From Inonotus obliquus (Eukaryota; Basidiomycota; Agaricomycetes; Hymenochaetales; Hymenochaetaceae), in contig JAJHTX010000001.1 of assembly GCA_032164295.1 (NCBI GenBank), positions 3,100,001 through 3,164,000 of the forward strand: a stretch of DNA of 64,000 nt. Reading direction: 5' to 3'. A program made the translations under genes and the position numbers. Positions within the stretch are counted from its first letter, which is position 1. Each line of letters opens with the position of its first letter. Below, in pieces: positions 1 to 64,000 of this stretch. The notes beneath the pieces were generated by a model, which was not told the origin of the DNA, made no database searches, and saw only the letters and a list, made by a program, of their open reading frames with translations.

Positions 1-2146
1 AGAAACTGCAGAAGGATACGAAGGCCAAGATATACCTTTCCTCTGCTAAGCGTACCCCGGCATCAAACTCGGTAAGTAAGTCATCCTCGTGAAAAGCCCG
101 TGCCTCAGCCAGTCGGATTCGCCGTTGATTGAGTTGCTGCCTGCGAGATGCAATGTCATCACGCGCTTAACGCATGTATTGGGTTCAGATCCTCATCTCA
201 GGAAGGAAGTGTTACTTACCCAACTTTATCCGGTCATCAAGTACATTGCGCTGCTCTTGTAGACACTGAAGGCGGTACTCGCGTTCCGATGACTCTCGAC
301 GCTGACAACTGATTAAGTCGTATAACTCGGATTGGTCCTTGGAAAGACTTACAAGCATAGTACTGCACCCTTCTTCAATGAGTCGATCACAATTTTCCAC
401 AACCTCCTTCAATAAGTTCCGGGTATCCAACAGAGATGCTTGCAGAGAAACAAGTCTGCAGGACTTGTATGAGGATACGAGGAAGCAAGAGTCGAGAAAA
501 AACATACTTCACGAGTTCATTGAGATTCGCACTTTTCAGTTGACGACGGGATTTACGCTGACGACCACGATCACTGGAGAAAACTGATTTGGAAAGTGGC
601 TGTCTATGTGTAACTTCGGTGTCAGAGTTGTACGATAGTGACTCTGGTCTGTCCAGCGAGTTAGCTCCAAGCAGTGTGGAAGGAATATAGAACGGTCTGT
701 TCGAAGGAGAGTGTGTCAAGATGAGAGTATTGGCAGGAAGCTTCCAGGGATGTTCGATTAACTATCGTAGATAAGAATTAATCAATCCGTTCCACTCAAA
801 TTGTTGAACGCTCACGTCTTCTGGAAGTGGAACCAGATCAGAGAAGCGCACTTCCCACTCGCATAAGACTCTCCATTCGGTTCTGCCTCCGTTGTCATAG
901 TTCTCATCTTGCTCCGCTTTCGCTTTGCCCTTTCTATTTTCTCGGTTTTCTACAGGCCAAAGCACCCCTTTACCAACGCTCGCCCACAGCTGAATGGTAA
1001 CACATTCAGCAGAAAGATCCGTCCATCGCGCGAAGGTAGGCTCTTCCGGATCTAACACAAACTTTGGATTGGTCGAAGCCCTGTGAAATGGAGATATGAA
1101 GATGGGTACGTGAGATGAACTCGGGGAGACGATGGGAGGAGGTGTTAGAGGTGGAGACTGTGGAAAACTTGTCTTATGTGGGGAGCCGGACGACTTGGGA
1201 GCTGTGTCAGTGGTCACAGAGCTAAAAGACGGAATGGATGGAGACAGTGTACTTTGGCGTGAACTAATTGTCGGGACGTTTGATACGGATGCTATCCGTC
1301 GAGAGTAAGCGGTCGACGACGATGAAGGCTGAATGGAGTCTCTCAAGTCGATTGAACCATTGGATCGGCCTACTTGCGTAGGTTTTCCAATACGAGCCTG
1401 CGACTTCTGGTGGGGGATATCGGGGAACGGAGAAGTGGGAGAGTAACCGTCGTATTGAGGGAGGTCGATTGTCAGAAACGTCTCCACGAGTCGAGCCCAT
1501 ATAACCTCTTCAAGCTGCCTCTGCGAGCTCAACGTATCCGTCAACCAAGATGAGTAAACCGTGGGAGACGCCGCGTGCCAGGGCGGCGCAGAATCCTCGG
1601 GCAGTGAGGCCTCAGAAACAAAATGTTCCCTTTGCCGATTCTCGGGTGACCCTGAATGAGCCTGCCTCTTTGCCGAAGGACTTGGTGACTTCTTGCCTAC
1701 TGCATGAAAGCTGGCCTTTGAATTCTTCCGTTTGCGTAAGTTCTTACTGAAATCGTGGAGTGCTGCCGAGTCGAGCTCGTGGTCGGAATGGGCAACGCTC
1801 TTCAGAGTATGCGTCGATGCAGAAGAGATACGTCGCTTTCTCCGTTGCTCAAGGAGAATGTCAGCGTCGTCAGATGCCAGTACGGATCCGGCGCCAGATA
1901 CGAAAGGGGCGACAGATGATCTCTGCGTTAACGCCGACGCAAGAGAGTCTCGAGCTGGGAAAGGAGAAAGATTGCGCACTTGAATAGAGGTGATATGACG
2001 GAGGCAAGGCTATTCGCAGATTACGGTTCATCCACTTTTCTTTAGATGTAGAGCTATCTCACCTGCGTCGGTGATGAGTCAAGTATAACCTCGTCTCTTG
2101 AGCCATCCCATTCCAGGGTTCCTTCCACGTCGCCTATAGTTGCCAT
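1..2146 (-). CDS. Vps38/UVRAG/Atg14-type subunit of a Vps34 PI3-kinase complex, partial (3' end off window)
   Basis: Five exons on the minus strand: 2146-2063, 2009-816, 761-508, 455-220 and 165-<1. The four introns are 52-54 nt, with phase kept throughout. The start ATG at 2146 gives an N-terminus MATIGDVEG; the next exon continues RHITSIQVRNLSPFPARD, a pattern I associate with fungal UVRAG/Vps38 proteins. A long Ser/Pro-rich linker follows. Then comes a conserved block (WTDLSAECVTIQLWAS, then VLCEWEVRFSDLVPLPEDL and LPANTLILT), and then a coiled coil beginning around LLDTRNLLKEVVENCDRL and running into RRQQLNQRRIRLAEAR at the window edge. Family members bridge Vps34-Vps15-Vps30 in endosomal sorting (Vps38) or autophagy (Atg14). 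The visible part cannot separate these two, because the C-terminal membrane-binding region lies outside. The exon 4 acceptor is AAG rather than CAG/TAG and was chosen because it keeps the coiled-coil frame. Confidence 0.72.
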
Positions 2147-2435
2147 ACGCCGAATAAGTACGGTGGTTGTAAGACTTCGACCTGGTTTCTTCAAAAGCCT
2201 CTCCGCGCAAGGTTGGATAACGCTGTAATATCTAGAAGGAGCAGGGAATAATAGCCATGATTTGCAGAGCAGTGGTTGGCGGTGGAAGTAGTCGCAGTGG
2301 CTGTTACCGAACTAGGAAAGTAGTGTAAAATCTGTTGTTGAGATTCAAACAAATTCAAGCATCTTATTACTACTATTACCTTCTGCTCATACTTATCACT
2401 CCCTTGCTCGCTCAAACATACCCCGACGAGTATCT

Positions 2436-4129
2436 ATGCCGCCGAAAAATGCTCCCGGAACTGTGTCACAGCAGCATACCCGCAAGCCGACTGCGATCAG
2501 CAATCTCGCTGATCACAAGGGTAAAACCAAGGAGAAAGACATGGAACCAGAGAAGACTACTACAACCAAGAAGATTAATGACAGCGAGATTATGCCACCA
2601 CCCCCACCTCCGCCTTCAAAACCAGACATTCTTCTCGAACCAGAATTGGGAGCGTTGGAAGAGAGCTTGAAGGTGCGGCATACTATTTTCCGGCCACGAA
2701 ACATGCAACTCATTGCTTGTTGAACAGACAATAACCATTACAACGGCCCAGATATTCAGATTCTATGCAGACGCAAAAAGACTGTGCGAATGGTGTCATT
2801 TAGCAATGTATCAGTACCCTAACTTTCAGCCGTAGGGGCCTTCAGACACGCGCACCTCGTCCTCCACGCTCCATGACTCATGATCTTGAACGGGAGCTTG
2901 GAAGATATGATCAGATCTGTGACACTATTGACGCTCATCTTGTAATTCGAGTACCTCGCTTCCAGTATCAAGCTACTTACTCATTCGCAGACCCGTGCAA
3001 TCGCCATCCTACAAAGGGATCTCACGAGAGAGGAAAACCGAATTCGCGAGGAAGAGGCAGAGAAGGCGAGAGCTAAGGCCAAAGCGGCTCTGGAAACAAA
3101 TGCGGGCGTGGAACTGAGCAACGCTCCGGAGCCCTCGAGTGAAGCAACAGAAAAACAACGACAGTCTACGCCTTTTGGTCCAATTTCAGGAACTGGGAAG
3201 GTTCCACTTAGACGACCGTCAAAAATCTCACTCTCAACACTACATCGAAACCCTTTCCCAATGAAATTAGACCTTTCGTCTGCTTCACTGCGCCTTGGAT
3301 CGGATGAAGGTCTAAACATATCCGCACTGGACAACTTGAATGATTTATCGGCATTAGGCTCGATGGGTGTTGATAGTATCTCTGGGCTGGCGTCACCAGG
3401 TAGGCATTTTACCTTGTACCCGGTTATCTTGTACACTCACCAAAAGTGCAAGTCACACTTGCTCCGAAATCAGCACGCCCTATGGCACCCGGAGAGCTTC
3501 CGCCTGAAGTTCTGGCTGCGTTGGCATCCGCTTCAGGTGTTGGAAGCCAGAACATGCAATTGCCAGACCCAAGCCAGCATGTCGACATCGATTTAACGAT
3601 AGAGGATGATTTGGCGATACCTGCAAACATGAGACTGCTGAATTCCGGAAACTCTGCGGATAAGCCGATAGAGCTCGATTTTGACGTTCAGATGTCTGAC
3701 ATATTTGGAGAGCAGCGGGCTGACGGAGCGCAACAATCAGGAGCACCCACAGACGCCGACATGGAGAAGCTATTTGGTCCAGAAGCAGGTGGAGTTTCGA
3801 GCGCAACAGATGCGGGCAACGCTACGTCAGGCATGGACATGAACTTGTTGTTATCATCAGAGAATCATGGTAACGATGACGCTATTTTCGCATCATTGAA
3901 CCCCAAGAACGACAGGTCAGGAGAAGTCATTTTAAACTCACAAGGAACCGGCGACGGGGCAAACGGTGGAAATGGAGACAATGTCGGATTTGACTATTCT
4001 TTGTTCTTCAATGAGAACCAGCAACACATCGATATGATGCAGTTTCTTGCTATGAATAATACAGGGACGGCCGCTGAAACACAGGGTACTGCAGGGGGCT
4101 CGCCCTCTGTCGCTCCAGGAATTACGTAG
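2436..4129 (+). CDS. acidic, low-complexity protein with a short coiled-coil segment; function not recognised
   Basis: Proposed exons 2436-2672, 2728-2792, 2836-2941, 2991-3399 and 3447-4129 give 499 aa. The N-terminus is Lys/Thr/Pro-rich with a run of seven prolines. The middle, beginning MTHDLERELGRYDQICDTID and followed by ILQRDLTREENRIREEEAEK, is predicted helical and charged. The C-terminal 200 residues are acidic and Asn/Gly/Asp-rich (VDIDLTIEDDLAIP, PIELDFDVQMSDIFGE), resembling transcription activators or co-activators. The helical middle followed by an acidic tail reminded me of fungal Mediator tail subunits, but I cannot establish that. Intron 2 (43 nt) is unusually short and is the least certain join. 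The gene is divergent from the Vps38-like gene, whose start lies 289 bp away, so they probably share a promoter region. Confidence 0.6.
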
Positions 4130-4341
4130 CGACATGGTTTTTTGAGGAGCTTCAATATAGGATTAGAGTTTGATATTTTGTTATTTTGTGACAGAAATCA
4201 CGAGACTCGTGACGCACGCGTTTCGGCATGTTTGAAAAAGGTTTAAAGTCTCTCGCCAGTACACATGCAGTGCAACTGTTAAGATAGGTACCAAGCGTCA
4301 CTTTCCTTCCTTCCATCACGCCGCTACTCAGGAAGGCCACT

Positions 4342-6556
4342 ATGGTACCTGATGGCGGCAGTAGTCTCTCTAGGACCTCATCTCTAGTGGTCAGCTCACC
4401 TACAAAGAGCGGGGTCCCTGGGAAAAGAATCGGAAAGCCTATTGATATTGTACCAGGTAGCAAGGAAAAACGTGGAAGAAAGACGTGGTACGCCATGAGA
4501 AGAGTTTATACGTCGAGTTAACCGGCTTACTTCTTTGGAAGTCTGTACAAAGGCGAAATTATTGACTTGTCCTCGGGGTCAGACGGAAAGGATACGGAAG
4601 AGAACCTCGAATCACCGTATTTCTGTCAATATTTATGTCCTTGTTCTTTGTGCTCACTTGATGCTGACCTGACCAGGATCGAGATACCGCTCGTTAGCTC
4701 CGATCCAATCCCAAGTTCTCCAAGTTCTCCGACGAAGCTAACGAATGCGATCAAACTACCGAGGACAACTATCAGAGTGGATGAAAATGAGGATGACTCT
4801 GACGTACAGCCACACTAGTAAGGGATAGCATGTAGATACAAACAAATACTCATGTTCCAAGTAAAGCCTTCCGAAAGCCGGCAGGTCTCGTCGAACTGTC
4901 GTCTCGGACTCTGAAGATGAAACGGGGGGTCATAATGAATCTGAAATCGGGAACTTTGCCGAACGCACCGGAGAAGTCGATAATGGATCAACATTAGTTT
5001 TCAGTGATCCGTCGTCCTCACGTAGTCCTATTCCTCGCGATCCCGATTCTCCAATGAAGCCAAAGGAAAGGATACAAAGGCCCGCTGCCGTTCATCTCAA
5101 GGGTACACCAAGCGCTCAGACAAGATTGCCGGATTTCTTTCAGGGCAGTCGAAGGTCAAAGGGAGACAAGGATTCCGATGAAGCACCCGGTTCCGGTGCG
5201 ACAGGAGTGTCATCTTCGACTGGTACTGCACCGACGGCGCCGGCGCCTATTAAGCCCACCTTTAAACGCAGGACCAAGAAGGTGCTGGAGCAGGAGAAGC
5301 AAGCCCACTTGGCCACATATGCGCAGGCTTTGTTCAACGAGCTCAATGAGTCCGTCTTCAGAGGCCGACTGCCAAAGGATACCCCGCTGGTATGGAACAA
5401 GAGACTCTTGGCTACGGCTGGCAGGGCGAAGTGGCACAGGTCGTATTTATAACATGTTTCCCGACATTAGTCTCTCGACTCTAACTATGGATAAATTAGG
5501 GACAGTAAAGGCTCAGTGACAACAAGTATCGAACTCGCCACCAAAGTATTGGACTGTGAAGGTACATTATCTGGTATTTTTTGCTAGTCTTCGCCCGATG
5601 TGATCGCAATTGCTTCAGAGCGCATAAGGAATACACTTTCGCATGAAATGTGTCACCTTGCTTGCTGGGTCATCAACTGTAATCCGAAGGAGAATCATGG
5701 CGGAGTATGGCGAGGCTGGTGTGTGGATCTTCCTTCTTTTCGCACTCTTCTCATCTGCTGATAGCTTTCGCGACCGTAGGGTGGAAGAAGTCATGGGAAA
5801 GAGACCCGATATTGTCATCACTGTAAGCAACGCTGTTTATTTCACAGAGTTATTTGTTTACAAGCAAGCATACAGACAAAGCACTCCTATGATATTCAGT
5901 ACAAATACGAATGGCAATGTCAAACGCCCACTTGCAAGAGAATGTGAGCGGAAACTTGATTGCTTAAAGCAACATACTTATCCTCCATCTTTCGATAAGC
6001 TACGGCCGTTTCAGTAAATCCATAGATCCAGGAAAGAGTAGTATGTTATTCCCGTTCCTCATGCTAGCTCTTCCACTAACTCAATCATGCTATAGTTTGT
6101 GGCGCCTGCAAAACGGGAGAGCTTAAACCGCTATTTCAGAAGCGGACGAGGACGACGAAGGCGATTAGTAAACTGGCAGCGACTAAAACACAAGGTATAT
6201 CCCATCTCCATCACTCCTTTCATCCAAACTTAAGTCATGCCAATGCGCCTGTAGATTCACCAGTTTCAGGATCACCTCGTCGGGCTGAGCCTACGGCGAC
6301 CACGCCTTTACGTCTCAAGACAGTTCTAGACGACAGCGTGATCTTCATTGTATCGGATTCCAACTCGGATCGCGAGTCGCCGTCTGACGCGGACACGGAT
6401 CTCGTCGCAGAAACAAAGATCAATGCTCCAGTAGCTTTGCGACCTGACGGTCCTCGAGATGATGCTAGGAAGCGTGAAGTCCAGAATGACACGAGTGTGA
6501 TCAATGTCCACAAGCTTATTACACACATGTCTATCATTGACCTCACCGATGATTGA
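4342..6556 (+). CDS. SprT-like zinc metalloprotease of the GCNA type
   Basis: Eleven exons (4342-4484, 4542-4616, 4677-4817, 4867-5439, 5500-5561, 5619-5718, 5780-5822, 5876-5943, 6000-6040, 6096-6194, 6264-6556) encode 545 aa. The N-terminal ~270 residues are disordered, rich in Ser/Asp/Pro, as in GCNA. The SprT core starts at AHLATYAQALFNELNESVFR. It contains the metal site HEMCH (HExxH) in RIRNTLSHEMCHLACWVI and then HGGVWRGW, a probable third zinc ligand region. A zinc ribbon follows, with CQTPTC and CGAC as the cysteine pairs. The C-terminal tail is acidic and ends IIDLTDD, which looks like a SUMO-interacting or acidic motif. Proteins of this type cleave DNA-protein crosslinks in the nucleus. 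The first exon and its GTGGTA donor are less certain than the catalytic core. Confidence 0.82.
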
Positions 6557-7648
6557 GCCGCGAGATACTGACGTACGCGGCAAATTCTTGTGCCTTTCAC
6601 TGTACCCCAAGGGACAGTTTAGTCTCGCTTGTATCAACTCGAAGAAGATTTTATATTTTTTCACAACTCTTGTATATGTGCTTTGCGCCGTGCTGTCTTA
6701 TTTCCTTGGGCTAATCATTGCTATACACAATTTATTTAATCATGTAGACCTGTTGTTGTATATATGAGCTGCGCCATGTGTTTGCTATACATACGCGTTG
6801 GGCCCATCTCTGCCCATCTCCATCCTCTAAGGAAATAATCGTTTGGTTATGTTAGACTACCAGGAACTGTCGCGAAGTGGATATCGATAGGCGTACCGAT
6901 ATCAGCTCTGCGACAGTTCCTGGTAGACCCTGGGGTCTGCAGGTTGCTTGAGTGAGGATGTAAGTGCTTGTACATGCTGAAAAGGTAGAAATGCAAATAA
7001 GCAACTCCTAGGGGTCAATGAGAAGGGATAAAATGCGCCCGCGTTTACATTGTGGCAACAATATGATGGAGGCTTGTAAAGATCAAAAGAGTACCACGAC
7101 CGAAAGCAAAGGCAGATCTTTGATGTCAGTCGTCTCGCCTGGGTCGTGATCACCTTGTCTGGACTCGATCCGCTCTTCCAAGGTATGGCCACACTGCAAC
7201 GGATGCAAAGGAACCTGTCGCCGCTCAAGGTCGTCTAGAAAATTCGCTACGGAAAATTCGCTACGTTACCAAGTGTGCACATCCCAACGCAAATGCCACG
7301 GTTTGCGGTGAAATTCAGAAGTATACAGGATCGGAACGGAAAAGTGAGGAGGGAGTCGCGAGCTTTTTCTATATATTATCGCTTCGGTTGGGACTCATTC
7401 ATGTTTCTGTCCTCAGTATCCCAACGAGGTGCTGGACGTGCGGTCTGCGTGGTAGTCGAGGTCCAGGACTGTTGGGCGACGGCGTACACGACCTGTCCGG
7501 ACAGGTAAGTAAGTGAGTCCCTCTTCTGCGGGTTAGGTATTCCTGCGCTGATTTGTCACAGTCAAGGGTCCATCCCTCTTCCGACAAGATCATTCTGCTG
7601 TTTAAGGTATTACTCTCCTACACTAGGATCAACCTCAAAAAAAACGCC
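6557..7648. other. intergenic stretch between the SprT-like gene and the tRNA; no confident gene
   Basis: About 1.1 kb. It contains the inverted repeat at 6857-6926 and a 14-bp direct tandem at 7238-7265 (gaaaattcgctacg twice). A possible short spliced frame begins at the ATG at 7293 (MPRFAVKFRSIQDRNGK, then a GTGAGG donor), but its second exon stops within 12 codons in the obvious frame and I recognise no family. The part near 6630-6780 is AT-rich and probably 3' UTR of the upstream gene. Confidence 0.5.
6857..6926. repeat. 70-bp near-palindromic hairpin with two stacked stems
   Basis: The outer arms are perfect 17-bp inverted copies (ctaccaggaactgtcgc at 6857-6873, gcgacagttcctggtag at 6910-6926). 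The inner arms are a perfect 7-bp pair (gatatcg at 6880-6886, cgatatc at 6897-6903). They are separated by symmetric 6-nt internal loops and a 10-nt terminal loop. This is far beyond chance for intergenic DNA. It could be a small-RNA precursor, a terminator-like fold or the remnant of a tiny inverted-repeat element; the sequence does not decide. Confidence 0.8.
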
Positions 7649-7741
7649 GCCCGCGTAGCTCAATCGGATAGAGCGTCAGACTCTTATGAGTTATCCAGCG
7701 GGTGTATCTGAAGGCTGCGAGTTCGACCCTCGCCGTGGGCT
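7649..7741 (+). tRNA. tRNA-Lys: tRNA-Lys(CTT) with a 19-nt intron
   Basis: Acceptor GCCCGCG pairs with CGTGGGC (one G-T wobble). The D arm is GCTC...GAGC and the anticodon stem is TCAGA/TCTGA. The loop reads C-T-CTT-A with the intron (7687-7705) after position 37. The T arm is GCGAG-TTCGACC-CTCGC, followed by a discriminator T. CTT anticodon decodes AAG. The intron sits at the canonical site. CCA is not encoded. Confidence 0.93.
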
Positions 7742-7927
7742 AGTAAGTTCTTTTCGCAATTAGCGATAATCTTTTTGTTTTTACACCAATCGAATTGAAA
7801 TACAACGCGCGGTGGCATTTGGTAGGAATAGGCAACAAAAGTACGTTGACGAAGTTTAAAAGAACGAATAAGTTAGACCAATTGTAACGTTTGCGTCTGA
7901 AGTTACTAAAGTATGACGTCCCCAACA

Positions 7928-9983
7928 TCATGAGTTATACCTTGACACCCTCAACGGAAGAGCAGGACCGCGCTCGTATCTATCTCTCACGTAAGGGCGA
8001 GTGACGACCGTGTTATACATTCCGATATAGACGGCGCGTTCGAAGTCGAGGTGCGGTATGAGAGCTGCGAGGAAAACTTTCATTTCGAGGAGGGAAAAGC
8101 GCCAGCCAATGCATGCGTGTGGACCGAAGGTGAAAGACATTAGGTTTGCTAGTCCTGGTTGTTTGGAGGCGGTTGTAGGTAGGTTGAACCATCGGTCGGG
8201 CCTGCAATTCGGGATTAGTCTTTGTTTTGTCGTAGATTAGAGGGTTGACAGGTGTGTATGGCTGACCTGAAAACCTCCGAGTCCTTCCCCCATATGTCCT
8301 TATTAGAGTTCAAACCTTCAATAGGGATGTGGACATAGCTTCCCTCACGAATGTGGACCTCCCTTACAGCCGAACCATTACGAAGTACAATTGGCTCACT
8401 GAGAGGAATCATCTCGTCTTTCATCGCGACGCGTATCGTTCCGTGGACTGGTGGAGAAAGTCGAAGTGTTTCACGGACTACAGCGTCCAAGAAGGGTAAA
8501 TTGTCCAAAGCATCGATGTATTCTGCATTTTTGGAAGATGAGTCTACGTGGCACGTTGCTAGTTCATCTCGTAGTTGACTTTGATATTTGGGATTGAATG
8601 CGAGGTGGTAGAGTGCCCAGGAAATGGCAAGTGATGTCGTATCTGAGCCAGCGAACTACAACGAACAAGGGTTAGTCAAATAGATGCATCTCAAAGAGGA
8701 ACTGACCAGGAATGTTGAGATTTGGTCAAGCAACTCCGAATCAGATAGTCGAATCGAAGGGTTCTCGGAAAGGTTCGCTCTAACTGGAGATGTGGACGGT
8801 CAGTCAGATCACATATACGTCATCGAATAGAACTTACTTAATAGCGAAAGAATATCCTTATCCCAGATATCCTTCGTAGTAGTTATTTCCGCCATAATTG
8901 CTTGTCTCTTACTCTTTACAATCTCCTCTCCTTTGCTTCTGACAATCTTCAACGCAGCGTCTCGTTGCCTGATACCTTTGTCTGGAAGAACTTTCTCAAG
9001 AATGGGAAAGAACAGCTCAGCAAGTCGCTTAAAGCTCGAGCCTGTCTCTAATGAGAGAAACAACGAGCGGTAGGCGACGTAAATCTCTTCTGTTTCAGTT
9101 TCGAGCGCTCGGAAAGGATAGTCAAATCCTGCTAGTCCGATAACATCAAGAGTTGCGCGTGATGTCCAGTGGGCGATATCAATGAGCACGCCGTCCTTTC
9201 TAGGCTTATTTTCTTGAACCTCGGTGCCATGCTTAGCGTTTGAGACTCGAGCCTCATCCCAAGGATTCGCAATGTCGTCCCATTCTGTCTCCACACCATC
9301 ATCCACAATAGTTAGCCACTTGTCTCTCAGCTCTTCGGCCTGAAGCTCGGTTAGCATCAAAACAAGGTTATTGTAAGGAAGAAAGACCTTCTGCAGCATG
9401 ATCGGAGCAAGGTTCCTTAGAGCATGAGAAGTGAATGCTGGAGCCATGATTCTACGTTGTATCTTGTGTTTCTCGCCTTCCATTGCGAAAACGCCTTCGA
9501 GACAATTTAATAGAGCTCTTGTAACGGGTTGTACACATACCCTGGCCCAACAGCCGTGAGAGATATCTACGTGTCTGCCATGGCTTCTCGAATGTCGGTG
9601 AATTCAGTACGTGGGATACAGCACGAAGATCGAACGTCAACAGGCGATAATCGTGCTGTTGGATAAAGTCAGAACACAGAATGAGAAAGAACGAACGAAA
9701 GACGAACCGCTCCAAACCCATGATATCGAAGTGTCTTACCGTACCGTTTAACCCAGTCCAAGTAAACGGTAGGAGTCACCTCGGGATGCATGGCTTCTTG
9801 GAAATGCGAAGTTAGCCGAGGGGCATTGGGGCCAGGTAGATGCCTGAGAGGATCAAAAGGCGGGGCGATCAAGTACAGGTTTATGATCCACCAAAGGCCT
9901 CGTAGGGCTTGCACAAGCACGAAAAGCCCGATGGCCTTCAATCCATATCCAAGCACGATATACAGGACCTCGACAGCGTCCAT
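7928..9983 (-). CDS. cytochrome P450 monooxygenase
   Basis: Six exons on the minus strand: 9983-9708, 9655-9541, 9494-8838, 8783-8707, 8655-8267 and 8201-7928, giving 595 aa. An N-terminal hydrophobic segment (VLYIVLGYGLKAIGLFVLVQ) anchors it in the ER membrane, followed by the proline-containing hinge LPGPNAP. The oxygen-binding I-helix reads AGSDTTS, the K-helix ExxR is ETLR in VVRETLRLSPPV, and RPDRWF matches the PERF-region motif. The heme loop is FTFGPHACIG, with the cysteine as the iron ligand; the usual Arg two before it is His, as in several basidiomycete P450 families. The exon joins keep the frame. The substrate cannot be inferred, and no biosynthetic cluster surrounds it, so it may be a catabolic or detoxifying enzyme. 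It is divergent from the acetyl-CoA transporter. Confidence 0.93.
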
Positions 9984-10478
9984 TGGTACACAGCAGCGGC
10001 TGGGAGGAAAGACGTCCTAGAGGTTGATGAATGGAGTGAGAGAGGCGCAGAAGAAGGTTGCTGTAAGCCGTCCATGTTATATACATAGGTCCTGATGAAT
10101 GTCCAAGCTGAAATGTAGTCGGCAACTTTGTCTTTTTCGGGCGATGCGTTTGTTCCTCTTTTGGACATCGAGCGTCGTAAGAAACTGGGAACGGGAAAGT
10201 ATTGCGCAATCTCATTTCAGCTACCGAGTCGTCCTTCACAGACAATGCTCGATTTTCTTCAATGCGAACATAATATTCGAATATAGAAAGCAATCGCTGC
10301 CTTAGTGGTACAATGAGGCGAAAGGGAGTGAGCCGTGTGATTGGACGTGGACGATCAGCAACACAACAGATCTCGACTTTCCTAAAACGCGTAGGACACG
10401 TACACACTACGCGAATGTCTTCTAGCCGCCGTACGTAGGCGACAACAGTCTCCCCATATCCTCGTCTTGTTGCCGCTC
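9984..10478. promoter_or_regulatory. divergent promoter region between the P450 and the acetyl-CoA transporter
   Basis: The 495 bp between two outward-pointing start codons must hold both promoters. I see no reliable TATA box or binding site; the transporter side (about 10441-10478) is pyrimidine-rich, as is common before fungal starts. Confidence 0.45.
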
Positions 10479-12940
10479 ATGTCAGACCCCGATAACAATA
10501 TTCAGCTCGCCTCAACTATAGCAGCATCTAGACACCGTCGCAAAAATAAGAATAAAACCTCTCGTTCAGCCTCTCCAGAACCGAATCTCAAATCTATGTC
10601 GAGAAATAATAAACACGCCTTGACTTCTTCGATAGAATTAGAAGGTATACATATTCCGCCGCGAACACCCAGGGGTGGTTATGGCTCCGATAATGAGGAT
10701 GCAGTGGACGAAGTTGAACTTGGTCTTTTGAATGGCGATGAGCGTAGGACCTCGGTGGATGACGTAGACAGACGAGGCAAGCCAAAACCTGGTGTATCCG
10801 CTAAGGACAAGCGTGGCATGGCACTACTTATCGTTTTATGTGAGTCGATGCCGTTTTGTGCTTCATATACCAAACTAACCAGCTTTTTGAAGATCTCATC
10901 CAAGGTGTACCAGTACGTTGATCCTTCGCTTCGCTCACGAGCGCCGTTATTAACTTTTCTCGTTGCTCAGCTTGGCCTTGCCTTGGGATCCGTTCCTTTC
11001 CTTTTGCGAGAACATCTATCATACTCCCAACTTGGGACATTCGCTTTGGCAGGATACCCATACTCGTTGAAATTACTTTGGTCACCTATAGTCGACTCAT
11101 TCTTTTTTGCAAACGTGGGCAGGAGGAAATCATGGATCATACCCATGCAGCTCATTATTGGAACTTTAATGCTCTGGATAGCAAACCATGTGGAAGTGCT
11201 TTTGGAGACGGTGCGTATAATATGAATGGAAGATAGGAAAAGTTTCTTATCTTATCGTTTTACAGCCGGCTGAAAACATCAATAAACTCACTTTCATTTT
11301 TACTTCGCTCGTTTTCCTATCTGCAACTCAAGGTAAGTTTTCATTCAAATGGTGAACTTCCATTGCTGACTAATGCGACAGACATTGCCGTCGATGGCTG
11401 GGCCCTTACGCTTCTGTCCCCTGAAAACCTGTCCTACGCTTCTACATGCCAGACAATAGGTCTTAACACAGGATATTTCGCGTCGTTCACCGTTTTCCTT
11501 GCTCTCAATAGCGAGGCCTTTGCGTACGCTTCCCGAAACTTTCTTCTGATATCTTTACTTGATCTATCTTCAATAGGGCAAAATACGGTATCCCCGCACT
11601 TTCTTTACCGACATATTTGAAATTCTGGACCGTCGTTTGTTACTCTGTTACCATTTGGTTATTATTCGCGAAACGTGAGGATAAACCATCGCCGGAAGAC
11701 GAGGATATGGACCTTGTGAAGGTCTATCAAATAATTTGGCGTATATGCAAACTTCCACGTGAGTGGCATATGTTCAACATGTTCTTGCGGCTGAAATGAG
11801 CAATGGACTAATCCTTTCTAGATGTACAATCACTTCTGTTTCTGCATTTCGTTGCAAAAATCGGGTTCCAAGCAAATGAAGCGGTTACCTCACTCAAGCT
11901 GGTCGAGAAGGGATTAGAACGGGAAGATCTCAGTATTGCAGTGCTTATTGACTTTCCATGCCAAATTCTCGCGGGCTATCTCACTGCACGATGGTCCATG
12001 GGTGATAAGCCTTTACGTCCGTGGGTTTTGGCAGGCTGGGTACGTCTAGGATTTGCTGCGATTTGGACAATCATCGTTGCGAAGTTCCCGACACCACCGA
12101 TTGGGTACTCGTATTTCGCATTCCTCGTAGCAATGACTGTCCTGCAGGGATTCTCTGTGTACGTGTCCTTCCTGCGTAATCCATACTACACGACTAGAGT
12201 TCATTCTCATCGGGATTATACGTCATCCATAGGACAATCCAATTCGTGGGCATCAATGCTTTCCATACACGAGTATCGGACCCGCTCATCGGAGGAACGT
12301 ACATGACGGTGCGTTTCGGATTCGTTCACTGGATCTTGAATCCGGTGTATTCCTTCACTTTGAATCTATTCAAAAACCTAACTCGTGCAAATTGTAGCTC
12401 CTGAATACCTTCACAAACCTTGGCGGCACATGGCCTCGCTATTTCGTATTAAAGGGAGTTGATTTCTTCACAGTTGCCACTTGTAAGATCACCGAGGGTG
12501 GAAGTGAAACAATTCTCGAAGGTGTGTACTGTCACCTTGCTTCAGTCACAGTCAGATCCAGTGATCGTGAAAGCTGACGGTCTCTTCCATTACTCATTAC
12601 ATCCTTCCATCCGTCCCATCTATCAAAAAAATTGCCACGCCACGTAATCAGCTACCGAATGTGTATCAGACCACGGTAAAGCGCATTGCGCGGATTTGGG
12701 AGGGACGTGCGAAACGGATCGCGACGGATATTATATCGTTTCAATCATATGCTTTTTACTTGGGGCAATCATCCTAATCGGATTCGCAATACCAACGGCA
12801 AGACGTTTACAATGTAAGCACCATGCTTCGTTCACAATCGGAAGTTTGGGCCTGTCTTACTTATGAGCGATCATTTTCTCCCATTCTATCTTATAGCGTT
12901 ACCCACGAGTAGATGGCGCGTTAGCTCGACGGGAATGTGA
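10479..12940 (+). CDS. acetyl-CoA transporter, SLC33/AT-1 type (major facilitator superfamily)
   Basis: Eleven exons (10479-10839, 10893-10912, 10971-11210, 11266-11332, 11382-11523, 11577-11758, 11822-12158, 12233-12308, 12398-12521, 12652-12813, 12897-12940) encode 584 aa. After a ~110-residue hydrophilic N-terminus the first membrane helix reads LLIVLYLIQGVPLGLALGSV. Family hallmarks are LLWSPIVDSFFFANVGRRKSWIIP, the helix ending SATQ-DIAVDGWALTLL, KLVEKGLEREDL and LLNTFTNLGGTWPRYF. A luminal Cys-rich loop (CVSDHGKAHCADLGGTC) precedes the last helix, as in AT-1. The family moves acetyl-CoA across the ER/Golgi membrane for lumenal acetylation. One exon is only 20 nt. An upstream in-frame TTG is not used here; ATG 10479 is preferred. 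Confidence 0.92.
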
Positions 12941-14418
12941 TATGACACGAGACTAGAAGCTCGTGCTGAGACTGGTGCAAAGTGCTATCGAGAAATATTA
13001 ATGATCGCTTTCAGATTATTACAGTATTTATATATCAGTAATTATAGCACGTAGCACGGCGCACTTAATATTTACATGCTACATGCTTCTGGTCCAACCT
13101 AGGTCTGTCGGTGAAGGTAGTTAAAGGAAGGAGTAGGACTAGTGCGAAATCGGACCGTCTGCGGTGTGATATATGCTCCATCGCTCCAACATTTTGTTGG
13201 ATACAACTAACCCACAGCGGAATTGTATTCATCAATGCAGGCCAATCCAATTGCGAATGTATGAAGCGCCGATAATAAGTATTAATGGAGTTTCTTGTCT
13301 GGCGCTCGTATGTCATTAGCATTGAAAAACTGCTGATCATGGGAAGTGCAGAATCCGTGAGAAATCCAAGAACTCCTCGATGATACTGGTTGGCATGCTA
13401 TGAGCCATCAAAAATGAATAGCTCGAACGTGAGTAGAACGCGAAATACCTGGCAACGAACGCACATATTCTATAAGTTAAAGTTATAGGGACAGGGACAG
13501 ACCCCTATCTACACCGTGGGAAACTGCGGATACAAGTGAATTTCTTCTGTTCGTGCCGGCCCCGCAGTGACCGGCAACTAACCGCCCATCTCTCAAAGGC
13601 TGCGATCAGCCTGCGGAACTCTCAATCTATCCCTTCGAACGCGCATGAATGTCCGACTATGTCCGATTGCTTTTCTTGCTGGTTGTGAGGTTCTTGGCCA
13701 ATGAGCGGATGTGTGTGACACGGGAATGATTCCTTTTGGAGGGAAGGGAGGAAGAAATGATGGGTTGATGCGTACGCGTTGCAATGCCGAGAATTGCTGT
13801 CTTCGAGCGCTATGGCTGAGCGAGAGTGAGCGTTGATGATGTGAATGTTTGAAGTGTCTGGGTACTTGTCTTTTATTGACTCATGCTCCTAGGTCCTCGT
13901 CCGATGCAGTCGCACTACCATCGATTGACGCTGCCGACTGAGTTGCGTATGTATTTCTGTGTGACAAATCCGTAACGGTGATCTCAAAGCAGGCTGATAA
14001 ATCATCATTGATGGGTTGATCAGATCAGATCAGATCCTTCACTCAACACAAGGACTTCCCTCGGCACTTCCGAAATTGGCTAGATGGCCGCGGGCGTAAC
14101 ACGCAAACAGTACGGCAGTGCGGTACCGGCGTCTCTTCCGTGTACTTACCCAACACTGCGCATTTCGCAGCAGCAAACATATATAGGCATACCATCCTCC
14201 CTCCCTTCGTTCCAATATACATCCCGGATGAGATAGCTCCCCTAACAACCCCTTACCCCCGCAGGGATACTCACTATCGTATACGGAGTTCATTGTTCCA
14301 CCCCTGAATCATCTACTCATTGCCTCGCGTCTACACGCCAGTCAGACTCATTGTCGCCTCGCCACACACTTTAACATTAACCTGTGTCGCTAAACACCCC
14401 TCTTCTCTTTCTGTACTT
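12941..14418. other. 1.5-kb intergenic stretch; nothing recognised
   Basis: No frame here resembles a known family and I found no tRNA or 5S-like fold. A short GATCA-type tandem lies at 14017-14036. The last ~120 bp before 14419 is C/T-rich and probably the leader of the next gene. Confidence 0.5.
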
Positions 14419-15165
14419 ATGCTTTCACTAAAGTCCTCAAGAGGCTCAGCCCCGCCACCGCCTCCCGGTTTCCCGCGCATATATGAACTCATGCGTGTAT
14501 TCCTTCGCCGACGCGATGCTCCTTGGGAGGTTGTGGATCACAAGAGTGTTCAACCCGTACCAACGTTCTTTGATGATGAAGGTTAGTTCTATTATCTATT
14601 CTATGCTGTGAACCCTACAGTAGCGTCTGAGCGTCTTAGCATCATGCTTCGCTTCTTTGATCATCACAGTTACATCATGTATCATATACTGACATCAAGT
14701 TTCTTCTTAGATGTTGATATTCTAAAGGTGTCCTCTGGAGAAACGCGAGGCACTTACGTATTCGAGTTGCATGCAAGTTCCGCGAACAAGCGATCTGGTC
14801 GGCTTAGTGGACGAACAACACGTTCAGAGATGCTATTCGACAGCGAGCATCGACGAAAGGCACTCATTTTCGCTCGCCAACAACTGCTTTCGGAAGTTGC
14901 AAAGAAGGATTGCAACGTGCTATTACTCGAAGGGTACGTACATGCCTTCCCTCATTACCTCAATGCTAATTTTGCTCATGACTCATGACTCATTATTTTG
15001 CTTTCTTCCCTTGCAACTTGAAACAGATGGCGTCTTACAGTCCTCCGAAAGGGAAAACGCGTAAGGATTGAAGTGCAATATAACGGTCGTGGTGCACTTG
15101 CGGCCGGGAAACCAGACCTTGTACAACGGCAACCCCCTTTCATCGAGCTCTTAGCGCGGCCATAA
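14419..15165 (+). CDS. small uncharacterised protein of basidiomycete type
   Basis: Exons 14419-14581, 14711-14933 and 15027-15165 encode 174 aa, with phase preserved. Visible features are a short PPPPPGFPR stretch near the start, a middle segment with RRKALIFARQQLLSEVAKK (amphipathic helix) and NVLLLEGWRLTVLRKGKRVR, where two strands flank a basic turn. The end is PPFIELLARP. I recall similar short proteins with a WxLTLxRxGKxxR signature only from mushroom-forming fungi, but I know no function. There is no signal peptide or membrane helix. Intron 1 (129 nt) is longer than is usual in this window. An upstream in-frame ATG at 14320 exists, but the stretch it adds has no recognisable character. 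Confidence 0.62.
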
Positions 15166-16224
15166 TCAGTCCAGAAGCTGCATGCAGCAGGAAATTATCT
15201 ACGGCTTATCGGCGTCTTACACTTGGCATTCCCCTATGCTTCCTTCCATCATAACGTTGCACCGTGATGCATCATGACGAAATCCCACTGGGATACTTCT
15301 CAACACAGCGGAACATTGGCTTTGATGGCATCTTTCGTGGGGTGGGTTCTTCGATCTCGCACAAGAAAAATACGTGGAAGTCGACGGTGCTTGTCAGGAA
15401 CGTTTCCTCGGTCGTTATGACGTTTCCTCCATCGATCTCGGCTCGCTCACTACAAGTCAAAACATTTACGGGCGCAGGTGTTCGATGCTACCTTTGATAT
15501 TGATTGCTATGATCGTCGCGAAGGCGTCAAACTGTTTCTGCTTTCCGTCCCAACAACTTGCAAAGGCCGAGTGGTAATCTCGACTCAACAGCCTCACACA
15601 TTCCACGTTCCCCTTTTCTCATATGCTGTTCTCAACGAGACGGTGGTTTCCTTTTTCGGTCCTAAATTATTACTTTCGTTTTTCGTGTTTTCGAGGGAGG
15701 CGCTTTGCTGGTGTTTTTCTCTTTTAGTTATCGAGGTCCCTGCTTTATGCTTTCCTACTTTCTTACTTTCGCTTTTTCAACTCTGCAGGTCGTCGTATCG
15801 TAGCTTATAACTTAGTTGCACCAATTGGGCTCTTTCTTTCTTTCGCTCTTTCTGCTCTTTCAAGTTTCTCTTTCGACGGCGCGTCAAGCTCTGCCGAACC
15901 CAACGTGTTTTTGTAATTTGTATTTCTGAACTTCCCACCTAGACGTGTTTCATGGCTTTCTATTTCTCATTTCCTTTCCTTCATGTACAATAATAAGCAA
16001 TGATGTAAAGTAGCGTAGTGTAGAGAGTAGATCTGGAGATGGAATCAATAATATTGTACTGTACGATATACTGAAGCTGTTACAAGCCCAATCCCAAGCA
16101 ATATCAATGTCCATTATTGTGTAGATTATTAATTATCGATCCACGAATCGGATTCGGATCGTACTTCAGGAACCCTACTCGTGTATCCCTACTCGTAAAC
16201 GGATGGAAGTCTCACGAGCGAATC

Positions 16225-16284
16225 TCGGACTCGGACTTGGACTCGGACTCGGACTCGGACTCGCGGGACTTGCGGGACTTGCGG
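16225..16284. repeat. imperfect GGACTC / GGGACTTGC short tandem repeats
   Basis: About six copies of a hexamer GGACTC (one variant GGACTT) are followed by two copies of a nine-mer gcgggactt. Typical slippage-generated simple sequence. Confidence 0.85.
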
Positions 16285-16536
16285 AATCGCACTGAAATCG
16301 CATTTGGATTCGAGGGGTTGGCCCGGACTCGGGAAGAATGAAGAAAGAATGAAGAATGACTAACGTAAGCCTGACATGTTTGAACCCAACCATTCTGTAT
16401 GTATCTTGTGTACTCATATCTCGTCTCATATCTCGTCTCGTCTCATGCAATGGTAGTAGAAAAGTACCAATCCCGCTGACTACTGACTACTGACTACTAG
16501 TAGTACGCCTGAGTCCTGAGTCCTGACTGACTTGTG

Positions 16537-16550
16537 CCCCCCCCCCCCCC
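16537..16550. repeat. 14-nt poly-C run
   Basis: Fourteen consecutive C residues in intergenic DNA; the length may be unreliable in assemblies. Confidence 0.9.
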
Positions 16551-17312
16551 TCCATTTGAGCAATCCGCTATCCACAATCCTCAATCCACAATCCTCAATC
16601 CGACTGGTGGCCTCCTTCTAGACCTATACCTATACCTAGACTATCTGATCGGACGTGTCAGAAAGCAGGAGGCAGGAGGATGACGGAGATGGAGAATCGA
16701 GATGGAAGAAGGGGAAGGAGAGGGATTGAGGATTCAATTATGGTGCATAGTGCATTGATAGATAAGAAATAGATAAGTTAATTAGGATGGATTACTATAA
16801 GTACCGATGACTAGGATCGACTAGGAGTCGGACGGATGAACGAAGAGCGAATGAATGAAGGTCTCGCCTTCCATGAGAGGACACGAGACGGAAGGAGGAC
16901 ACCAGTTCCGTCATCAGTCAACATGATCGGGTTGTTCGTCAGTCGTCAGCCTGTGGTGCCTGATTCCGTCCCGAATTCCTTATTCAATAATCAAGACATA
17001 ATATAGTTGATTATTTGGCATAGTACGTACGTTCAGCTGTGGACATTGCATGTAGGCATAAGGAATGAATGGAAGCAAGAAGTTATTGGTAATCGGTGAT
17101 AAGTAATGACATGGGAGGTAAAGTCACTTGGGCTAGCTTGGGCTGCGGTCAGTTAAAAGACGTACTACCACAAACCAGTAGGGGTTAGTTCACATTGACT
17201 CGGAACAACTGAACAATTGAACGACTGAGTGGGATTGAACGGGCGTATAGGTATTCCGAGTAATCCGAAATCGTAGATTACATTCACCACGTTCAAAATC
17301 AAAGTCAACGAT

Positions 17313-18678
17313 CTAAAGGACATCTTTGATTATCCTACTCTCTTTACGCAACGCGTATCCCGTCCAGGACTAATCACAATCTCGTAAATAAAGCTGAATG
17401 TAAGAGTTTGGGCGAAGAAAGAACACATACCTCATCATATAACCCAACTCTCTCACTCTGAACACCTAAAATCCTCAAACCAAGCCATAAAATCCCCGCA
17501 GTCATTCCACTCCCACAACTTGTGATAACCGATCTTTTACCCTCCAATACGTCTTGAGCGTTTTTCTCTCCTATGGCGTTCACAAGAGCCTTTCGGATCC
17601 CTTCAGGTGGGAGGAATGTCGTGTAGGTCCCAGTCCCACCTGAGGGAGAGTTAATAGAGTTAGTTTGTAAGAATGTGTTGAAGGGAAGTGAGAATGTGTG
17701 AGGGATGTGCCCTGATGAAAGACCCGCACGAGGTTCGGGATCTTGACCTGTGAATCTAGGGAGTCGATTAGAGATGTGGTCGATATCACATTTGGGCCAG
17801 AGGTCACAAACCTTCCTTTCGGTCGGGCATCGACCACCAGAGCGGCCTTAGTGTTTGCCGAAGGATCAAGTTCGGCATTTGAAACAATTTGTTCGTAGCC
17901 TACGCCGAAAGAACACAGCAAGGATAAGCAAGTTGGAGTTTCAAACTTAGAAAAGCAGACGAACTTTTCACAATTTCCGAGTCGTAACTCGGTATTGGAT
18001 ACTTCACATCCTCACTTTGGTTACTACTAATTCCGGATTCCTGTTCAGTTGTCTTCTCAAGTCTTAAACCTTCTGCTTCCCATTGCGGTAGTCCGCCATC
18101 AAGTACGCTCGAGTTAGTATGCCCAAAGGCGCGGAACATGAAGAGTGCACGGGGAGCACTGAATATCCCATGTGAATCGTACCTACATCAGTGGTCTTGT
18201 CAACACTAAATGTTTGCCGAGGAAAAAGAAATACAAACTCACAACACGACATGAGTGTCTGGCGCTATTCCGAAAGTCTCTAAGTACGTAGGACACAGAT
18301 TGAGCTTACTTAAAAGACGCGAGTACGTTGCTCCTCACCACAAGTCTTCGCAAAACGTTCCGGACTAGGCATCATATGCTTAAGTCCCAACTCATGCGGA
18401 CTCGCAACTTCGTCGAGGTCAAAAAAGAGCGCTCCAGGTAGACGTTTCAGCTTAAACTCCTCATTCGCACGACGCGGAGAATTGGGCATGTGCCAACTTG
18501 CGTCCAACGTTACGATTTTTTTAGTAGAGCTGGTAGTAGTTAGCCTGAGAGCGGATGCAAGTTCGCTTGGTGTCAAGAGGAACGGTACAGAAGATTTGGA
18601 CGACATCCTGCGTTTGGTTAGTGATAATGGAGTTGAACGGACGAAAGAGAGGCGATATATAGGGAGAAGAGAGACCAT
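17313..18678 (-). CDS. 3-mercaptopyruvate / thiosulfate sulfurtransferase (two-domain rhodanese)
   Basis: Six exons on the minus strand (18678-18339, 18279-18243, 18182-17965, 17899-17812, 17755-17431, 17369-17313) encode 354 aa. Domain 1 shows VTLDASWHMPNSPRRANEEF, PGALFFDLDEVASP, HMMPSPERF, then VVLYDSHGIFSAPRALFMFR and VLDGGLPQWEAEGL. Domain 2 has VVDARPKGRFTGQDPEPRAG, the inter-block SGHIPHSFSLPF and the catalytic loop CGSGMTA with the sulfur-carrying cysteine. The final exon gives SWTGYALRKE, close to the usual SWTEW ending. Mercaptopyruvate enzymes usually have CGSGVTA, so that activity is favoured over a thiosulfate-specific rhodanese. The first ~25 residues (MVSLLPIYRLSFVRSTPLS) look like a mitochondrial presequence; the internal ATG at MSSKSS would give a cytosolic form. 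Confidence 0.9.
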
Positions 18679-19057
18679 TGTTATCGAAGCAGCGATGGCA
18701 TGCTGACTGACTGAAGCAGAGACGCACTCAGTGTGACCGCGCGAGTCATGTATACGGTGCTTTTGATTAATCCTACGACTTTATGAGGAGAAGCCGAACG
18801 ATTACAGTGTAATATGTTTATCGATTTTCTTGCTCAATTCTACAAAAAAAAACTAGATAGATTTTCGGACTCACATATAACTGGATGCTGATGTCAGATG
18901 TATTTGTAAGAGATCTTCGTGCCACGTGTCGAAGTTCAAAAAATTTGAAGTTGATTCCGAGTCAGTAGGCGAGGGTTTGGTTTGTCCTTGTTCACAGTGT
19001 CTTTCTGTTCGAGCTCTATTTCTTTTCTTTCCCTGTTGTTTTCTATCCGTGTACAAT
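18679..19057. promoter_or_regulatory. divergent promoter region between the sulfurtransferase and the zinc-finger gene
   Basis: The 379 bp between two outward-facing starts must serve both genes. The part next to 19058 is T-rich. I see no specific site I would name. Confidence 0.45.
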
Positions 19058-19454
19058 ATGGGAAACGTATGGCCGTCCAATCAAAGAAAATTACAATATC
19101 ATCGACACTGACACGGGACTTCTCAGGGTGCGAAGGCGGCGCAACGACGTGAACGAGCAGACAAGGGGGCAAAGTCCGCCAAGAGCCAGCTCAAGGTCAA
19201 CGAAGCGGCAAAGACCATTCAATGCAAAGTTTGCAAACACGCTTTTGTATGAATTTTATACTTTCTTGAGGAAAGCATTGATGACATGACGTGTCTTTTC
19301 CCTTCTCACAGATGCTAACAACGCGGCCACCGCAGTGAGTTGACCGCTTTTTCGAAAGCAATAATTCCAACAGTTTCTGACTGCATGATGCGAAAGGCTT
19401 ATTGAACATGCTCAGAATAAGCACAAGAAAACGAAGGAGGAGTGCTTCGACTGA
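19058..19454 (+). CDS. small SERF-like / At2g23090-type zinc-finger protein
   Basis: Four exons (19058-19066, 19127-19246, 19312-19334, 19397-19454) encode 69 aa. The first exon is only 9 nt (MGN). The N-terminus MGNGAKAAQRRERADKGAK matches the basic SERF-like half. The C-terminal half holds a C2H2-like finger: CKVC, then HAFMLTTRPPQLIEHAQNKH, ending KEECFD. Length and layout match the conserved eukaryotic family of ~70-80 residues. Its role is poorly defined. The gene faces Tim10, with about 200 bp between the two 3' ends. Confidence 0.9.
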
Positions 19455-19660
19455 CGAGGGTCTGTGAGGTGCTGCGTGTATTGTCGCACGGTGGACTTCG
19501 TGTCCCGCTTCATTCTCTGTTGTCTACGGTGCATGTTTCTTTTGGGAATTATAGAGTGCGTAGAATGCGTAAAGTATTGCTGAGCTCTGGTGTGTATGTG
19601 GTAAGGGTGGTCGTGAGGCCATGGAAGACGAGAACAGCGAAGAACTTTGGTCCGTTAACG

Positions 19661-20075
19661 TCATAGCGATGTGAACGAACTTCCAGCTCCTCCTCCCTGT
19701 GCATTTGCCCCCATCTGTTGCATTCTTTCCCCCACCTTCTTGTTAACTTCGAAGAATTTCGCAACGCAACGATCCACGCATACGCTCTCGCCCTTGCTAA
19801 GATCCGCTTCGGTGAAACGTTGACTAATACATTTCGTGTAACATGTCCTAGACGCGTGCCAGTTAGTGCATGGAAGTAATTTCGATAGGGAGATTGCTAA
19901 CGAAACCAGACGGTTGAACATGTCCGTGATCATGTCGAGTCTGCCAAAATTGTCAGTAAAGCGCTGGATAGGAACAAAAAGAAAAGAACACAGACTCAGC
20001 AGTAGCAAGCTCAATCCTCTCCGGGTTGACGCTTCCCGTGGGAGGAGCCGAAGGTGAGCCTCGAAGGAATGACAT
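19661..20075 (-). CDS. TIM10: Tim10, small chaperone of the mitochondrial intermembrane space
   Basis: Three exons on the minus strand (20075-19996, 19940-19902, 19847-19661) encode 101 aa. The twin CX3C motifs that form the disulfide-bonded helical hairpin are present: CYTKC and CVDRC. Between them lies [20 protein letters not shown] and after them [16 protein letters not shown], diagnostic of Tim10 rather than Tim8, 9 or 13. With Tim9 it forms the hexamer that escorts hydrophobic precursors across the intermembrane space. The C-terminus is Gly/Ser-rich, as in other fungi. The donor of intron 1 is GTCTGT, which is less common but required by the frame. Confidence 0.94.
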
Positions 20076-20238
20076 TGTTAAGGCAGGAATGGCGAGAAGT
20101 AGAGTAGATAAAGAACGCGACGAAAACACGATTCCAAAGCTGCACGTGATGGAAAACGTTGTCAATCAACGTCGATCCTTTCAAAGTTTTCTTGACCAGG
20201 CATTCATCTGTAACAAATTCGTGTTCTCTCGCATTTAA

Positions 20239-23200
20239 ATGCCAGTTGCGACTCCGGAAGCCCAGCAAGCGCACGCTACCTCTGCAAGTGCGGATGCCTT
20301 AGCTGTACATCGCTGCAGATTTGTAGATTATTCTCCCGCTGCAATTACTGCCATCGCTTTTCCTCCACTTGTTCTTCCAACTCTATACAATTCGAGACCT
20401 AGACAGGCTCGGCGAAGGAGGAAAGGGATATTTGGACCGCTTGCTGTTGGCCGATCAAATGGAAATATTGAACTATATGAGTGGGCAATTCCATCCGATC
20501 AGCAGGAGCATACTCTCAGTGCTCCCAAGGCATGGGTGTTGACCAAGGTACGTTCCATGAAAGTAAACATCCTAGAGGCCACTTCTTAACGCACTCTTTT
20601 AGATATTGTGCGGTCCGAACCCGTCCAAGGTCGACTCGCTAGTGTTTACATTGCGGCATCCTCGTCTTATTGGTTACAACGAGGTACCAACGATCGAGGA
20701 TCTCCGAATCTTTAGCGCAGGTGGTGGTAGTGAACTTGTAGAATGGGACATAGCATCTGGGACAGTATTCGTAAGTCGGATCTTCCATTCAACACTTTAG
20801 ATCTTTTTCCTTACGTGTTGCCCAGCGAACATTGAATTCTCAAGGTGGAGCGATTTGGAGTATGGCAGCTAACCCTTCAAGTACTCTGCTTGCGCTCGGC
20901 TGCGAAGACGGTTGTGTACGTTTAATTGATGTGTCTGTTGGTGAAATGTCGCATATTCGGAGGTTTGATCGCGCGAAATGTCGGATACTCAGTATTGGCT
21001 GGGGTCCGCCTGTACCACCTGCTCCGCAGAAGGGCGGGGAAGAGGGAGGTAGTGAAAGCGATGACGAGGACGAGTGGACGGATTCTTGGCTTGTCACTGG
21101 CGGATCGGATAGCAGCCTAAGAAGATGGGACGCAAAGACGGGGCGAGTCTTGGATAGAATGACTACGGACAAGGCTCGAGGAGAAAGGACACTGGTCTGG
21201 GCTGTTGGTGTTCTTGCGTACGCCGCATCTTCATTGCGTCTTTTCTCCTGACTGAAACTTTGCTTAGTGATGGAACTATTATTTCGGGAGATTCATTGGG
21301 AATCGTCAAGTTTTGGGATTCCCGAACAGGTACCCAACTTTCCAGCTTCTCGGCGCATGGTGCAGACATATTATGCATGGCTATTGGACCAGTAAGTTGC
21401 CCTTTTAATGACCAAGATTCCTCTTATGATAAAGTCGAATAGGATGGAAACTCGGTGTTCACGTCCGGCGTAGATCAGAAAGTCTGCTTGTTCACCCATG
21501 TTCAGATCTCCGACTCAGACAGAGCCGGAAGCTCAGCGCAGAAGACCAGGTCACGCTGGGTTCATTCCACTGCAAAAAGGATGCACTCGCATGATGTTCG
21601 AGCCCTTGCCGTCTGGCCACCTTACCTCCCTATAGCCTCATCGACACGCCCTACTCCCAACCCTTTCTCTAGCATCGCTCCTATTCTCGCATCAGGTGGG
21701 CTAGACGCTTCACTTGTTCTCGCTCCCTGCGCTACTGCAGGTTCGGCCGGTCAGCAGATAACCAATCCTCTAGCAACGAGTGTAGCATCGACATTTGAGG
21801 ATGCATATCATCGTAGAGTCGCGTACCCCACTGGTCTGCAGCCTGCAATATCGGTTGCTCGAAACGCTCGTCTGGTCGTATGCAGACGCGATACGAGCTT
21901 GGGTATCTGGCGGATAATAGGACGCGCCCGCGTTCCAAATGAGCTTGAATCCGACCCGCGTGCAGCTGACGCCATGGACGTTGATGCTCCGCCTCGTGCA
22001 CCAGATGGACCGACAGGGCAAGAGGCGGATGAATGTGATTATGAAAAGCTGCTTGACATGGAGCTTGATACAATGACGAATCTTTGCTCAAGCGCTGTAT
22101 CTGATGATGGACGATGGCTTGCGGTATCCGACGCTTACGAGATCAAAGTCTTTGAGCTACTCACAGAAAATGGAAGGATAAAACCCCGTCGAATCAAATC
22201 CTTCATGTCGATACTCTCTTCCTTCTTCTCCACGAATTCAAAATCGGGAAAGGAACCAGAGGGCGCGAGTGCTTTGGGTTTCACGCCAGATGGAGGACGC
22301 TTGGTGCTTGCTCTGTCGCGGACGGCACACGTGCTTGTCGTCGACCTAACGGAACGTTCCGCTGAGGGACGCCATGAACCGCGCGTTCTTAGGAAATTTG
22401 ACCATCATGCTCGACGTGGAGCGTTGTTTGCGAGTAGACGCGTCGTGAAAAGCATACCGGGCCGGCTGAATGGAGCTCCTATCGTTAATGGTGCTGCTCA
22501 CTCAAGTGCTTCAGAGGATACGGGGGATGAGAGTAATTCGGGGATAGAAGGCGAGAGTCCCGACCAGCAAGCAGAGCCAGAAGACGATTCGGAGGAAGAA
22601 GGTGACGAAGAACATGCTTCGATAGCTCGCATAGCTTTCAGCCCCGATGGACAATGGCTCGCCACGACAGACGATCATTACCGCACGCACATCTTCAGCC
22701 TCGATGCTGTACAGGTTAGTATGAACTACTGGATTCCCGGCCCATTTTTGCTGAACTGTCTCTGCTTTTCAGCACCATACCGCCCTTCCGACCTCTCCTG
22801 CCCTTGTAACTGCACTTGCCTTTTCACACCTTGCATCTTCCAGCCCCACCTCAGGTGCCACACTGCTAATTCTGGCGCACTCCGATTCCACTATAGGCGT
22901 GTTCGACGTTGAAGCACGTCGATTTGCGCCATGGGCTGCGCATCTCGCGCAACTCGAGCAACTCCCGCGACTCTGGACAAAGTTACACGACAGCGTACTT
23001 GGAATTACCATCGAGCCTCCATCTTCTCGCAAACTTGCACCACCTGCGCTAGTTGGCAAATCAGAGAGTGGCGTGGGTACACGACATGCATTATTCTGGG
23101 GCTCCACTTGGTTATGTCGTGTCTCTCTTGATGCACCAGTGGGATGGGGTGGATTTGTTGTTAAAAAACGGCGACGCGATGGCCATACTACACAGGCACC

Positions 23201-23510
23201 GTCCATCACTTCACAAAAACCAACTTCGAAGTCCAAGAATAAATCCAAGAACAGAGTTTGCTCGAAGCCTGCTATTTCTCCGACGGCGCAAGGTGCTTCT
23301 ATAGAAGACGCAGGGGTAGAAACAGGACGCGGTTTAGCTGCGGAAAATGATGATGAAACGGCGAGTAACTTTAAACTTGTTACGCGATACCGTCCGATTC
23401 TTCGAGTGGACTTCTTGGACTCCGGGGAACTTTTGGTGGTTGAGCGCCCCCTTCTTGATGTCTTGCGCGGTCTACCGCCAGCGTTCTTCAAGCCTCGGTA
23501 CGGTACTTAG
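20239..23510 (+). CDS. UTP4: Utp4 (cirhin), WD40 subunit of the t-UTP / small-subunit processome
   Basis: Six exons (20239-20547, 20603-20770, 20826-21217, 21268-21391, 21443-22714, 22773-23510) encode 1000 aa. The start VHRCRFVDYSPAAITAIAF, then FGPLAVGRSNGNIELYEW, is the characteristic Utp4 opening. WD repeats follow: IFSAGGGSELVEWDIASG, WSMAANPSSTLLALGCEDGC, WLVTGGSDSSLRRWDAKTGR, ISGDSLGIVKFWDSRTG, VFTSGVDQKVCLFT. The second propeller holds LAVSDAYEIKVFEL and IAFSPDGQWLATTDDHYR. Acidic insertions occur near residues 250-265 and 730-765. Utp4 acts in the nucleolus with the other t-UTPs in rDNA transcription and 18S pre-rRNA processing. The C-terminus carries a basic KPTSKSKNKSKN patch before the last strand. 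It is divergent from Tim10 across 163 bp. Confidence 0.9.
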
Positions 23511-24197
23511 ACCAATCACACATCTCAACTTCAAGAGAACGAGAAAAGTATATTGGCATTTCTGCATCTTTTCTTGCCGTCATCTTTTTGTTTCATCTTT
23601 CTCCGAGGCTCCATGCATTTCATAGACACTTATCATGCAAGCTGTGAAATCCAAGTACACCTGCATGTTCAGTGAAAATGTCTAGCACAGGTGTGTATGT
23701 ATGACAGTACAGTCTGAACCGTTGCGTCGCTAAGTCATTATATTATGTATATAATGAGGGTTCTAAGTTGCGGAAGGCAATTTTCGCAAGAAGTCGGTGA
23801 TGGCGCGGGCAGGGTCCAAACTGATGAGAATTAACGAGTCGCCGAGAAATTAAATTTCGAGCTTCGATAGCAAGAACATATAAATGAGAGGATAAGGCCT
23901 TGTGGTTTTCCAATTCGAAACGTTAACGACTTGCATATTTTATCAGAGCGGTATGAAAAAGCGAGCCACTGGCACAAGGTCCAGACTCGGTAAGAAAATC
24001 ATCGAAAATCATGGAAACTTAATTCGCGTCGATCCCTATTCCCACGGTATCGCGTCCCGTTTTAAATTGTCTCCTTTGCTTCGTCATGGCTGACCGTGTC
24101 AATGGAGCGACGAGGAGCGACATGCACCCTCCCCATCAACTAATATTAAATGGTTAAAGGCCACTTCGCTCTTTCTCCTTACTTTCTTCAACCTCTT
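23511..24197. other. intergenic stretch between UTP4 and the Mpv17-family gene
   Basis: About 690 bp holding the 3' end of UTP4 and the promoter of the next gene. No frame or RNA fold that I recognise; an AT-rich patch lies near 23735-23760. Confidence 0.5.
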
Positions 24198-25046
24198 ATG
24201 GCTTCCATTGCTCTTGCGGCTCGTGCTTATCAGCAAAGCTTTGACGCTCGTCCCTATACTACGCTTGCGTTCACTAATGGCACGCTCAATGCTCTTGGGG
24301 ATTGTGCCGCGCAGATTGTACAGATCGTGGTGAGCACTTATGAACTTGTTACGCGTGGAATGTTGATGCTGATAGAAAGTCGTGATAGACTGCAAAACGC
24401 ATAGAGCATGAAGACAGTCCACGATATGACCCAGAGCGCACGCTTCGTTTCTTTACGTTCGGTTTTCTAATGGGTACGTTCTCATTTTATCCTCTTTCAG
24501 AAACTTGTCCACGCTCATCTCTCATTCTTTTCAGGCCCAGTACTATGCCGGTGGAATAAATTCCTAGAGAGACGCTTTCCCTTACGTGCGCCACCTCCCA
24601 AACCCGGTGTCGGTACTTTCTCGCCACTCGCAGCAGGCATCCGAATCGGCTCCACATCGCCTCATATGCTCGCACCTCTAAACGTGCCCATAGGACAAAT
24701 ACCACGCGCCAGCGGGCTTGCAGTAGCAAAGCGCGTCGCCGCTGACCAACTCTTCATGGCTCCAATAGGTCTCGCGCTCTTCATCCTCTCTATGGGCGTA
24801 CTCGAAGGCCGCGATGGTGCACACATCAAACAGAAGTTCGTCGACCTTTACCCCAGTGCTCTCGCAGCGAATTGGCAGGTATGGCCTTTAGCCCAAGTCG
24901 TGAATTTCCGATACATGCCTCTATCCGCTCGCGTTCCCTTCCAATCGACCTGTGGTATCTTCTGGAATTTATACCTATCGCTCCTGAACTCGAGCGAAAA
25001 CCGCAAAGGAAGGCAAACGGAAGCTATGCGTAAGACTGTCGGATAA
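24198..25046 (+). CDS. Mpv17/PMP22-family integral membrane protein
   Basis: Exons 24198-24329, 24389-24473 and 24535-25046 encode 242 aa. The N-terminus AARAYQQSFDARPYTTLAFTNGTLNALGDCAAQ is the typical first part of the family. A membrane segment FFTFGFLMGPVLCRWN and then DQLFMAPIGLALFILSMGVLEG follow. The signature NWQVWPLAQVVNFRYMPLSA and FWNLYLSLLNS matches the W-x-W-P-x-x-Q...NF box that defines Mpv17/PMP22/Sym1. Members sit in the mitochondrial inner membrane or peroxisomes and act as channels or stress-related proteins. A short insertion (about residues 85-125) between the second and third helices is longer than in yeast Sym1. An in-frame ATG at 24150 is an alternative start. Confidence 0.87.
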
Positions 25047-25529
25047 ACTTGATTGTGTCGGGAATCGGGATATTTTGCTCCATTTTTTTATTGTTGCATT
25101 ATTCTTTTTTTCTCCTAGAGAACCTTCAATTTGCAATTTGTCTCCCTCATCAACGCGCCAAGTATTTTTTGGGGCGCACAATCGTCTGTATCTCTAGCAT
25201 AAATGGCTATCTTCATATCTTCCAATTCATTTCCTTCACGTCATGTCAGTTTATATACGGCAAAGCGCCTTTGCTCGCAGTAGTCCAGAAAAAGTACCGT
25301 TAAATTTGGTAGTAGATAATGCAATATACATGTGCGGCTGCTTCATGGACCAGACGGCAATTTGGTGCGAATAATTAGTGCTTATCGTGTATCTGTTTGC
25401 TTATGAAGGGGGCATGACGTCGTGAACGTATGAAACAGCAATGATCTATTGTTTGTCAATGTCATTTATACGGGAGATTTGGTGTGCTGTATGGGAGTGA
25501 ACTCGTAATGTATGTAGTAGATAGACCCA
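25047..25529. other. convergent 3' intergenic region
   Basis: The ~480 bp separate two genes that point at each other. T-rich DNA near 25080-25120 fits 3' UTR sequence. Nothing else recognised. Confidence 0.5.
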
Positions 25530-28500
25530 TTAGCCCTTTCCGACGTATCGCTGTTTAGCATACTCTTTCCAAATTGCCTTGAAAACCGTCTTTCCAGCCG
25601 CATCACATCCACTAACCATGAGCGAATCTCGTCCATGCTCACCCATAGCTTCGCAAAGCGCGAATAATCCAGGAGCAAGAGCTTCACGCATATTAGCATC
25701 AACGACTATCAGAGGATCCACTAGCATATTGATATATGCTCCTAGAACAGGTGGAGCGTGTTTTGAGAATGCGCCTAGTAGGGACTCTGCGGTTCGTTCT
25801 TTGTCCTTTCTTGATTTGTCTCGAGAAGTGAATGTTCGTGGAATCGTTTTCGCTTGCAGTGTTGTGAATAGACGTGCAACGGCCCGTGCTTCGGAAAGGC
25901 CCAGAGGTGTCTTTGGTGAGACCCACCATGGTAATGTGTCGGACACTTGTTTGTGCTGGCGTGTGCCCAGTTGGGGTCGAGGAGCGCATAAGGAGCGAAG
26001 GAGGGAGGTTAGGACCATGCCGAGCATAGGAAGAGTTGAAGTGATGAGGTCTCGTCGGAGACGGATGATGGAGCCTGCTATCGTAGATATGTTGTGAAGT
26101 ACAGAAGGATGAGATTCATTTGTATGTGTTGTAGAACCTGTTAATACTTTAGTAAGTATCAGCCAGATGGGTCCTAATGCCGCATGTCTGAGATAAGCAG
26201 GCTGTGTGATTCGATCATTAGATATGAAATGGCATCCGAACAAGTATATCAGTTCCCAACGCACCCTCTCAGAGCACACTTTCCCTATGAACCCAAGACA
26301 TTCGAGGCAAAGTTCCGAATCCCCAATCACGAACTTCGAATCATCCAGAAAGACATGAAGACAATCCTCAAAATGTTCCTGTGTGATTTTCATTGAACCT
26401 ATTTCGAATAGAACTTAGCGCCGTCCTTCAATTAATTTGCGAAATGCCTCACCTTCTGGCGCATCTCCTACGAGGACGCTTGAAAAGTGTAGCGCAGTTC
26501 GTGTTTCATCGTTACTCGCGAGTCCCTTCTTCAGCGCTTCGCGTATTAGACCAAGAACATCGGAAAGCTCGTTCACGGAGAGTGATCTCGCGGAATGCAT
26601 TAATGCCATGTCGCACACGGATTGATCTGAAATCCAGTCAACTTTCGCTAACAGAACAATCAAACGTTCCATGACTCACCGGCGATGTGCAGTCTTCCGA
26701 TGAAAAGAATATAGGCAGCTGCCATGAGCGATAAATGCTGTTCCCGCTCATTTCCAGGTAAACTGTGGAGTTCTTCGAGGAGCAATAGGAAAATCTCTGT
26801 GTAAAACGAGTTGACTTCGTCGCCCGATATCAGGTGGGACTGAGTTGCCATCATCTTCTGTACGAGCTGGATGCCGTTTATTTTCCTATCTGTTAAATAA
26901 TGATGTCCAAGGAGTCAACAGAGTCAACATTTTGAAAGTACTTGAACAGTAGACTTTTCCTGCCTTGCATGTTCAGCCATCTGCGCAGTACGACACATAT
27001 CCTCCACGAACGAATATGTGTCCCTTGCGCGCTAGTTATCTCTGGCATCGAATTGAGCATTTCAGACAACGTGTCGGAGTATTTGGCATGCATATCTGAG
27101 TATAAGCGACCGATGGCGTCCTTAGAAGGAGTGGAAAGTTTGCTAACCGCCCGGATCAGTGACGAAAAAATAATCCAAAACCAATGGCTGACTTTATATC
27201 AGTGCATTCTGAGACGAGTATCTCGATGAATCGCAATCTGGCCTGTTCCGACAAACGGCACTTGGGATTTTGAAGAGACGCACAAAGACTTTTGAGAAGA
27301 TCTGCCTTGTTATACACCGCAGAATGGACTGCGTGGCTGATAGAACGTTACTTAAACGGACGAGCAGAAGCGGCACTGGATCCTTACCTGAATATACTCG
27401 ATAGCAACTCAAGTGTCATAACATGGAATTCATCGCCGGCCCCCTCTCCAGCAGAGTCGGAAAGCATTAGGTACACGACATACTCTCGGAATCGGTCCTG
27501 ATTCATCATAGTATCAGATAATGAATGAGATCAATTAAAGGAAAAGAATACCTCATCCACTGTGATAACATTTATAACATCAAACGCATCGAACATCGAC
27601 ACAATCCATGCTCGAATAACGACAATCGCCTTCCAAGCCACTGCAGTCTGCTCACCCGAAACTTCACGCTTGGAGCCTGACAAAGCGAGGTCAGCAACAA
27701 CTGCTCGGCGAACGAAGGTGACTCTGGCGCTGCGTGGAAGATAATCCCTTGGAGCTCGAAGTAGTGTGCTGAACGCTCCTAGGATCGACTCGACTTCCAC
27801 GATTGTCCAATTGATTGGTAGGTCGGGCGTATCTACCTTTCTTGGGTTCTGAGCTTGTTTCAACAGCTTAGGAAAGCTCTCCCAGTCAGCGTACTGGGTA
27901 ATGGATTCTATGTGAGATATTATAGCATCTGTAACGGAATAGAATTAAGATCTTTGCCTCTTGAACAGAGTAGATCACTTACCTCTTAGATTCGTTAACT
28001 CCCAGAAGACTGCCGAGTGTAGAAGCCCGTCAAGAAGCCACTGGGAAGTTATTTGATTGGACTGCGTGAGGCTGCCAGTAGTTTCTAACTTTTTGAATAT
28101 AAGCTTGACGATACGTTCCATGTGCTTCCGTGACGCAATCTCGCTATACACGGTGCATTAACTTTCACGATTATTGACTACGTTCGTTCTTCACTTACTC
28201 AATGAGAGATAGCCATCTGTCAAGAAGAAGTTGCCAGATAGCCAATGCTCCTCTCTGGTGGCAACCAGGCTCCAAAGAATTCAATGAACTGGTCGAGCCA
28301 TCCCAAGACGATTCAACTCGAGTGCCATACTGCCCAGAAGGGTTTCGGACAATCCAGTTAGTTTCCAGGTGCGTTATCATTGCATTAATGACTGCGTCGC
28401 GCTCTTCCGGTGTGCAATCTAAAAAGTCCGCATCGAAGAAGGCTCGTAGCTGTGGACGTAAATCAGAGCTTGTCGTTCCAAAGACTGCAGAATGAAATAG

Positions 28501-30734
28501 CGAACCATTTCGATCACTAGCTCAGGATCTGTTTGGGAAGACCGTATATATCCGGAAATTTCTGTGATGGTTGCAACGGGCTGAACCGGCAGATTGACGC
28601 TGTGCAAAGCTGGACAGGTCAATAATGCGTGACGTATCCGCAAGGTCGCAGCAGAAACACACTGTGGTGCCCAGTGAGCACCAGATTGTTTTGATATACT
28701 GAAAGCGATTTGAGCTGCTTCATTAAGAGTCCCCTGCCATGCGCTAGAAATGCTGGCCCGGACGGAACCCAATATTGCTTCTGAGAGCGAGGAGTAAGGG
28801 AGAGATGGGACTATAACTGCAACGGCACGCGCGACGAGAGAATAACCCAAGGCTGCCGGATCCAGCGATGCGAGTAGGAGCGAATCACTTTTCTTAAGCT
28901 TCGTTTTCGTACCTCTCTCCACAGCGTCAACGTCCATCTTACCCATTCCAGCAGTGCTGTTATCTGAATACTCTCTCCAGGCTTCTAGGAGGAACGTAAA
29001 GGTCAAGTCGACTATACCCTGCGTTTGACCTGGGGTGAGAAATCCCCTGATACACCGTGAAAGCTCCTCCAAATGTGAAAGACTAAGTAGTGCTCCTGAC
29101 GTGCAGCATTGATGTGCTCGAATTGCGGCTCCCACGTGCGGCACGTCGGCATCACTTAGAGCTCCGAACAGAATTTCGAGGTAAGATGGAATCGTCCGCG
29201 TTTTGGAGTGGAAATCCAGAACTATGTGAAGCAAAGTCACTGTGGAAGGATAGACTGATGGATTCATCTGGTGACCGACGTAAATGTCACTCGAGTGAAT
29301 TCTAGAAAGACTGTTCGACTTACTGTAAGTAATCCCGATAAGACCTTCGACAAGAATGGGTTGAGGAAGTCGAAATCAACGCGCGATACAGCGCAGAGGA
29401 TCTGGAGAGCTGCATTCACAACCTCGTCGTGCCGATCTGGGAGATGTGTCAGGGTACTCGTATACTTAATCAAAGAAACCCTCACTCACCTTGAGATCTA
29501 GTCAATACTTCCACAGCAGAATCAGCAACCTCGTTCAAGACGACCGTCTGCTCTGTGATCCCATAACCCACGATATTGGCCTGTTCTAGCACCTCCACCA
29601 GAGCAGACACGTTCTTCCATACCTCCAAGTGGTCACCACGTTCCCGTAAGGCCCTATAACAAACTTCGAAGCCCCTCACCCCGGCGTCTCGCACCTTGAT
29701 TCGCACTGCTTGCTCGTTGTTCTGACCTGAGCCCGATCCAAACACAGCAAATCGGTGCCTTTGCAATTCGCGCACGTATGAACTGTACAGCATTGGTACG
29801 ATTTTATACTGAGACTCTTTCATGTTCCGAAGCGAATATTTGGGCTCGGTGAGGATTGTCTTGAGCGGATCAATCGAGCTCTTCAACGAGTCAAGATAGA
29901 AGATGACATCGATGCCTGCTTGGCATATTTCGGATATGAACAACTTCGATTCCCGATTCAGAGAGATCGAAACCGAGGACTCGAGGCACACCAAATGGAC
30001 CCAGTGCAGGTAGCTTTTCTCCATAAACCAAGAGAGAGCCTATAGATAAGTCACAGAGAATTAATTGGTAGTATATCATGCAGGAGATCGAATGCGGACC
30101 TTCTTTTTCCCCGTCATGTTTCCAACAGCCTGCTTGAATGATCTCGCAACCAAGAGACAAACAGAAGCAAGGTCGTTGATCTGAGTGGAATTAGAAGCAA
30201 AATACTCCAGGACTGAACCAAGACAGTCCGTGAGGCCTTCGAGGTTCATTCGGGCAGTTGCTTGTTGCCAAACGGCATGAACAGAATGGGTTATCGCATT
30301 CGTGAGGGTTGGATGGCGCCCCAGGTCCGTAAAGGGTGCACACTTGAAGAACGTCGTCATGACATTCAAAACAGGGATTCGGGTGAGCAAACTTGATAGC
30401 CACAGTCTACTTTGGCGCGCGCTGAGGATATCGCCGAGGAGACTCCAATGTTCCGCAGACAAGACAGGAGCCTCGCTACTGGTAGTATCCAATGAGCACT
30501 GATACTCCGGTAAAGAGAAGCTGCTAACCTTGATCCTCTGGCGTCTTTGCTATGCTTTATGAATGAAGTTAAAACCCACTCAACGAGGACTTCGTCTTTA
30601 CTGGGGAAGTGAATTTCATTTGACTCCCATGCCATCCGTGCGATTTCAATCTTGGGCGGACTGCTAGATGAGGGAGGATCTTCAGCACCCTTCAGAGCCT
30701 TTATGATTGCATGTGACGAAGTATAATTTTCCAT
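25530..30734 (-). CDS. URB2: Urb2/Npa2-family nucleolar ribosome-biogenesis protein
   Basis: Fourteen exons on the minus strand (30734-30529, 30478-30100, 30039-29490, 29436-29324, 29267-28506, 28449-28199, 28143-27983, 27928-27552, 27497-27388, 27336-27193, 27142-26942, 26885-26680, 26626-26453, 26398-25530) sum to 4503 nt, or 1500 aa. All thirteen introns are 50-60 nt. The last exon carries the conserved Urb2 C-terminal domain: ARAVARLFTTLQAKTIPR, FSKHAPPVLGAYINMLVD, ALAPGLFALCEAMGEHGRDS and GKTVFKAIWKEYAKQ. The rest is a helical solenoid with HAVHSAVYNKADLLKSLC as a recognisable piece. Urb2 works with Urb1 and Dbp6 in early 60S pre-ribosomes. The 28450-28505 intron (donor GTTCGC) is the least certain join. 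The retrotransposon array begins about 120 bp upstream of its start codon. Confidence 0.85.
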
Positions 30735-30852
30735 GACTGTGATGCGCTGGTTCAGTGGTCATGGACTGGACTGTAGTCAATTTGACCGTGGTCGTCGAGC
30801 GGATCCGCGCGGGATCGACGACGCGGAAATCTATGGTCATGTGCATTATATT
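30735..30852. promoter_or_regulatory. URB2 proximal promoter with a GC-rich hairpin, abutting the retrotransposon array
   Basis: This is the only unique DNA left between the URB2 start and the first array unit. It contains gtcgtcga (30791-30798) and its inverted copy tcgacgac (30815-30822), with a perfect 10-bp palindrome gcggatccgc (30799-30808) inside. The last bases, attatatt, match the tails that precede several other units. Confidence 0.5.
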
Positions 30853-32170
30853 GTTAACATCCGTTGCTCTTTCTTTTCAACCACCATCATCGCCTGTAGC
30901 ATGGGTTGGGCCTCTCTGTGTGAGTGTGCTGTCCTGCGTGGACGTGGTGGGACGGCTCCGCTTCGCTGCCTTATGTGCAGTGGGCGTCATAAACCCAGTC
31001 TCCTTCATAGGACCTGGTCGACTGCAGTGGGAGACAGGCTGTTGTTCCTGTTCTCCGCGACTGTTCGCCTCTTACTCTCTGATGGAAACTATGCTGGCGA
31101 CCGTCCAGTTCGTCAAAACCGGCAGGGCTATAGCCTTCCCTTAAACTAAGTGTACTCCCGTTTGTCCACGATACGGCTTACTTGCGCCTCGGCGCACTAC
31201 GTTTCGAAGCGCAGCGGCGCATTTCTTAGGGCGGGGTCGTCACCCCCTGCTCTGCTCATATTCTATGGCGGTCATTGATTGGCTGTCGACGACTCTCTCA
31301 CGTCCGCTTCTCGGACTCCGGTTTCGTCCTTCACGCTCACACGGTCGGTTTACCGGTCCGGAGCTCATCGTTTACCCGAAGTTTGCGACACTCCGAAAAG
31401 ACGATCGCACGGCCTTCCACATAGGGCAGCGGGGTTTGGGGGTGATGCCCTGAATTCTCGTTCACGATCCTTAGGGCGCTGGGCGGCGCCTCGAGTACGG
31501 GTTGGCCCGAATATTTCCCGAAGCCGAACAATCTACTCCTGCCCACGGGTGGGACGAGTTCAAGAGGTCACGTACGTTATACGCGGGTTTCACGCCGGTA
31601 ACCAGGCCGGATGCTACCGGATGTAGCGACCCAGGACATCACGCCGGTAACAAGGCCGGATGCTGCCGGATGCAGCTGCTCCCTCAAACGTGGCGTACGG
31701 GGTCTGTCAGCGGGGAGGTAGTGGGGAAGTGAGGATGCAGTATCAAAAGTAGGGGCGGTGCATTCTTCTTTGGGTCTGGATTTTACGTCGGCACGGGTCT
31801 CTGTCAGGTATCTCCTGCTGAGTCTCATGTCCGATACTTCGCTTTTGATATGGTCGGCTCTGTTGTTTTTTATCCGTGGGGCGGTTTTTACAACAGGTAA
31901 TGTGGGAGGTCATGGTCTACCCGTTTTACGCGCCGGCTAGTTAGTTGCGTGGGGTTTTTTTTTTTCTTTTTTCCCCGCACATAGTTATTTTTGAAGGGCT
32001 ATTCGAGGGTGACTGTACCCGTTTTTCTGGTTGGGAATGTGGGAGGTCTTCGGACTGTACCCGTTTTCTCGCTGGGGATGTGGGAGGTTGCCTTTGACTA
32101 GCTCATATAGTTCTTTCCCGGTTCGTTTGTAACATGGCCACAAGCCATTATTATCAAATGAAATTATATT
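30853..32170 (+). mobile_element. E1: 1.3-kb non-autonomous partner element
   Basis: First unit of the array. It starts with the common motif, then ccatcatcgcctgtagcatg, and ends with the LINE-like tail (repeated ctgtacccgttttt / atgtgggaggt blocks, then cacaagccattattatc). Open frames of 82-129 codons exist in more than one phase but are not conserved between copies, so it is most likely non-coding. It contains the paired hairpins at 31613-31627 and 31662-31676. Confidence 0.85.
31591..31676 (+). repeat. E1: duplicated hairpin module with compensatory changes
   Basis: Two near-copies of a ~50-nt segment beginning cacgccggta. Each ends in a 5-bp stem with the same 5-nt loop cggat: gctac/gtagc at 31613-31627 and gctgc/gcagc at 31662-31676. 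The A-T pair of the first is a G-C pair in the second, so pairing is kept while sequence changes. The same two hairpins occur in E2, E4, E7 and E9. Confidence 0.75.
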
Positions 32171-33483
32171 GTTAACATCCGTTGCTCTTTCTTTTCAACC
32201 ATCATCATCGCCTGTAGCATGGGGTGGGCCTCTCTGTGTGAGTGTGCTGTCCTGCGTGGACGTGGTGGGACGGCTCTGCTTCGCTGCCTTATGCGTGGTG
32301 GGCGTCGTAAACCCAGCCTCCTACATAGGACCTGGTCGACTGCAGTGGGAGACAGGCTGTTGTCCCTGTTCTCCGCGACTGTTCGCCTCTTACTATCTGA
32401 TGGAAACTATGCTGGCGACCGTCCAGTTCGTCAAAACCGGCAGGGCTATAGCCTTCCCTTAGACTAAGTGCAACCCGTTCGTCCACGATACGGCTTACTT
32501 GCGCCTCGGCGCACTACGATTCGAAGCGCATCGGCGCATTTCCTAGGGCGGGGTCGTCAACCCCTGCTCTGCCCATATTCTATGGCGGTCATTGATTGGC
32601 CGTCGACGACTCTCTCACGTCCGTCTTCTCGGACTCCGGTTTCGTCTTTCACGCTCACACGGTCGGTTTACCGGTCCGGAGCTCATTGTTTACCCGAAGT
32701 TTGCGACACTCCGAAAAGACGATCGCACAGCCTTTCCACATAGGTAGCGGGGTTTAGGGGTGATGCCTTAGATTCCTGTTCACTACGCCAGGGCGCTTGG
32801 CAGGCGACCCAATGGGGCAGGCCGAATTTCTCTCGAAGCCGAACAACCTACTCCTACCTACGGGGGGACGAGTTCAAGAGGTCTCGCACGTTATACGCGG
32901 GTTTCACGCCGGTACCCAGGCCGGATGCTACCGGATGTAGCGACCCAGGACATCACGCCGGTAACCAGGCCGGATGCTGCCGGATGCAGCTGCTCCCTCA
33001 AACGTGGCGCGCGGGGTTTGTCAGCGGGGAGGAAGTGGGGAAAGCGAGGACGCAGTATTAAAAGTAGGGGCGGCGCACTCTTCTTTGGGTCAGTATTTTA
33101 TGTCGCACTCGGGCTCGGTCGGGCTTCATCCCGTCGAAGTCTCCTGTCCGACACTTTGCTTTCGATATGGTCGGCACTGTTGGTTTTTATCCAAAGGGTG
33201 GTTTTACAACAGGTAATGTGGGAGGTCTTAGGACTGTACCCGTTTTACGCGCCGGCTAGTTAGTTGCGTGGGGTTTTTTCCTTTTTTCCCCGCACATAGT
33301 TTTCTTTTGAAGGGCTAATCGAGGGTGACTGTACCCGTTTTTCTGGTTGGAATGTGGGAGGTCTTCGGACTGCACCCGTTTTCCCACTGGGGATGTGGGA
33401 GGTTGCCTTTGCTTTGCTCATTTAGTTACCCGTCTTCGTTTGTAACATGGTCACAAGCCATTATTATCAAATGAAATTATATT
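32171..33483 (+). mobile_element. E2: 1.3-kb non-autonomous partner element
   Basis: Second short unit, close to E1 but with its own substitutions and indels: the 32740-32830 part differs from E1 and matches E4. It has the same start motif, duplicated hairpins near 32920-32990 and the same tail ending tcaaatgaaattatatt. Confidence 0.85.
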
Positions 33484-34058
33484 GTTAACATCCGTTGCTC
33501 CAATCCGCGTCCGGTCCCAATTCACATTACACACACAGCCATCTCCCGTCTGGGAGAAACTACGTCGCTCCGCCTCCTGGCAGGAGTGTCAGCAACTGGT
33601 GAAGTACTATCTCGCCTTAGAGATATGGATGCGGACTGCGTCGATTGTAACGTTCTGGACACGATCGCACACCGCCTATTGGAATGCCCGAGATATCGGG
33701 GACTTTTTCCTCGTGCTCAATCGTTGGAGTGGTTTCACCGCTTCAACAATCTGCTCGCTTCGACTACTCTTCTAGCCGAAGTGTTCCAACCGCCGTGAAG
33801 GAGGATACGGTTTTACATCCTCTAGGGGGTGACGTTTTCCTTTGTCCCGACTCATGGCTAGTTTGAAGGGCATAGCGCAGGACTCTGTACCCGTTTTTCT
33901 TATTGGGAATGTGGGAGGTTGCTGATTTTAGTGACTGTACCCGTTTTTCTTATTTGGGATGTGGGAGGTTTCCTCTGTGTGTTCATTTTAGTTTACCCTA
34001 TATTAGGTATCGTCTGTAAATGGCCACAAGCCATTCTTATTATTACAAATGAAATATT
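33484..34058 (+). mobile_element. E3: severely truncated LINE copy
   Basis: After gttaacatccgttgctc at 33484 the sequence jumps directly to the last ~300 bp of LINE ORF2 (counterpart of ~40915 in E5). It keeps the zinc-knuckle end (CVDCNVLDTIAHRLLECP, then VEVFQPP-like with Ala for Val) and the full LINE 3' UTR. ORF1, the endonuclease and the RT are all missing. Confidence 0.88.
33586..33798 (+). pseudogene. E3: C-terminal remnant of LINE ORF2
   Basis: An open frame reads MSATGEVLSRLRDMDADCVD and on to FNNLLASTTLLAEVFQPP, matching the last 70 residues of the 1174-aa ORF2. It holds only the C-terminal CX2CX7HX4C knuckle and cannot act alone. Confidence 0.85.
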
Positions 34059-35335
34059 GTTAACATCCGTTGCTCTTTCTTTTCAACCTCCATCATCGCC
34101 TGTAGCATGGGGTGGGCCTCTCTGTGTGAGTGTGCTGTCCTGCGTGGACGTGGTGGGACGGCTCTGCTTCGCTGCCTTATGTGCAGTGGGCGTCGTAAAC
34201 CCAGCCTCCTACATAGGACCTGGTCGACTGCAGTGGGAGACAGGCTGTTGTCCCTGTTCTCCGCAACTGTTCGCCTCTTACTCTCGGATGGAAACTATGC
34301 TGGCGACCGTCCAGTTCGTCAAAACCGGCAGGGCTATAGCCTTCCCTTAGACTAAGTGCATACCCGTTCGTCCACGATACGGCTTACCTGCGCCGCGGCG
34401 CACTACGATTCGAAGCGCATCGGCGCATTTCCTAGGGCGGGGTCGTCAACCCCTGCTCTGTCCACATTCTATGGCGGTCATTGATTGGCTGTCGACGACT
34501 CTCTCACGTCCGTCTTCTCGGACGCCGGTTTCGTCTTTCACGCTCACACGGTCGGTTTACCGGTCCGGAGCTCTTGTTTACCCGAAGTTTGCGACACTCC
34601 GAAACGACGATCGCACAGCCTTTCCACATAGGTAGCGGGGTTTAGGGGTGATGCCTTAGATTCCTGTTCACTACGCCAGGGCGCTTGGCAGGCGACCCAA
34701 TGGGGCAGGCCGAATTTCTCTCGAAGCCGAACAACCTACTCCTACCTACGGGGGGACGAGTTCAAGAGGTCTCGCACGTTATACGCGGGTTTCACGCCGG
34801 TACCCAGGCCGGATGCTACCGGATGTAGCGACCCAGGACATCACGCCGGTAACCAGGCCGGATGCTGCCGGATGCAGCTGCTCCCTCAAACGTGGCGCGC
34901 GGGGTCTGTCAGCGGGGAGGAAGTGTGGGAAGCGAGGACGCAGTATTAAAAGTAGGGGCGGTGCACTCTTCTTTGGGTCAGTATTTTATGTCGGACTCGG
35001 GCTCGGTCGGGCTTCATCCCGTCGAAGTCTCCTGTCTGATACTTTGCTTTCAATATGGGCGGCACTGTTGGTTTTTATCCAAAGGGTGGTTTTACAACAG
35101 GTAATGTGGGAGGTCTTAGGACTGTACCCGTTTTACGCGCCGGCTAGTTAGTTGCGTGGGGTTTTCCTTTTTTCCCCGCACATAGTTTTCTTTTGAAGGG
35201 CTAATCGAGGGTGACTGTACCCGTTTTTCTGGTGAAAACTAGGGATGTGGGAGGTTGCCTTTGCTTTGCTCATTTAGTTACCCGTCTTCGTTTGTAACAT
35301 GGTCACAAGCCATTATTATCAAATGAAATTATATT
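34059..35335 (+). mobile_element. E4: 1.3-kb non-autonomous partner element
   Basis: Third short unit, 1277 bp, most similar to E2, including the variant around 34640-34750. Its tail has lost one ctgtacccg/atgtgggagg block. The AT-rich tail leads straight into the next start motif at 35336. Confidence 0.85.
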
Positions 35336-35368
35336 GTTAACATCCGTTGCTCTTTCTTTCTTACCGCC

Positions 35369-37687
35369 ATGTCTGATGGTGGCGAGTCCCGTAGTTTACG
35401 ATCGGTGACTAGAGGAGGAGTAAAACGTATTCAGGCAGCATTGTCCAGCAAAGGGGCACCCCCTGCGCCGCCAAAACCCGCCATCGGCCGTGTCTCCCAG
35501 TCTGTGGGGGCATCGTCGTTCGCCCCGGACCCAGATCTGATTAGGTCCCAGCTATCCCCAGCTGACTTGCAGGCAGCGGAGGCTGGTTTCAACGGCCGTG
35601 ACTCTGATCGGTGGACAGTTCCCACTGGCCACAGTGTCGACACAGCGGTGGCGGACGCCCTCAATCAACAGGAAGCACTCGACCGGCAGGAGGCCCTGGC
35701 CCAGCGCGCAGGGAAACGCAAGGCTTCAGGGGAGGCGGTTAGGGAGGTCCCTGAGCCTGGGAAGAAAACTTGGGACGAGCAGATGGAGGTGGAGAGCATT
35801 TTCGACGCTCAGACCGCCTACACGAGGACCTACACGTATGTGGGTGAATGTATGGACCGGATTGAAGCGGAACTTCGTATGCCGGACCCGGTCGAGGAAT
35901 CTCCCGGATCGCAGCCGGGCTCCACGGCCCATAATTACGAGCAGATGGGATATACCTTGGGCAAGGTAACGTCCATCTTATTCTCCGCTATCTCCCAATC
36001 TCGGGAAGACGGTCCGTTCGCCCAAAACGATTCCATGGACCGCTTTATGTGGGGTTTCTCTGGCGGCTACATGAAGGAATCCTTGTGGCCGGGTGGTTTT
36101 GAGGATGGACTACGCCACCTAGCCGACGACTGCGCCCTTACGCCAGCCGTATACCCGACGCATGGGAAGGACGTTGACCCGCAACTCTATGCGATCTTGG
36201 ACCGCCTCAAGCTTATGAGTGAGGAGCAGATGGCGGCTGGTCGACAGGCACGGGAGGCGGCAGATGAGACGAGGAAGCAGCTTGCCGTGATGGGTGAGAG
36301 GTTGAAGAAGGTCGAGCAGGGACGTTTGCCGGGTCCCGTCCACCAGACGACCGCAGGAGGCCAAGGGCTTCAGGCGTCTCGGTGGGCACAACCCCCCGCT
36401 GTGCAGGGTGCTGCCCCGGGAGGTGGACAGCATAAAGCACCCCAGAATGCGACCGCTAATCGACGCTCGGGCGAGCAGGTAGTAGCCCCCGTTGCGCAGG
36501 TCGTGCATAATACTACCCATCAAGAGGTCGCTCCTCCTAGGCCTGGGAAAGGAAAGGGAAGACAGGTTCCTCAGAACCCGCCCACTGACGTTATTGACGT
36601 AGACGCGATCAACTCGGCTAACGAGTCGCATGGCATCCCTGACCGCTACATACGGTATATCCCGGCTCCGGCTCCGGCGGCGCAGCCTTTCGTTCAGGTC
36701 ACCAGGAAGAATGCGGCCTCTCATTCTTATGCTCAGGCGGCGGGACGCTCTGCTAATGCTGCGGCCCCCGCCAAGAAAAAGAAGCCTATCACTATCAACC
36801 AGGCTCGCCAGAATAAAGCGAAGGTGGCTGCAGTCCTGGGCTTCCGCATCAAACCTCACCCGTCTCTCTCACGCGAGGAAATGTACATCGCGGCCAGAGC
36901 CTCGAAGCCAACGCCCAACAAGGGAGGCGCGATTACGCTGCGAAAGGGACAGTGGAACCTTAAAGGGGACTTTAATGTTGAGGTCGACGCGCGACCGGAC
37001 ATCGCAGAGTACGGACCAGCGTGGGCTGAGGAGCTGCAGAAGAAGCTCCGTATTACGTCCGATGCCATGACGTCAGTGGAGTTCGTCCCACATATTGAGA
37101 GCTTCCAGTTCATAGTCCCGGGATTCCCCATTCTCCACCCGGTCACCCGCAAGATCCACACGCCGGTAGAGATTGCCGAGGAACTCCGCCTGTCCAACCC
37201 AGTGTTTGTTGAATTCCCCTTTACGGAAGCACCTCACTTCGCGGGATCGGAAGCCACTCTTCAGCGTTTAGTTGAAAGAAATGTGAAGGCTACTGCATCG
37301 GTATTCGTGGCGGTCTCACATCCACTTAAAGCTAGGGATGCTATCTTCCACAGTAACGGCATCGTTAAGCAGGCTATTTGGTACTACGGCCGTTATCAGT
37401 ATGCGGTTGAAAAACGGGTCAGGACGGGCCCCATACAGTGCCGCAAGTGCTGGCGCTACCGCCACAGCGATCAGGACTGCATCGAGCTATTCCGATGCGC
37501 TAGATGTGCGGAGCCTCATCAAACGGAGCTATGCGAAAAGAAGTGCGACGCGTGCCCGGATGCTAACGTTTGCAAGCACGTCATCAAGTGCGCAAACTGC
37601 CAAGGCCCACATAGGGCTAACGACTCGCGCTGCCCCAGGCGCCCTACGAATAACGCTGCGCGTTCTGGCTCCCCGCCCACTTATTAA
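35369..37687 (+). CDS. E5 ORF1: gag-like nucleic-acid-binding protein of a LINE
   Basis: 772 aa. Residues 1-130 are basic then acidic and disordered. Around 280-317 (MSEEQMAAGRQAREAADETR, then LKKVEQG) is a likely coiled coil for oligomerisation, followed by a Gln/Pro-rich linker. From about 500 to 680 a folded domain (GQWNLKGDFNVEVDARPDIA, PHIESFQFIVPGFPI) resembles the conserved ORF1 core seen in fungal Tad-like LINEs. The C-terminus carries three knuckles: CX2CX4HX4C at 691-704, CX2CX3HX4C at 710-722 and CX2CX3HX6C at 741-755. The protein should coat the element RNA. Its stop TAA overlaps the ATG of ORF2 by one base. Confidence 0.9.
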   Translation: MSDGGESRSLRSVTRGGVKRIQAALSSKGAPPAPPKPAIGRVSQSVGASSFAPDPDLIRSQLSPADLQAAEAGFNGRDSDRWTVPTGHSVDTAVADALNQQEALDRQEALAQRAGKRKASGEAVREVPEPGKKTWDEQMEVESIFDAQTAYTRTYTYVGECMDRIEAELRMPDPVEESPGSQPGSTAHNYEQMGYTLGKVTSILFSAISQSREDGPFAQNDSMDRFMWGFSGGYMKESLWPGGFEDGLRHLADDCALTPAVYPTHGKDVDPQLYAILDRLKLMSEEQMAAGRQAREAADETRKQLAVMGERLKKVEQGRLPGPVHQTTAGGQGLQASRWAQPPAVQGAAPGGGQHKAPQNATANRRSGEQVVAPVAQVVHNTTHQEVAPPRPGKGKGRQVPQNPPTDVIDVDAINSANESHGIPDRYIRYIPAPAPAAQPFVQVTRKNAASHSYAQAAGRSANAAAPAKKKKPITINQARQNKAKVAAVLGFRIKPHPSLSREEMYIAARASKPTPNKGGAITLRKGQWNLKGDFNVEVDARPDIAEYGPAWAEELQKKLRITSDAMTSVEFVPHIESFQFIVPGFPILHPVTRKIHTPVEIAEELRLSNPVFVEFPFTEAPHFAGSEATLQRLVERNVKATASVFVAVSHPLKARDAIFHSNGIVKQAIWYYGRYQYAVEKRVRTGPIQCRKCWRYRHSDQDCIELFRCARCAEPHQTELCEKKCDACPDANVCKHVIKCANCQGPHRANDSRCPRRPTNNAARSGSPPTY

Positions 37688-40600
37688 TGAAGGGGGAGCT
37701 CCGATTTGTATCTTATAACGCTGGTCGTTCGCGTCTGGCTTTATTTATGGCTCAGCACAAACTGCAGGAGCAGGTTCTCTCTGCATGGGATCTGGACATC
37801 TGGTGTATCCAGGAGGTTCCCTTTTCTATGGTTGGCATTGCACGCACTACTGGCGAGCGAGAGGTTCAGGATACTGGAGCGCCACTCTTTAATGGACACA
37901 GGATCATTTCGGCTGTTGGCTTGAACCCGTGGGTGGCGATAGCGGTCCCAAACGGCATACGGTGGTCTCAGCATACGGACGTCCCACCTGATACGATGGT
38001 GCATGTGGAATTGCATCTGGATGCCGGGGACATACATGTTTTCTCGGTATACTGCCCGCATACTACACACGGGACTACTTGGAACGCTACGTCGCGCCGG
38101 TTTTCTCAAGGCTTCCCGGCTCGAACGGTCATTGGGGCGGATGTTAACGCCAGCGGGAGATGGTCTGATCTCCCTATTCCAATGCGGGTCGATACTCGCA
38201 TACGCTCGGACTTCTTTGAGTCTTGGCTGGATAACTCCCCTGAAATTGCGTGCGCAGACGATCCTAGGGTCATCACGTGTCACGGGGAGCGGCGGGGCAG
38301 TGGCACTCATCCGGATGTCATGTTCTTCACGCCTGGCACGCTCCCAGACCTACGGTCGACGTGGCGTGCTGTTAGAAATATCGGTACGGTTCGACAACAT
38401 AAAATCTTAGTTGCGGACTTCACTGGGATATACAACCGGGCTAGTCTAGTCCGCATGGGCATTCCTAATGACAAAGCTCAAGTATGGGCGGCGGAACTCG
38501 AGTACATGGTCCCGTCCGCGTTCTGGGAAGAGAGCTTTCGCAGCGAGGAGTCGGTATCAGCCTGGGTTACGAGGCTTTGGATTAGCGCCCAACAAGCGAC
38601 AAGCGCCCTCACCTACGAGACAACCTCTCAAAGGAAGGAGCAATGGTGGGATGAGGAGTGCGACCGACGGGTAGAGGAGGGTGCACCGGACCTCTTGTAC
38701 TGGCTGCGTGACAGACGGGAGGCATGGTATTATAAACGGCGGGAGGAGGCGGGAAACGCGTCCCCATGGTCCTTCCATAAGGCGGGCCTACCGCGGCGAA
38801 AAGTCAATATTCCTACGTTGGTGGCTCCGTTCAGGGCGGTCAGACACGTTGAGATCGCGCAGGCCTTCCGACAGCACTATTTCCCTGAGAGGAGGGACCC
38901 TATTGTGGACGTTCCCCTTCGTTCGGTTGGGCGTCAACATGACATCACGGAAAGCGAGGTTCTTATCGCGCTCAGTGGTATGCCAACTAACAGTGCGCCA
39001 GGCCCTTCTGGTATGTCGTTCCAGGCACTAGAGCGGGTCATCCGTCGTCACTCGGCATGTTTCACGCGCCTCTTCAATGGCATGATTGATTCGGGTTGTT
39101 TCCCGGCGGAATTGAAGCGGTCAGTTGTGGCCATGGTTCGTAAACCTAAACCATATCCACTGGACACCCCTAGGGCCTACCGTCCCATCTGTGTTGAAGA
39201 AGTACTAGCGAAGGTCTTTGAGAGGGTCATTGCGACTCGACTGCAGACTATGTTACATGGTAATCCTCTCTTCGATAAGAGGCAATTTGGAGGTAGACGC
39301 GGTTCCTCGGTCATGACGGCCTGGCACGCGATGCTAGCGGCATCTCAGGATGAGGAGGAGACGTATACCATGGTAGGCTTTGACATACAGGGCTTCTTCG
39401 ATACGGTCCGCCCTGAAGTCTTGAGGGGCAGCCTGGACGAGCTTGGAGTCCCGCAAACGTGGACGAACATCATAACGCGTTTCACGGAGCGGCGACAAAT
39501 CGCCTTCTCCTTCAATGGTCAGCGTTCGGCCTGGTTCACCAAGCCGAATATAGGCGTCCCGCAGGGTTCTCCTATGTCGCCGGTCCTGGCCAATATAGCT
39601 GCTAATATAGCGATCAGACATTTGGACCTGACGCTGTTCTTTTATATGGACGATGGCCTGCTTCTCACGCACGGACGCAATTCCTTTCGGCTCCTCCTCT
39701 CTACTCAAGAAGGCATGAGAAGGGTAGACACGGCGCTAGCGGCCATAGGCTTGAATATCGACCCGACGTCTATTAAGGGCATCGCTAAGGGGAGACATAG
39801 GGATTTCCTTAACGCCCCGCTCAATCTGAACGGCTCACAGATCGAATGGGCGGGCGACGTGCTTAAGTGGCTGGGCATTGAAATGTCCTACACAGGAAGC
39901 TTCCTGCCACACGTGGTCTCCAGACGAAACGCGGCGAAACATACGTGGAACGCGCTGCGGTGGATGACGAGTCGTGCGCGGGGCGCGCGGCTCAAAACGA
40001 TGCGTAGGTTTTATCAGAATGTCTTGGTCCCAGTCCTGGCGTGGGGGGCGCCTATCTGGATGACAAAGCACTCGGAACTCGCGGTCCGGTTCGAAGGCGT
40101 TCATAGACGGGCGCTTCTGGACTTGGGCGGTTGGCTGCCGCTTACTAGGACGGACGTCATGGAAATCCTCGCGGGTGTTCCCCCGATTCTACTTACGCTG
40201 GCGTACACCGCTGAATCTCAGAATGCCAGGATTGAGGCCAGCCGACTCGGATCTCTACCGGTTCGGGAAGATTATTGGAGGAGCATCAATCACCGCCCCA
40301 TACTCCCTGTCACACATTTTCCCAACCCGGCGCATCGTTCAGGCTGGCATAGGGTTACGGCCCATATACTGGATCACCCACTACGGGAACAAGGCCCAAC
40401 GGTGTGGGTCTTCTCATCTGACAGCCCCAGGAGAGCGGAGGTGTGGTCTGATAGCGGCGACGGTATGCTGCATAAGCAGGTAGCCTACCAGGCAACTCAC
40501 GATCTGGATTCCTTTTCTCTAGTTCTGGTATCGTTGGTTAAGTTTATGTCTCTCTTTTTGATTCATCCTTTCACATATGTGCGCGCGATTCCTATTCGTA

Positions 40601-41211
40601 TCTACGTTCCAGTCTCCTTTCGGACGGATCTTCTTTCACCGGACTCTACAGTCCTGGCTATTATTGAACAGTTTGTTAGTGCTAGTACACAGTCCGGAGC
40701 CCTTTTTTCTTTCCGTGTCTGCTCTACCCGACTCTTCCCCGTCAAACCTCCATTGGAGAACGACGAGTATGTTTTATTCCCGGCCGTTTCGGTCAATGGG
40801 GTCAAGGACTCCGCTCGCTCGGACGTGACCCGTGCGTGGAAGACGCTCGTACTTCAGGCGAGAACTGCGTCGCACCACACCATTGAAACACCGTCGCAGA
40901 GGCTTTTTATTTCAAACCCGCGCCCTGTCCCTATTCACATTACCCACACAGCCATCTCCCGTGTAGGAGAAACTACGGCCCTCCGCCTCCTGGCAGGAGT
41001 GTCAGCAACAGGGGAGGTTATGTCTCGGCTTAGAGATATGGATGCGGACTGTCCTGGCTGCAACGTCCTGGATACGATCGCACACCGCCTACTGGAATGC
41101 CCGGAGTACCGGGATTTTTTTCCTCGTGCGCAAACATTGGAGTGGTTTCACCGCTTCAACAATCTGCTCGCTTCAATTACCCACCTAGTTGAAGTGTTCC
41201 AACCGCCGTGA
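37687..41211 (+). CDS. E5 ORF2: APE endonuclease and reverse transcriptase polyprotein of a LINE
   Basis: 1174 aa. The endonuclease occupies residues 1-245: N11 in VSYNAGRS, E43 in IWCIQEVPF, D152 and N154 in GADVNASG, D210 in THPDVMFF and H238 in RQHKILVADF; the usual Asp before that His is Gln. The reverse transcriptase spans roughly 455-760: AYRPICVEEVLAKVFERVI, QFGGRRGSS, FDIQGFFDTV (Asp566), GVPQGSPMSPVLANI and YMDD at 653-656. The region 760-1090 shows no clear RNase H signature. A final knuckle CX2CX7HX4C lies at 1122-1138. It nicks target DNA and primes cDNA synthesis there. Translation probably depends on reinitiation at the TAATG overlap. Confidence 0.93.
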   Translation: MKGELRFVSYNAGRSRLALFMAQHKLQEQVLSAWDLDIWCIQEVPFSMVGIARTTGEREVQDTGAPLFNGHRIISAVGLNPWVAIAVPNGIRWSQHTDVPPDTMVHVELHLDAGDIHVFSVYCPHTTHGTTWNATSRRFSQGFPARTVIGADVNASGRWSDLPIPMRVDTRIRSDFFESWLDNSPEIACADDPRVITCHGERRGSGTHPDVMFFTPGTLPDLRSTWRAVRNIGTVRQHKILVADFTGIYNRASLVRMGIPNDKAQVWAAELEYMVPSAFWEESFRSEESVSAWVTRLWISAQQATSALTYETTSQRKEQWWDEECDRRVEEGAPDLLYWLRDRREAWYYKRREEAGNASPWSFHKAGLPRRKVNIPTLVAPFRAVRHVEIAQAFRQHYFPERRDPIVDVPLRSVGRQHDITESEVLIALSGMPTNSAPGPSGMSFQALERVIRRHSACFTRLFNGMIDSGCFPAELKRSVVAMVRKPKPYPLDTPRAYRPICVEEVLAKVFERVIATRLQTMLHGNPLFDKRQFGGRRGSSVMTAWHAMLAASQDEEETYTMVGFDIQGFFDTVRPEVLRGSLDELGVPQTWTNIITRFTERRQIAFSFNGQRSAWFTKPNIGVPQGSPMSPVLANIAANIAIRHLDLTLFFYMDDGLLLTHGRNSFRLLLSTQEGMRRVDTALAAIGLNIDPTSIKGIAKGRHRDFLNAPLNLNGSQIEWAGDVLKWLGIEMSYTGSFLPHVVSRRNAAKHTWNALRWMTSRARGARLKTMRRFYQNVLVPVLAWGAPIWMTKHSELAVRFEGVHRRALLDLGGWLPLTRTDVMEILAGVPPILLTLAYTAESQNARIEASRLGSLPVREDYWRSINHRPILPVTHFPNPAHRSGWHRVTAHILDHPLREQGPTVWVFSSDSPRRAEVWSDSGDGMLHKQVAYQATHDLDSFSLVLVSLVKFMSLFLIHPFTYVRAIPIRIYVPVSFRTDLLSPDSTVLAIIEQFVSASTQSGALFSFRVCSTRLFPVKPPLENDEYVLFPAVSVNGVKDSARSDVTRAWKTLVLQARTASHHTIETPSQRLFISNPRPVPIHITHTAISRVGETTALRLLAGVSATGEVMSRLRDMDADCPGCNVLDTIAHRLLECPEYRDFFPRAQTLEWFHRFNNLLASITHLVEVFQPP

Positions 41212-41289
41212 AAGGGGATACGGTTTTACATCCCTTCGGGGGTGACGTTTTCCTTTGTCCCGACTCATGGCTAGTGCGAAGGGCATATC

Positions 41290-41420
41290 GCAGGGGACTG
41301 TACTCGTTTCTTTTATTGGGAATGTGGGAGGCTGCTGACTGTACCCGTTCTTTTCGGAGTGTGGGAGGCTGGTAGCTGTACCCGTTTTTCTTATTTGGGA
41401 TGTGGGAGGTTTCCTTTCGT
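41290..41420 (+). repeat. E5: 3' UTR subrepeats shared by LINE and short elements
   Basis: Three imperfect ~40-bp copies of ctgtacccgttttt...gggatgtgggagg lie in the 3' UTR just before the terminal tail. Two or three such blocks occur in every unit of the array, in both element classes. Confidence 0.85.
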
Positions 41421-41533
41421 GTGTTCGTTTTAGTTTACCCTTGTTTAGGTTTCACCTGTAAATGGTCACAAGCCATTCTTATTATTACAAATGAAATATT
41501 GTTAACATCCGTTGCTCTTTCTTTCTTACCGCC

Positions 41534-43747
41534 ATGTCTGATAGTGGCGAGTCCCGTAGCTTACGATCGGTGACTAGAGGAGGAGTAAAACGTATTCAGG
41601 CAGCATTGTCCAGCAAAGGGGCACCCCCTGCGCCGCCAAAACCCACCATCGGCCGTGTCTCCCAGTCCGTGGGGGCATCGTCGTTCGCCCCGGACCCAGA
41701 TCTGATTAGGTCCCAGTTGTCCCCAGCGGACTTGCAGGCAGCGGAGGCTGGCTTCAACGGCCGTGACTCTGATCGGTGGACGGTTCCCACTGGCCACAGC
41801 GTCGACACGGCGGTGGCAGACGCCCTTAACCAACAGGAAGCGCTTGACCGGCAGGAGGCCCTGGCCCAGCGCGCGGGGAAACGCAAGGCTTCAGGGGAGG
41901 CGGTTAGGGAGGACCCTGAGCCTGGGAAGAAAACCTGGGATGAACAGATGGAGGTGGAGAGTGTTTTCGACGCTCAGACCGCCTACACGAGGACCTACGC
42001 GTTCGTGGGTGAATGTATGGACCGGATTGAAGCGGAACTTCGCATGCCGGACCCGGTCGAGGAATCACCCGGATCGCAGCCGGGCTCCACGGCCCATAAT
42101 TACGAGCAGATGGGGTATACCTTGGGCAAGGTAACGTCCATCTTATTCTCCGCTATCTCCCAATCTCGGGAAGACGGTCCGTTCGCCCAAAACGATTCCA
42201 TGGACCGCTTTATGTGGGGTTTCTCTGGCGGCTACATGAAGGAATCTCTGTGGCCGGGTGGTTTTGAGGATGGACTACGCCACTTAGCCGACGACTGCGC
42301 TCTTACGCCAGCTGTATACCCGACGCATGGGAAGGACGTTGACCCGCAGTTATATGCGATCTTGGACCGCCTCAAGCTTATGAGTGAGGAGCAGATGGCG
42401 GCTGGTCGACAGGCACGGGAGGCGGCAGATGAGACGAGGAAGCAGCTTGCCGTGTTGGGTGAGAGGTTGAAGAAGGTCGAGCAGGGACGTTTGCCGGGTC
42501 CCGTCCACCAGACGACCGCAGGAGGCCAAGGGCTTCAGGCGTCTCGGTGGGCACAACCCCCCGCTGTGCAGGGTGCTGCCCCGGGAGGTGGACAGCATAA
42601 AGCACCCCAGAATGTGACCGCTAATCGACGCCCGGGTGAGCAGGTAGTAGCCCCCGTTGCGCAGGTCATGCATAATACTACCCACCAAGAGGCGGCCCCT
42701 CTTAGGCCTGGGAAAGGAAAGGGAAGGCAGGTTCCGCAGAACCCGCCCTCTGACGTCATTGACGTTGATGCAATCAACTCAGCTAACAAGTCGCATGGCA
42801 TCCCAGACCGTTATATACGGTATATCCCGGCCCCGGCTCCGGCGGCACAGCCTTTCGTCCAGGTCACTAGGAAGAATGCGGCCTCTCATTCATACGCTCA
42901 GGCGGCGGGACGCTCTGCTAATGCGGCGGCTCCAGCCAAGAAGAAGAAGCCCATCACTATCAATCAGGCCCGCCAGAATAAAGCAAAGGTGGCTGCAGTC
43001 TTGGGCTTCCGCATCAAACCTCACCCTTCTCTCTCACGCGAAGAAATGTACATCGCGGCTAGAGCCTCTAAGCCAACGCCCAACAAGGGAGGCGCGATCA
43101 CGCTGCGAAAGGGCCAGTGGAACCTCAAAGGGGACTTCAACGTTGAGGTCGACGCGCGACCGGATATCGCAGAGTACGGACCAGCTTGGGCTGAGGAGCT
43201 GCAGAAGAAGCTCCGTGTTACGTCGGATGCCATGACATCAGTGGAGTTCGTCCCACATATCGAGAGCTTCCAGTTCATAGTCCCGGGATTCCCCATTCTC
43301 CACCCGGTTACTCGTAAGATCCACACGTCGATAGAGATTGCCGAGGAACTCCGCTTGTCTAACCCAGTCTTCGTCGAATTCCCCTTCACGGAAGCGCCTC
43401 ACTTCGCGGGATCGGAAGCCACTCTTCAACGTTTAGTTGACAGAAATGCGAAGGCTACCGTGTCGGTATTCGTGGCGGTCTCACACCCACTCAAAGCTAG
43501 GGACACTATCTTCCACAGTAATGGCATCGTTAAGCGGGCTATTCGATACTACGGCCGCTATCAGTACGCGGTTGAAAAACGGGTCAGGACGGGCCCCATA
43601 CAGTGTCGCAAGTGCTGGCGCTACCGCCACAGCGATCAGGACTGCATCGAGCTATTCCGATGCGCTCGGTGCGCAGAGCCTCATCAAACGGAGCTATGCG
43701 AAAAGAAGTGCGACGCGTTGTCGTGCTGGGATGGTATTGGCTGTTAA
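41534..43747 (+). pseudogene. E6 ORF1: gag-like protein truncated by LTR insertion
   Basis: The LINE frame runs from the ATG at 41534 to about codon 728, ending after the second zinc knuckle. It then reads nine codons of LTR sequence (LSCWDGIGC) to a stop at 43747. The third knuckle and the stop/start junction with ORF2 lie beyond the insertion, at about 45387-45524. Coupled translation of ORF2 from this copy should be lost. Confidence 0.9.
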
Positions 43748-45386
43748 ATAACCAAGTACACTCCCACTGAGTCAACCGGTCTAATTATCTAGGCGGGTAG
43801 TCTTCCCAGTTGTTCGTTGAAGCTATGGGCAACTTGTTGTAGTTGGAGGGTTGAGGGATTCGAGTTCAAGTAGAGATGTAGAGTGAGTGAGAGATGAGTC
43901 TTTATCCAATTCTCTTGAAAGTGAGTGATAGGTCACCGTGGGTGAGGAGCAATTAAATTGTCCACACCGAGGTAGGCAATGACAAGCTATGTAGAATAGA
44001 TGTCAATGTCTAGAGGGACACACACACTCGAAGTCTCGAGTTATTAGATATCGACTTTGAGAGGGAGTTTATCACCAATGTCCAATTGGAACAGAGGCGA
44101 TACAATACCTTTGACTAGTACCAAACTAGTCCTTGAGCAATGCAGTTACCCAGTCTTAAGCTGTGGTCAACTGTATGCGACGAAACCTTGACTTGACTTG
44201 CAAATAGTGTGACAAGGGGTCACAGAGTGATGTGAGCTTGTCTTGTTCTGGGGGAGAACTCTGGTGAGTTATTCTATGGGGAGTTAATTCTATATTCCTC
44301 TGGGGGGCTACATGCTGGTCCTTAAATACTAATTCCAAGACCAATTTACATAATCCACAGCATAAGCTAAAAATAGATCTGCATCAACCACATCATCAAA
44401 ATTTGATATCTCCTTCCAAAGCTATGCATCAAATACTCCAAATCAAGTGATATGTATCAATGTATCAATGAGTTATTTGATGAATGATGCGCATCAATGA
44501 ATTAATTGATGAGTGATGTGCATCAATGCATGATTTGATGAATGCTGTGCATCAATGAATTACTTGATAGATGCTGTGCATCAATGAGTTATTTGATGAA
44601 TGATGCGCATCAATGAGTTACTTGATGAATGATGTGCCATCAATGAATCAATTGATGAGTCCAGAATATGGTTCAAGGTGATGACCTGATCGATGATCTA
44701 ATCGATGACTTGATGAATGACCTAATGGATGATATAATCGATTACCCAGTTTGGGCTTATTTGGTTTTTGGTATCTAGACTGTGGTCTTTGGTTTTTCCA
44801 GAGCGATGTATCGGATGGCTTCTCAGATAAGACCAAATGAATGGTGCAACCGGTGGTTCTTGAACCTTCATTTCTGCTTCTAGAGCGTGACCATATAAAG
44901 AATGGTTTGTTTATCTATCGCCGCTCGAGTTCCTTTTCTGCAATTCTTTGTTCTAATGCCACCTTCACGACTTCGTGCACGACTTCACCATCTGCTCTGC
45001 CACGCTTCTGAACTTCTCAGGCTGACTTTTGTGTATCGTCGCGCTTCCTCTAACCCGATTCAGTGAGTTACTTTCTCGACACTTTGCGATCTTTATGCTT
45101 AATAGCACGAAGAGTATTTGTGGAGACGACTATCATGATCGAGGAGGAGTGGGTCGAGTGGGTACCGGTGCTTGTTACTAGACGAGTTGTGCTCAACGCT
45201 TGATAGTAAGCTTGGCACTTTCCATCGGCTTTCGATTTGCTAACTTGTGTGCAGAATTACGAGTTACTGCGACGTCCGATATTTCTTGTTTATCCTTTCT
45301 GATGTCCTACTATGTTCTTGCTTCCGATAGTGTAAAGCGTGCCAATATTACGATTGTTTATGTCCAGGCAATATCCTGGCCTGACA
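43719..45386 (-). mobile_element. solo LTR in E6 ORF1 (1668 bp)
   Basis: Begins TGTCGTGC and ends CCTGACA on the + strand. It is the reverse complement of the LTR at 59053-60884, whose element lies on +, so this copy is in minus orientation. It is flanked by the duplication GCGT (43715-43718 and 45387-45390). No internal region is left, so it arose by recombination between two LTRs. It is ~160 bp shorter than the other LTR because internal tandem repeats have fewer copies. Confidence 0.92.
44458..44662. repeat. 29-bp tandem repeats inside the solo LTR
   Basis: About seven copies of a 29-bp unit starting atcaatgagttatttgatga. Each copy contains the dyad tcaa...ttga. The same array appears inverted at about 59868-60070 in the other LTR. 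Confidence 0.85.
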
Positions 45387-45523
45387 GCGTGCCCGGACGC
45401 CAACGCTTGTAAGCACGTTATCAAGTGCGCAAACTGCCAAGGTCCGCATAGGGCCAACGACTCGCGCTGCCCCAGGCGCCCCACGAATAACGCTGTGCGT
45501 TCTGGCTCCCCGCCCACTTATTA

Positions 45524-48500
45524 ATGAAGGGGGAGCTCCGATTCGTATCTTATAACGCTGGTCGTTCGCGTCTGGCTTTATTTATGGCTCAGCATAAACT
45601 GCAGGGGCAGGTTCTCTCTGCATGGGATCTGGACATCTGGTGCATCCAGGAGGTTCCCTTTTCTATGGTTGGTGTCGCACGCACTAATGGCGAGCGAGAG
45701 GTTCAGGATACTGGAGCGCCACTCTTCAATGGACACAGGATCATTTTGGCGGTTGGCCCGAACCCGTGGGTGGCAATAGCGGTCCCAAACGGCATACGGT
45801 GGTCTCAGCACACGGACGTCCCGCCCGACACTATGGTGCATGTGGAGTTGCATCTGGATGCCGGGGACATACATGTTTTCTCGGTATACTGCCCGCATAC
45901 CACACACGGCGCTACCTGGAACGCTACGTCGCGTCGGTTTTCTCAAGGTTTCCCGGCTCGTACGGTCATTGGGGCGGATGTTAATGCCAGCGGGAGATGG
46001 TCTGATCTCCCTATTCCAATGCGGGTTGATACTCGCATGCGTTCGGACTTCTTTGAGTCTTGGTTGGATAACTCTCCTGAAATTGCATGCGCAGACGATC
46101 CTAGGGTCATCACGTGTCACGGGGAGCGACGGGGCAGTGGCACTCATCCGGATGTCATGTTCTTCACGCCTGGCACGCTTCCAGACTTACGGTCGACGTG
46201 GCGCGCCGTTAGAAATATTGGTACGGTCCGACAACACAAAATCTTAGTTGCGGACTTTACTGGGGTATACAACCGGGCTAGTCTAGTTCGCATGGGTATT
46301 CCTAATGACAAGGCTGAAGCATGGGCGGCGGAACTTGAGTACATGGTCCCTGCCGCGTTTTGGGAGGAGAGCTTTCGCAGCAAGGAGTCGGTGTCCGCCT
46401 GGGTTACGAGGTTTTGGACTAGCGCTCAACAAGCGACAAGCGCCCTCACCTACGAGACAACCTCTCAAAGGAAGGAGCAATGGTGGGATGAGGAGTGCGA
46501 CCGACGGGTGGAGGAGGGTGCACCGGACCTCTTGTACTGGCTACGTGACAGGCGCGAGGCATGGTATTATAGACGACGGGAGGAGGCGGGAAATGCGTCC
46601 CCATGGTCTTTCCACAAAGCGGGCCTACCGCGGCGAAAAGTCAATATCCCTACGCTGGTAGCTCCGTTCAGGGCGGTCAGACACGTCGAGATTGCGCAGG
46701 CCTTCCGACAGCACTATTTCCCTGAGAGGAGGGACCCCATTGTAGACGTTCCCCTTCGATCGGTTGGACGTCAACATGATATCATGGAAAGCGAGGTCCT
46801 TATCGCGCTCAGTGGTATGCCAACTAACAGTGCGCCAGGCCCTTCCGGAATGTCATTCCAGGCACTGGAGCGGGTTATCCGTCGTCATTCGGCATGTTTC
46901 ACGCGCCTCTTCAATGGCATGATTGAGTCGGATTGCTTCCCGGCGGAACTGAAGCGATCGGTTGTGGCCATGGTCCGCAAACCCAAGCCATATCCACTGG
47001 ACACCCCTAGGGCCTATCGTCCCATCTGTGTTGAAGAAGTGTTAGCGAAGGTCTTTGAGAGGGTTATTGCGACTCGTCTGCAGACTATGCTACATGGTAA
47101 TCCTCTCTTCGATAAGAGACAATTTGGAGGCAGACGCGGTTCCTCGGTCATGACGGCCTGGCATGCGCTGCTGGCTGCATCTCAGGATGAGGAGGAAACG
47201 TATACCATGGTAGGCTTTGATATACAGGGCTTCTTCGATACGGTTCGCCCTGAAGTTTTGAGGGGTAGCCTGGACGAGCTGGGGGTCCCGCAAACGTGGA
47301 CGAATATTATAACGCGTTTCACCGAGCAGCGACAAATCGCCTTCTCCTTCAACGGTCAGCGTTCGACCTGGTTTACCAAGCCGAACATAGGCGTCCCGCA
47401 GGGTTCTCCTATGTCGCCGGTCCTGGCCAATATAGCTGCCAATATAGCGATCAGACACCTGGACTTGGCGCTGTTCTTTTATATGGACGATGGCCTGCTC
47501 CTTACTCACGGACGCAATTCCTTTAGGCTCCTCCTCTCCACCCAAGAAGGCATGAGAAGAATAGACACAGCGTTAGCGGCCATAGGCTTGAATATCGACC
47601 CGACGTCTATCAAGGGCATCGCTAAAGGGAGGCATAGGGATTTCCTCAATGCCCCGCTTAATTTGAACGGCTCACAAGTCGAATGGGCGGGTGACGTGCT
47701 TAAGTGGCTGGGCATAGAAATGTCCTACACAGGAAGCTTCCTGCCACACGTAGTCTCTAGACGAAACGCGGCGAAACACACGTGGAATGCGCTGCGGTGG
47801 ATGACGAGTCGTGTGCGCGGCGCGCGGCTCAAAACGATGCGTAGGTTCTATCAGAATGTCTTAGTCCCAGTCCTGGCGTGGGGGGCGCCTATTTGGATGA
47901 CAAAGCACTCGGAGCTCGCGGTCCGGTTCGAAGGCGTACATAGACGAGCGCTTATGGACTTGGGCGGTTGGCTTCCGCTCACTAGGACGGACATCATGGA
48001 AATCCTCGCGGGTGTTCCCCCGATAGTACTCACGCTGGCGTACACCGCTGAAACTCAGAATGCCAGGATTGAGGCTAGCCGACTCGGGTCTCCACCGGTT
48101 CGGGAAGATTACTGGAGGAGCATTAATCGCCGCCCCATACTCCCTGTCACGCATTTTCCCAACCCGGCGCATCGTTCAGGCTGGCACAGGGTCACTGCCC
48201 ATGTACTGGAGCACCCACTACGGGAACAAGGCCCAACGGTATGGGTCTTCTCATCCGACAGCCCTAGGAGAGCGGAGGTTTGGTCTGATAGCGGTGACGG
48301 CATGCTTCAGAAGCAGGTCGCCTATCAGTCAACTCAAGATCTGGATCCCTTTTCTCTGGTTCTAGTATCTCTGGTTAAGTTTATGTCTCTCTTTTTGATT
48401 CATCCTTTCACATATGTGCGCGCGATTCCTATTCGTATTTACGTTCCAGTCTCTTTTCGGACGGATCTTCTTTCACCGGACTCTACAGTCCTGGCTGTTA

Positions 48501-49048
48501 TTGAACAGTTTATTAGTGCTAGTACACAGGCCGGAGCCCTTTTTTCTTTCCGTGTCTGCTCTGCCCGACTTTTCCCCGTCAAACCTCCATTGGAGAACGA
48601 CGAGTATGTTTTATTCCCGGCCGTTTCGGTCAATGGGGTCAAGGACTCCGCCCGCTTGGACATGATCCGTGCATGGAAGACGCTCGTACTTCAGGCGCGA
48701 ACTGCATCTCACCACACCATCGAAACACCGTCGCAGAGGCTCATCATCTCAAACCCGCGCCCGGTTCCGATTCACATTACGCACACAGCCATCTCCCGTG
48801 TGGGAGAAACTACGTCCCTCCGCCTTCTGGCGGGAGTGTCAGCAACAGGGGAAGTTATGTCTCGGCTTAGAGATATGGATGCGGACTGCGTCGACTGCAA
48901 CGTCCTAGACACAATCACGCACCGCCTACTGGAATGCCCGAGATACCGGGACCTTTTTCCTCGTGCGCAAACGTTGGAGTGGTTCCACCACTTCAACAAC
49001 CTGCTCGCTTCGACTACTCATCTAGTTGAAGTGTTCCAACCGCCGTGA
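45524..49048 (+). CDS. E6 ORF2: APE endonuclease and reverse transcriptase polyprotein of a LINE
   Basis: 1174 aa, co-linear with the E5 protein with no gaps and with the endonuclease and RT motifs retained, including the YMDD box and the C-terminal knuckle (CVDCNVLDTITHRLLEC). Where I compared them (around 45770-45860 against E5), differences from E5 were synonymous. The frame is intact although ORF1 upstream is broken; the TAATG junction is still present just upstream at 45522-45526. Confidence 0.92.
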   Translation: MKGELRFVSYNAGRSRLALFMAQHKLQGQVLSAWDLDIWCIQEVPFSMVGVARTNGEREVQDTGAPLFNGHRIILAVGPNPWVAIAVPNGIRWSQHTDVPPDTMVHVELHLDAGDIHVFSVYCPHTTHGATWNATSRRFSQGFPARTVIGADVNASGRWSDLPIPMRVDTRMRSDFFESWLDNSPEIACADDPRVITCHGERRGSGTHPDVMFFTPGTLPDLRSTWRAVRNIGTVRQHKILVADFTGVYNRASLVRMGIPNDKAEAWAAELEYMVPAAFWEESFRSKESVSAWVTRFWTSAQQATSALTYETTSQRKEQWWDEECDRRVEEGAPDLLYWLRDRREAWYYRRREEAGNASPWSFHKAGLPRRKVNIPTLVAPFRAVRHVEIAQAFRQHYFPERRDPIVDVPLRSVGRQHDIMESEVLIALSGMPTNSAPGPSGMSFQALERVIRRHSACFTRLFNGMIESDCFPAELKRSVVAMVRKPKPYPLDTPRAYRPICVEEVLAKVFERVIATRLQTMLHGNPLFDKRQFGGRRGSSVMTAWHALLAASQDEEETYTMVGFDIQGFFDTVRPEVLRGSLDELGVPQTWTNIITRFTEQRQIAFSFNGQRSTWFTKPNIGVPQGSPMSPVLANIAANIAIRHLDLALFFYMDDGLLLTHGRNSFRLLLSTQEGMRRIDTALAAIGLNIDPTSIKGIAKGRHRDFLNAPLNLNGSQVEWAGDVLKWLGIEMSYTGSFLPHVVSRRNAAKHTWNALRWMTSRVRGARLKTMRRFYQNVLVPVLAWGAPIWMTKHSELAVRFEGVHRRALMDLGGWLPLTRTDIMEILAGVPPIVLTLAYTAETQNARIEASRLGSPPVREDYWRSINRRPILPVTHFPNPAHRSGWHRVTAHVLEHPLREQGPTVWVFSSDSPRRAEVWSDSGDGMLQKQVAYQSTQDLDPFSLVLVSLVKFMSLFLIHPFTYVRAIPIRIYVPVSFRTDLLSPDSTVLAVIEQFISASTQAGALFSFRVCSARLFPVKPPLENDEYVLFPAVSVNGVKDSARLDMIRAWKTLVLQARTASHHTIETPSQRLIISNPRPVPIHITHTAISRVGETTSLRLLAGVSATGEVMSRLRDMDADCVDCNVLDTITHRLLECPRYRDLFPRAQTLEWFHHFNNLLASTTHLVEVFQPP

Positions 49049-49338
49049 AGGAGGATACGGTTTTTACATCCCTTCGGGGGTGACGTTTTCCTTTGTCCCG
49101 ACTCATGGCTAGTATGAAGGGCATAGCGCAGGGGACTGTACTCGTTTTTCTTATCGGGAATGTGGGAGGTTGCTGAATGTACCCTTTCTCTTCGGAGTGT
49201 GGGAGTTTGGTGACTGTACCCGTTTTTCTTATTTGGGATGTGGGAGGTTTCCTTTCGTTTGTTCGTTTTAGTTTACCCTAGTTTAGGTATCGTCTGTAAA
49301 TGGTCACAAGCCATTCTTATTATTACAAATGAAATATT

Positions 49339-50654
49339 GTTAACATCCGTTGCTCTTTCTCTTAAACCTCCATCATCGCCTGTAGCATGGGATGGGCCAT
49401 CCTGTGTGGGTGTGCTGTTCTGCGTGGACGTGGTGGGACGGCTCCGCTTCGCTGCCTTATGCGCGGTGGGCATCGTAAATCCAGCCTCCTACATAGGACC
49501 TGGTCGACTGCAGTGGGAGACAGGCTGTTGTCCCTGTTCTCCGCGACTGTGCGCCTCTTACTCTCTGATGGAAACTATGCTGGCGACCGTCCAGTTCGTC
49601 AAAACCGGCAGGGCTATTGCCTTCCCTAGGGTGGGGTGATCCGTTCGTCCACGATACGGCTTACTTGCGCCTCGGCGCACTACGACTCGAAGCGCATCGG
49701 CGCATTTCTTAGGGCGGGGTCGTCACCCCCTGCTCTGTTCACATTCTATGGCGGTCATTGATTGGCTGTCGACGACTCTCTCACGCCCGTCTTCTCGGGC
49801 TCCGGTTTCGTCTGTTACGCTCACACGGCCAGTTTCCCGGTCCGGAGCTCATTGTATACCCGAAGTTTGCGACACTCCGAAAAGACGATCGCACGGCCTT
49901 CCACATAGGGTAGCAGGGTTTAGGGGTGATACCCTGAATTCTCGCTCACGATCCTTAGGGCGCTGGGCGGCGCCTCGAGTACGGGTTGGCCCGAATATCT
50001 CCCGAAGCCGAACAATCTACTCCTGCCCATGGGTGGGACGAGTTCAAGAGGTCTCGTACGTTATACGCGGGTTTCACGCCGGTAACCAGGCCGGATGCTA
50101 CCGGATGTAGCGACCCAGGACATCACGCCGGTAACAAGGCCGGATGCTGCCGGATGCAGCTGCTCCCTCAAACGTGGCGTACGGGGTCTGTCAGCGGGGT
50201 GGTAGTGGGGAAGTGAGGATGCAGTATTAAAAGTAGGGGCGGCGCATTCTTCTTTGGGTCTGAATTTCACGTCGGCGCGGGTCTTTGTCAGGTATCTCCT
50301 GCTGAGTCTCGCGTCCGATACTTCGCTTTTGATATGGTTGGTACTGTTGTTTTTTATCCGTGGGGCGGTTTTTACAACAGGTAATGTGGGAGGTCTTGTG
50401 ACTGTACCCGTTTTACGCGCCGACTAGTTAGTTGCGCGGGGTTTTCTTTTCTTTTCCCCGCTTATAGATTGTTTTGAAGGGCAGAGTCGAGGGTGACTGT
50501 ACCCGTTTTTCTGGTTGGGAATGTGGGAGGTCTTCGGACTGCACCCGTTTTCTCGCCGGGGATGTGGGAGGTTGCCTTTGCTCCGCTCATATAGTTTTTT
50601 CCCGATTCGTTTGTAACATGGTCACAAGCCATTATTATCAAATGAAATTATATT
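49339..50654 (+). mobile_element. E7: 1.3-kb non-autonomous partner element
   Basis: Fourth short unit, closer to E1 than to E2/E4 in the 49900-50050 part. The duplicated hairpins lie at about 50075-50160. The start reads gttaacatccgttgctcttt then ctcttaaacc, a 5' variant shared in part with E9. Its tail runs into the next LINE. Confidence 0.85.
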
Positions 50655-50687
50655 GTTAACATCCGTTGCTCTTTCTTTCTTACCGCC

Positions 50688-53006
50688 ATGTCTGATAATG
50701 GCGAGTCTCGTAGCTTGCGATCGGTGACTAGAGGAGGAGTGAAACGTATTCAGGCAGTATTGTCTAGCAAAGGGGCTCCCCCTGCGCCACCTAAACCAGC
50801 CATCGGCCATGTCTCCCAGTCTGTGGGGGCATCGTCGTTCGCCCCGGACCCTGATTTGATTAGGTCCCAGTTGTCCCCAGCGGACCTGCAAGCAGCGGAG
50901 GTCGGCTTCAATGGCCGTGACTCTGACCGGTGGACAGTCCCCACTGGCCACAGTGTTGATACAGCGGTGGCAGACGCCCTCAACCAGCAGGAAGCGCTCG
51001 ACCAGCAGGAGGCCCTGGCCAAGCGCGCGGGGAAACGCAAGGCTTCAGGGGAGGCGGCTAGGGAGGACCCTGAGCCTGGGAAGAAAACATGGGATGAACA
51101 GATGGAGGTGGAGAGTATTTTTGACGCTCAGTCCGCCTACAACAGAACCTACGCTTTCGTGGGAGAATGCATGGACCGGATGGAAGCGGAACTTCGCATG
51201 CCGGACCCGGTCGAGGAATCACCCGGATCACAGCCAGGTTCTCTGGCGCATAATTATGAGCAGATGGGGTATACCTTGGGCAAGGTCACTTCCATTCTGT
51301 TCTCGGCTATCTCCCAATCCAGGGAAGACGGCCCATTCGCTACGAACGATAATATGGACCGGTTCATGTGGGGATTCTCCGCCGGATACATGAAGGAATC
51401 GCTGTGGCCGGGCGGTTTCGAGGACGGCTTACGTCACCTAGCGGACGACTGCGCCCTAACGCCGGCCGTCTATCCTACGCACGGGAAGGACGTGGATCCG
51501 CAGCTTTATGCGATCCTTGACCGCCTCAAGTTGATAAGCGAGGAACAGACGCTCGCTGGACGCCAGGCCCGTGAGGCGGCGGACGAGAATCGGAAGCAAT
51601 TGGCCGTATTGGGGGAACGGTTGAAGAAGGTCGAGCAGGGACGTTTGCCGAGTCCCGTCCACCAGACGACCGCAGGGGGCCAAGGGCTCCAGGCGTCTCG
51701 GTGGGCACAACCCCCCGCTGTGCAGGGTGCTGCCCCGGGAGGTGGACAGAATAAAGCACCCCAGACTGTGACCGCTAATCGACGCTCGGGCGAGCAGGTA
51801 GTAGCCCCCGCTGCGCAGGTCGTGCATAATACTACCCATCAGGTGGTCGCCCCTCCAAAGACCGGGAAAGGGAAGGGGAGACAGGTCCCGCAGAATCCGC
51901 CCGTTGACGTCATCGATGTGGATGCGATCAACTCGGCTAATGAGTCGCACGGCATCCCGGACCGCTACATTCGGTATGTTCCGGCGCCGGCTCCAGCGGC
52001 GCAACCCTTCGTTCAGGTCACTAAGAAGAACGCGGCCTCTCATTCCTACGCTCAGGCGGCGGGACGCTCTGCTAATGCGGCAGCTCCGGCTAAGAAGAAG
52101 AAACCCATCACTATCAACCAGGCTCGCCAGAACAAAGCAAAGGTGGCTGCAGTTTTGGGATTCCGCATCAAACCTCACCCTTCTCTCTCACACGAGGAAA
52201 TGTACATCGCGGCTAGAGCTTCTAAGCCAACCCCCAATAAGGGAGGCGCGATCACGTTGCGAAAGGGCCAGTGGAACCTCAAAGGGGACTTCAATATTGA
52301 GGTCGACGCACGACCGGACATTGCAGAATACGGTCCAGCGTGGGCTGAGGAGCTGCAGAAGAAGCTCCGCGTTACGTCGGATGCTATGACGTCAGTAGAG
52401 TTTGTTCCGCACATCGAAAGCTTCCAGTTTATAGTCCCGGGGTTCCCCATTATTCACCCGGTAACCCGAAAGATTCACACACCGGTGGAGATTGCCGAGG
52501 AACTCCGCCTATCCAACCCGGTGTTTGTCGAATTCCCCTTCACAGAAGCGCCTCGCTTCGCTGGATCGGAAGTCACTCTGCAACGTCTGGTTGATAGAAA
52601 TGCGAAGGCTACTGCGTCGGTGTTTGTGGCGGTTTCGCACCCACTCAAGGCTAGGGACGCTATCTTCCACAACAATGGCATCGTCAAGCGGGCTATTAGA
52701 TATTACGGCCGCTATCAGTACGCGGTGGAACAACGGGTCAGAACGGGACCTATTCAGTGCCGCAAATGCTGGCGCTACCGTCATAGTGACCAAGATTGCA
52801 TCGAGCTATTCCGATGTGCCCGATGCGCGGAACCTCACCAAACAGAGCTATGCAAAAAGAAATGTGATGCATGCCCGGACGCTAACGTGTGCAAGCACGT
52901 CATCAAGTGCGCTAACTGTCAAGGCCCGCACAGGGCTAACGACTCGCGCTGCCCCAGGCGCCCCACTAATAACGCTGCGCGTTCTGGCTCCCCGCCCATG
53001 TATTAA
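50688..53006 (+). CDS. E8 ORF1: gag-like nucleic-acid-binding protein of a LINE
   Basis: 772 aa, the same length as in E5, with all three C-terminal zinc knuckles. Substitutions cluster in the linker and coiled-coil part (LKLISEEQTLAGRQAREAAD). The TAATG overlap with ORF2 is present at 53004-53008. Confidence 0.92.
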   Translation: MSDNGESRSLRSVTRGGVKRIQAVLSSKGAPPAPPKPAIGHVSQSVGASSFAPDPDLIRSQLSPADLQAAEVGFNGRDSDRWTVPTGHSVDTAVADALNQQEALDQQEALAKRAGKRKASGEAAREDPEPGKKTWDEQMEVESIFDAQSAYNRTYAFVGECMDRMEAELRMPDPVEESPGSQPGSLAHNYEQMGYTLGKVTSILFSAISQSREDGPFATNDNMDRFMWGFSAGYMKESLWPGGFEDGLRHLADDCALTPAVYPTHGKDVDPQLYAILDRLKLISEEQTLAGRQAREAADENRKQLAVLGERLKKVEQGRLPSPVHQTTAGGQGLQASRWAQPPAVQGAAPGGGQNKAPQTVTANRRSGEQVVAPAAQVVHNTTHQVVAPPKTGKGKGRQVPQNPPVDVIDVDAINSANESHGIPDRYIRYVPAPAPAAQPFVQVTKKNAASHSYAQAAGRSANAAAPAKKKKPITINQARQNKAKVAAVLGFRIKPHPSLSHEEMYIAARASKPTPNKGGAITLRKGQWNLKGDFNIEVDARPDIAEYGPAWAEELQKKLRVTSDAMTSVEFVPHIESFQFIVPGFPIIHPVTRKIHTPVEIAEELRLSNPVFVEFPFTEAPRFAGSEVTLQRLVDRNAKATASVFVAVSHPLKARDAIFHNNGIVKRAIRYYGRYQYAVEQRVRTGPIQCRKCWRYRHSDQDCIELFRCARCAEPHQTELCKKKCDACPDANVCKHVIKCANCQGPHRANDSRCPRRPTNNAARSGSPPMY

Positions 53007-56000
53007 TGAAGGGAGAGCTACGATTCGTATCTTATAACGCTGGTCGTTCACGTCTGGCTTTATTTATGGCTCAGCATAAGTTGCAGGGGCAGGTTCTCTC
53101 TGCATGGGATCTGGACGTATGGTGTATCCAGGAGGTTCCCTTTTCTATGGTTGGTGTCGCGCGAACTACTGGCGAGCGAGAAGTTCAGGATACTGGAGCC
53201 CCCCTTTTTAATGGTCATAGAATCATTTTGGCTGCTGGATCGAACCCATGGGTGGCTATAGCGGTCCCAAACGGCATCCGGTGGTCTCAGCACACGGACG
53301 TCCCGCCTGATACTATGGTGCATGTAGAGATGCATCTTGATGCTGGGGACATACATGTCTTCTCGGTATATTGCCCACATACAACACACGGCACTACCTG
53401 GGACGCTACGTCGCGCCGTTTCTCTCAAGGCTTCCCGGCCCGCACGGTCATTGGGGCGGATGTTAATGCTAGTGGGAGATGGTCTGATCTCCCTATTCCA
53501 TTACGGGTGGATACTCGTACGCGTTCGGACTTTTTCGAGTCTTGGTTGGACAGCTTTCCTGAGATCGCATGTGCGGACGATCCAAGGGTCATCACTTGCC
53601 ATGGGGAGCGAAGGGGCAGTGGCACCCACCCGGATGTCATGTTCTTCACACCGGGTACGCTTCCAGACCTGCGGTCGACATGGCGCGCCGTCAGAAATAT
53701 TGGAACGGTTCGACAACACAAAATTCTAGTTGCGGACTTTACCGGGATATTCAACCGGGCTAGTCTAGTTCGTATGGGTATTCCTAATGACAAGGCTGAA
53801 GCTTGGGCGGCGGAACTCGAATACATGGTTCCGGCCGCGTTTTGGGAGGACAGCTTTCGAAACGAGGAGTCCGTGTCTGCTTGGGTGACGAGGTTTTGGA
53901 CCAGCGCTCAACAGGCAACAAGCGCTTTAACCTACGAGACAACTTCTCAAAGGAAGGAGAACTGGTGGGATGAGGAGTGTGATCGGCGGGTGAGAGAGGG
54001 TGCCCCGGACCTCTTGTACTGGCTGCGGGACAGGCGTGAGGCATGGTACTACAAACGACGGGAGGAGGCGGGAAATGCGTCCCCATGGTCTTTCCACAAG
54101 GCGGGCCTACCGCGGCGGAAGGTCAATATTCCTACGTTGGTCGCTCCTTTTAGGGCGGTTAGACACGTCGAGATTGCGCAGGCCTTCCGGCAGCACTATT
54201 TCCCAGAGAGGAGCGACCCTATTGCAAACGTCCCTCTTCGGTCGGTTGGACGCCAACATGATATTACGGAAAGCGAGGTCCTTATCGCGCTTAGTGGAAT
54301 GCCAACTAATAGTGCGCCTGGTCCCTCCGGCATGTCGTTCCAGGCACTAGAGCGGGTTATCCGGCGTCACTTGGCGTGTTTCACGCGCCTTTTCAATGGC
54401 ATGATAGGTTCAGGTTGCTACCCGGCGGAATTGAAGCGATCCGTTGTGGCCATGGTGCGTAAACCCAAGCCATATCCACTAGACACCCCCAGGGCCTATC
54501 ATCCCATCTGTGTTGAGGAAGTGTTAGCAAAGGTTTTCGAGAGAGTTATTGCGACTCGGCTGCAGGCCATGCTTCACAGCAACCCTCTCTTCGATAAGAG
54601 GCAGTTCGGAGGTAGACGCGGCGCCTCGGTCATGACAGCCTGGCATGCACTGCTGGCGGCATCGCAGGATGAGGAGGAAACTTATGCTATGGTAGGCTTC
54701 GACATCCAGGGCTTCTTCGATACAGTCCGCCCAGAGGTCTTGCGAGGTAGTCTGGACGAGCTGGGGGTCCCACAATCATGGACAAACATCATTACGCGAT
54801 TTACAGAGCGGCGACAAATCGCCTTCTCTTTCAATGGTCAGCGGTCGGCTTGGTTCACCAAGCCGGACATAGGCGTTCCGCAGGGATCCCCCATGTCTCC
54901 GGTCTTGGCCAATATCGCGGCCAACATAGCGATCAGACACTTGGACTTGACGCTCTTCTTTTACATGGACGATGGTCTGCTCCTTACTCATGGTAGGAAT
55001 TCTTTCCGACTCCTCCTCTCCACTCAAGAGGGTATGAGACGTATAGACACAGCGTTAGCGGCCATAGGCTTGAAAATCGACCCGACGTCCATTAAGGGCA
55101 TTGCCAAAGGGAGGCATAGGGACTTCCTGAACGCCCCGCTAAACCTGAATGGCTTACAGATTGAGTGGGCGGGCGACGTGCTGAAGTGGCTGGGCATAGA
55201 AATGTCCTACACAGGGAGTTTCCTACCGCACGTGGTCTCTAGACGAAATGCGGCGAAGCACACGTGGAATGCGGTGCGGTGGATGACGAGTCGTGCGCGG
55301 GGCGCTCGGCTCAAGACGATGCGGAGGTTCTACCAGAACATCCTCGTTCCGGTCCTGGCGTGGGGAGCGCCTATTTGGATGACTCAGCAATCGGAGCTTG
55401 CGGTCCGTTTCGAAGGGGTTCATAGACGAGCGCTTATGGATCTGGGCGGTTGGCTCCCGCTCACTAGGACGGACATCATGGAAATTCTCGCGGGTGTTCC
55501 CCCGATAGTTTTGACACTGGCCTATACGGCTGAAACTCAGAATGCTAGGATAGAGGCTAGTCGACTCGGATCCCCACCGGTTCGGGAAGAATACTGGAGA
55601 AGTGTCACTCGTCGTCCTGTGCTTCCTGTGACGCATTTTCCGAGCTCGGTGCATCGCTCTACTTGGCACAGAGCCACGGCTCATATACTGCAACATCCAA
55701 TACGGGAGCAGGGCCCAACTGTGTGGGTTTTTTCATCTGACAGCCCGAGGAGAGCGGAGGTTTGGTCGGATAATGGCGACGGTATGCTAAATAAGCAGGT
55801 CGCGTACCAGTCTACTCAGGATTTAGATTCCTTTTCCTTAGTCCTTGTTTCTTTGGTTAAGTTTATTTCTCTCTTTCTGATTCACCCGTTCACATACGTG
55901 CGCGCGATTCCTATTCGTATTTACGTTCCAGTCTCTTTTCGGACGGATCTTCTTTCACCGGACTCTACAGTCCTGGCTATTATTGAACAGTTTACTAGTG

Positions 56001-56233
56001 CTAGTACACAGTCAGGGGCCAATTTTTCTTTTCGCGTTTGCCCTACCCGCCTTTTTCCCGTCAAGCCTCCGTTGGAGAACGACGAGTTTGTTTTATTTCC
56101 GGCCGTTTCGGTCAATGGGGTCAAGGACTCCGCACGCTCAGATATGGTCAGGGCATGGAAGACGCTCGTACTTCAGGCGCGTACTGCGGCTCACCATACT
56201 ATCGAAACACCGTCGCAGAGGCTTATCATTTAA
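53006..56233 (+). pseudogene. E8 ORF2: endonuclease-RT frame ended by a premature stop
   Basis: 1075 codons with intact endonuclease and RT motifs (FDIQGFFDTV, GVPQGSPMSP, YMDD), then TAA at 56231-56233 where E6 has TCA. The remaining ~98 codons, including the terminal zinc knuckle, stay readable to 56530. The protein would lack only the knuckle region; whether it functions is unknown. Confidence 0.9.
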
Positions 56234-56783
56234 AACCCGCGCCCGGTCCCTATCCATATTGCACATGCAACCATCTCCCGTGTAGGAGAAACCACGTCCC
56301 TCCGCCTTCTGGCTGGAGTTTCAGCAACAGGGGAAGTCATGTCTCGTCTTAGGGATATGGACGCGGATTGTGCCGACTGTAATGTCTTGGATACAATTAC
56401 GCATCGCCTACTGGAATGCCCGAGATACTGGGGCTTTTTTCCTCGCGCGCTTACGTTGGATTGGTTTCACCGTTTCAACAACTTGCTCGCTTCGACTACT
56501 CGTTTAGTCGAAGTGTTCCAACCACCATGAAGGAGGATACGGTTTTTACATCCCTTCGGGGGTGACGTTTTCCTTTCGTCCCGACTCATGGCTAGTGTGA
56601 AGAGCATAGCGAAGGGGACTGTACCCGTTTTTCTTATTTGGAATGTGGGAGGTTGTTGACTGTACCCGTTTTTCTTATTTGGGATGTGGGAGGTTTCCTT
56701 TTAGTGTTCGTTTTAGTTTACCTTAGTTTAGGTATTGTGTGTAAATGGTCACAAGCCATTCTTATTATTACAAATGAAATATT

Positions 56784-58072
56784 GTTAACATCCGTTGCTC
56801 TTTCTCTTTAACCACCATCATCGCCTGTAGCATGGGTTGGGCCTCTCTGTGTGAGTGCGCTGTCCTGCGTGGACGTGGTGGGACGGCTCCGCTTCGCTGC
56901 CTTATGAGCAGTGGGCGTCGTAAACCCAGTCTCCTTCATAGGACCTGGTCGACTGCAGTGGGAGACAGGCTGTTGTCCCTGTTCTCCGCGACTGTTCGCC
57001 TCTTACTCTCTGATGGAAACTATGCTGGCGACCGTCCAGTTCGTCAAAACCGGCAGGGCTATAGCCTTCCCTTAGACTAAGGATCCCCGTTCGTCCACGA
57101 TACGGCTTACTTGCGCCTCGGCGCACTACGACTCGAAGCGCATCGGTGCATATCCTAGGGCGGGGTCGTCACCCCCTGCTCAGTTCCCTTTTCTATGGCG
57201 GTCATTCATTGGCTGTCGACGACTCTCTCACGTCCGTCTTCTCGGGCTCCGGTTTCGTCCTTTACGCTCACACGGTCGGTTTACCGGTCCGGAGCTTATC
57301 TTATACCCGAAGTTTGCGACACTCCGAAACGACGATCGCACGGCCTTCCACATAGGGTAGCGGGGTTTAGGGGTGATGCCCTGAATTCTCGTTCACGATC
57401 CTTAGGGCGCTAGGCGGCGCCTCGATTACGGGTTGGCCCGAATGTCTCCCGAAGCTGAACAATTTACTCCTGCCCACGGGTGGGACGAGTTCAAGGGGTC
57501 TCGTACGTTATACGCGGGTTTCACGCCGGTAACCAGGCCGGATGCTACCGGATGTAGCGACCCAGGACATCACGCCGGTAATAAGGCCGGATGCTGCCGG
57601 ATGCAGCTGCTCCCTCAAACGTGGCGTACGGGGTCTGTCAGCGGGGAGGTAGTGGGGAAGTGAGGATGCAGTATCAAAAGTAGGGGCGGTGCACTCTTCT
57701 TTGGGTCTGGAAGTTTACGTCGGCGCGGGTCTTTGTCAGGCATCTCCTGCTGAGCCTCACGTCCGATACTTTGCCTTTGATATGGTCGGCCCTGTGAGTT
57801 TTCCCATCGGGATGGGTTTTTCGAGCGGGTGTCCGACTAGTTAGTCGCGCGGGGTTTTTCTTATTTTTTCCTTTTCCCCGCAGCTGTATGTTTTGAAGAA
57901 CTGAGTCGAGGGGACTGTACCCGTTTCTCTTGTTTGGAATGTGGGAGGTTTTCGGACTGTACCCGTTTTTTAGACTTGGGATGTGGGAGGTTTCTTTTGC
58001 TTTTTTCATTTAGTTTTACCCGAGTTGTTTGTAACATGGTCACAAGCCATTATTATCAAATAACACTATATT
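56784..58072 (+). mobile_element. E9: 1.3-kb non-autonomous partner element
   Basis: Fifth short unit. Near 57795-57850 it carries a different sequence (ttttcccatcgggatgggtt) from the other four, and its tail reads tcaaataacactatatt instead of tcaaatgaaattatatt. The duplicated hairpins are kept at about 57520-57605. One of the alternative frames open in other copies has a stop (TGA at 56906) here. Confidence 0.83.
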
Positions 58073-59052
58073 GTTAACATCCGTTGCTCTTTCTCTTATA
58101 CCGCCATGTCTGATAATGGCGAGTCCCGTAGCTTACGATCAGTGACTAGGGGAGGAGTGAAGCGTATTCAGGCAGTATTGTCTAGCAAAGGGGCTCCCCC
58201 TGCGCCACCTAAACCAGCCATCGGCCATGTCTCCCAGTCAGTGGGGGCACCGTCTTTCGTCCCGGACCCTGCTTTGATAAGGTCCCAGATGTCCCAGAAA
58301 TCCTTAGAGGACCTGCGGGCACGAACAGCTGACTCCGGGTGGGACGTCCCCACCGGTCACAGCGTCGACACGGCAGTGGCAGACGCGCTCAACGAACAGG
58401 ACGCCCTGGCCAAACGCCTGGGGAAACGCAAGGCATCGGGGGAGGCTCCAGCGAGGGAGGCCCCTGAGCCTGGGAAGAAATCGTTGGACGAGCAGATGGA
58501 GGTGGAGAGCGTATACGACGCACAGACCGCCTACAGCAGAACCTACGCGTTTGTGGGAGAATGTATGGACCGGATGGAAGCGGAACTCCGGACGCCGGAC
58601 CCGGTCGATGAATCGCCTGGATCACAGCCTGGCTCGTCAGCGCATAACTACGAGCAGATGGGGTATACCTTGGGAAAGGTCACGGCCATCATTTTCTCGG
58701 CCATCTCCCAGTCGCGGGAGGACGGCCCGTTTGCACAGAATGACGTCATGGACCGGTTCATGTGGGGATTTTCCGGTGGTTACATGAAAGAATCCCTTTG
58801 GCCGGGTGGTTTCGAGGATGGCCTGCGTCATCTGGCCAACGACTGTGCTCTTACGCCGGCCGTTTACCCGACGCATGGGAAGGACGTTGACCCGCAGATG
58901 TATGCGATCTTGGACCGTCTCAAGCTTATGAGTGAGGAGCAGATGGCGGCTGGTCGACAGGCACGGGAGGCGGCGGATGAGACGAGGAAGCAGCTTGCTG
59001 TGTTGGGTGAGAGGCTGAAGAAGGTTGAGCAGGGACGTTTGCCGGGTCCCGT
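58073..59052 (+). mobile_element. E10: 5' part of a LINE, interrupted by an LTR retrotransposon
   Basis: Start motif and leader, then ORF1 from 58106. The copy is cut at 59052 by the 5' LTR; its remainder would lie beyond the right edge of the window. Confidence 0.88.
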
Positions 59053-59149
59053 TGTCAGGCCAGGATATTGCCTGGACATAAACAATCGTAATATTGGCAC
59101 GCTTTACACTATCGGAAGCAAGAACATAGTAGGACATCAGAAAGGATAA
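58106..59149 (+). pseudogene. E10 ORF1: diverged gag-like protein cut by LTR insertion
   Basis: About 316 codons of LINE ORF1, then ~31 codons of LTR sequence to a stop at 59149. The stretch around residues 50-75 (MSQKSLEDLRARTADSGWDV) is shorter than in E5/E6/E8 and very different from them. From about 58890 to 59052 the DNA is again nearly identical to E5, so the copy is mosaic. Confidence 0.87.
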
Positions 59150-60884
59150 ACAAGAAATATCGGACGTCGCAGTAACTCGTAATTCTGCACACAAGTTAGC
59201 AAATCGAAAGCCGATGGAAAGTGCCAAGCTTACTATCAAGCGTTGAGCACAACTCGTCTAGTAACAAGCACCGGTACCCACTCGACCCACTCCTCCTCGA
59301 TCATGATAGTCGTCTCCACAAATACTCTTCGTGCTATTAAGCATAAAGATCGCAAAGTGTCGAGAAAGTAACTCACTGAATCGGGTTAGAGGAAGCGCGA
59401 CGATACACAAAAGTCAGCCTGAGAAGTTCAGAAGCGTGGCAGAGCAGATGGTGAAGTCGTGCACGAAGTCGTGAAGGTGGCATTAGAACAAAGAATTGCA
59501 GAAAAGGAACTCGAGCGGCGATAGATAAACAAACCATTCTTTATATGGTCACGCTCTAGAAGCAGAAATGAAGGTTCAAGAACCACCGGTTGCACCATTC
59601 ATTTGGTCTTATCTGAGAAGCCATCCGATACATCGCTCTGGAAAAACCAAAGACCACAGTCCAGATACCAAAAACCAAATAAGCCCAAACTAGGTCATCG
59701 ATTATCTCATCCATCAAGTAATCGATTATATCATCCATTAGGTCATTCATCAAGTCATCGATTAGATCATCCATCAAGTAATCGATTATATCATCCATTA
59801 GGTCATTCATCAAGTCATCGATTAGATCATCGATCAGATCATCACCTTGAACCATATTCTGGACTCATCAATTGATTCATTGATGGCACATCATTCATCA
59901 AGTAACTCATTGATGCGCATCATTCATCAAATAACTCATTGATGCACAGCATCTATCAAGTAATTCATTGATGCACAGCATTCATCAAATCATGCATTGA
60001 TGCACATCACTCATCAATTAATTCATTGATGCGCATCATTCATCAAATAACTCATTGATACATTGATACATATCACTTGATTTGGAGTATTTGATGCATA
60101 GCTTTGGAAGGAGATATCAAATTTTGATGATGTGGTTGATGCAGATCTATTTTTAGCTTATGCTGTGGATTATGTAAATTGGTCTTGGAATTAGTATTTA
60201 AGGACCAGCATGTAGCCCCCCAGAGGAGCATAGAATTAACTCCCCATAGAATTAACTCCCCATAGAATTAACTCCCCATAGAATTAACTCCCCATAGAAT
60301 TAACTCCCCATAGAATTAACTCCCCATAGAATAACTCACCAGAGTTCTCCCCCAGAACAAGACAAGCTCACATCACTCTGTGACCTCTTGTCACACCATT
60401 TGCAAGTCAAGTCAAGGTTTCGTCGCATACAGTTGACCACAGCTTAAGACTGGGTAACTGCATTGCTCAAGGACTAGTTTGGTACTAGTCAAAGGTATTG
60501 TATCGCCTCTGTTCCAATTGGACATTGGTGATAAACTCCCTCTCAAAGTCGATATCTAATAACTCGAGACTTCGAGTGTGTGTGTCCCTCTAGACATTGA
60601 CATCTATTCTGCATAGCTTGTCATTGCCTACCTCGGTGTGGACAATTTAATTGCTCCTCACCCACGGTGACCTATCACTCACTTTCAAGAGAATTGGATA
60701 AAGACTCATCTCTCACTCACTCTACATCTCTACTTGAACTCGAATCCCTCAACCCTCCAACTACAACAAGTTGCCCATAGCTTCAACGAACAACTGGGAA
60801 GACTACCCGCCTAGATAATTAGACCGGTTGACTCAGTGGGAGTGTACTTGGTTATTTAACAGCCAATACCATCCCAGCACGACA
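59053..60884 (+). repeat. 5' LTR (1832 bp)
   Basis: Starts TGTCAGGCC and ends GCACGACA (TG...CA). It is homologous along its whole length to the inverted solo LTR at 43719-45386. It contains a 60-bp tandem duplication (59701-59820), the 29-bp dyad repeats (about 59868-60070) and about seven 16-bp copies of tccccatagaattaac (60229-60335; about two in the solo LTR). Confidence 0.93.
59701..59840. repeat. 60-bp tandem duplication in the 5' LTR
   Basis: 59701-59760 and 59761-59820 are identical except for a few bases at the start of the first copy (attatctcat versus attagatcat), followed by a partial third copy. The solo LTR has a single copy. Long Asp/Ile-rich and His/Ser-rich frames here are by-products of the repeat. 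Confidence 0.9.
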
Positions 60885-61009
60885 AAACTTGGTGACCACC
60901 GCAGGGCAGCTATTCGATAGTTGTGGTTGTAACCATATCAAGTTTTACCATCATCGCTCATCGATCAGAGCAAAGAAGAATTTTTCGCTAAGTCATTTGC
61001 ATTGTTATC
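60885..61009 (+). other. leader with candidate primer-binding site
   Basis: Directly after the LTR comes aaacttggtgaccaccgcag. The part beginning TGGTGACCACC could pair with a tRNA 3' end (…GGTGGTCACCA), in the usual place for a minus-strand primer-binding site. The tRNA cannot be named from this window. Confidence 0.5.
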
Positions 61010-64000
61010 ATGACCACTGACAGTGCTACACAGACTACCAATCATGAGGAAGAAGTTCCCTCGACCAATCAGACATCGTTATCGGTTCTAGATATGCCAT
61101 ACTCGACCTCGAAGAATGCTCCCAAGACATTCACGGGACATTTCTCAGAAGTCAAGGCCTTTCTAGATTATTATGAACAATTGTGTTCTAAGTACAATGT
61201 CACGCTTGACACAGACAAGTGCAAGACCATCACTCGATACTGCTCGAGGCAGGTAATCCAGGTGATCGAAGGTCTTAATGATTTCGCTATACCCAATTGG
61301 AAGAATCTCAAGACTCAACTGCTGAGGCTGTTCGATGCCCAGCTCAATGAGAAGAGATATACAAAGATGGATCTCAAGAGATTCATGTACGCTAATCGAG
61401 ACTCGAGAGTCAAGAGCTGGAAACAATTCACGCAGTATTCCAGAGAGTTTACCAAGATAGGAGGATGGCTATTCGCTCACAAGAAAATAACCAAGGAGGA
61501 ACAGGCTACCTATTTTTGGAATGGACTTGATGACTACACTCGAGCACACCTAGAGAATCGACTCTTACTAAAGGATCCAGACCATGACATGGCTGAACCT
61601 TTCGATTTGGAGCAGATATGGAATGCTGCAGAGTCAATGTTGAATGCAGACAGGTTCGACATGATTGATGGGGAGGAAAAGAAGGAAACTACAAACCCAT
61701 TCAGAGATGAACCTGAAGATGACCTCGGAAGTAATGAGAAGGAAGATGAGGATGAGGTCAAGATCGTATCCGATAGGATAAGGGAAACTCAGTCTCCAAA
61801 GATCGGCAAGACTGATTCGAAGTTGAGAAGAGCTCAGGATAGGGTGAAGAAGACAGAACCTGATGAGGTAGAGAAGCTGATCGAACAAATGTCGAAGCTC
61901 TCCATATCAGATCCGAAGTATGGTCTTTTGTACTACAAGGCAGTCAAACTCGACCCTTTAGTTGCACAAGCCATTCGTTCTCCAGATCTTAGGTCCAATA
62001 ATCGTGTCGAGACTCAGCCAGATCAAGAGAAGAATAAACCTCGAGGTGGAAACATCGAGAGAGCTCCCTATCGTAATTGTTTTGGATGTGGACAAATGGG
62101 ACATGGACTTCGAACATGTTCAGAGGTGAAGAACATTGTTTCCCAAGGAATTGCCAAGTTTGATAACTCAGGGAAACTTTGCATGGGAAATGGAGAAGTG
62201 ATCAGGCGAGCATTTGGAGAATCATTAGTCCAAGCTGCTAAACGCCAACACTCAGCAGAAAGCAAGGTCAACTTTATCACATGTCAATCCTCATCGGAAA
62301 CTAGCGAGACATTATATGCGCACCCAGAAGAAGATGAGATTGGATATCCGATAACTCGTTCTCAGAAGACAACCAATCACAAGCGCAAGGATGTAATGGA
62401 AAGACCCATTCAGTCAAGACCATCAAGGAGAGCAGAACCAGAAGTTGTCATCAATCGTATACCTCGAAAGTCGCAAGCAGAGACAATCAGTCCACCAGCC
62501 AAGACTCAGCCAAGTGTCAAAGATATCACTATGACTAATGAGCAGTTGGTACAGAAGATTGACCCAAGGAATAGTTCGAGAGTATCAACTAGCAAAGAAG
62601 AACCTACAGGAGACAAGTCGCAAACAGCACATCGTACACCACGCCAGTCGGAGATGTCAGCCAGTGTTAATCTTCAGACAGTCGCTGACAAAATCCTTTC
62701 CCAGGATCAACTTATCTCAACTCGAGATCTTCTTGGAGCTTCTCCCGGATTAGCCCGGATCATCGCTGATAAGCTTCAGTACAAGACCATCAAACCCGCT
62801 CCAGAAATGATAATGAGAGCCAATATTGTTGAAGAAGATTCAGAGGATAATTCAGAAGCATTCTGGACTCAACCAGTGATTGCCAAGACTCATGGCAGAC
62901 TTATCCGATTAACAGTCAATTGCGGAGGACATGACATCAATGCTATTCTCGATACTGGATCGCAAATGAACATCTGTCATAGTCGATTCGCACAGCTCAT
63001 CCAAAGACCCATTGACAAAACTCAGAAAATGAATATGAACGATGCTAATGGAGGACAAGGAATGTTAGAAGGATTACTCACAGGAGTTCGACTTGACATT
63101 GGAAGCATCATTACCATAGGCAACATCTATGTTGGAAGCCAAGTTCCATTCGACTTACTGCTTGGAAGACCATGGCAGAGAGGAAACCTTATCTCCATCG
63201 ATGAACGGCCTAATGGCACTTATCTCCAATTCAAGGACCCTGAAGATCCAACTCGATCGAAGACTAGATATGAGATGCTAGTAACTCCTGATGGAAGCAA
63301 TGAGTCATGGGACTATGATCCATCAACATGGTTTGCTGCTCAACCTGATATCGATGATCAGGATGATTACCAAGCTCTATTTGAGAAGTTCACTCAGACA
63401 AGAGAGAAGGCATTGGAAGAAGTTCGAAATGAAGAAGGGACTGCATATACCGCATTTTCAGTTCCACCCTCATCAACTCAATGTATTGTCAAGGAATGGG
63501 AAATCGAAACAGGAGAAAAATCAGTGCCAAGGAATTTGACATTGATAGAGGATGAAGAAGACAGAGAAGAAAAAGAAGCTCGAAGTGACTCAGAATTACC
63601 TAATATCAGGATCTATCGAAAGCGAATGAGAGGCTCAGAAGAAACAGACAGCCTAGAGTCACTCACGGCTCCAAAGAAACCAAAGTTCAGTCAAGAGTCG
63701 GATTATGAGAGTGATCAACGTGATCCTCAGACCATGAGGATGAAGCCAGACCAGCCATCACAAAGTGTGCATGAGCATGGAATGACTAAGAAGGAAGAAT
63801 TACGAGATTCAGATGATGAAATATTAAGTATATTGAGTGTCGGAAGTGAAGGATACTCAAAACACCATCATTATGGACAAGAAGCTAGCACGTCACAGCC
63901 ATTCCCAACACTAATGATGTCGAAGAAGGACATCATAGTTAGGAATGATGAAGAAGAACTCTATTCCTCCAAGGAAATGGAGTCGGATCACTATGAAAAC
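61010..64000 (+). CDS. gag-protease polyprotein of the LTR retrotransposon, partial
   Basis: Open for 997 codons from the ATG at 61010 to the window end with no stop. Residues ~45-200 form a helical gag/capsid-like region (TFTGHFSEVKAFLDYYEQLC, WKQFTQYSREFTKIGGWLFA, YFWNGLDDYTRAHLENRLLL). A CCHC knuckle CFGCGQMGHGLRTC follows at about residue 357. After a Lys/Glu/Ser-rich linker a retropepsin-like domain begins: INAILDTGSQMNI with the catalytic DTG, and VPFDLLLGRPW, the typical flap-to-end motif. The stretch after the protease is acidic and disordered. A separate or fused pol frame should follow outside the window. The protein packages and matures the element RNA. Confidence 0.9.
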   Translation, partial: MTTDSATQTTNHEEEVPSTNQTSLSVLDMPYSTSKNAPKTFTGHFSEVKAFLDYYEQLCSKYNVTLDTDKCKTITRYCSRQVIQVIEGLNDFAIPNWKNLKTQLLRLFDAQLNEKRYTKMDLKRFMYANRDSRVKSWKQFTQYSREFTKIGGWLFAHKKITKEEQATYFWNGLDDYTRAHLENRLLLKDPDHDMAEPFDLEQIWNAAESMLNADRFDMIDGEEKKETTNPFRDEPEDDLGSNEKEDEDEVKIVSDRIRETQSPKIGKTDSKLRRAQDRVKKTEPDEVEKLIEQMSKLSISDPKYGLLYYKAVKLDPLVAQAIRSPDLRSNNRVETQPDQEKNKPRGGNIERAPYRNCFGCGQMGHGLRTCSEVKNIVSQGIAKFDNSGKLCMGNGEVIRRAFGESLVQAAKRQHSAESKVNFITCQSSSETSETLYAHPEEDEIGYPITRSQKTTNHKRKDVMERPIQSRPSRRAEPEVVINRIPRKSQAETISPPAKTQPSVKDITMTNEQLVQKIDPRNSSRVSTSKEEPTGDKSQTAHRTPRQSEMSASVNLQTVADKILSQDQLISTRDLLGASPGLARIIADKLQYKTIKPAPEMIMRANIVEEDSEDNSEAFWTQPVIAKTHGRLIRLTVNCGGHDINAILDTGSQMNICHSRFAQLIQRPIDKTQKMNMNDANGGQGMLEGLLTGVRLDIGSIITIGNIYVGSQVPFDLLLGRPWQRGNLISIDERPNGTYLQFKDPEDPTRSKTRYEMLVTPDGSNESWDYDPSTWFAAQPDIDDQDDYQALFEKFTQTREKALEEVRNEEGTAYTAFSVPPSSTQCIVKEWEIETGEKSVPRNLTLIEDEEDREEKEARSDSELPNIRIYRKRMRGSEETDSLESLTAPKKPKFSQESDYESDQRDPQTMRMKPDQPSQSVHEHGMTKKEELRDSDDEILSILSVGSEGYSKHHHYGQEASTSQPFPTLMMSKKDIIVRNDEEELYSSKEMESDHYEN

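What the first reader, a model, noticed from the sequence alone, without database searches (positions are those of the whole stretch)
30853..59052. Ten-unit head-to-tail retrotransposon array explained by repeated insertion at one regenerated target
Seen: every unit starts with gttaacatccgttgctc, all units share orientation, and each junction is the 3' tail of one unit running directly into that motif with no other DNA between. The left host flank also reads attatatt before the motif, like the tails after short units. Known: several LINEs are site-specific and make target duplications. Inference: the ~25-bp stretch attatattgttaacatcc plus gttgctc is the target; each insertion duplicates it and so recreates a landing site, building a tandem array. 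A similar logic, with telomeric targets, underlies MoTeR elements of Magnaporthe and HeT-A/TART of Drosophila, but no telomere repeat is present here.
Basis: partly seen in the sequence, partly recalled or inferred. Interest (0 to 1): 0.87.

Follow-up and report, generated by a model that had tools for sequence, protein, structure and literature searches.

The report
LINE stacks anchored beside E-boxes
In this fungus a jumping gene and a short hitch-hiking relative have landed again and again at exactly the same spot, and the spots read so far nearly all lie a fixed short distance from the same six-letter gene-control motif, which would explain why they keep being hit.

Summary
The array is real: ten head-to-tail units (four full-length LINEs, five ~1.3 kb non-autonomous elements, one 5'-truncated LINE), each after the same 17-bp motif. 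It runs past the window to C1:3198954, where an eleventh motif copy leads into the flanking gene. What the sites share lies upstream: an E-box, CAYGTG, ending 13-15 bp before the insertion point in 8 of 9 loci with a readable left flank and known insertion point (ninth: CTCGTG at 15). One of the eight was fetched after the motif was named. No draw of random host flanks came near (0 of 3000). The E-box stays only at an array's 5' boundary, so arrays should grow there, as published for tandem R1; spacer variants and lineage order agree, one short unit and the lack of a decay gradient do not. Unequal crossing-over does not explain units differing by dS up to 0.81. Whether the endonuclease or a bound host protein reads the E-box is unknown; no empty allele was available.

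The parts
30838..30843 (+). E-box CATGTG in the left host flank, 13 bp before the insertion point
30732..30856 (.). left host flank from the start codon (30734, minus strand) of a 122-aa ORF on the same strand as an Urb2-domain exon, to the insertion point; its last 12 bases ATTATATTGTTA equal the short element's 3' tail
   Evidence: (Urb2 domain in window:25530-26393:-)
30853..32170 (+). unit 1, short non-autonomous element (starts with the motif)
32171..33483 (+). unit 2, short element
33484..34058 (+). unit 3, 5'-truncated LINE (last ~560 bp) directly after the motif
34059..35335 (+). unit 4, short element
35336..41500 (+). unit 5, full-length LINE (6165 bp)
35369..37687 (+). ORF1 of unit 5, 772 aa; zinc-knuckle-like cysteine motifs near the C-terminus (read by eye, no Pfam match)
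37687..41211 (+). ORF2 of unit 5, 1174 aa: reverse transcriptase at residues 488-694, weak APE-type endonuclease match at 116-221
41501..49338 (+). unit 6, full-length LINE carrying a reverse-oriented insertion (~43719-45382) that matches the terminal repeats of the LTR element in unit 10
49339..50654 (+). unit 7, short element
50655..56783 (+). unit 8, full-length LINE (one stop codon in ORF2)
56784..58072 (+). unit 9, short element
58073..59052 (+). unit 10, first part of a full-length LINE; continues at C1:3187297-3189381 and 3195879-3198954, outside the window

Best explanation
A two-ORF LINE with a probable APE-type endonuclease, and a short non-autonomous element sharing its 3' end, insert by target-primed reverse transcription at a point 13-15 bp downstream of an E-box (CAYGTG) and duplicate about 11-13 bp of target. 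The E-box and flank stay on the 5' side of the new copy together with one copy of the duplicated target, so the site is restored there and only there; the internal junctions have the element tail in place of the E-box. The next copy uses the same site, and so on, so arrays grow at the 5' end. Shown: head-to-tail units separated by a locus-specific duplication; a truncated unit obeying the same rule; the same arrangement at eight other loci; the E-box at fixed spacing in 8 of 9 testable loci and absent from the two C1 tails checked; units too divergent to be tandem duplicates. Inferred: that the E-box directs the nick (through the endonuclease or a bound bHLH-type protein), and that growth is at the 5' end.
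For: E-box: 7 of the 8 left flanks held before the motif was named have CAYGTG ending 13-15 bp before the insertion point (C1, C12:1.08M, C12:459k, C11, C6:2712k, C2:1556k, C2:4297k), and an unbiased search of 6-mers in them returned CAYGTG as best; 3000 draws of 8 random host segments gave at most 4 for any 6-mer, once. CAYGTG starts in a given 3-base window at 0.10% of host positions. C3, fetched afterwards, has CACGTG 15 bp before TGCCGC, the insertion point read independently at the other end. Neither the short nor the long C1 tail checked has it. Locus-specific spacers at nine stacked loci: C1 (window), C13, C12:1.08M, C12:459k, C8:34k, C8:1520k, C5:1817k, C5:2307k, C1:3897k. TSDs on both sides at C6:2712k, C2:1556k, C11:1173k and around the C12:459-491k array. 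Left flanks of C1, C13, both C12 arrays and C6:2712k gave one match each in the genome. 25 of 39 listed ORF2 copies lie in six same-strand clusters. Nine same-array ORF2 pairs: dS 0.16-0.81, dN/dS 0.055-0.091. 5'-end growth: C13 spacers keep AACCCAC and vary beyond it, and the left boundary shares CCTGC with its two nearest junctions; in C12:1.08M the left boundary and first junction have C where the next seven have T. Long-element lineages run in array order in C1 and C13. The same growth is published for tandem R1 (PMC2718515, passages).
Against: C13 has CTCGTG, one mismatch, at 15. Of three left flanks fetched as a test, one (C3) met the prediction, one (C6:2076k) has GACGTG with the insertion point not independently known, and one (C10:1351k, a 75%-identical copy) has nothing within one mismatch. 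Leftmost short unit 1 branches between unit 7 and units 2/4 instead of being the most derived. Private changes are mostly synonymous in all nine units compared, and rightmost unit 10 has only 7 non-synonymous private codons of 931, so decay does not show the right end to be older. The C1 left flank carries 12 bases of the tail, so tail pairing may help here. No array-free allele.
Confidence: 0.77

Rival explanations
1. Tail-directed insertion: each new copy inserts at the junction of an existing 3' tail (..TATTGTTA) and the TSD, because the RNA 3' end or the endonuclease recognises the tail, so growth is internal or rightward.
For: The internal junctions read have the tail; the window's left flank carries ATTATATTGTTA. 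Unit 1 looking older than units 2 and 4 would fit insertion just to its right.
Against: Left flanks at C13, C12 (two), C11, C6:2712k and C2:1556k share at most 1 base with the tail end, while five of these six have the exact E-box. Left-boundary spacers share variants with the nearest junction in C13 and C12:1.08M.
Confidence: 0.09
2. The E-box is only a marker of open promoters: insertion is anchored by chromatin or the transcription-start complex, not by the E-box.
For: 6 of 13 right flanks start an ORF of at least 90 aa within 130 bp, background 7-10% (thresholds chosen after seeing the flanks).
Against: The spacing to the E-box varies by only 3 bases across loci, while the distance to the first such ORF varies from 28 to over 130.
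Confidence: 0.1
3. Tandem duplication or unequal crossing-over amplified one insertion into an array.
For: Arrays are regular and same-strand, long elements of C1 form one clade, and units 2 and 4 are 97.7% identical. In D. melanogaster consecutive R1 copies are ascribed to amplification (PMC2718515).
Against: dS 0.28-0.73 between the C1 long units at dN/dS 0.055-0.090; two element types plus a truncated one alternate; C13's short unit at 672k is 94.5% identical to C1 unit 2, which is 86-90% identical to C1 units 1, 7 and 9.
Confidence: 0.02
4. Read-through RNA carries its own array's TSD at the 3' end and homes to that array by base pairing.
For: Long elements of C1 form a clade distinct from C13.
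Against: Short elements move between arrays yet take the local TSD (C13 672k groups with C1 units 2 and 4).
Confidence: 0.01
5. A LINE specific for the 25-bp stretch itself.
For: All ten window junctions carry the same 17 bases.
Against: The same family sits elsewhere at unrelated spacers; apart from one unrelated 2-mismatch site the 17-mer occurs in the genome only at this array.
Confidence: 0.01

Closest known systems
Tandem R1 arrays in the 28S rDNA of Drosophila species (Stage and Eickbush 2009, PMC2718515; passages read)
   Same: LINE copies head to tail at one site, separated by the TSD (14 bp there, about 12-13 here); authors infer insertion into the TSD at the 5' end of a resident element; bottom-strand cut rigid, top-strand cut flexible, as the C13 spacers suggest here.
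   Different: R1 arrays lie in the multicopy 28S locus (many, perhaps all) and average two to three units where commonest. Here arrays sit at many sites, each with its own spacer, share only an upstream E-box, reach at least 10 units, and include a short non-autonomous element.
MoTeR elements of Magnaporthe (PMC8381367, passages read)
   Same: Fungal retrotransposons, two forms (MoTeR1, MoTeR2) mixed in tandem arrays.
   Different: Units separated by telomere or telomere-like tracts at chromosome ends; arrays there can be amplified by recombination. Here arrays are internal.
HeT-A/TART/TAHRE of Drosophila (PMC4700185, passages read)
   Same: Tandem LINE arrays; an upstream neighbour's 3' end could serve as promoter.
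   Different: Added to chromosome ends, no TSD (recalled); here internal with a TSD between units.
Zepp clusters of Coccomyxa (PMC3446292, abstract and passages read)
   Same: Clustered LINEs.
   Different: Nested, one cluster per chromosome, probably centromeric; here two clusters on C12 alone and exact TSD spacing.
Elements guided by DNA-bound host factors: Tf1 by Atf1 in fission yeast, Ty3 by TFIIIB, Dictyostelium TRE5-A near tRNA genes (all recalled, not looked up)
   Same: Insertion at a set distance from a bound factor near promoters.
   Different: None is known to me for an E-box; Tf1 and Ty3 are LTR elements using integrase.

Membership tests
Non-LTR retrotransposon (LINE) with APE-type endonuclease | reverse transcriptase domain in ORF2 | tested here: met
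   PF00078, E 5e-27
Non-LTR retrotransposon (LINE) with APE-type endonuclease | N-terminal apurinic-type endonuclease | tested here: inconclusive
   PF14529 below cut-off (E 0.05) in ORF2; E 4e-6, 27.1 bits against a cut-off of 27.4, in the 33%-identical relative P0001
Non-LTR retrotransposon (LINE) with APE-type endonuclease | TSDs and 5' truncation | tested here: met
Fungal Tad clade | placement in an RT phylogeny; RNase H domain | tested here: inconclusive
   no RNase H match at E<=1 in ORF2; RT tree with reference clades not made
R1 clade | 28S rDNA target | tested here: not met
   the window site lies between an Urb2-side gene and an RWD-domain gene
R1-like stacking (mechanism, not clade) | units separated by one TSD at a re-used site | tested here: met
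R1-like stacking (mechanism, not clade) | new units enter at the 5' TSD | tested here: inconclusive
   E-box position, spacer variants and lineage order favour it; short unit 1 and the lack of a decay gradient do not
Telomere-targeting LINE (MoTeR, HeT-A, SART/TRAS) | telomeric repeats at junctions or chromosome-end position | tested here: not met
   array at 3.13-3.20 Mb of a 4.36 Mb contig; no telomere repeat at the eleven junctions printed

The most novel reading that the evidence does not exclude
A LINE is guided to genes by a host E-box-binding (bHLH-type) transcription factor: the bound factor positions the nick 13-15 bp downstream, its site survives every insertion on the 5' side, and so it calls in copy after copy. 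Each array is then an ordered record of the lineages active over time, and the choice of genes reflects the factor's regulon.
Probability: 0.4. Interest if true: 0.88.

Novelty: new variant of a known kind. Interest (0 to 1): 0.77.

Why it matters
LINE target choice is understood mainly for loose targets (L1) or repeated genes (R1, R2). Here a LINE returns to the same base at unrelated sites that share a six-base regulatory motif at fixed spacing, which makes the question of what guides the nick directly testable. It also explains why one TSD can serve ten times, and if growth is one-sided each array is an ordered series of element generations. The window array lies between two divergent genes, its TSD 11 bp before one start codon, and puts about 68 kb between them.

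Tried and rejected
Tandem duplication was rejected on divergence and dN/dS. RNA or tRNA genes as source of the short element: no Rfam match at gathering threshold in 30401-35400, no tRNA in 28000-64000. An empty allele inside the assembly: none, the left flank gave one match. Age by decay: no gradient. Spacer C versus T in unit 3 as evidence for direction: dropped, because the truncated copy has CTC microhomology at its start. The window's tail-like left flank as an ultra-truncated insertion: considered, set aside because the E-box spacing would then have been 1 bp. The C6 2-mismatch motif: unrelated, no match to the array region. A lineage test in the C12 arrays could not be made for want of sequence; the 13 tail ends compared (64-100 bases) show that units 1 and 2 of C12:1.08M share two bases that differ from the other C12:1.08M units. 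Trees used 14 of the 39 ORF2 copies and 10 short copies; six fetched ORF2 loci (L027, L028, L031-L034) were left out as more distant or partial. Of 20 stretches fetched, four (L071, L073, L074, L077) missed the element's 5' boundary and gave no left flank. Host species not named: named hits for a host protein are Irpex, Lactarius and Paramarasmius, Agaricomycetes as I recall.

Literature: ten searches ran. Among the titles and abstract starts listed (searches showed 10 of 49 and 8 of 337) I saw none on LINE stacking at scattered sites in fungi or on E-box-directed LINEs; only open-licence PMC papers are searched. PMC9674265 was read in passages: LINE insertions variable at the 5' end, a family without reverse transcriptase thought to use a relative's, nothing on LINE arrays in those passages.

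Earlier I had written that no common motif was visible.
Full report
What is there. The motif GTTAACATCCGTTGCTC occurs ten times in the window, exact and on one strand. Each copy begins a unit, and each unit ends by running into the next copy. The window is C1:3100001-3164000 of a 36.07 Mb assembly in 30 contigs. Unit 10 is split by an LTR element (59053 to C1:3187296) and a second insertion (C1:3189382-3195878), resumes each time, and ends at C1:3198954, where an eleventh motif copy, last base T instead of C, leads into a gene with an RWD domain (E 3e-12) whose ATG is at C1:3198982, 11 bases after the 12-base TSD. To the left, a minus-strand 122-aa ORF starts at 30734, on the same strand as an Urb2-domain exon further left.

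The units. Units 5, 6, 8 and 10 are ~6.1 kb LINEs with ORF1 (772 aa in unit 5) and ORF2 (1174 aa, reverse transcriptase, weak APE-type endonuclease match). Units 1, 2, 4, 7 and 9 are ~1.3 kb, share a few 5' bases and about 200 bp of 3' end with the LINE, and match no RNA family (stretch 30401-35400 scanned) or tRNA. Unit 3 is the last ~560 bp of the LINE directly behind the motif; a truncated copy cannot carry the element's 5' end, so the motif is target sequence.

Splitting the motif. 39 ORF2 copies were listed (39 of 153 first-look candidates were scored, so a lower bound), 25 of them in six same-strand clusters. Across loci the element ends ..TTGTTA (second family, 58-60% identical in ORF2..TTTGTTTGTTA), and what follows differs by locus: ACATCCGTTGCT here; AACCCAC.. 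on C13; TGCCCATGyCC(C) and TTGATAAGCTT on C12; TCCTTCCCTTCT on C8:34k; GAGTTATTTGGCTT on C8:1520k; GGAACCCACGA on C5:1817k; CAAGACTCAGACTC on C5:2307k (there the tail ends TTTGT); CTGATATGGCAT on C1:3897k. Copies at C6:2712k, C2:1556k and C11:1173k have TSDs of 11-13 bp. Five left flanks tested gave one genomic match each.

The shared address. Lining up left host flanks at the insertion point shows an E-box. CATGTG or CACGTG ends 13 (C1), 14 (C6:2712k, C2:1556k, C2:4297k) or 15 (C12:1.08M, C12:459k, C11) bases before it; C13 has CTCGTG at 15. At C6:2712k the value is 13 or 14, since one A can belong to tail or TSD. An unbiased search of 6-mers with at most one two-base position, in a 3-base window, returned CAYGTG, 7 of 8, as best; 3000 draws of eight random host segments gave best counts of 2 (2673), 3 (326) and 4 (1). 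CAYGTG starts within a given 3-base window at 0.10% of positions in window 1-30850. As a test I then fetched three more left flanks. C3:1166571 has CACGTG exactly 15 bases before TGCCGC, the insertion point seen at a right boundary 13.8 kb away on the same strand (C3:1152.7k), which I take for the other end of the same insertion or array. C6:2076k has GACGTG, insertion point not independently known. C10:1351k has nothing within one mismatch. So 8 of 9 loci with a known insertion point have the exact motif. A short and a long C1 tail do not contain it in their last 35 bases, so it stays only at an array's 5' boundary.

Insertion, not duplication. The long C1 units differ by dS 0.28-0.73 at dN/dS 0.055-0.090; three C13 pairs by dS 0.16-0.81 at 0.067-0.091. 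The short unit at C13:672k is 94.5% and 94.2% identical to C1 units 2 and 4, which are 86-90% identical to C1 units 1, 7 and 9; units 2 and 4 are 97.7% identical to each other.

Direction. For 5'-end growth: the E-box position; the C13 spacers, constant at AACCCAC and changing beyond it, with the left boundary sharing CCTGC with its two nearest junctions (the base before AACCCAC is G instead of A in the two rightmost); and C12:1.08M, where the left boundary and first junction read TGCCCATGC and the next seven TGCCCATGT (its right boundary was not read). In the ORF2 tree the chain runs C3, C13 right end (640k, 652k), 660k, C13 left end (666k, 673k), C1 unit 10, unit 8, then 6 and 5; support is 100 at the other nodes but 39, 60 and 74 around 640k/652k/C3 and 660k, and 47 among outgroups. 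Identity to six nearer copies, which are not independent, falls strictly from unit 10 to unit 5 in five of six; four more distant copies show no such fall and two rise slightly. Against: short unit 1 does not fit the order, and private changes show no age gradient. I put 5'-end growth at about three in four.

Known mechanism. Stage and Eickbush found tandem R1 in seven Drosophila species, copies separated by the 14-bp TSD, and infer insertion into the TSD at the 5' end of resident R1 (PMC2718515, passages). The geometry is the same; there the address is the 28S gene, here it seems to be an E-box.

Genes nearby. Of 13 right flanks over 1 kb examined, 6 start an ORF of at least 90 aa at an ATG within 130 bp (C1, C13, C8:82k, C2:1556k, C9 twice), against 7-10% of positions in window 1-30850 (binomial 9e-4 at 10%). 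The thresholds were chosen after seeing the flanks, the two C9 flanks are related, and only C1 and C8:82k match Pfam above cut-off, with C2:1556k below it in a downstream ORF. A 14th flank (C12:459k, 155 bp) was too short to count. E-boxes near promoters would fit.

Unexplained. The window's left flank ends in ATTATATTGTTA, identical to the short tail, 12 of 12, where six other flanks share at most one base. An insertion as short as ~38 bp exists (C2:4297k), but here the E-box spacing speaks for original sequence.

Limits. One assembly, no reads, no second strain.

Noticed in passing
window 59053-64000 and on to C1:3187296: An LTR retrotransposon about 28 kb between its matching ends interrupts unit 10; its terminal repeats carry 29-bp and 16-bp repeat arrays. 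A reverse-oriented copy of the terminal repeat, ~43719-45382, interrupts unit 6.
   Followed up: partly
C1:3189382-3195878: A second, ~6.5 kb insertion in unit 10.
   Followed up: no
window 49134-49249, 56617-56695, 57912-57993: A ~37-42-bp repeat (GACTGTACCCGTTTTTCTTATT..GGAATGTGGGAGGTT) sits in two or three copies shortly before the 3' end of units; it could be a promoter for the next unit, as the 3' end of HeT-A is.
   Followed up: no
window 30845-30856: The left host flank ends in 12 bases identical to the short element's 3' tail, unlike six other left flanks compared.
   Followed up: partly
L050 (C2:4297238): A ~38-bp ultra-truncated tail insertion with a ~6-bp TSD, 14 bp from an E-box.
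   Followed up: partly
L078 and L022 (C3:1166571 and C3:1152.7k): Left and right boundaries 13.8 kb apart share TGCCGC[CA]AAAC, so C3 probably holds one more array.
   Followed up: partly
L028 and L029 (C9:1784k and C9:1699k): Two copies with nearly the same right flank: a duplicated host segment, or insertion before two members of one gene family.
   Followed up: no
L024 (C8:82k): 35 bp into the right flank an ORF starts that matches the Crinkler N-terminal domain (E 3.6e-5).
   Followed up: no
C12:1079-1130k, C12:459-491k: A second LINE family (58-60% ORF2 identity) makes arrays of at least ten and at least six units, period ~6115 bp, with a short partner of ~1.13 kb by spacing.
   Followed up: partly
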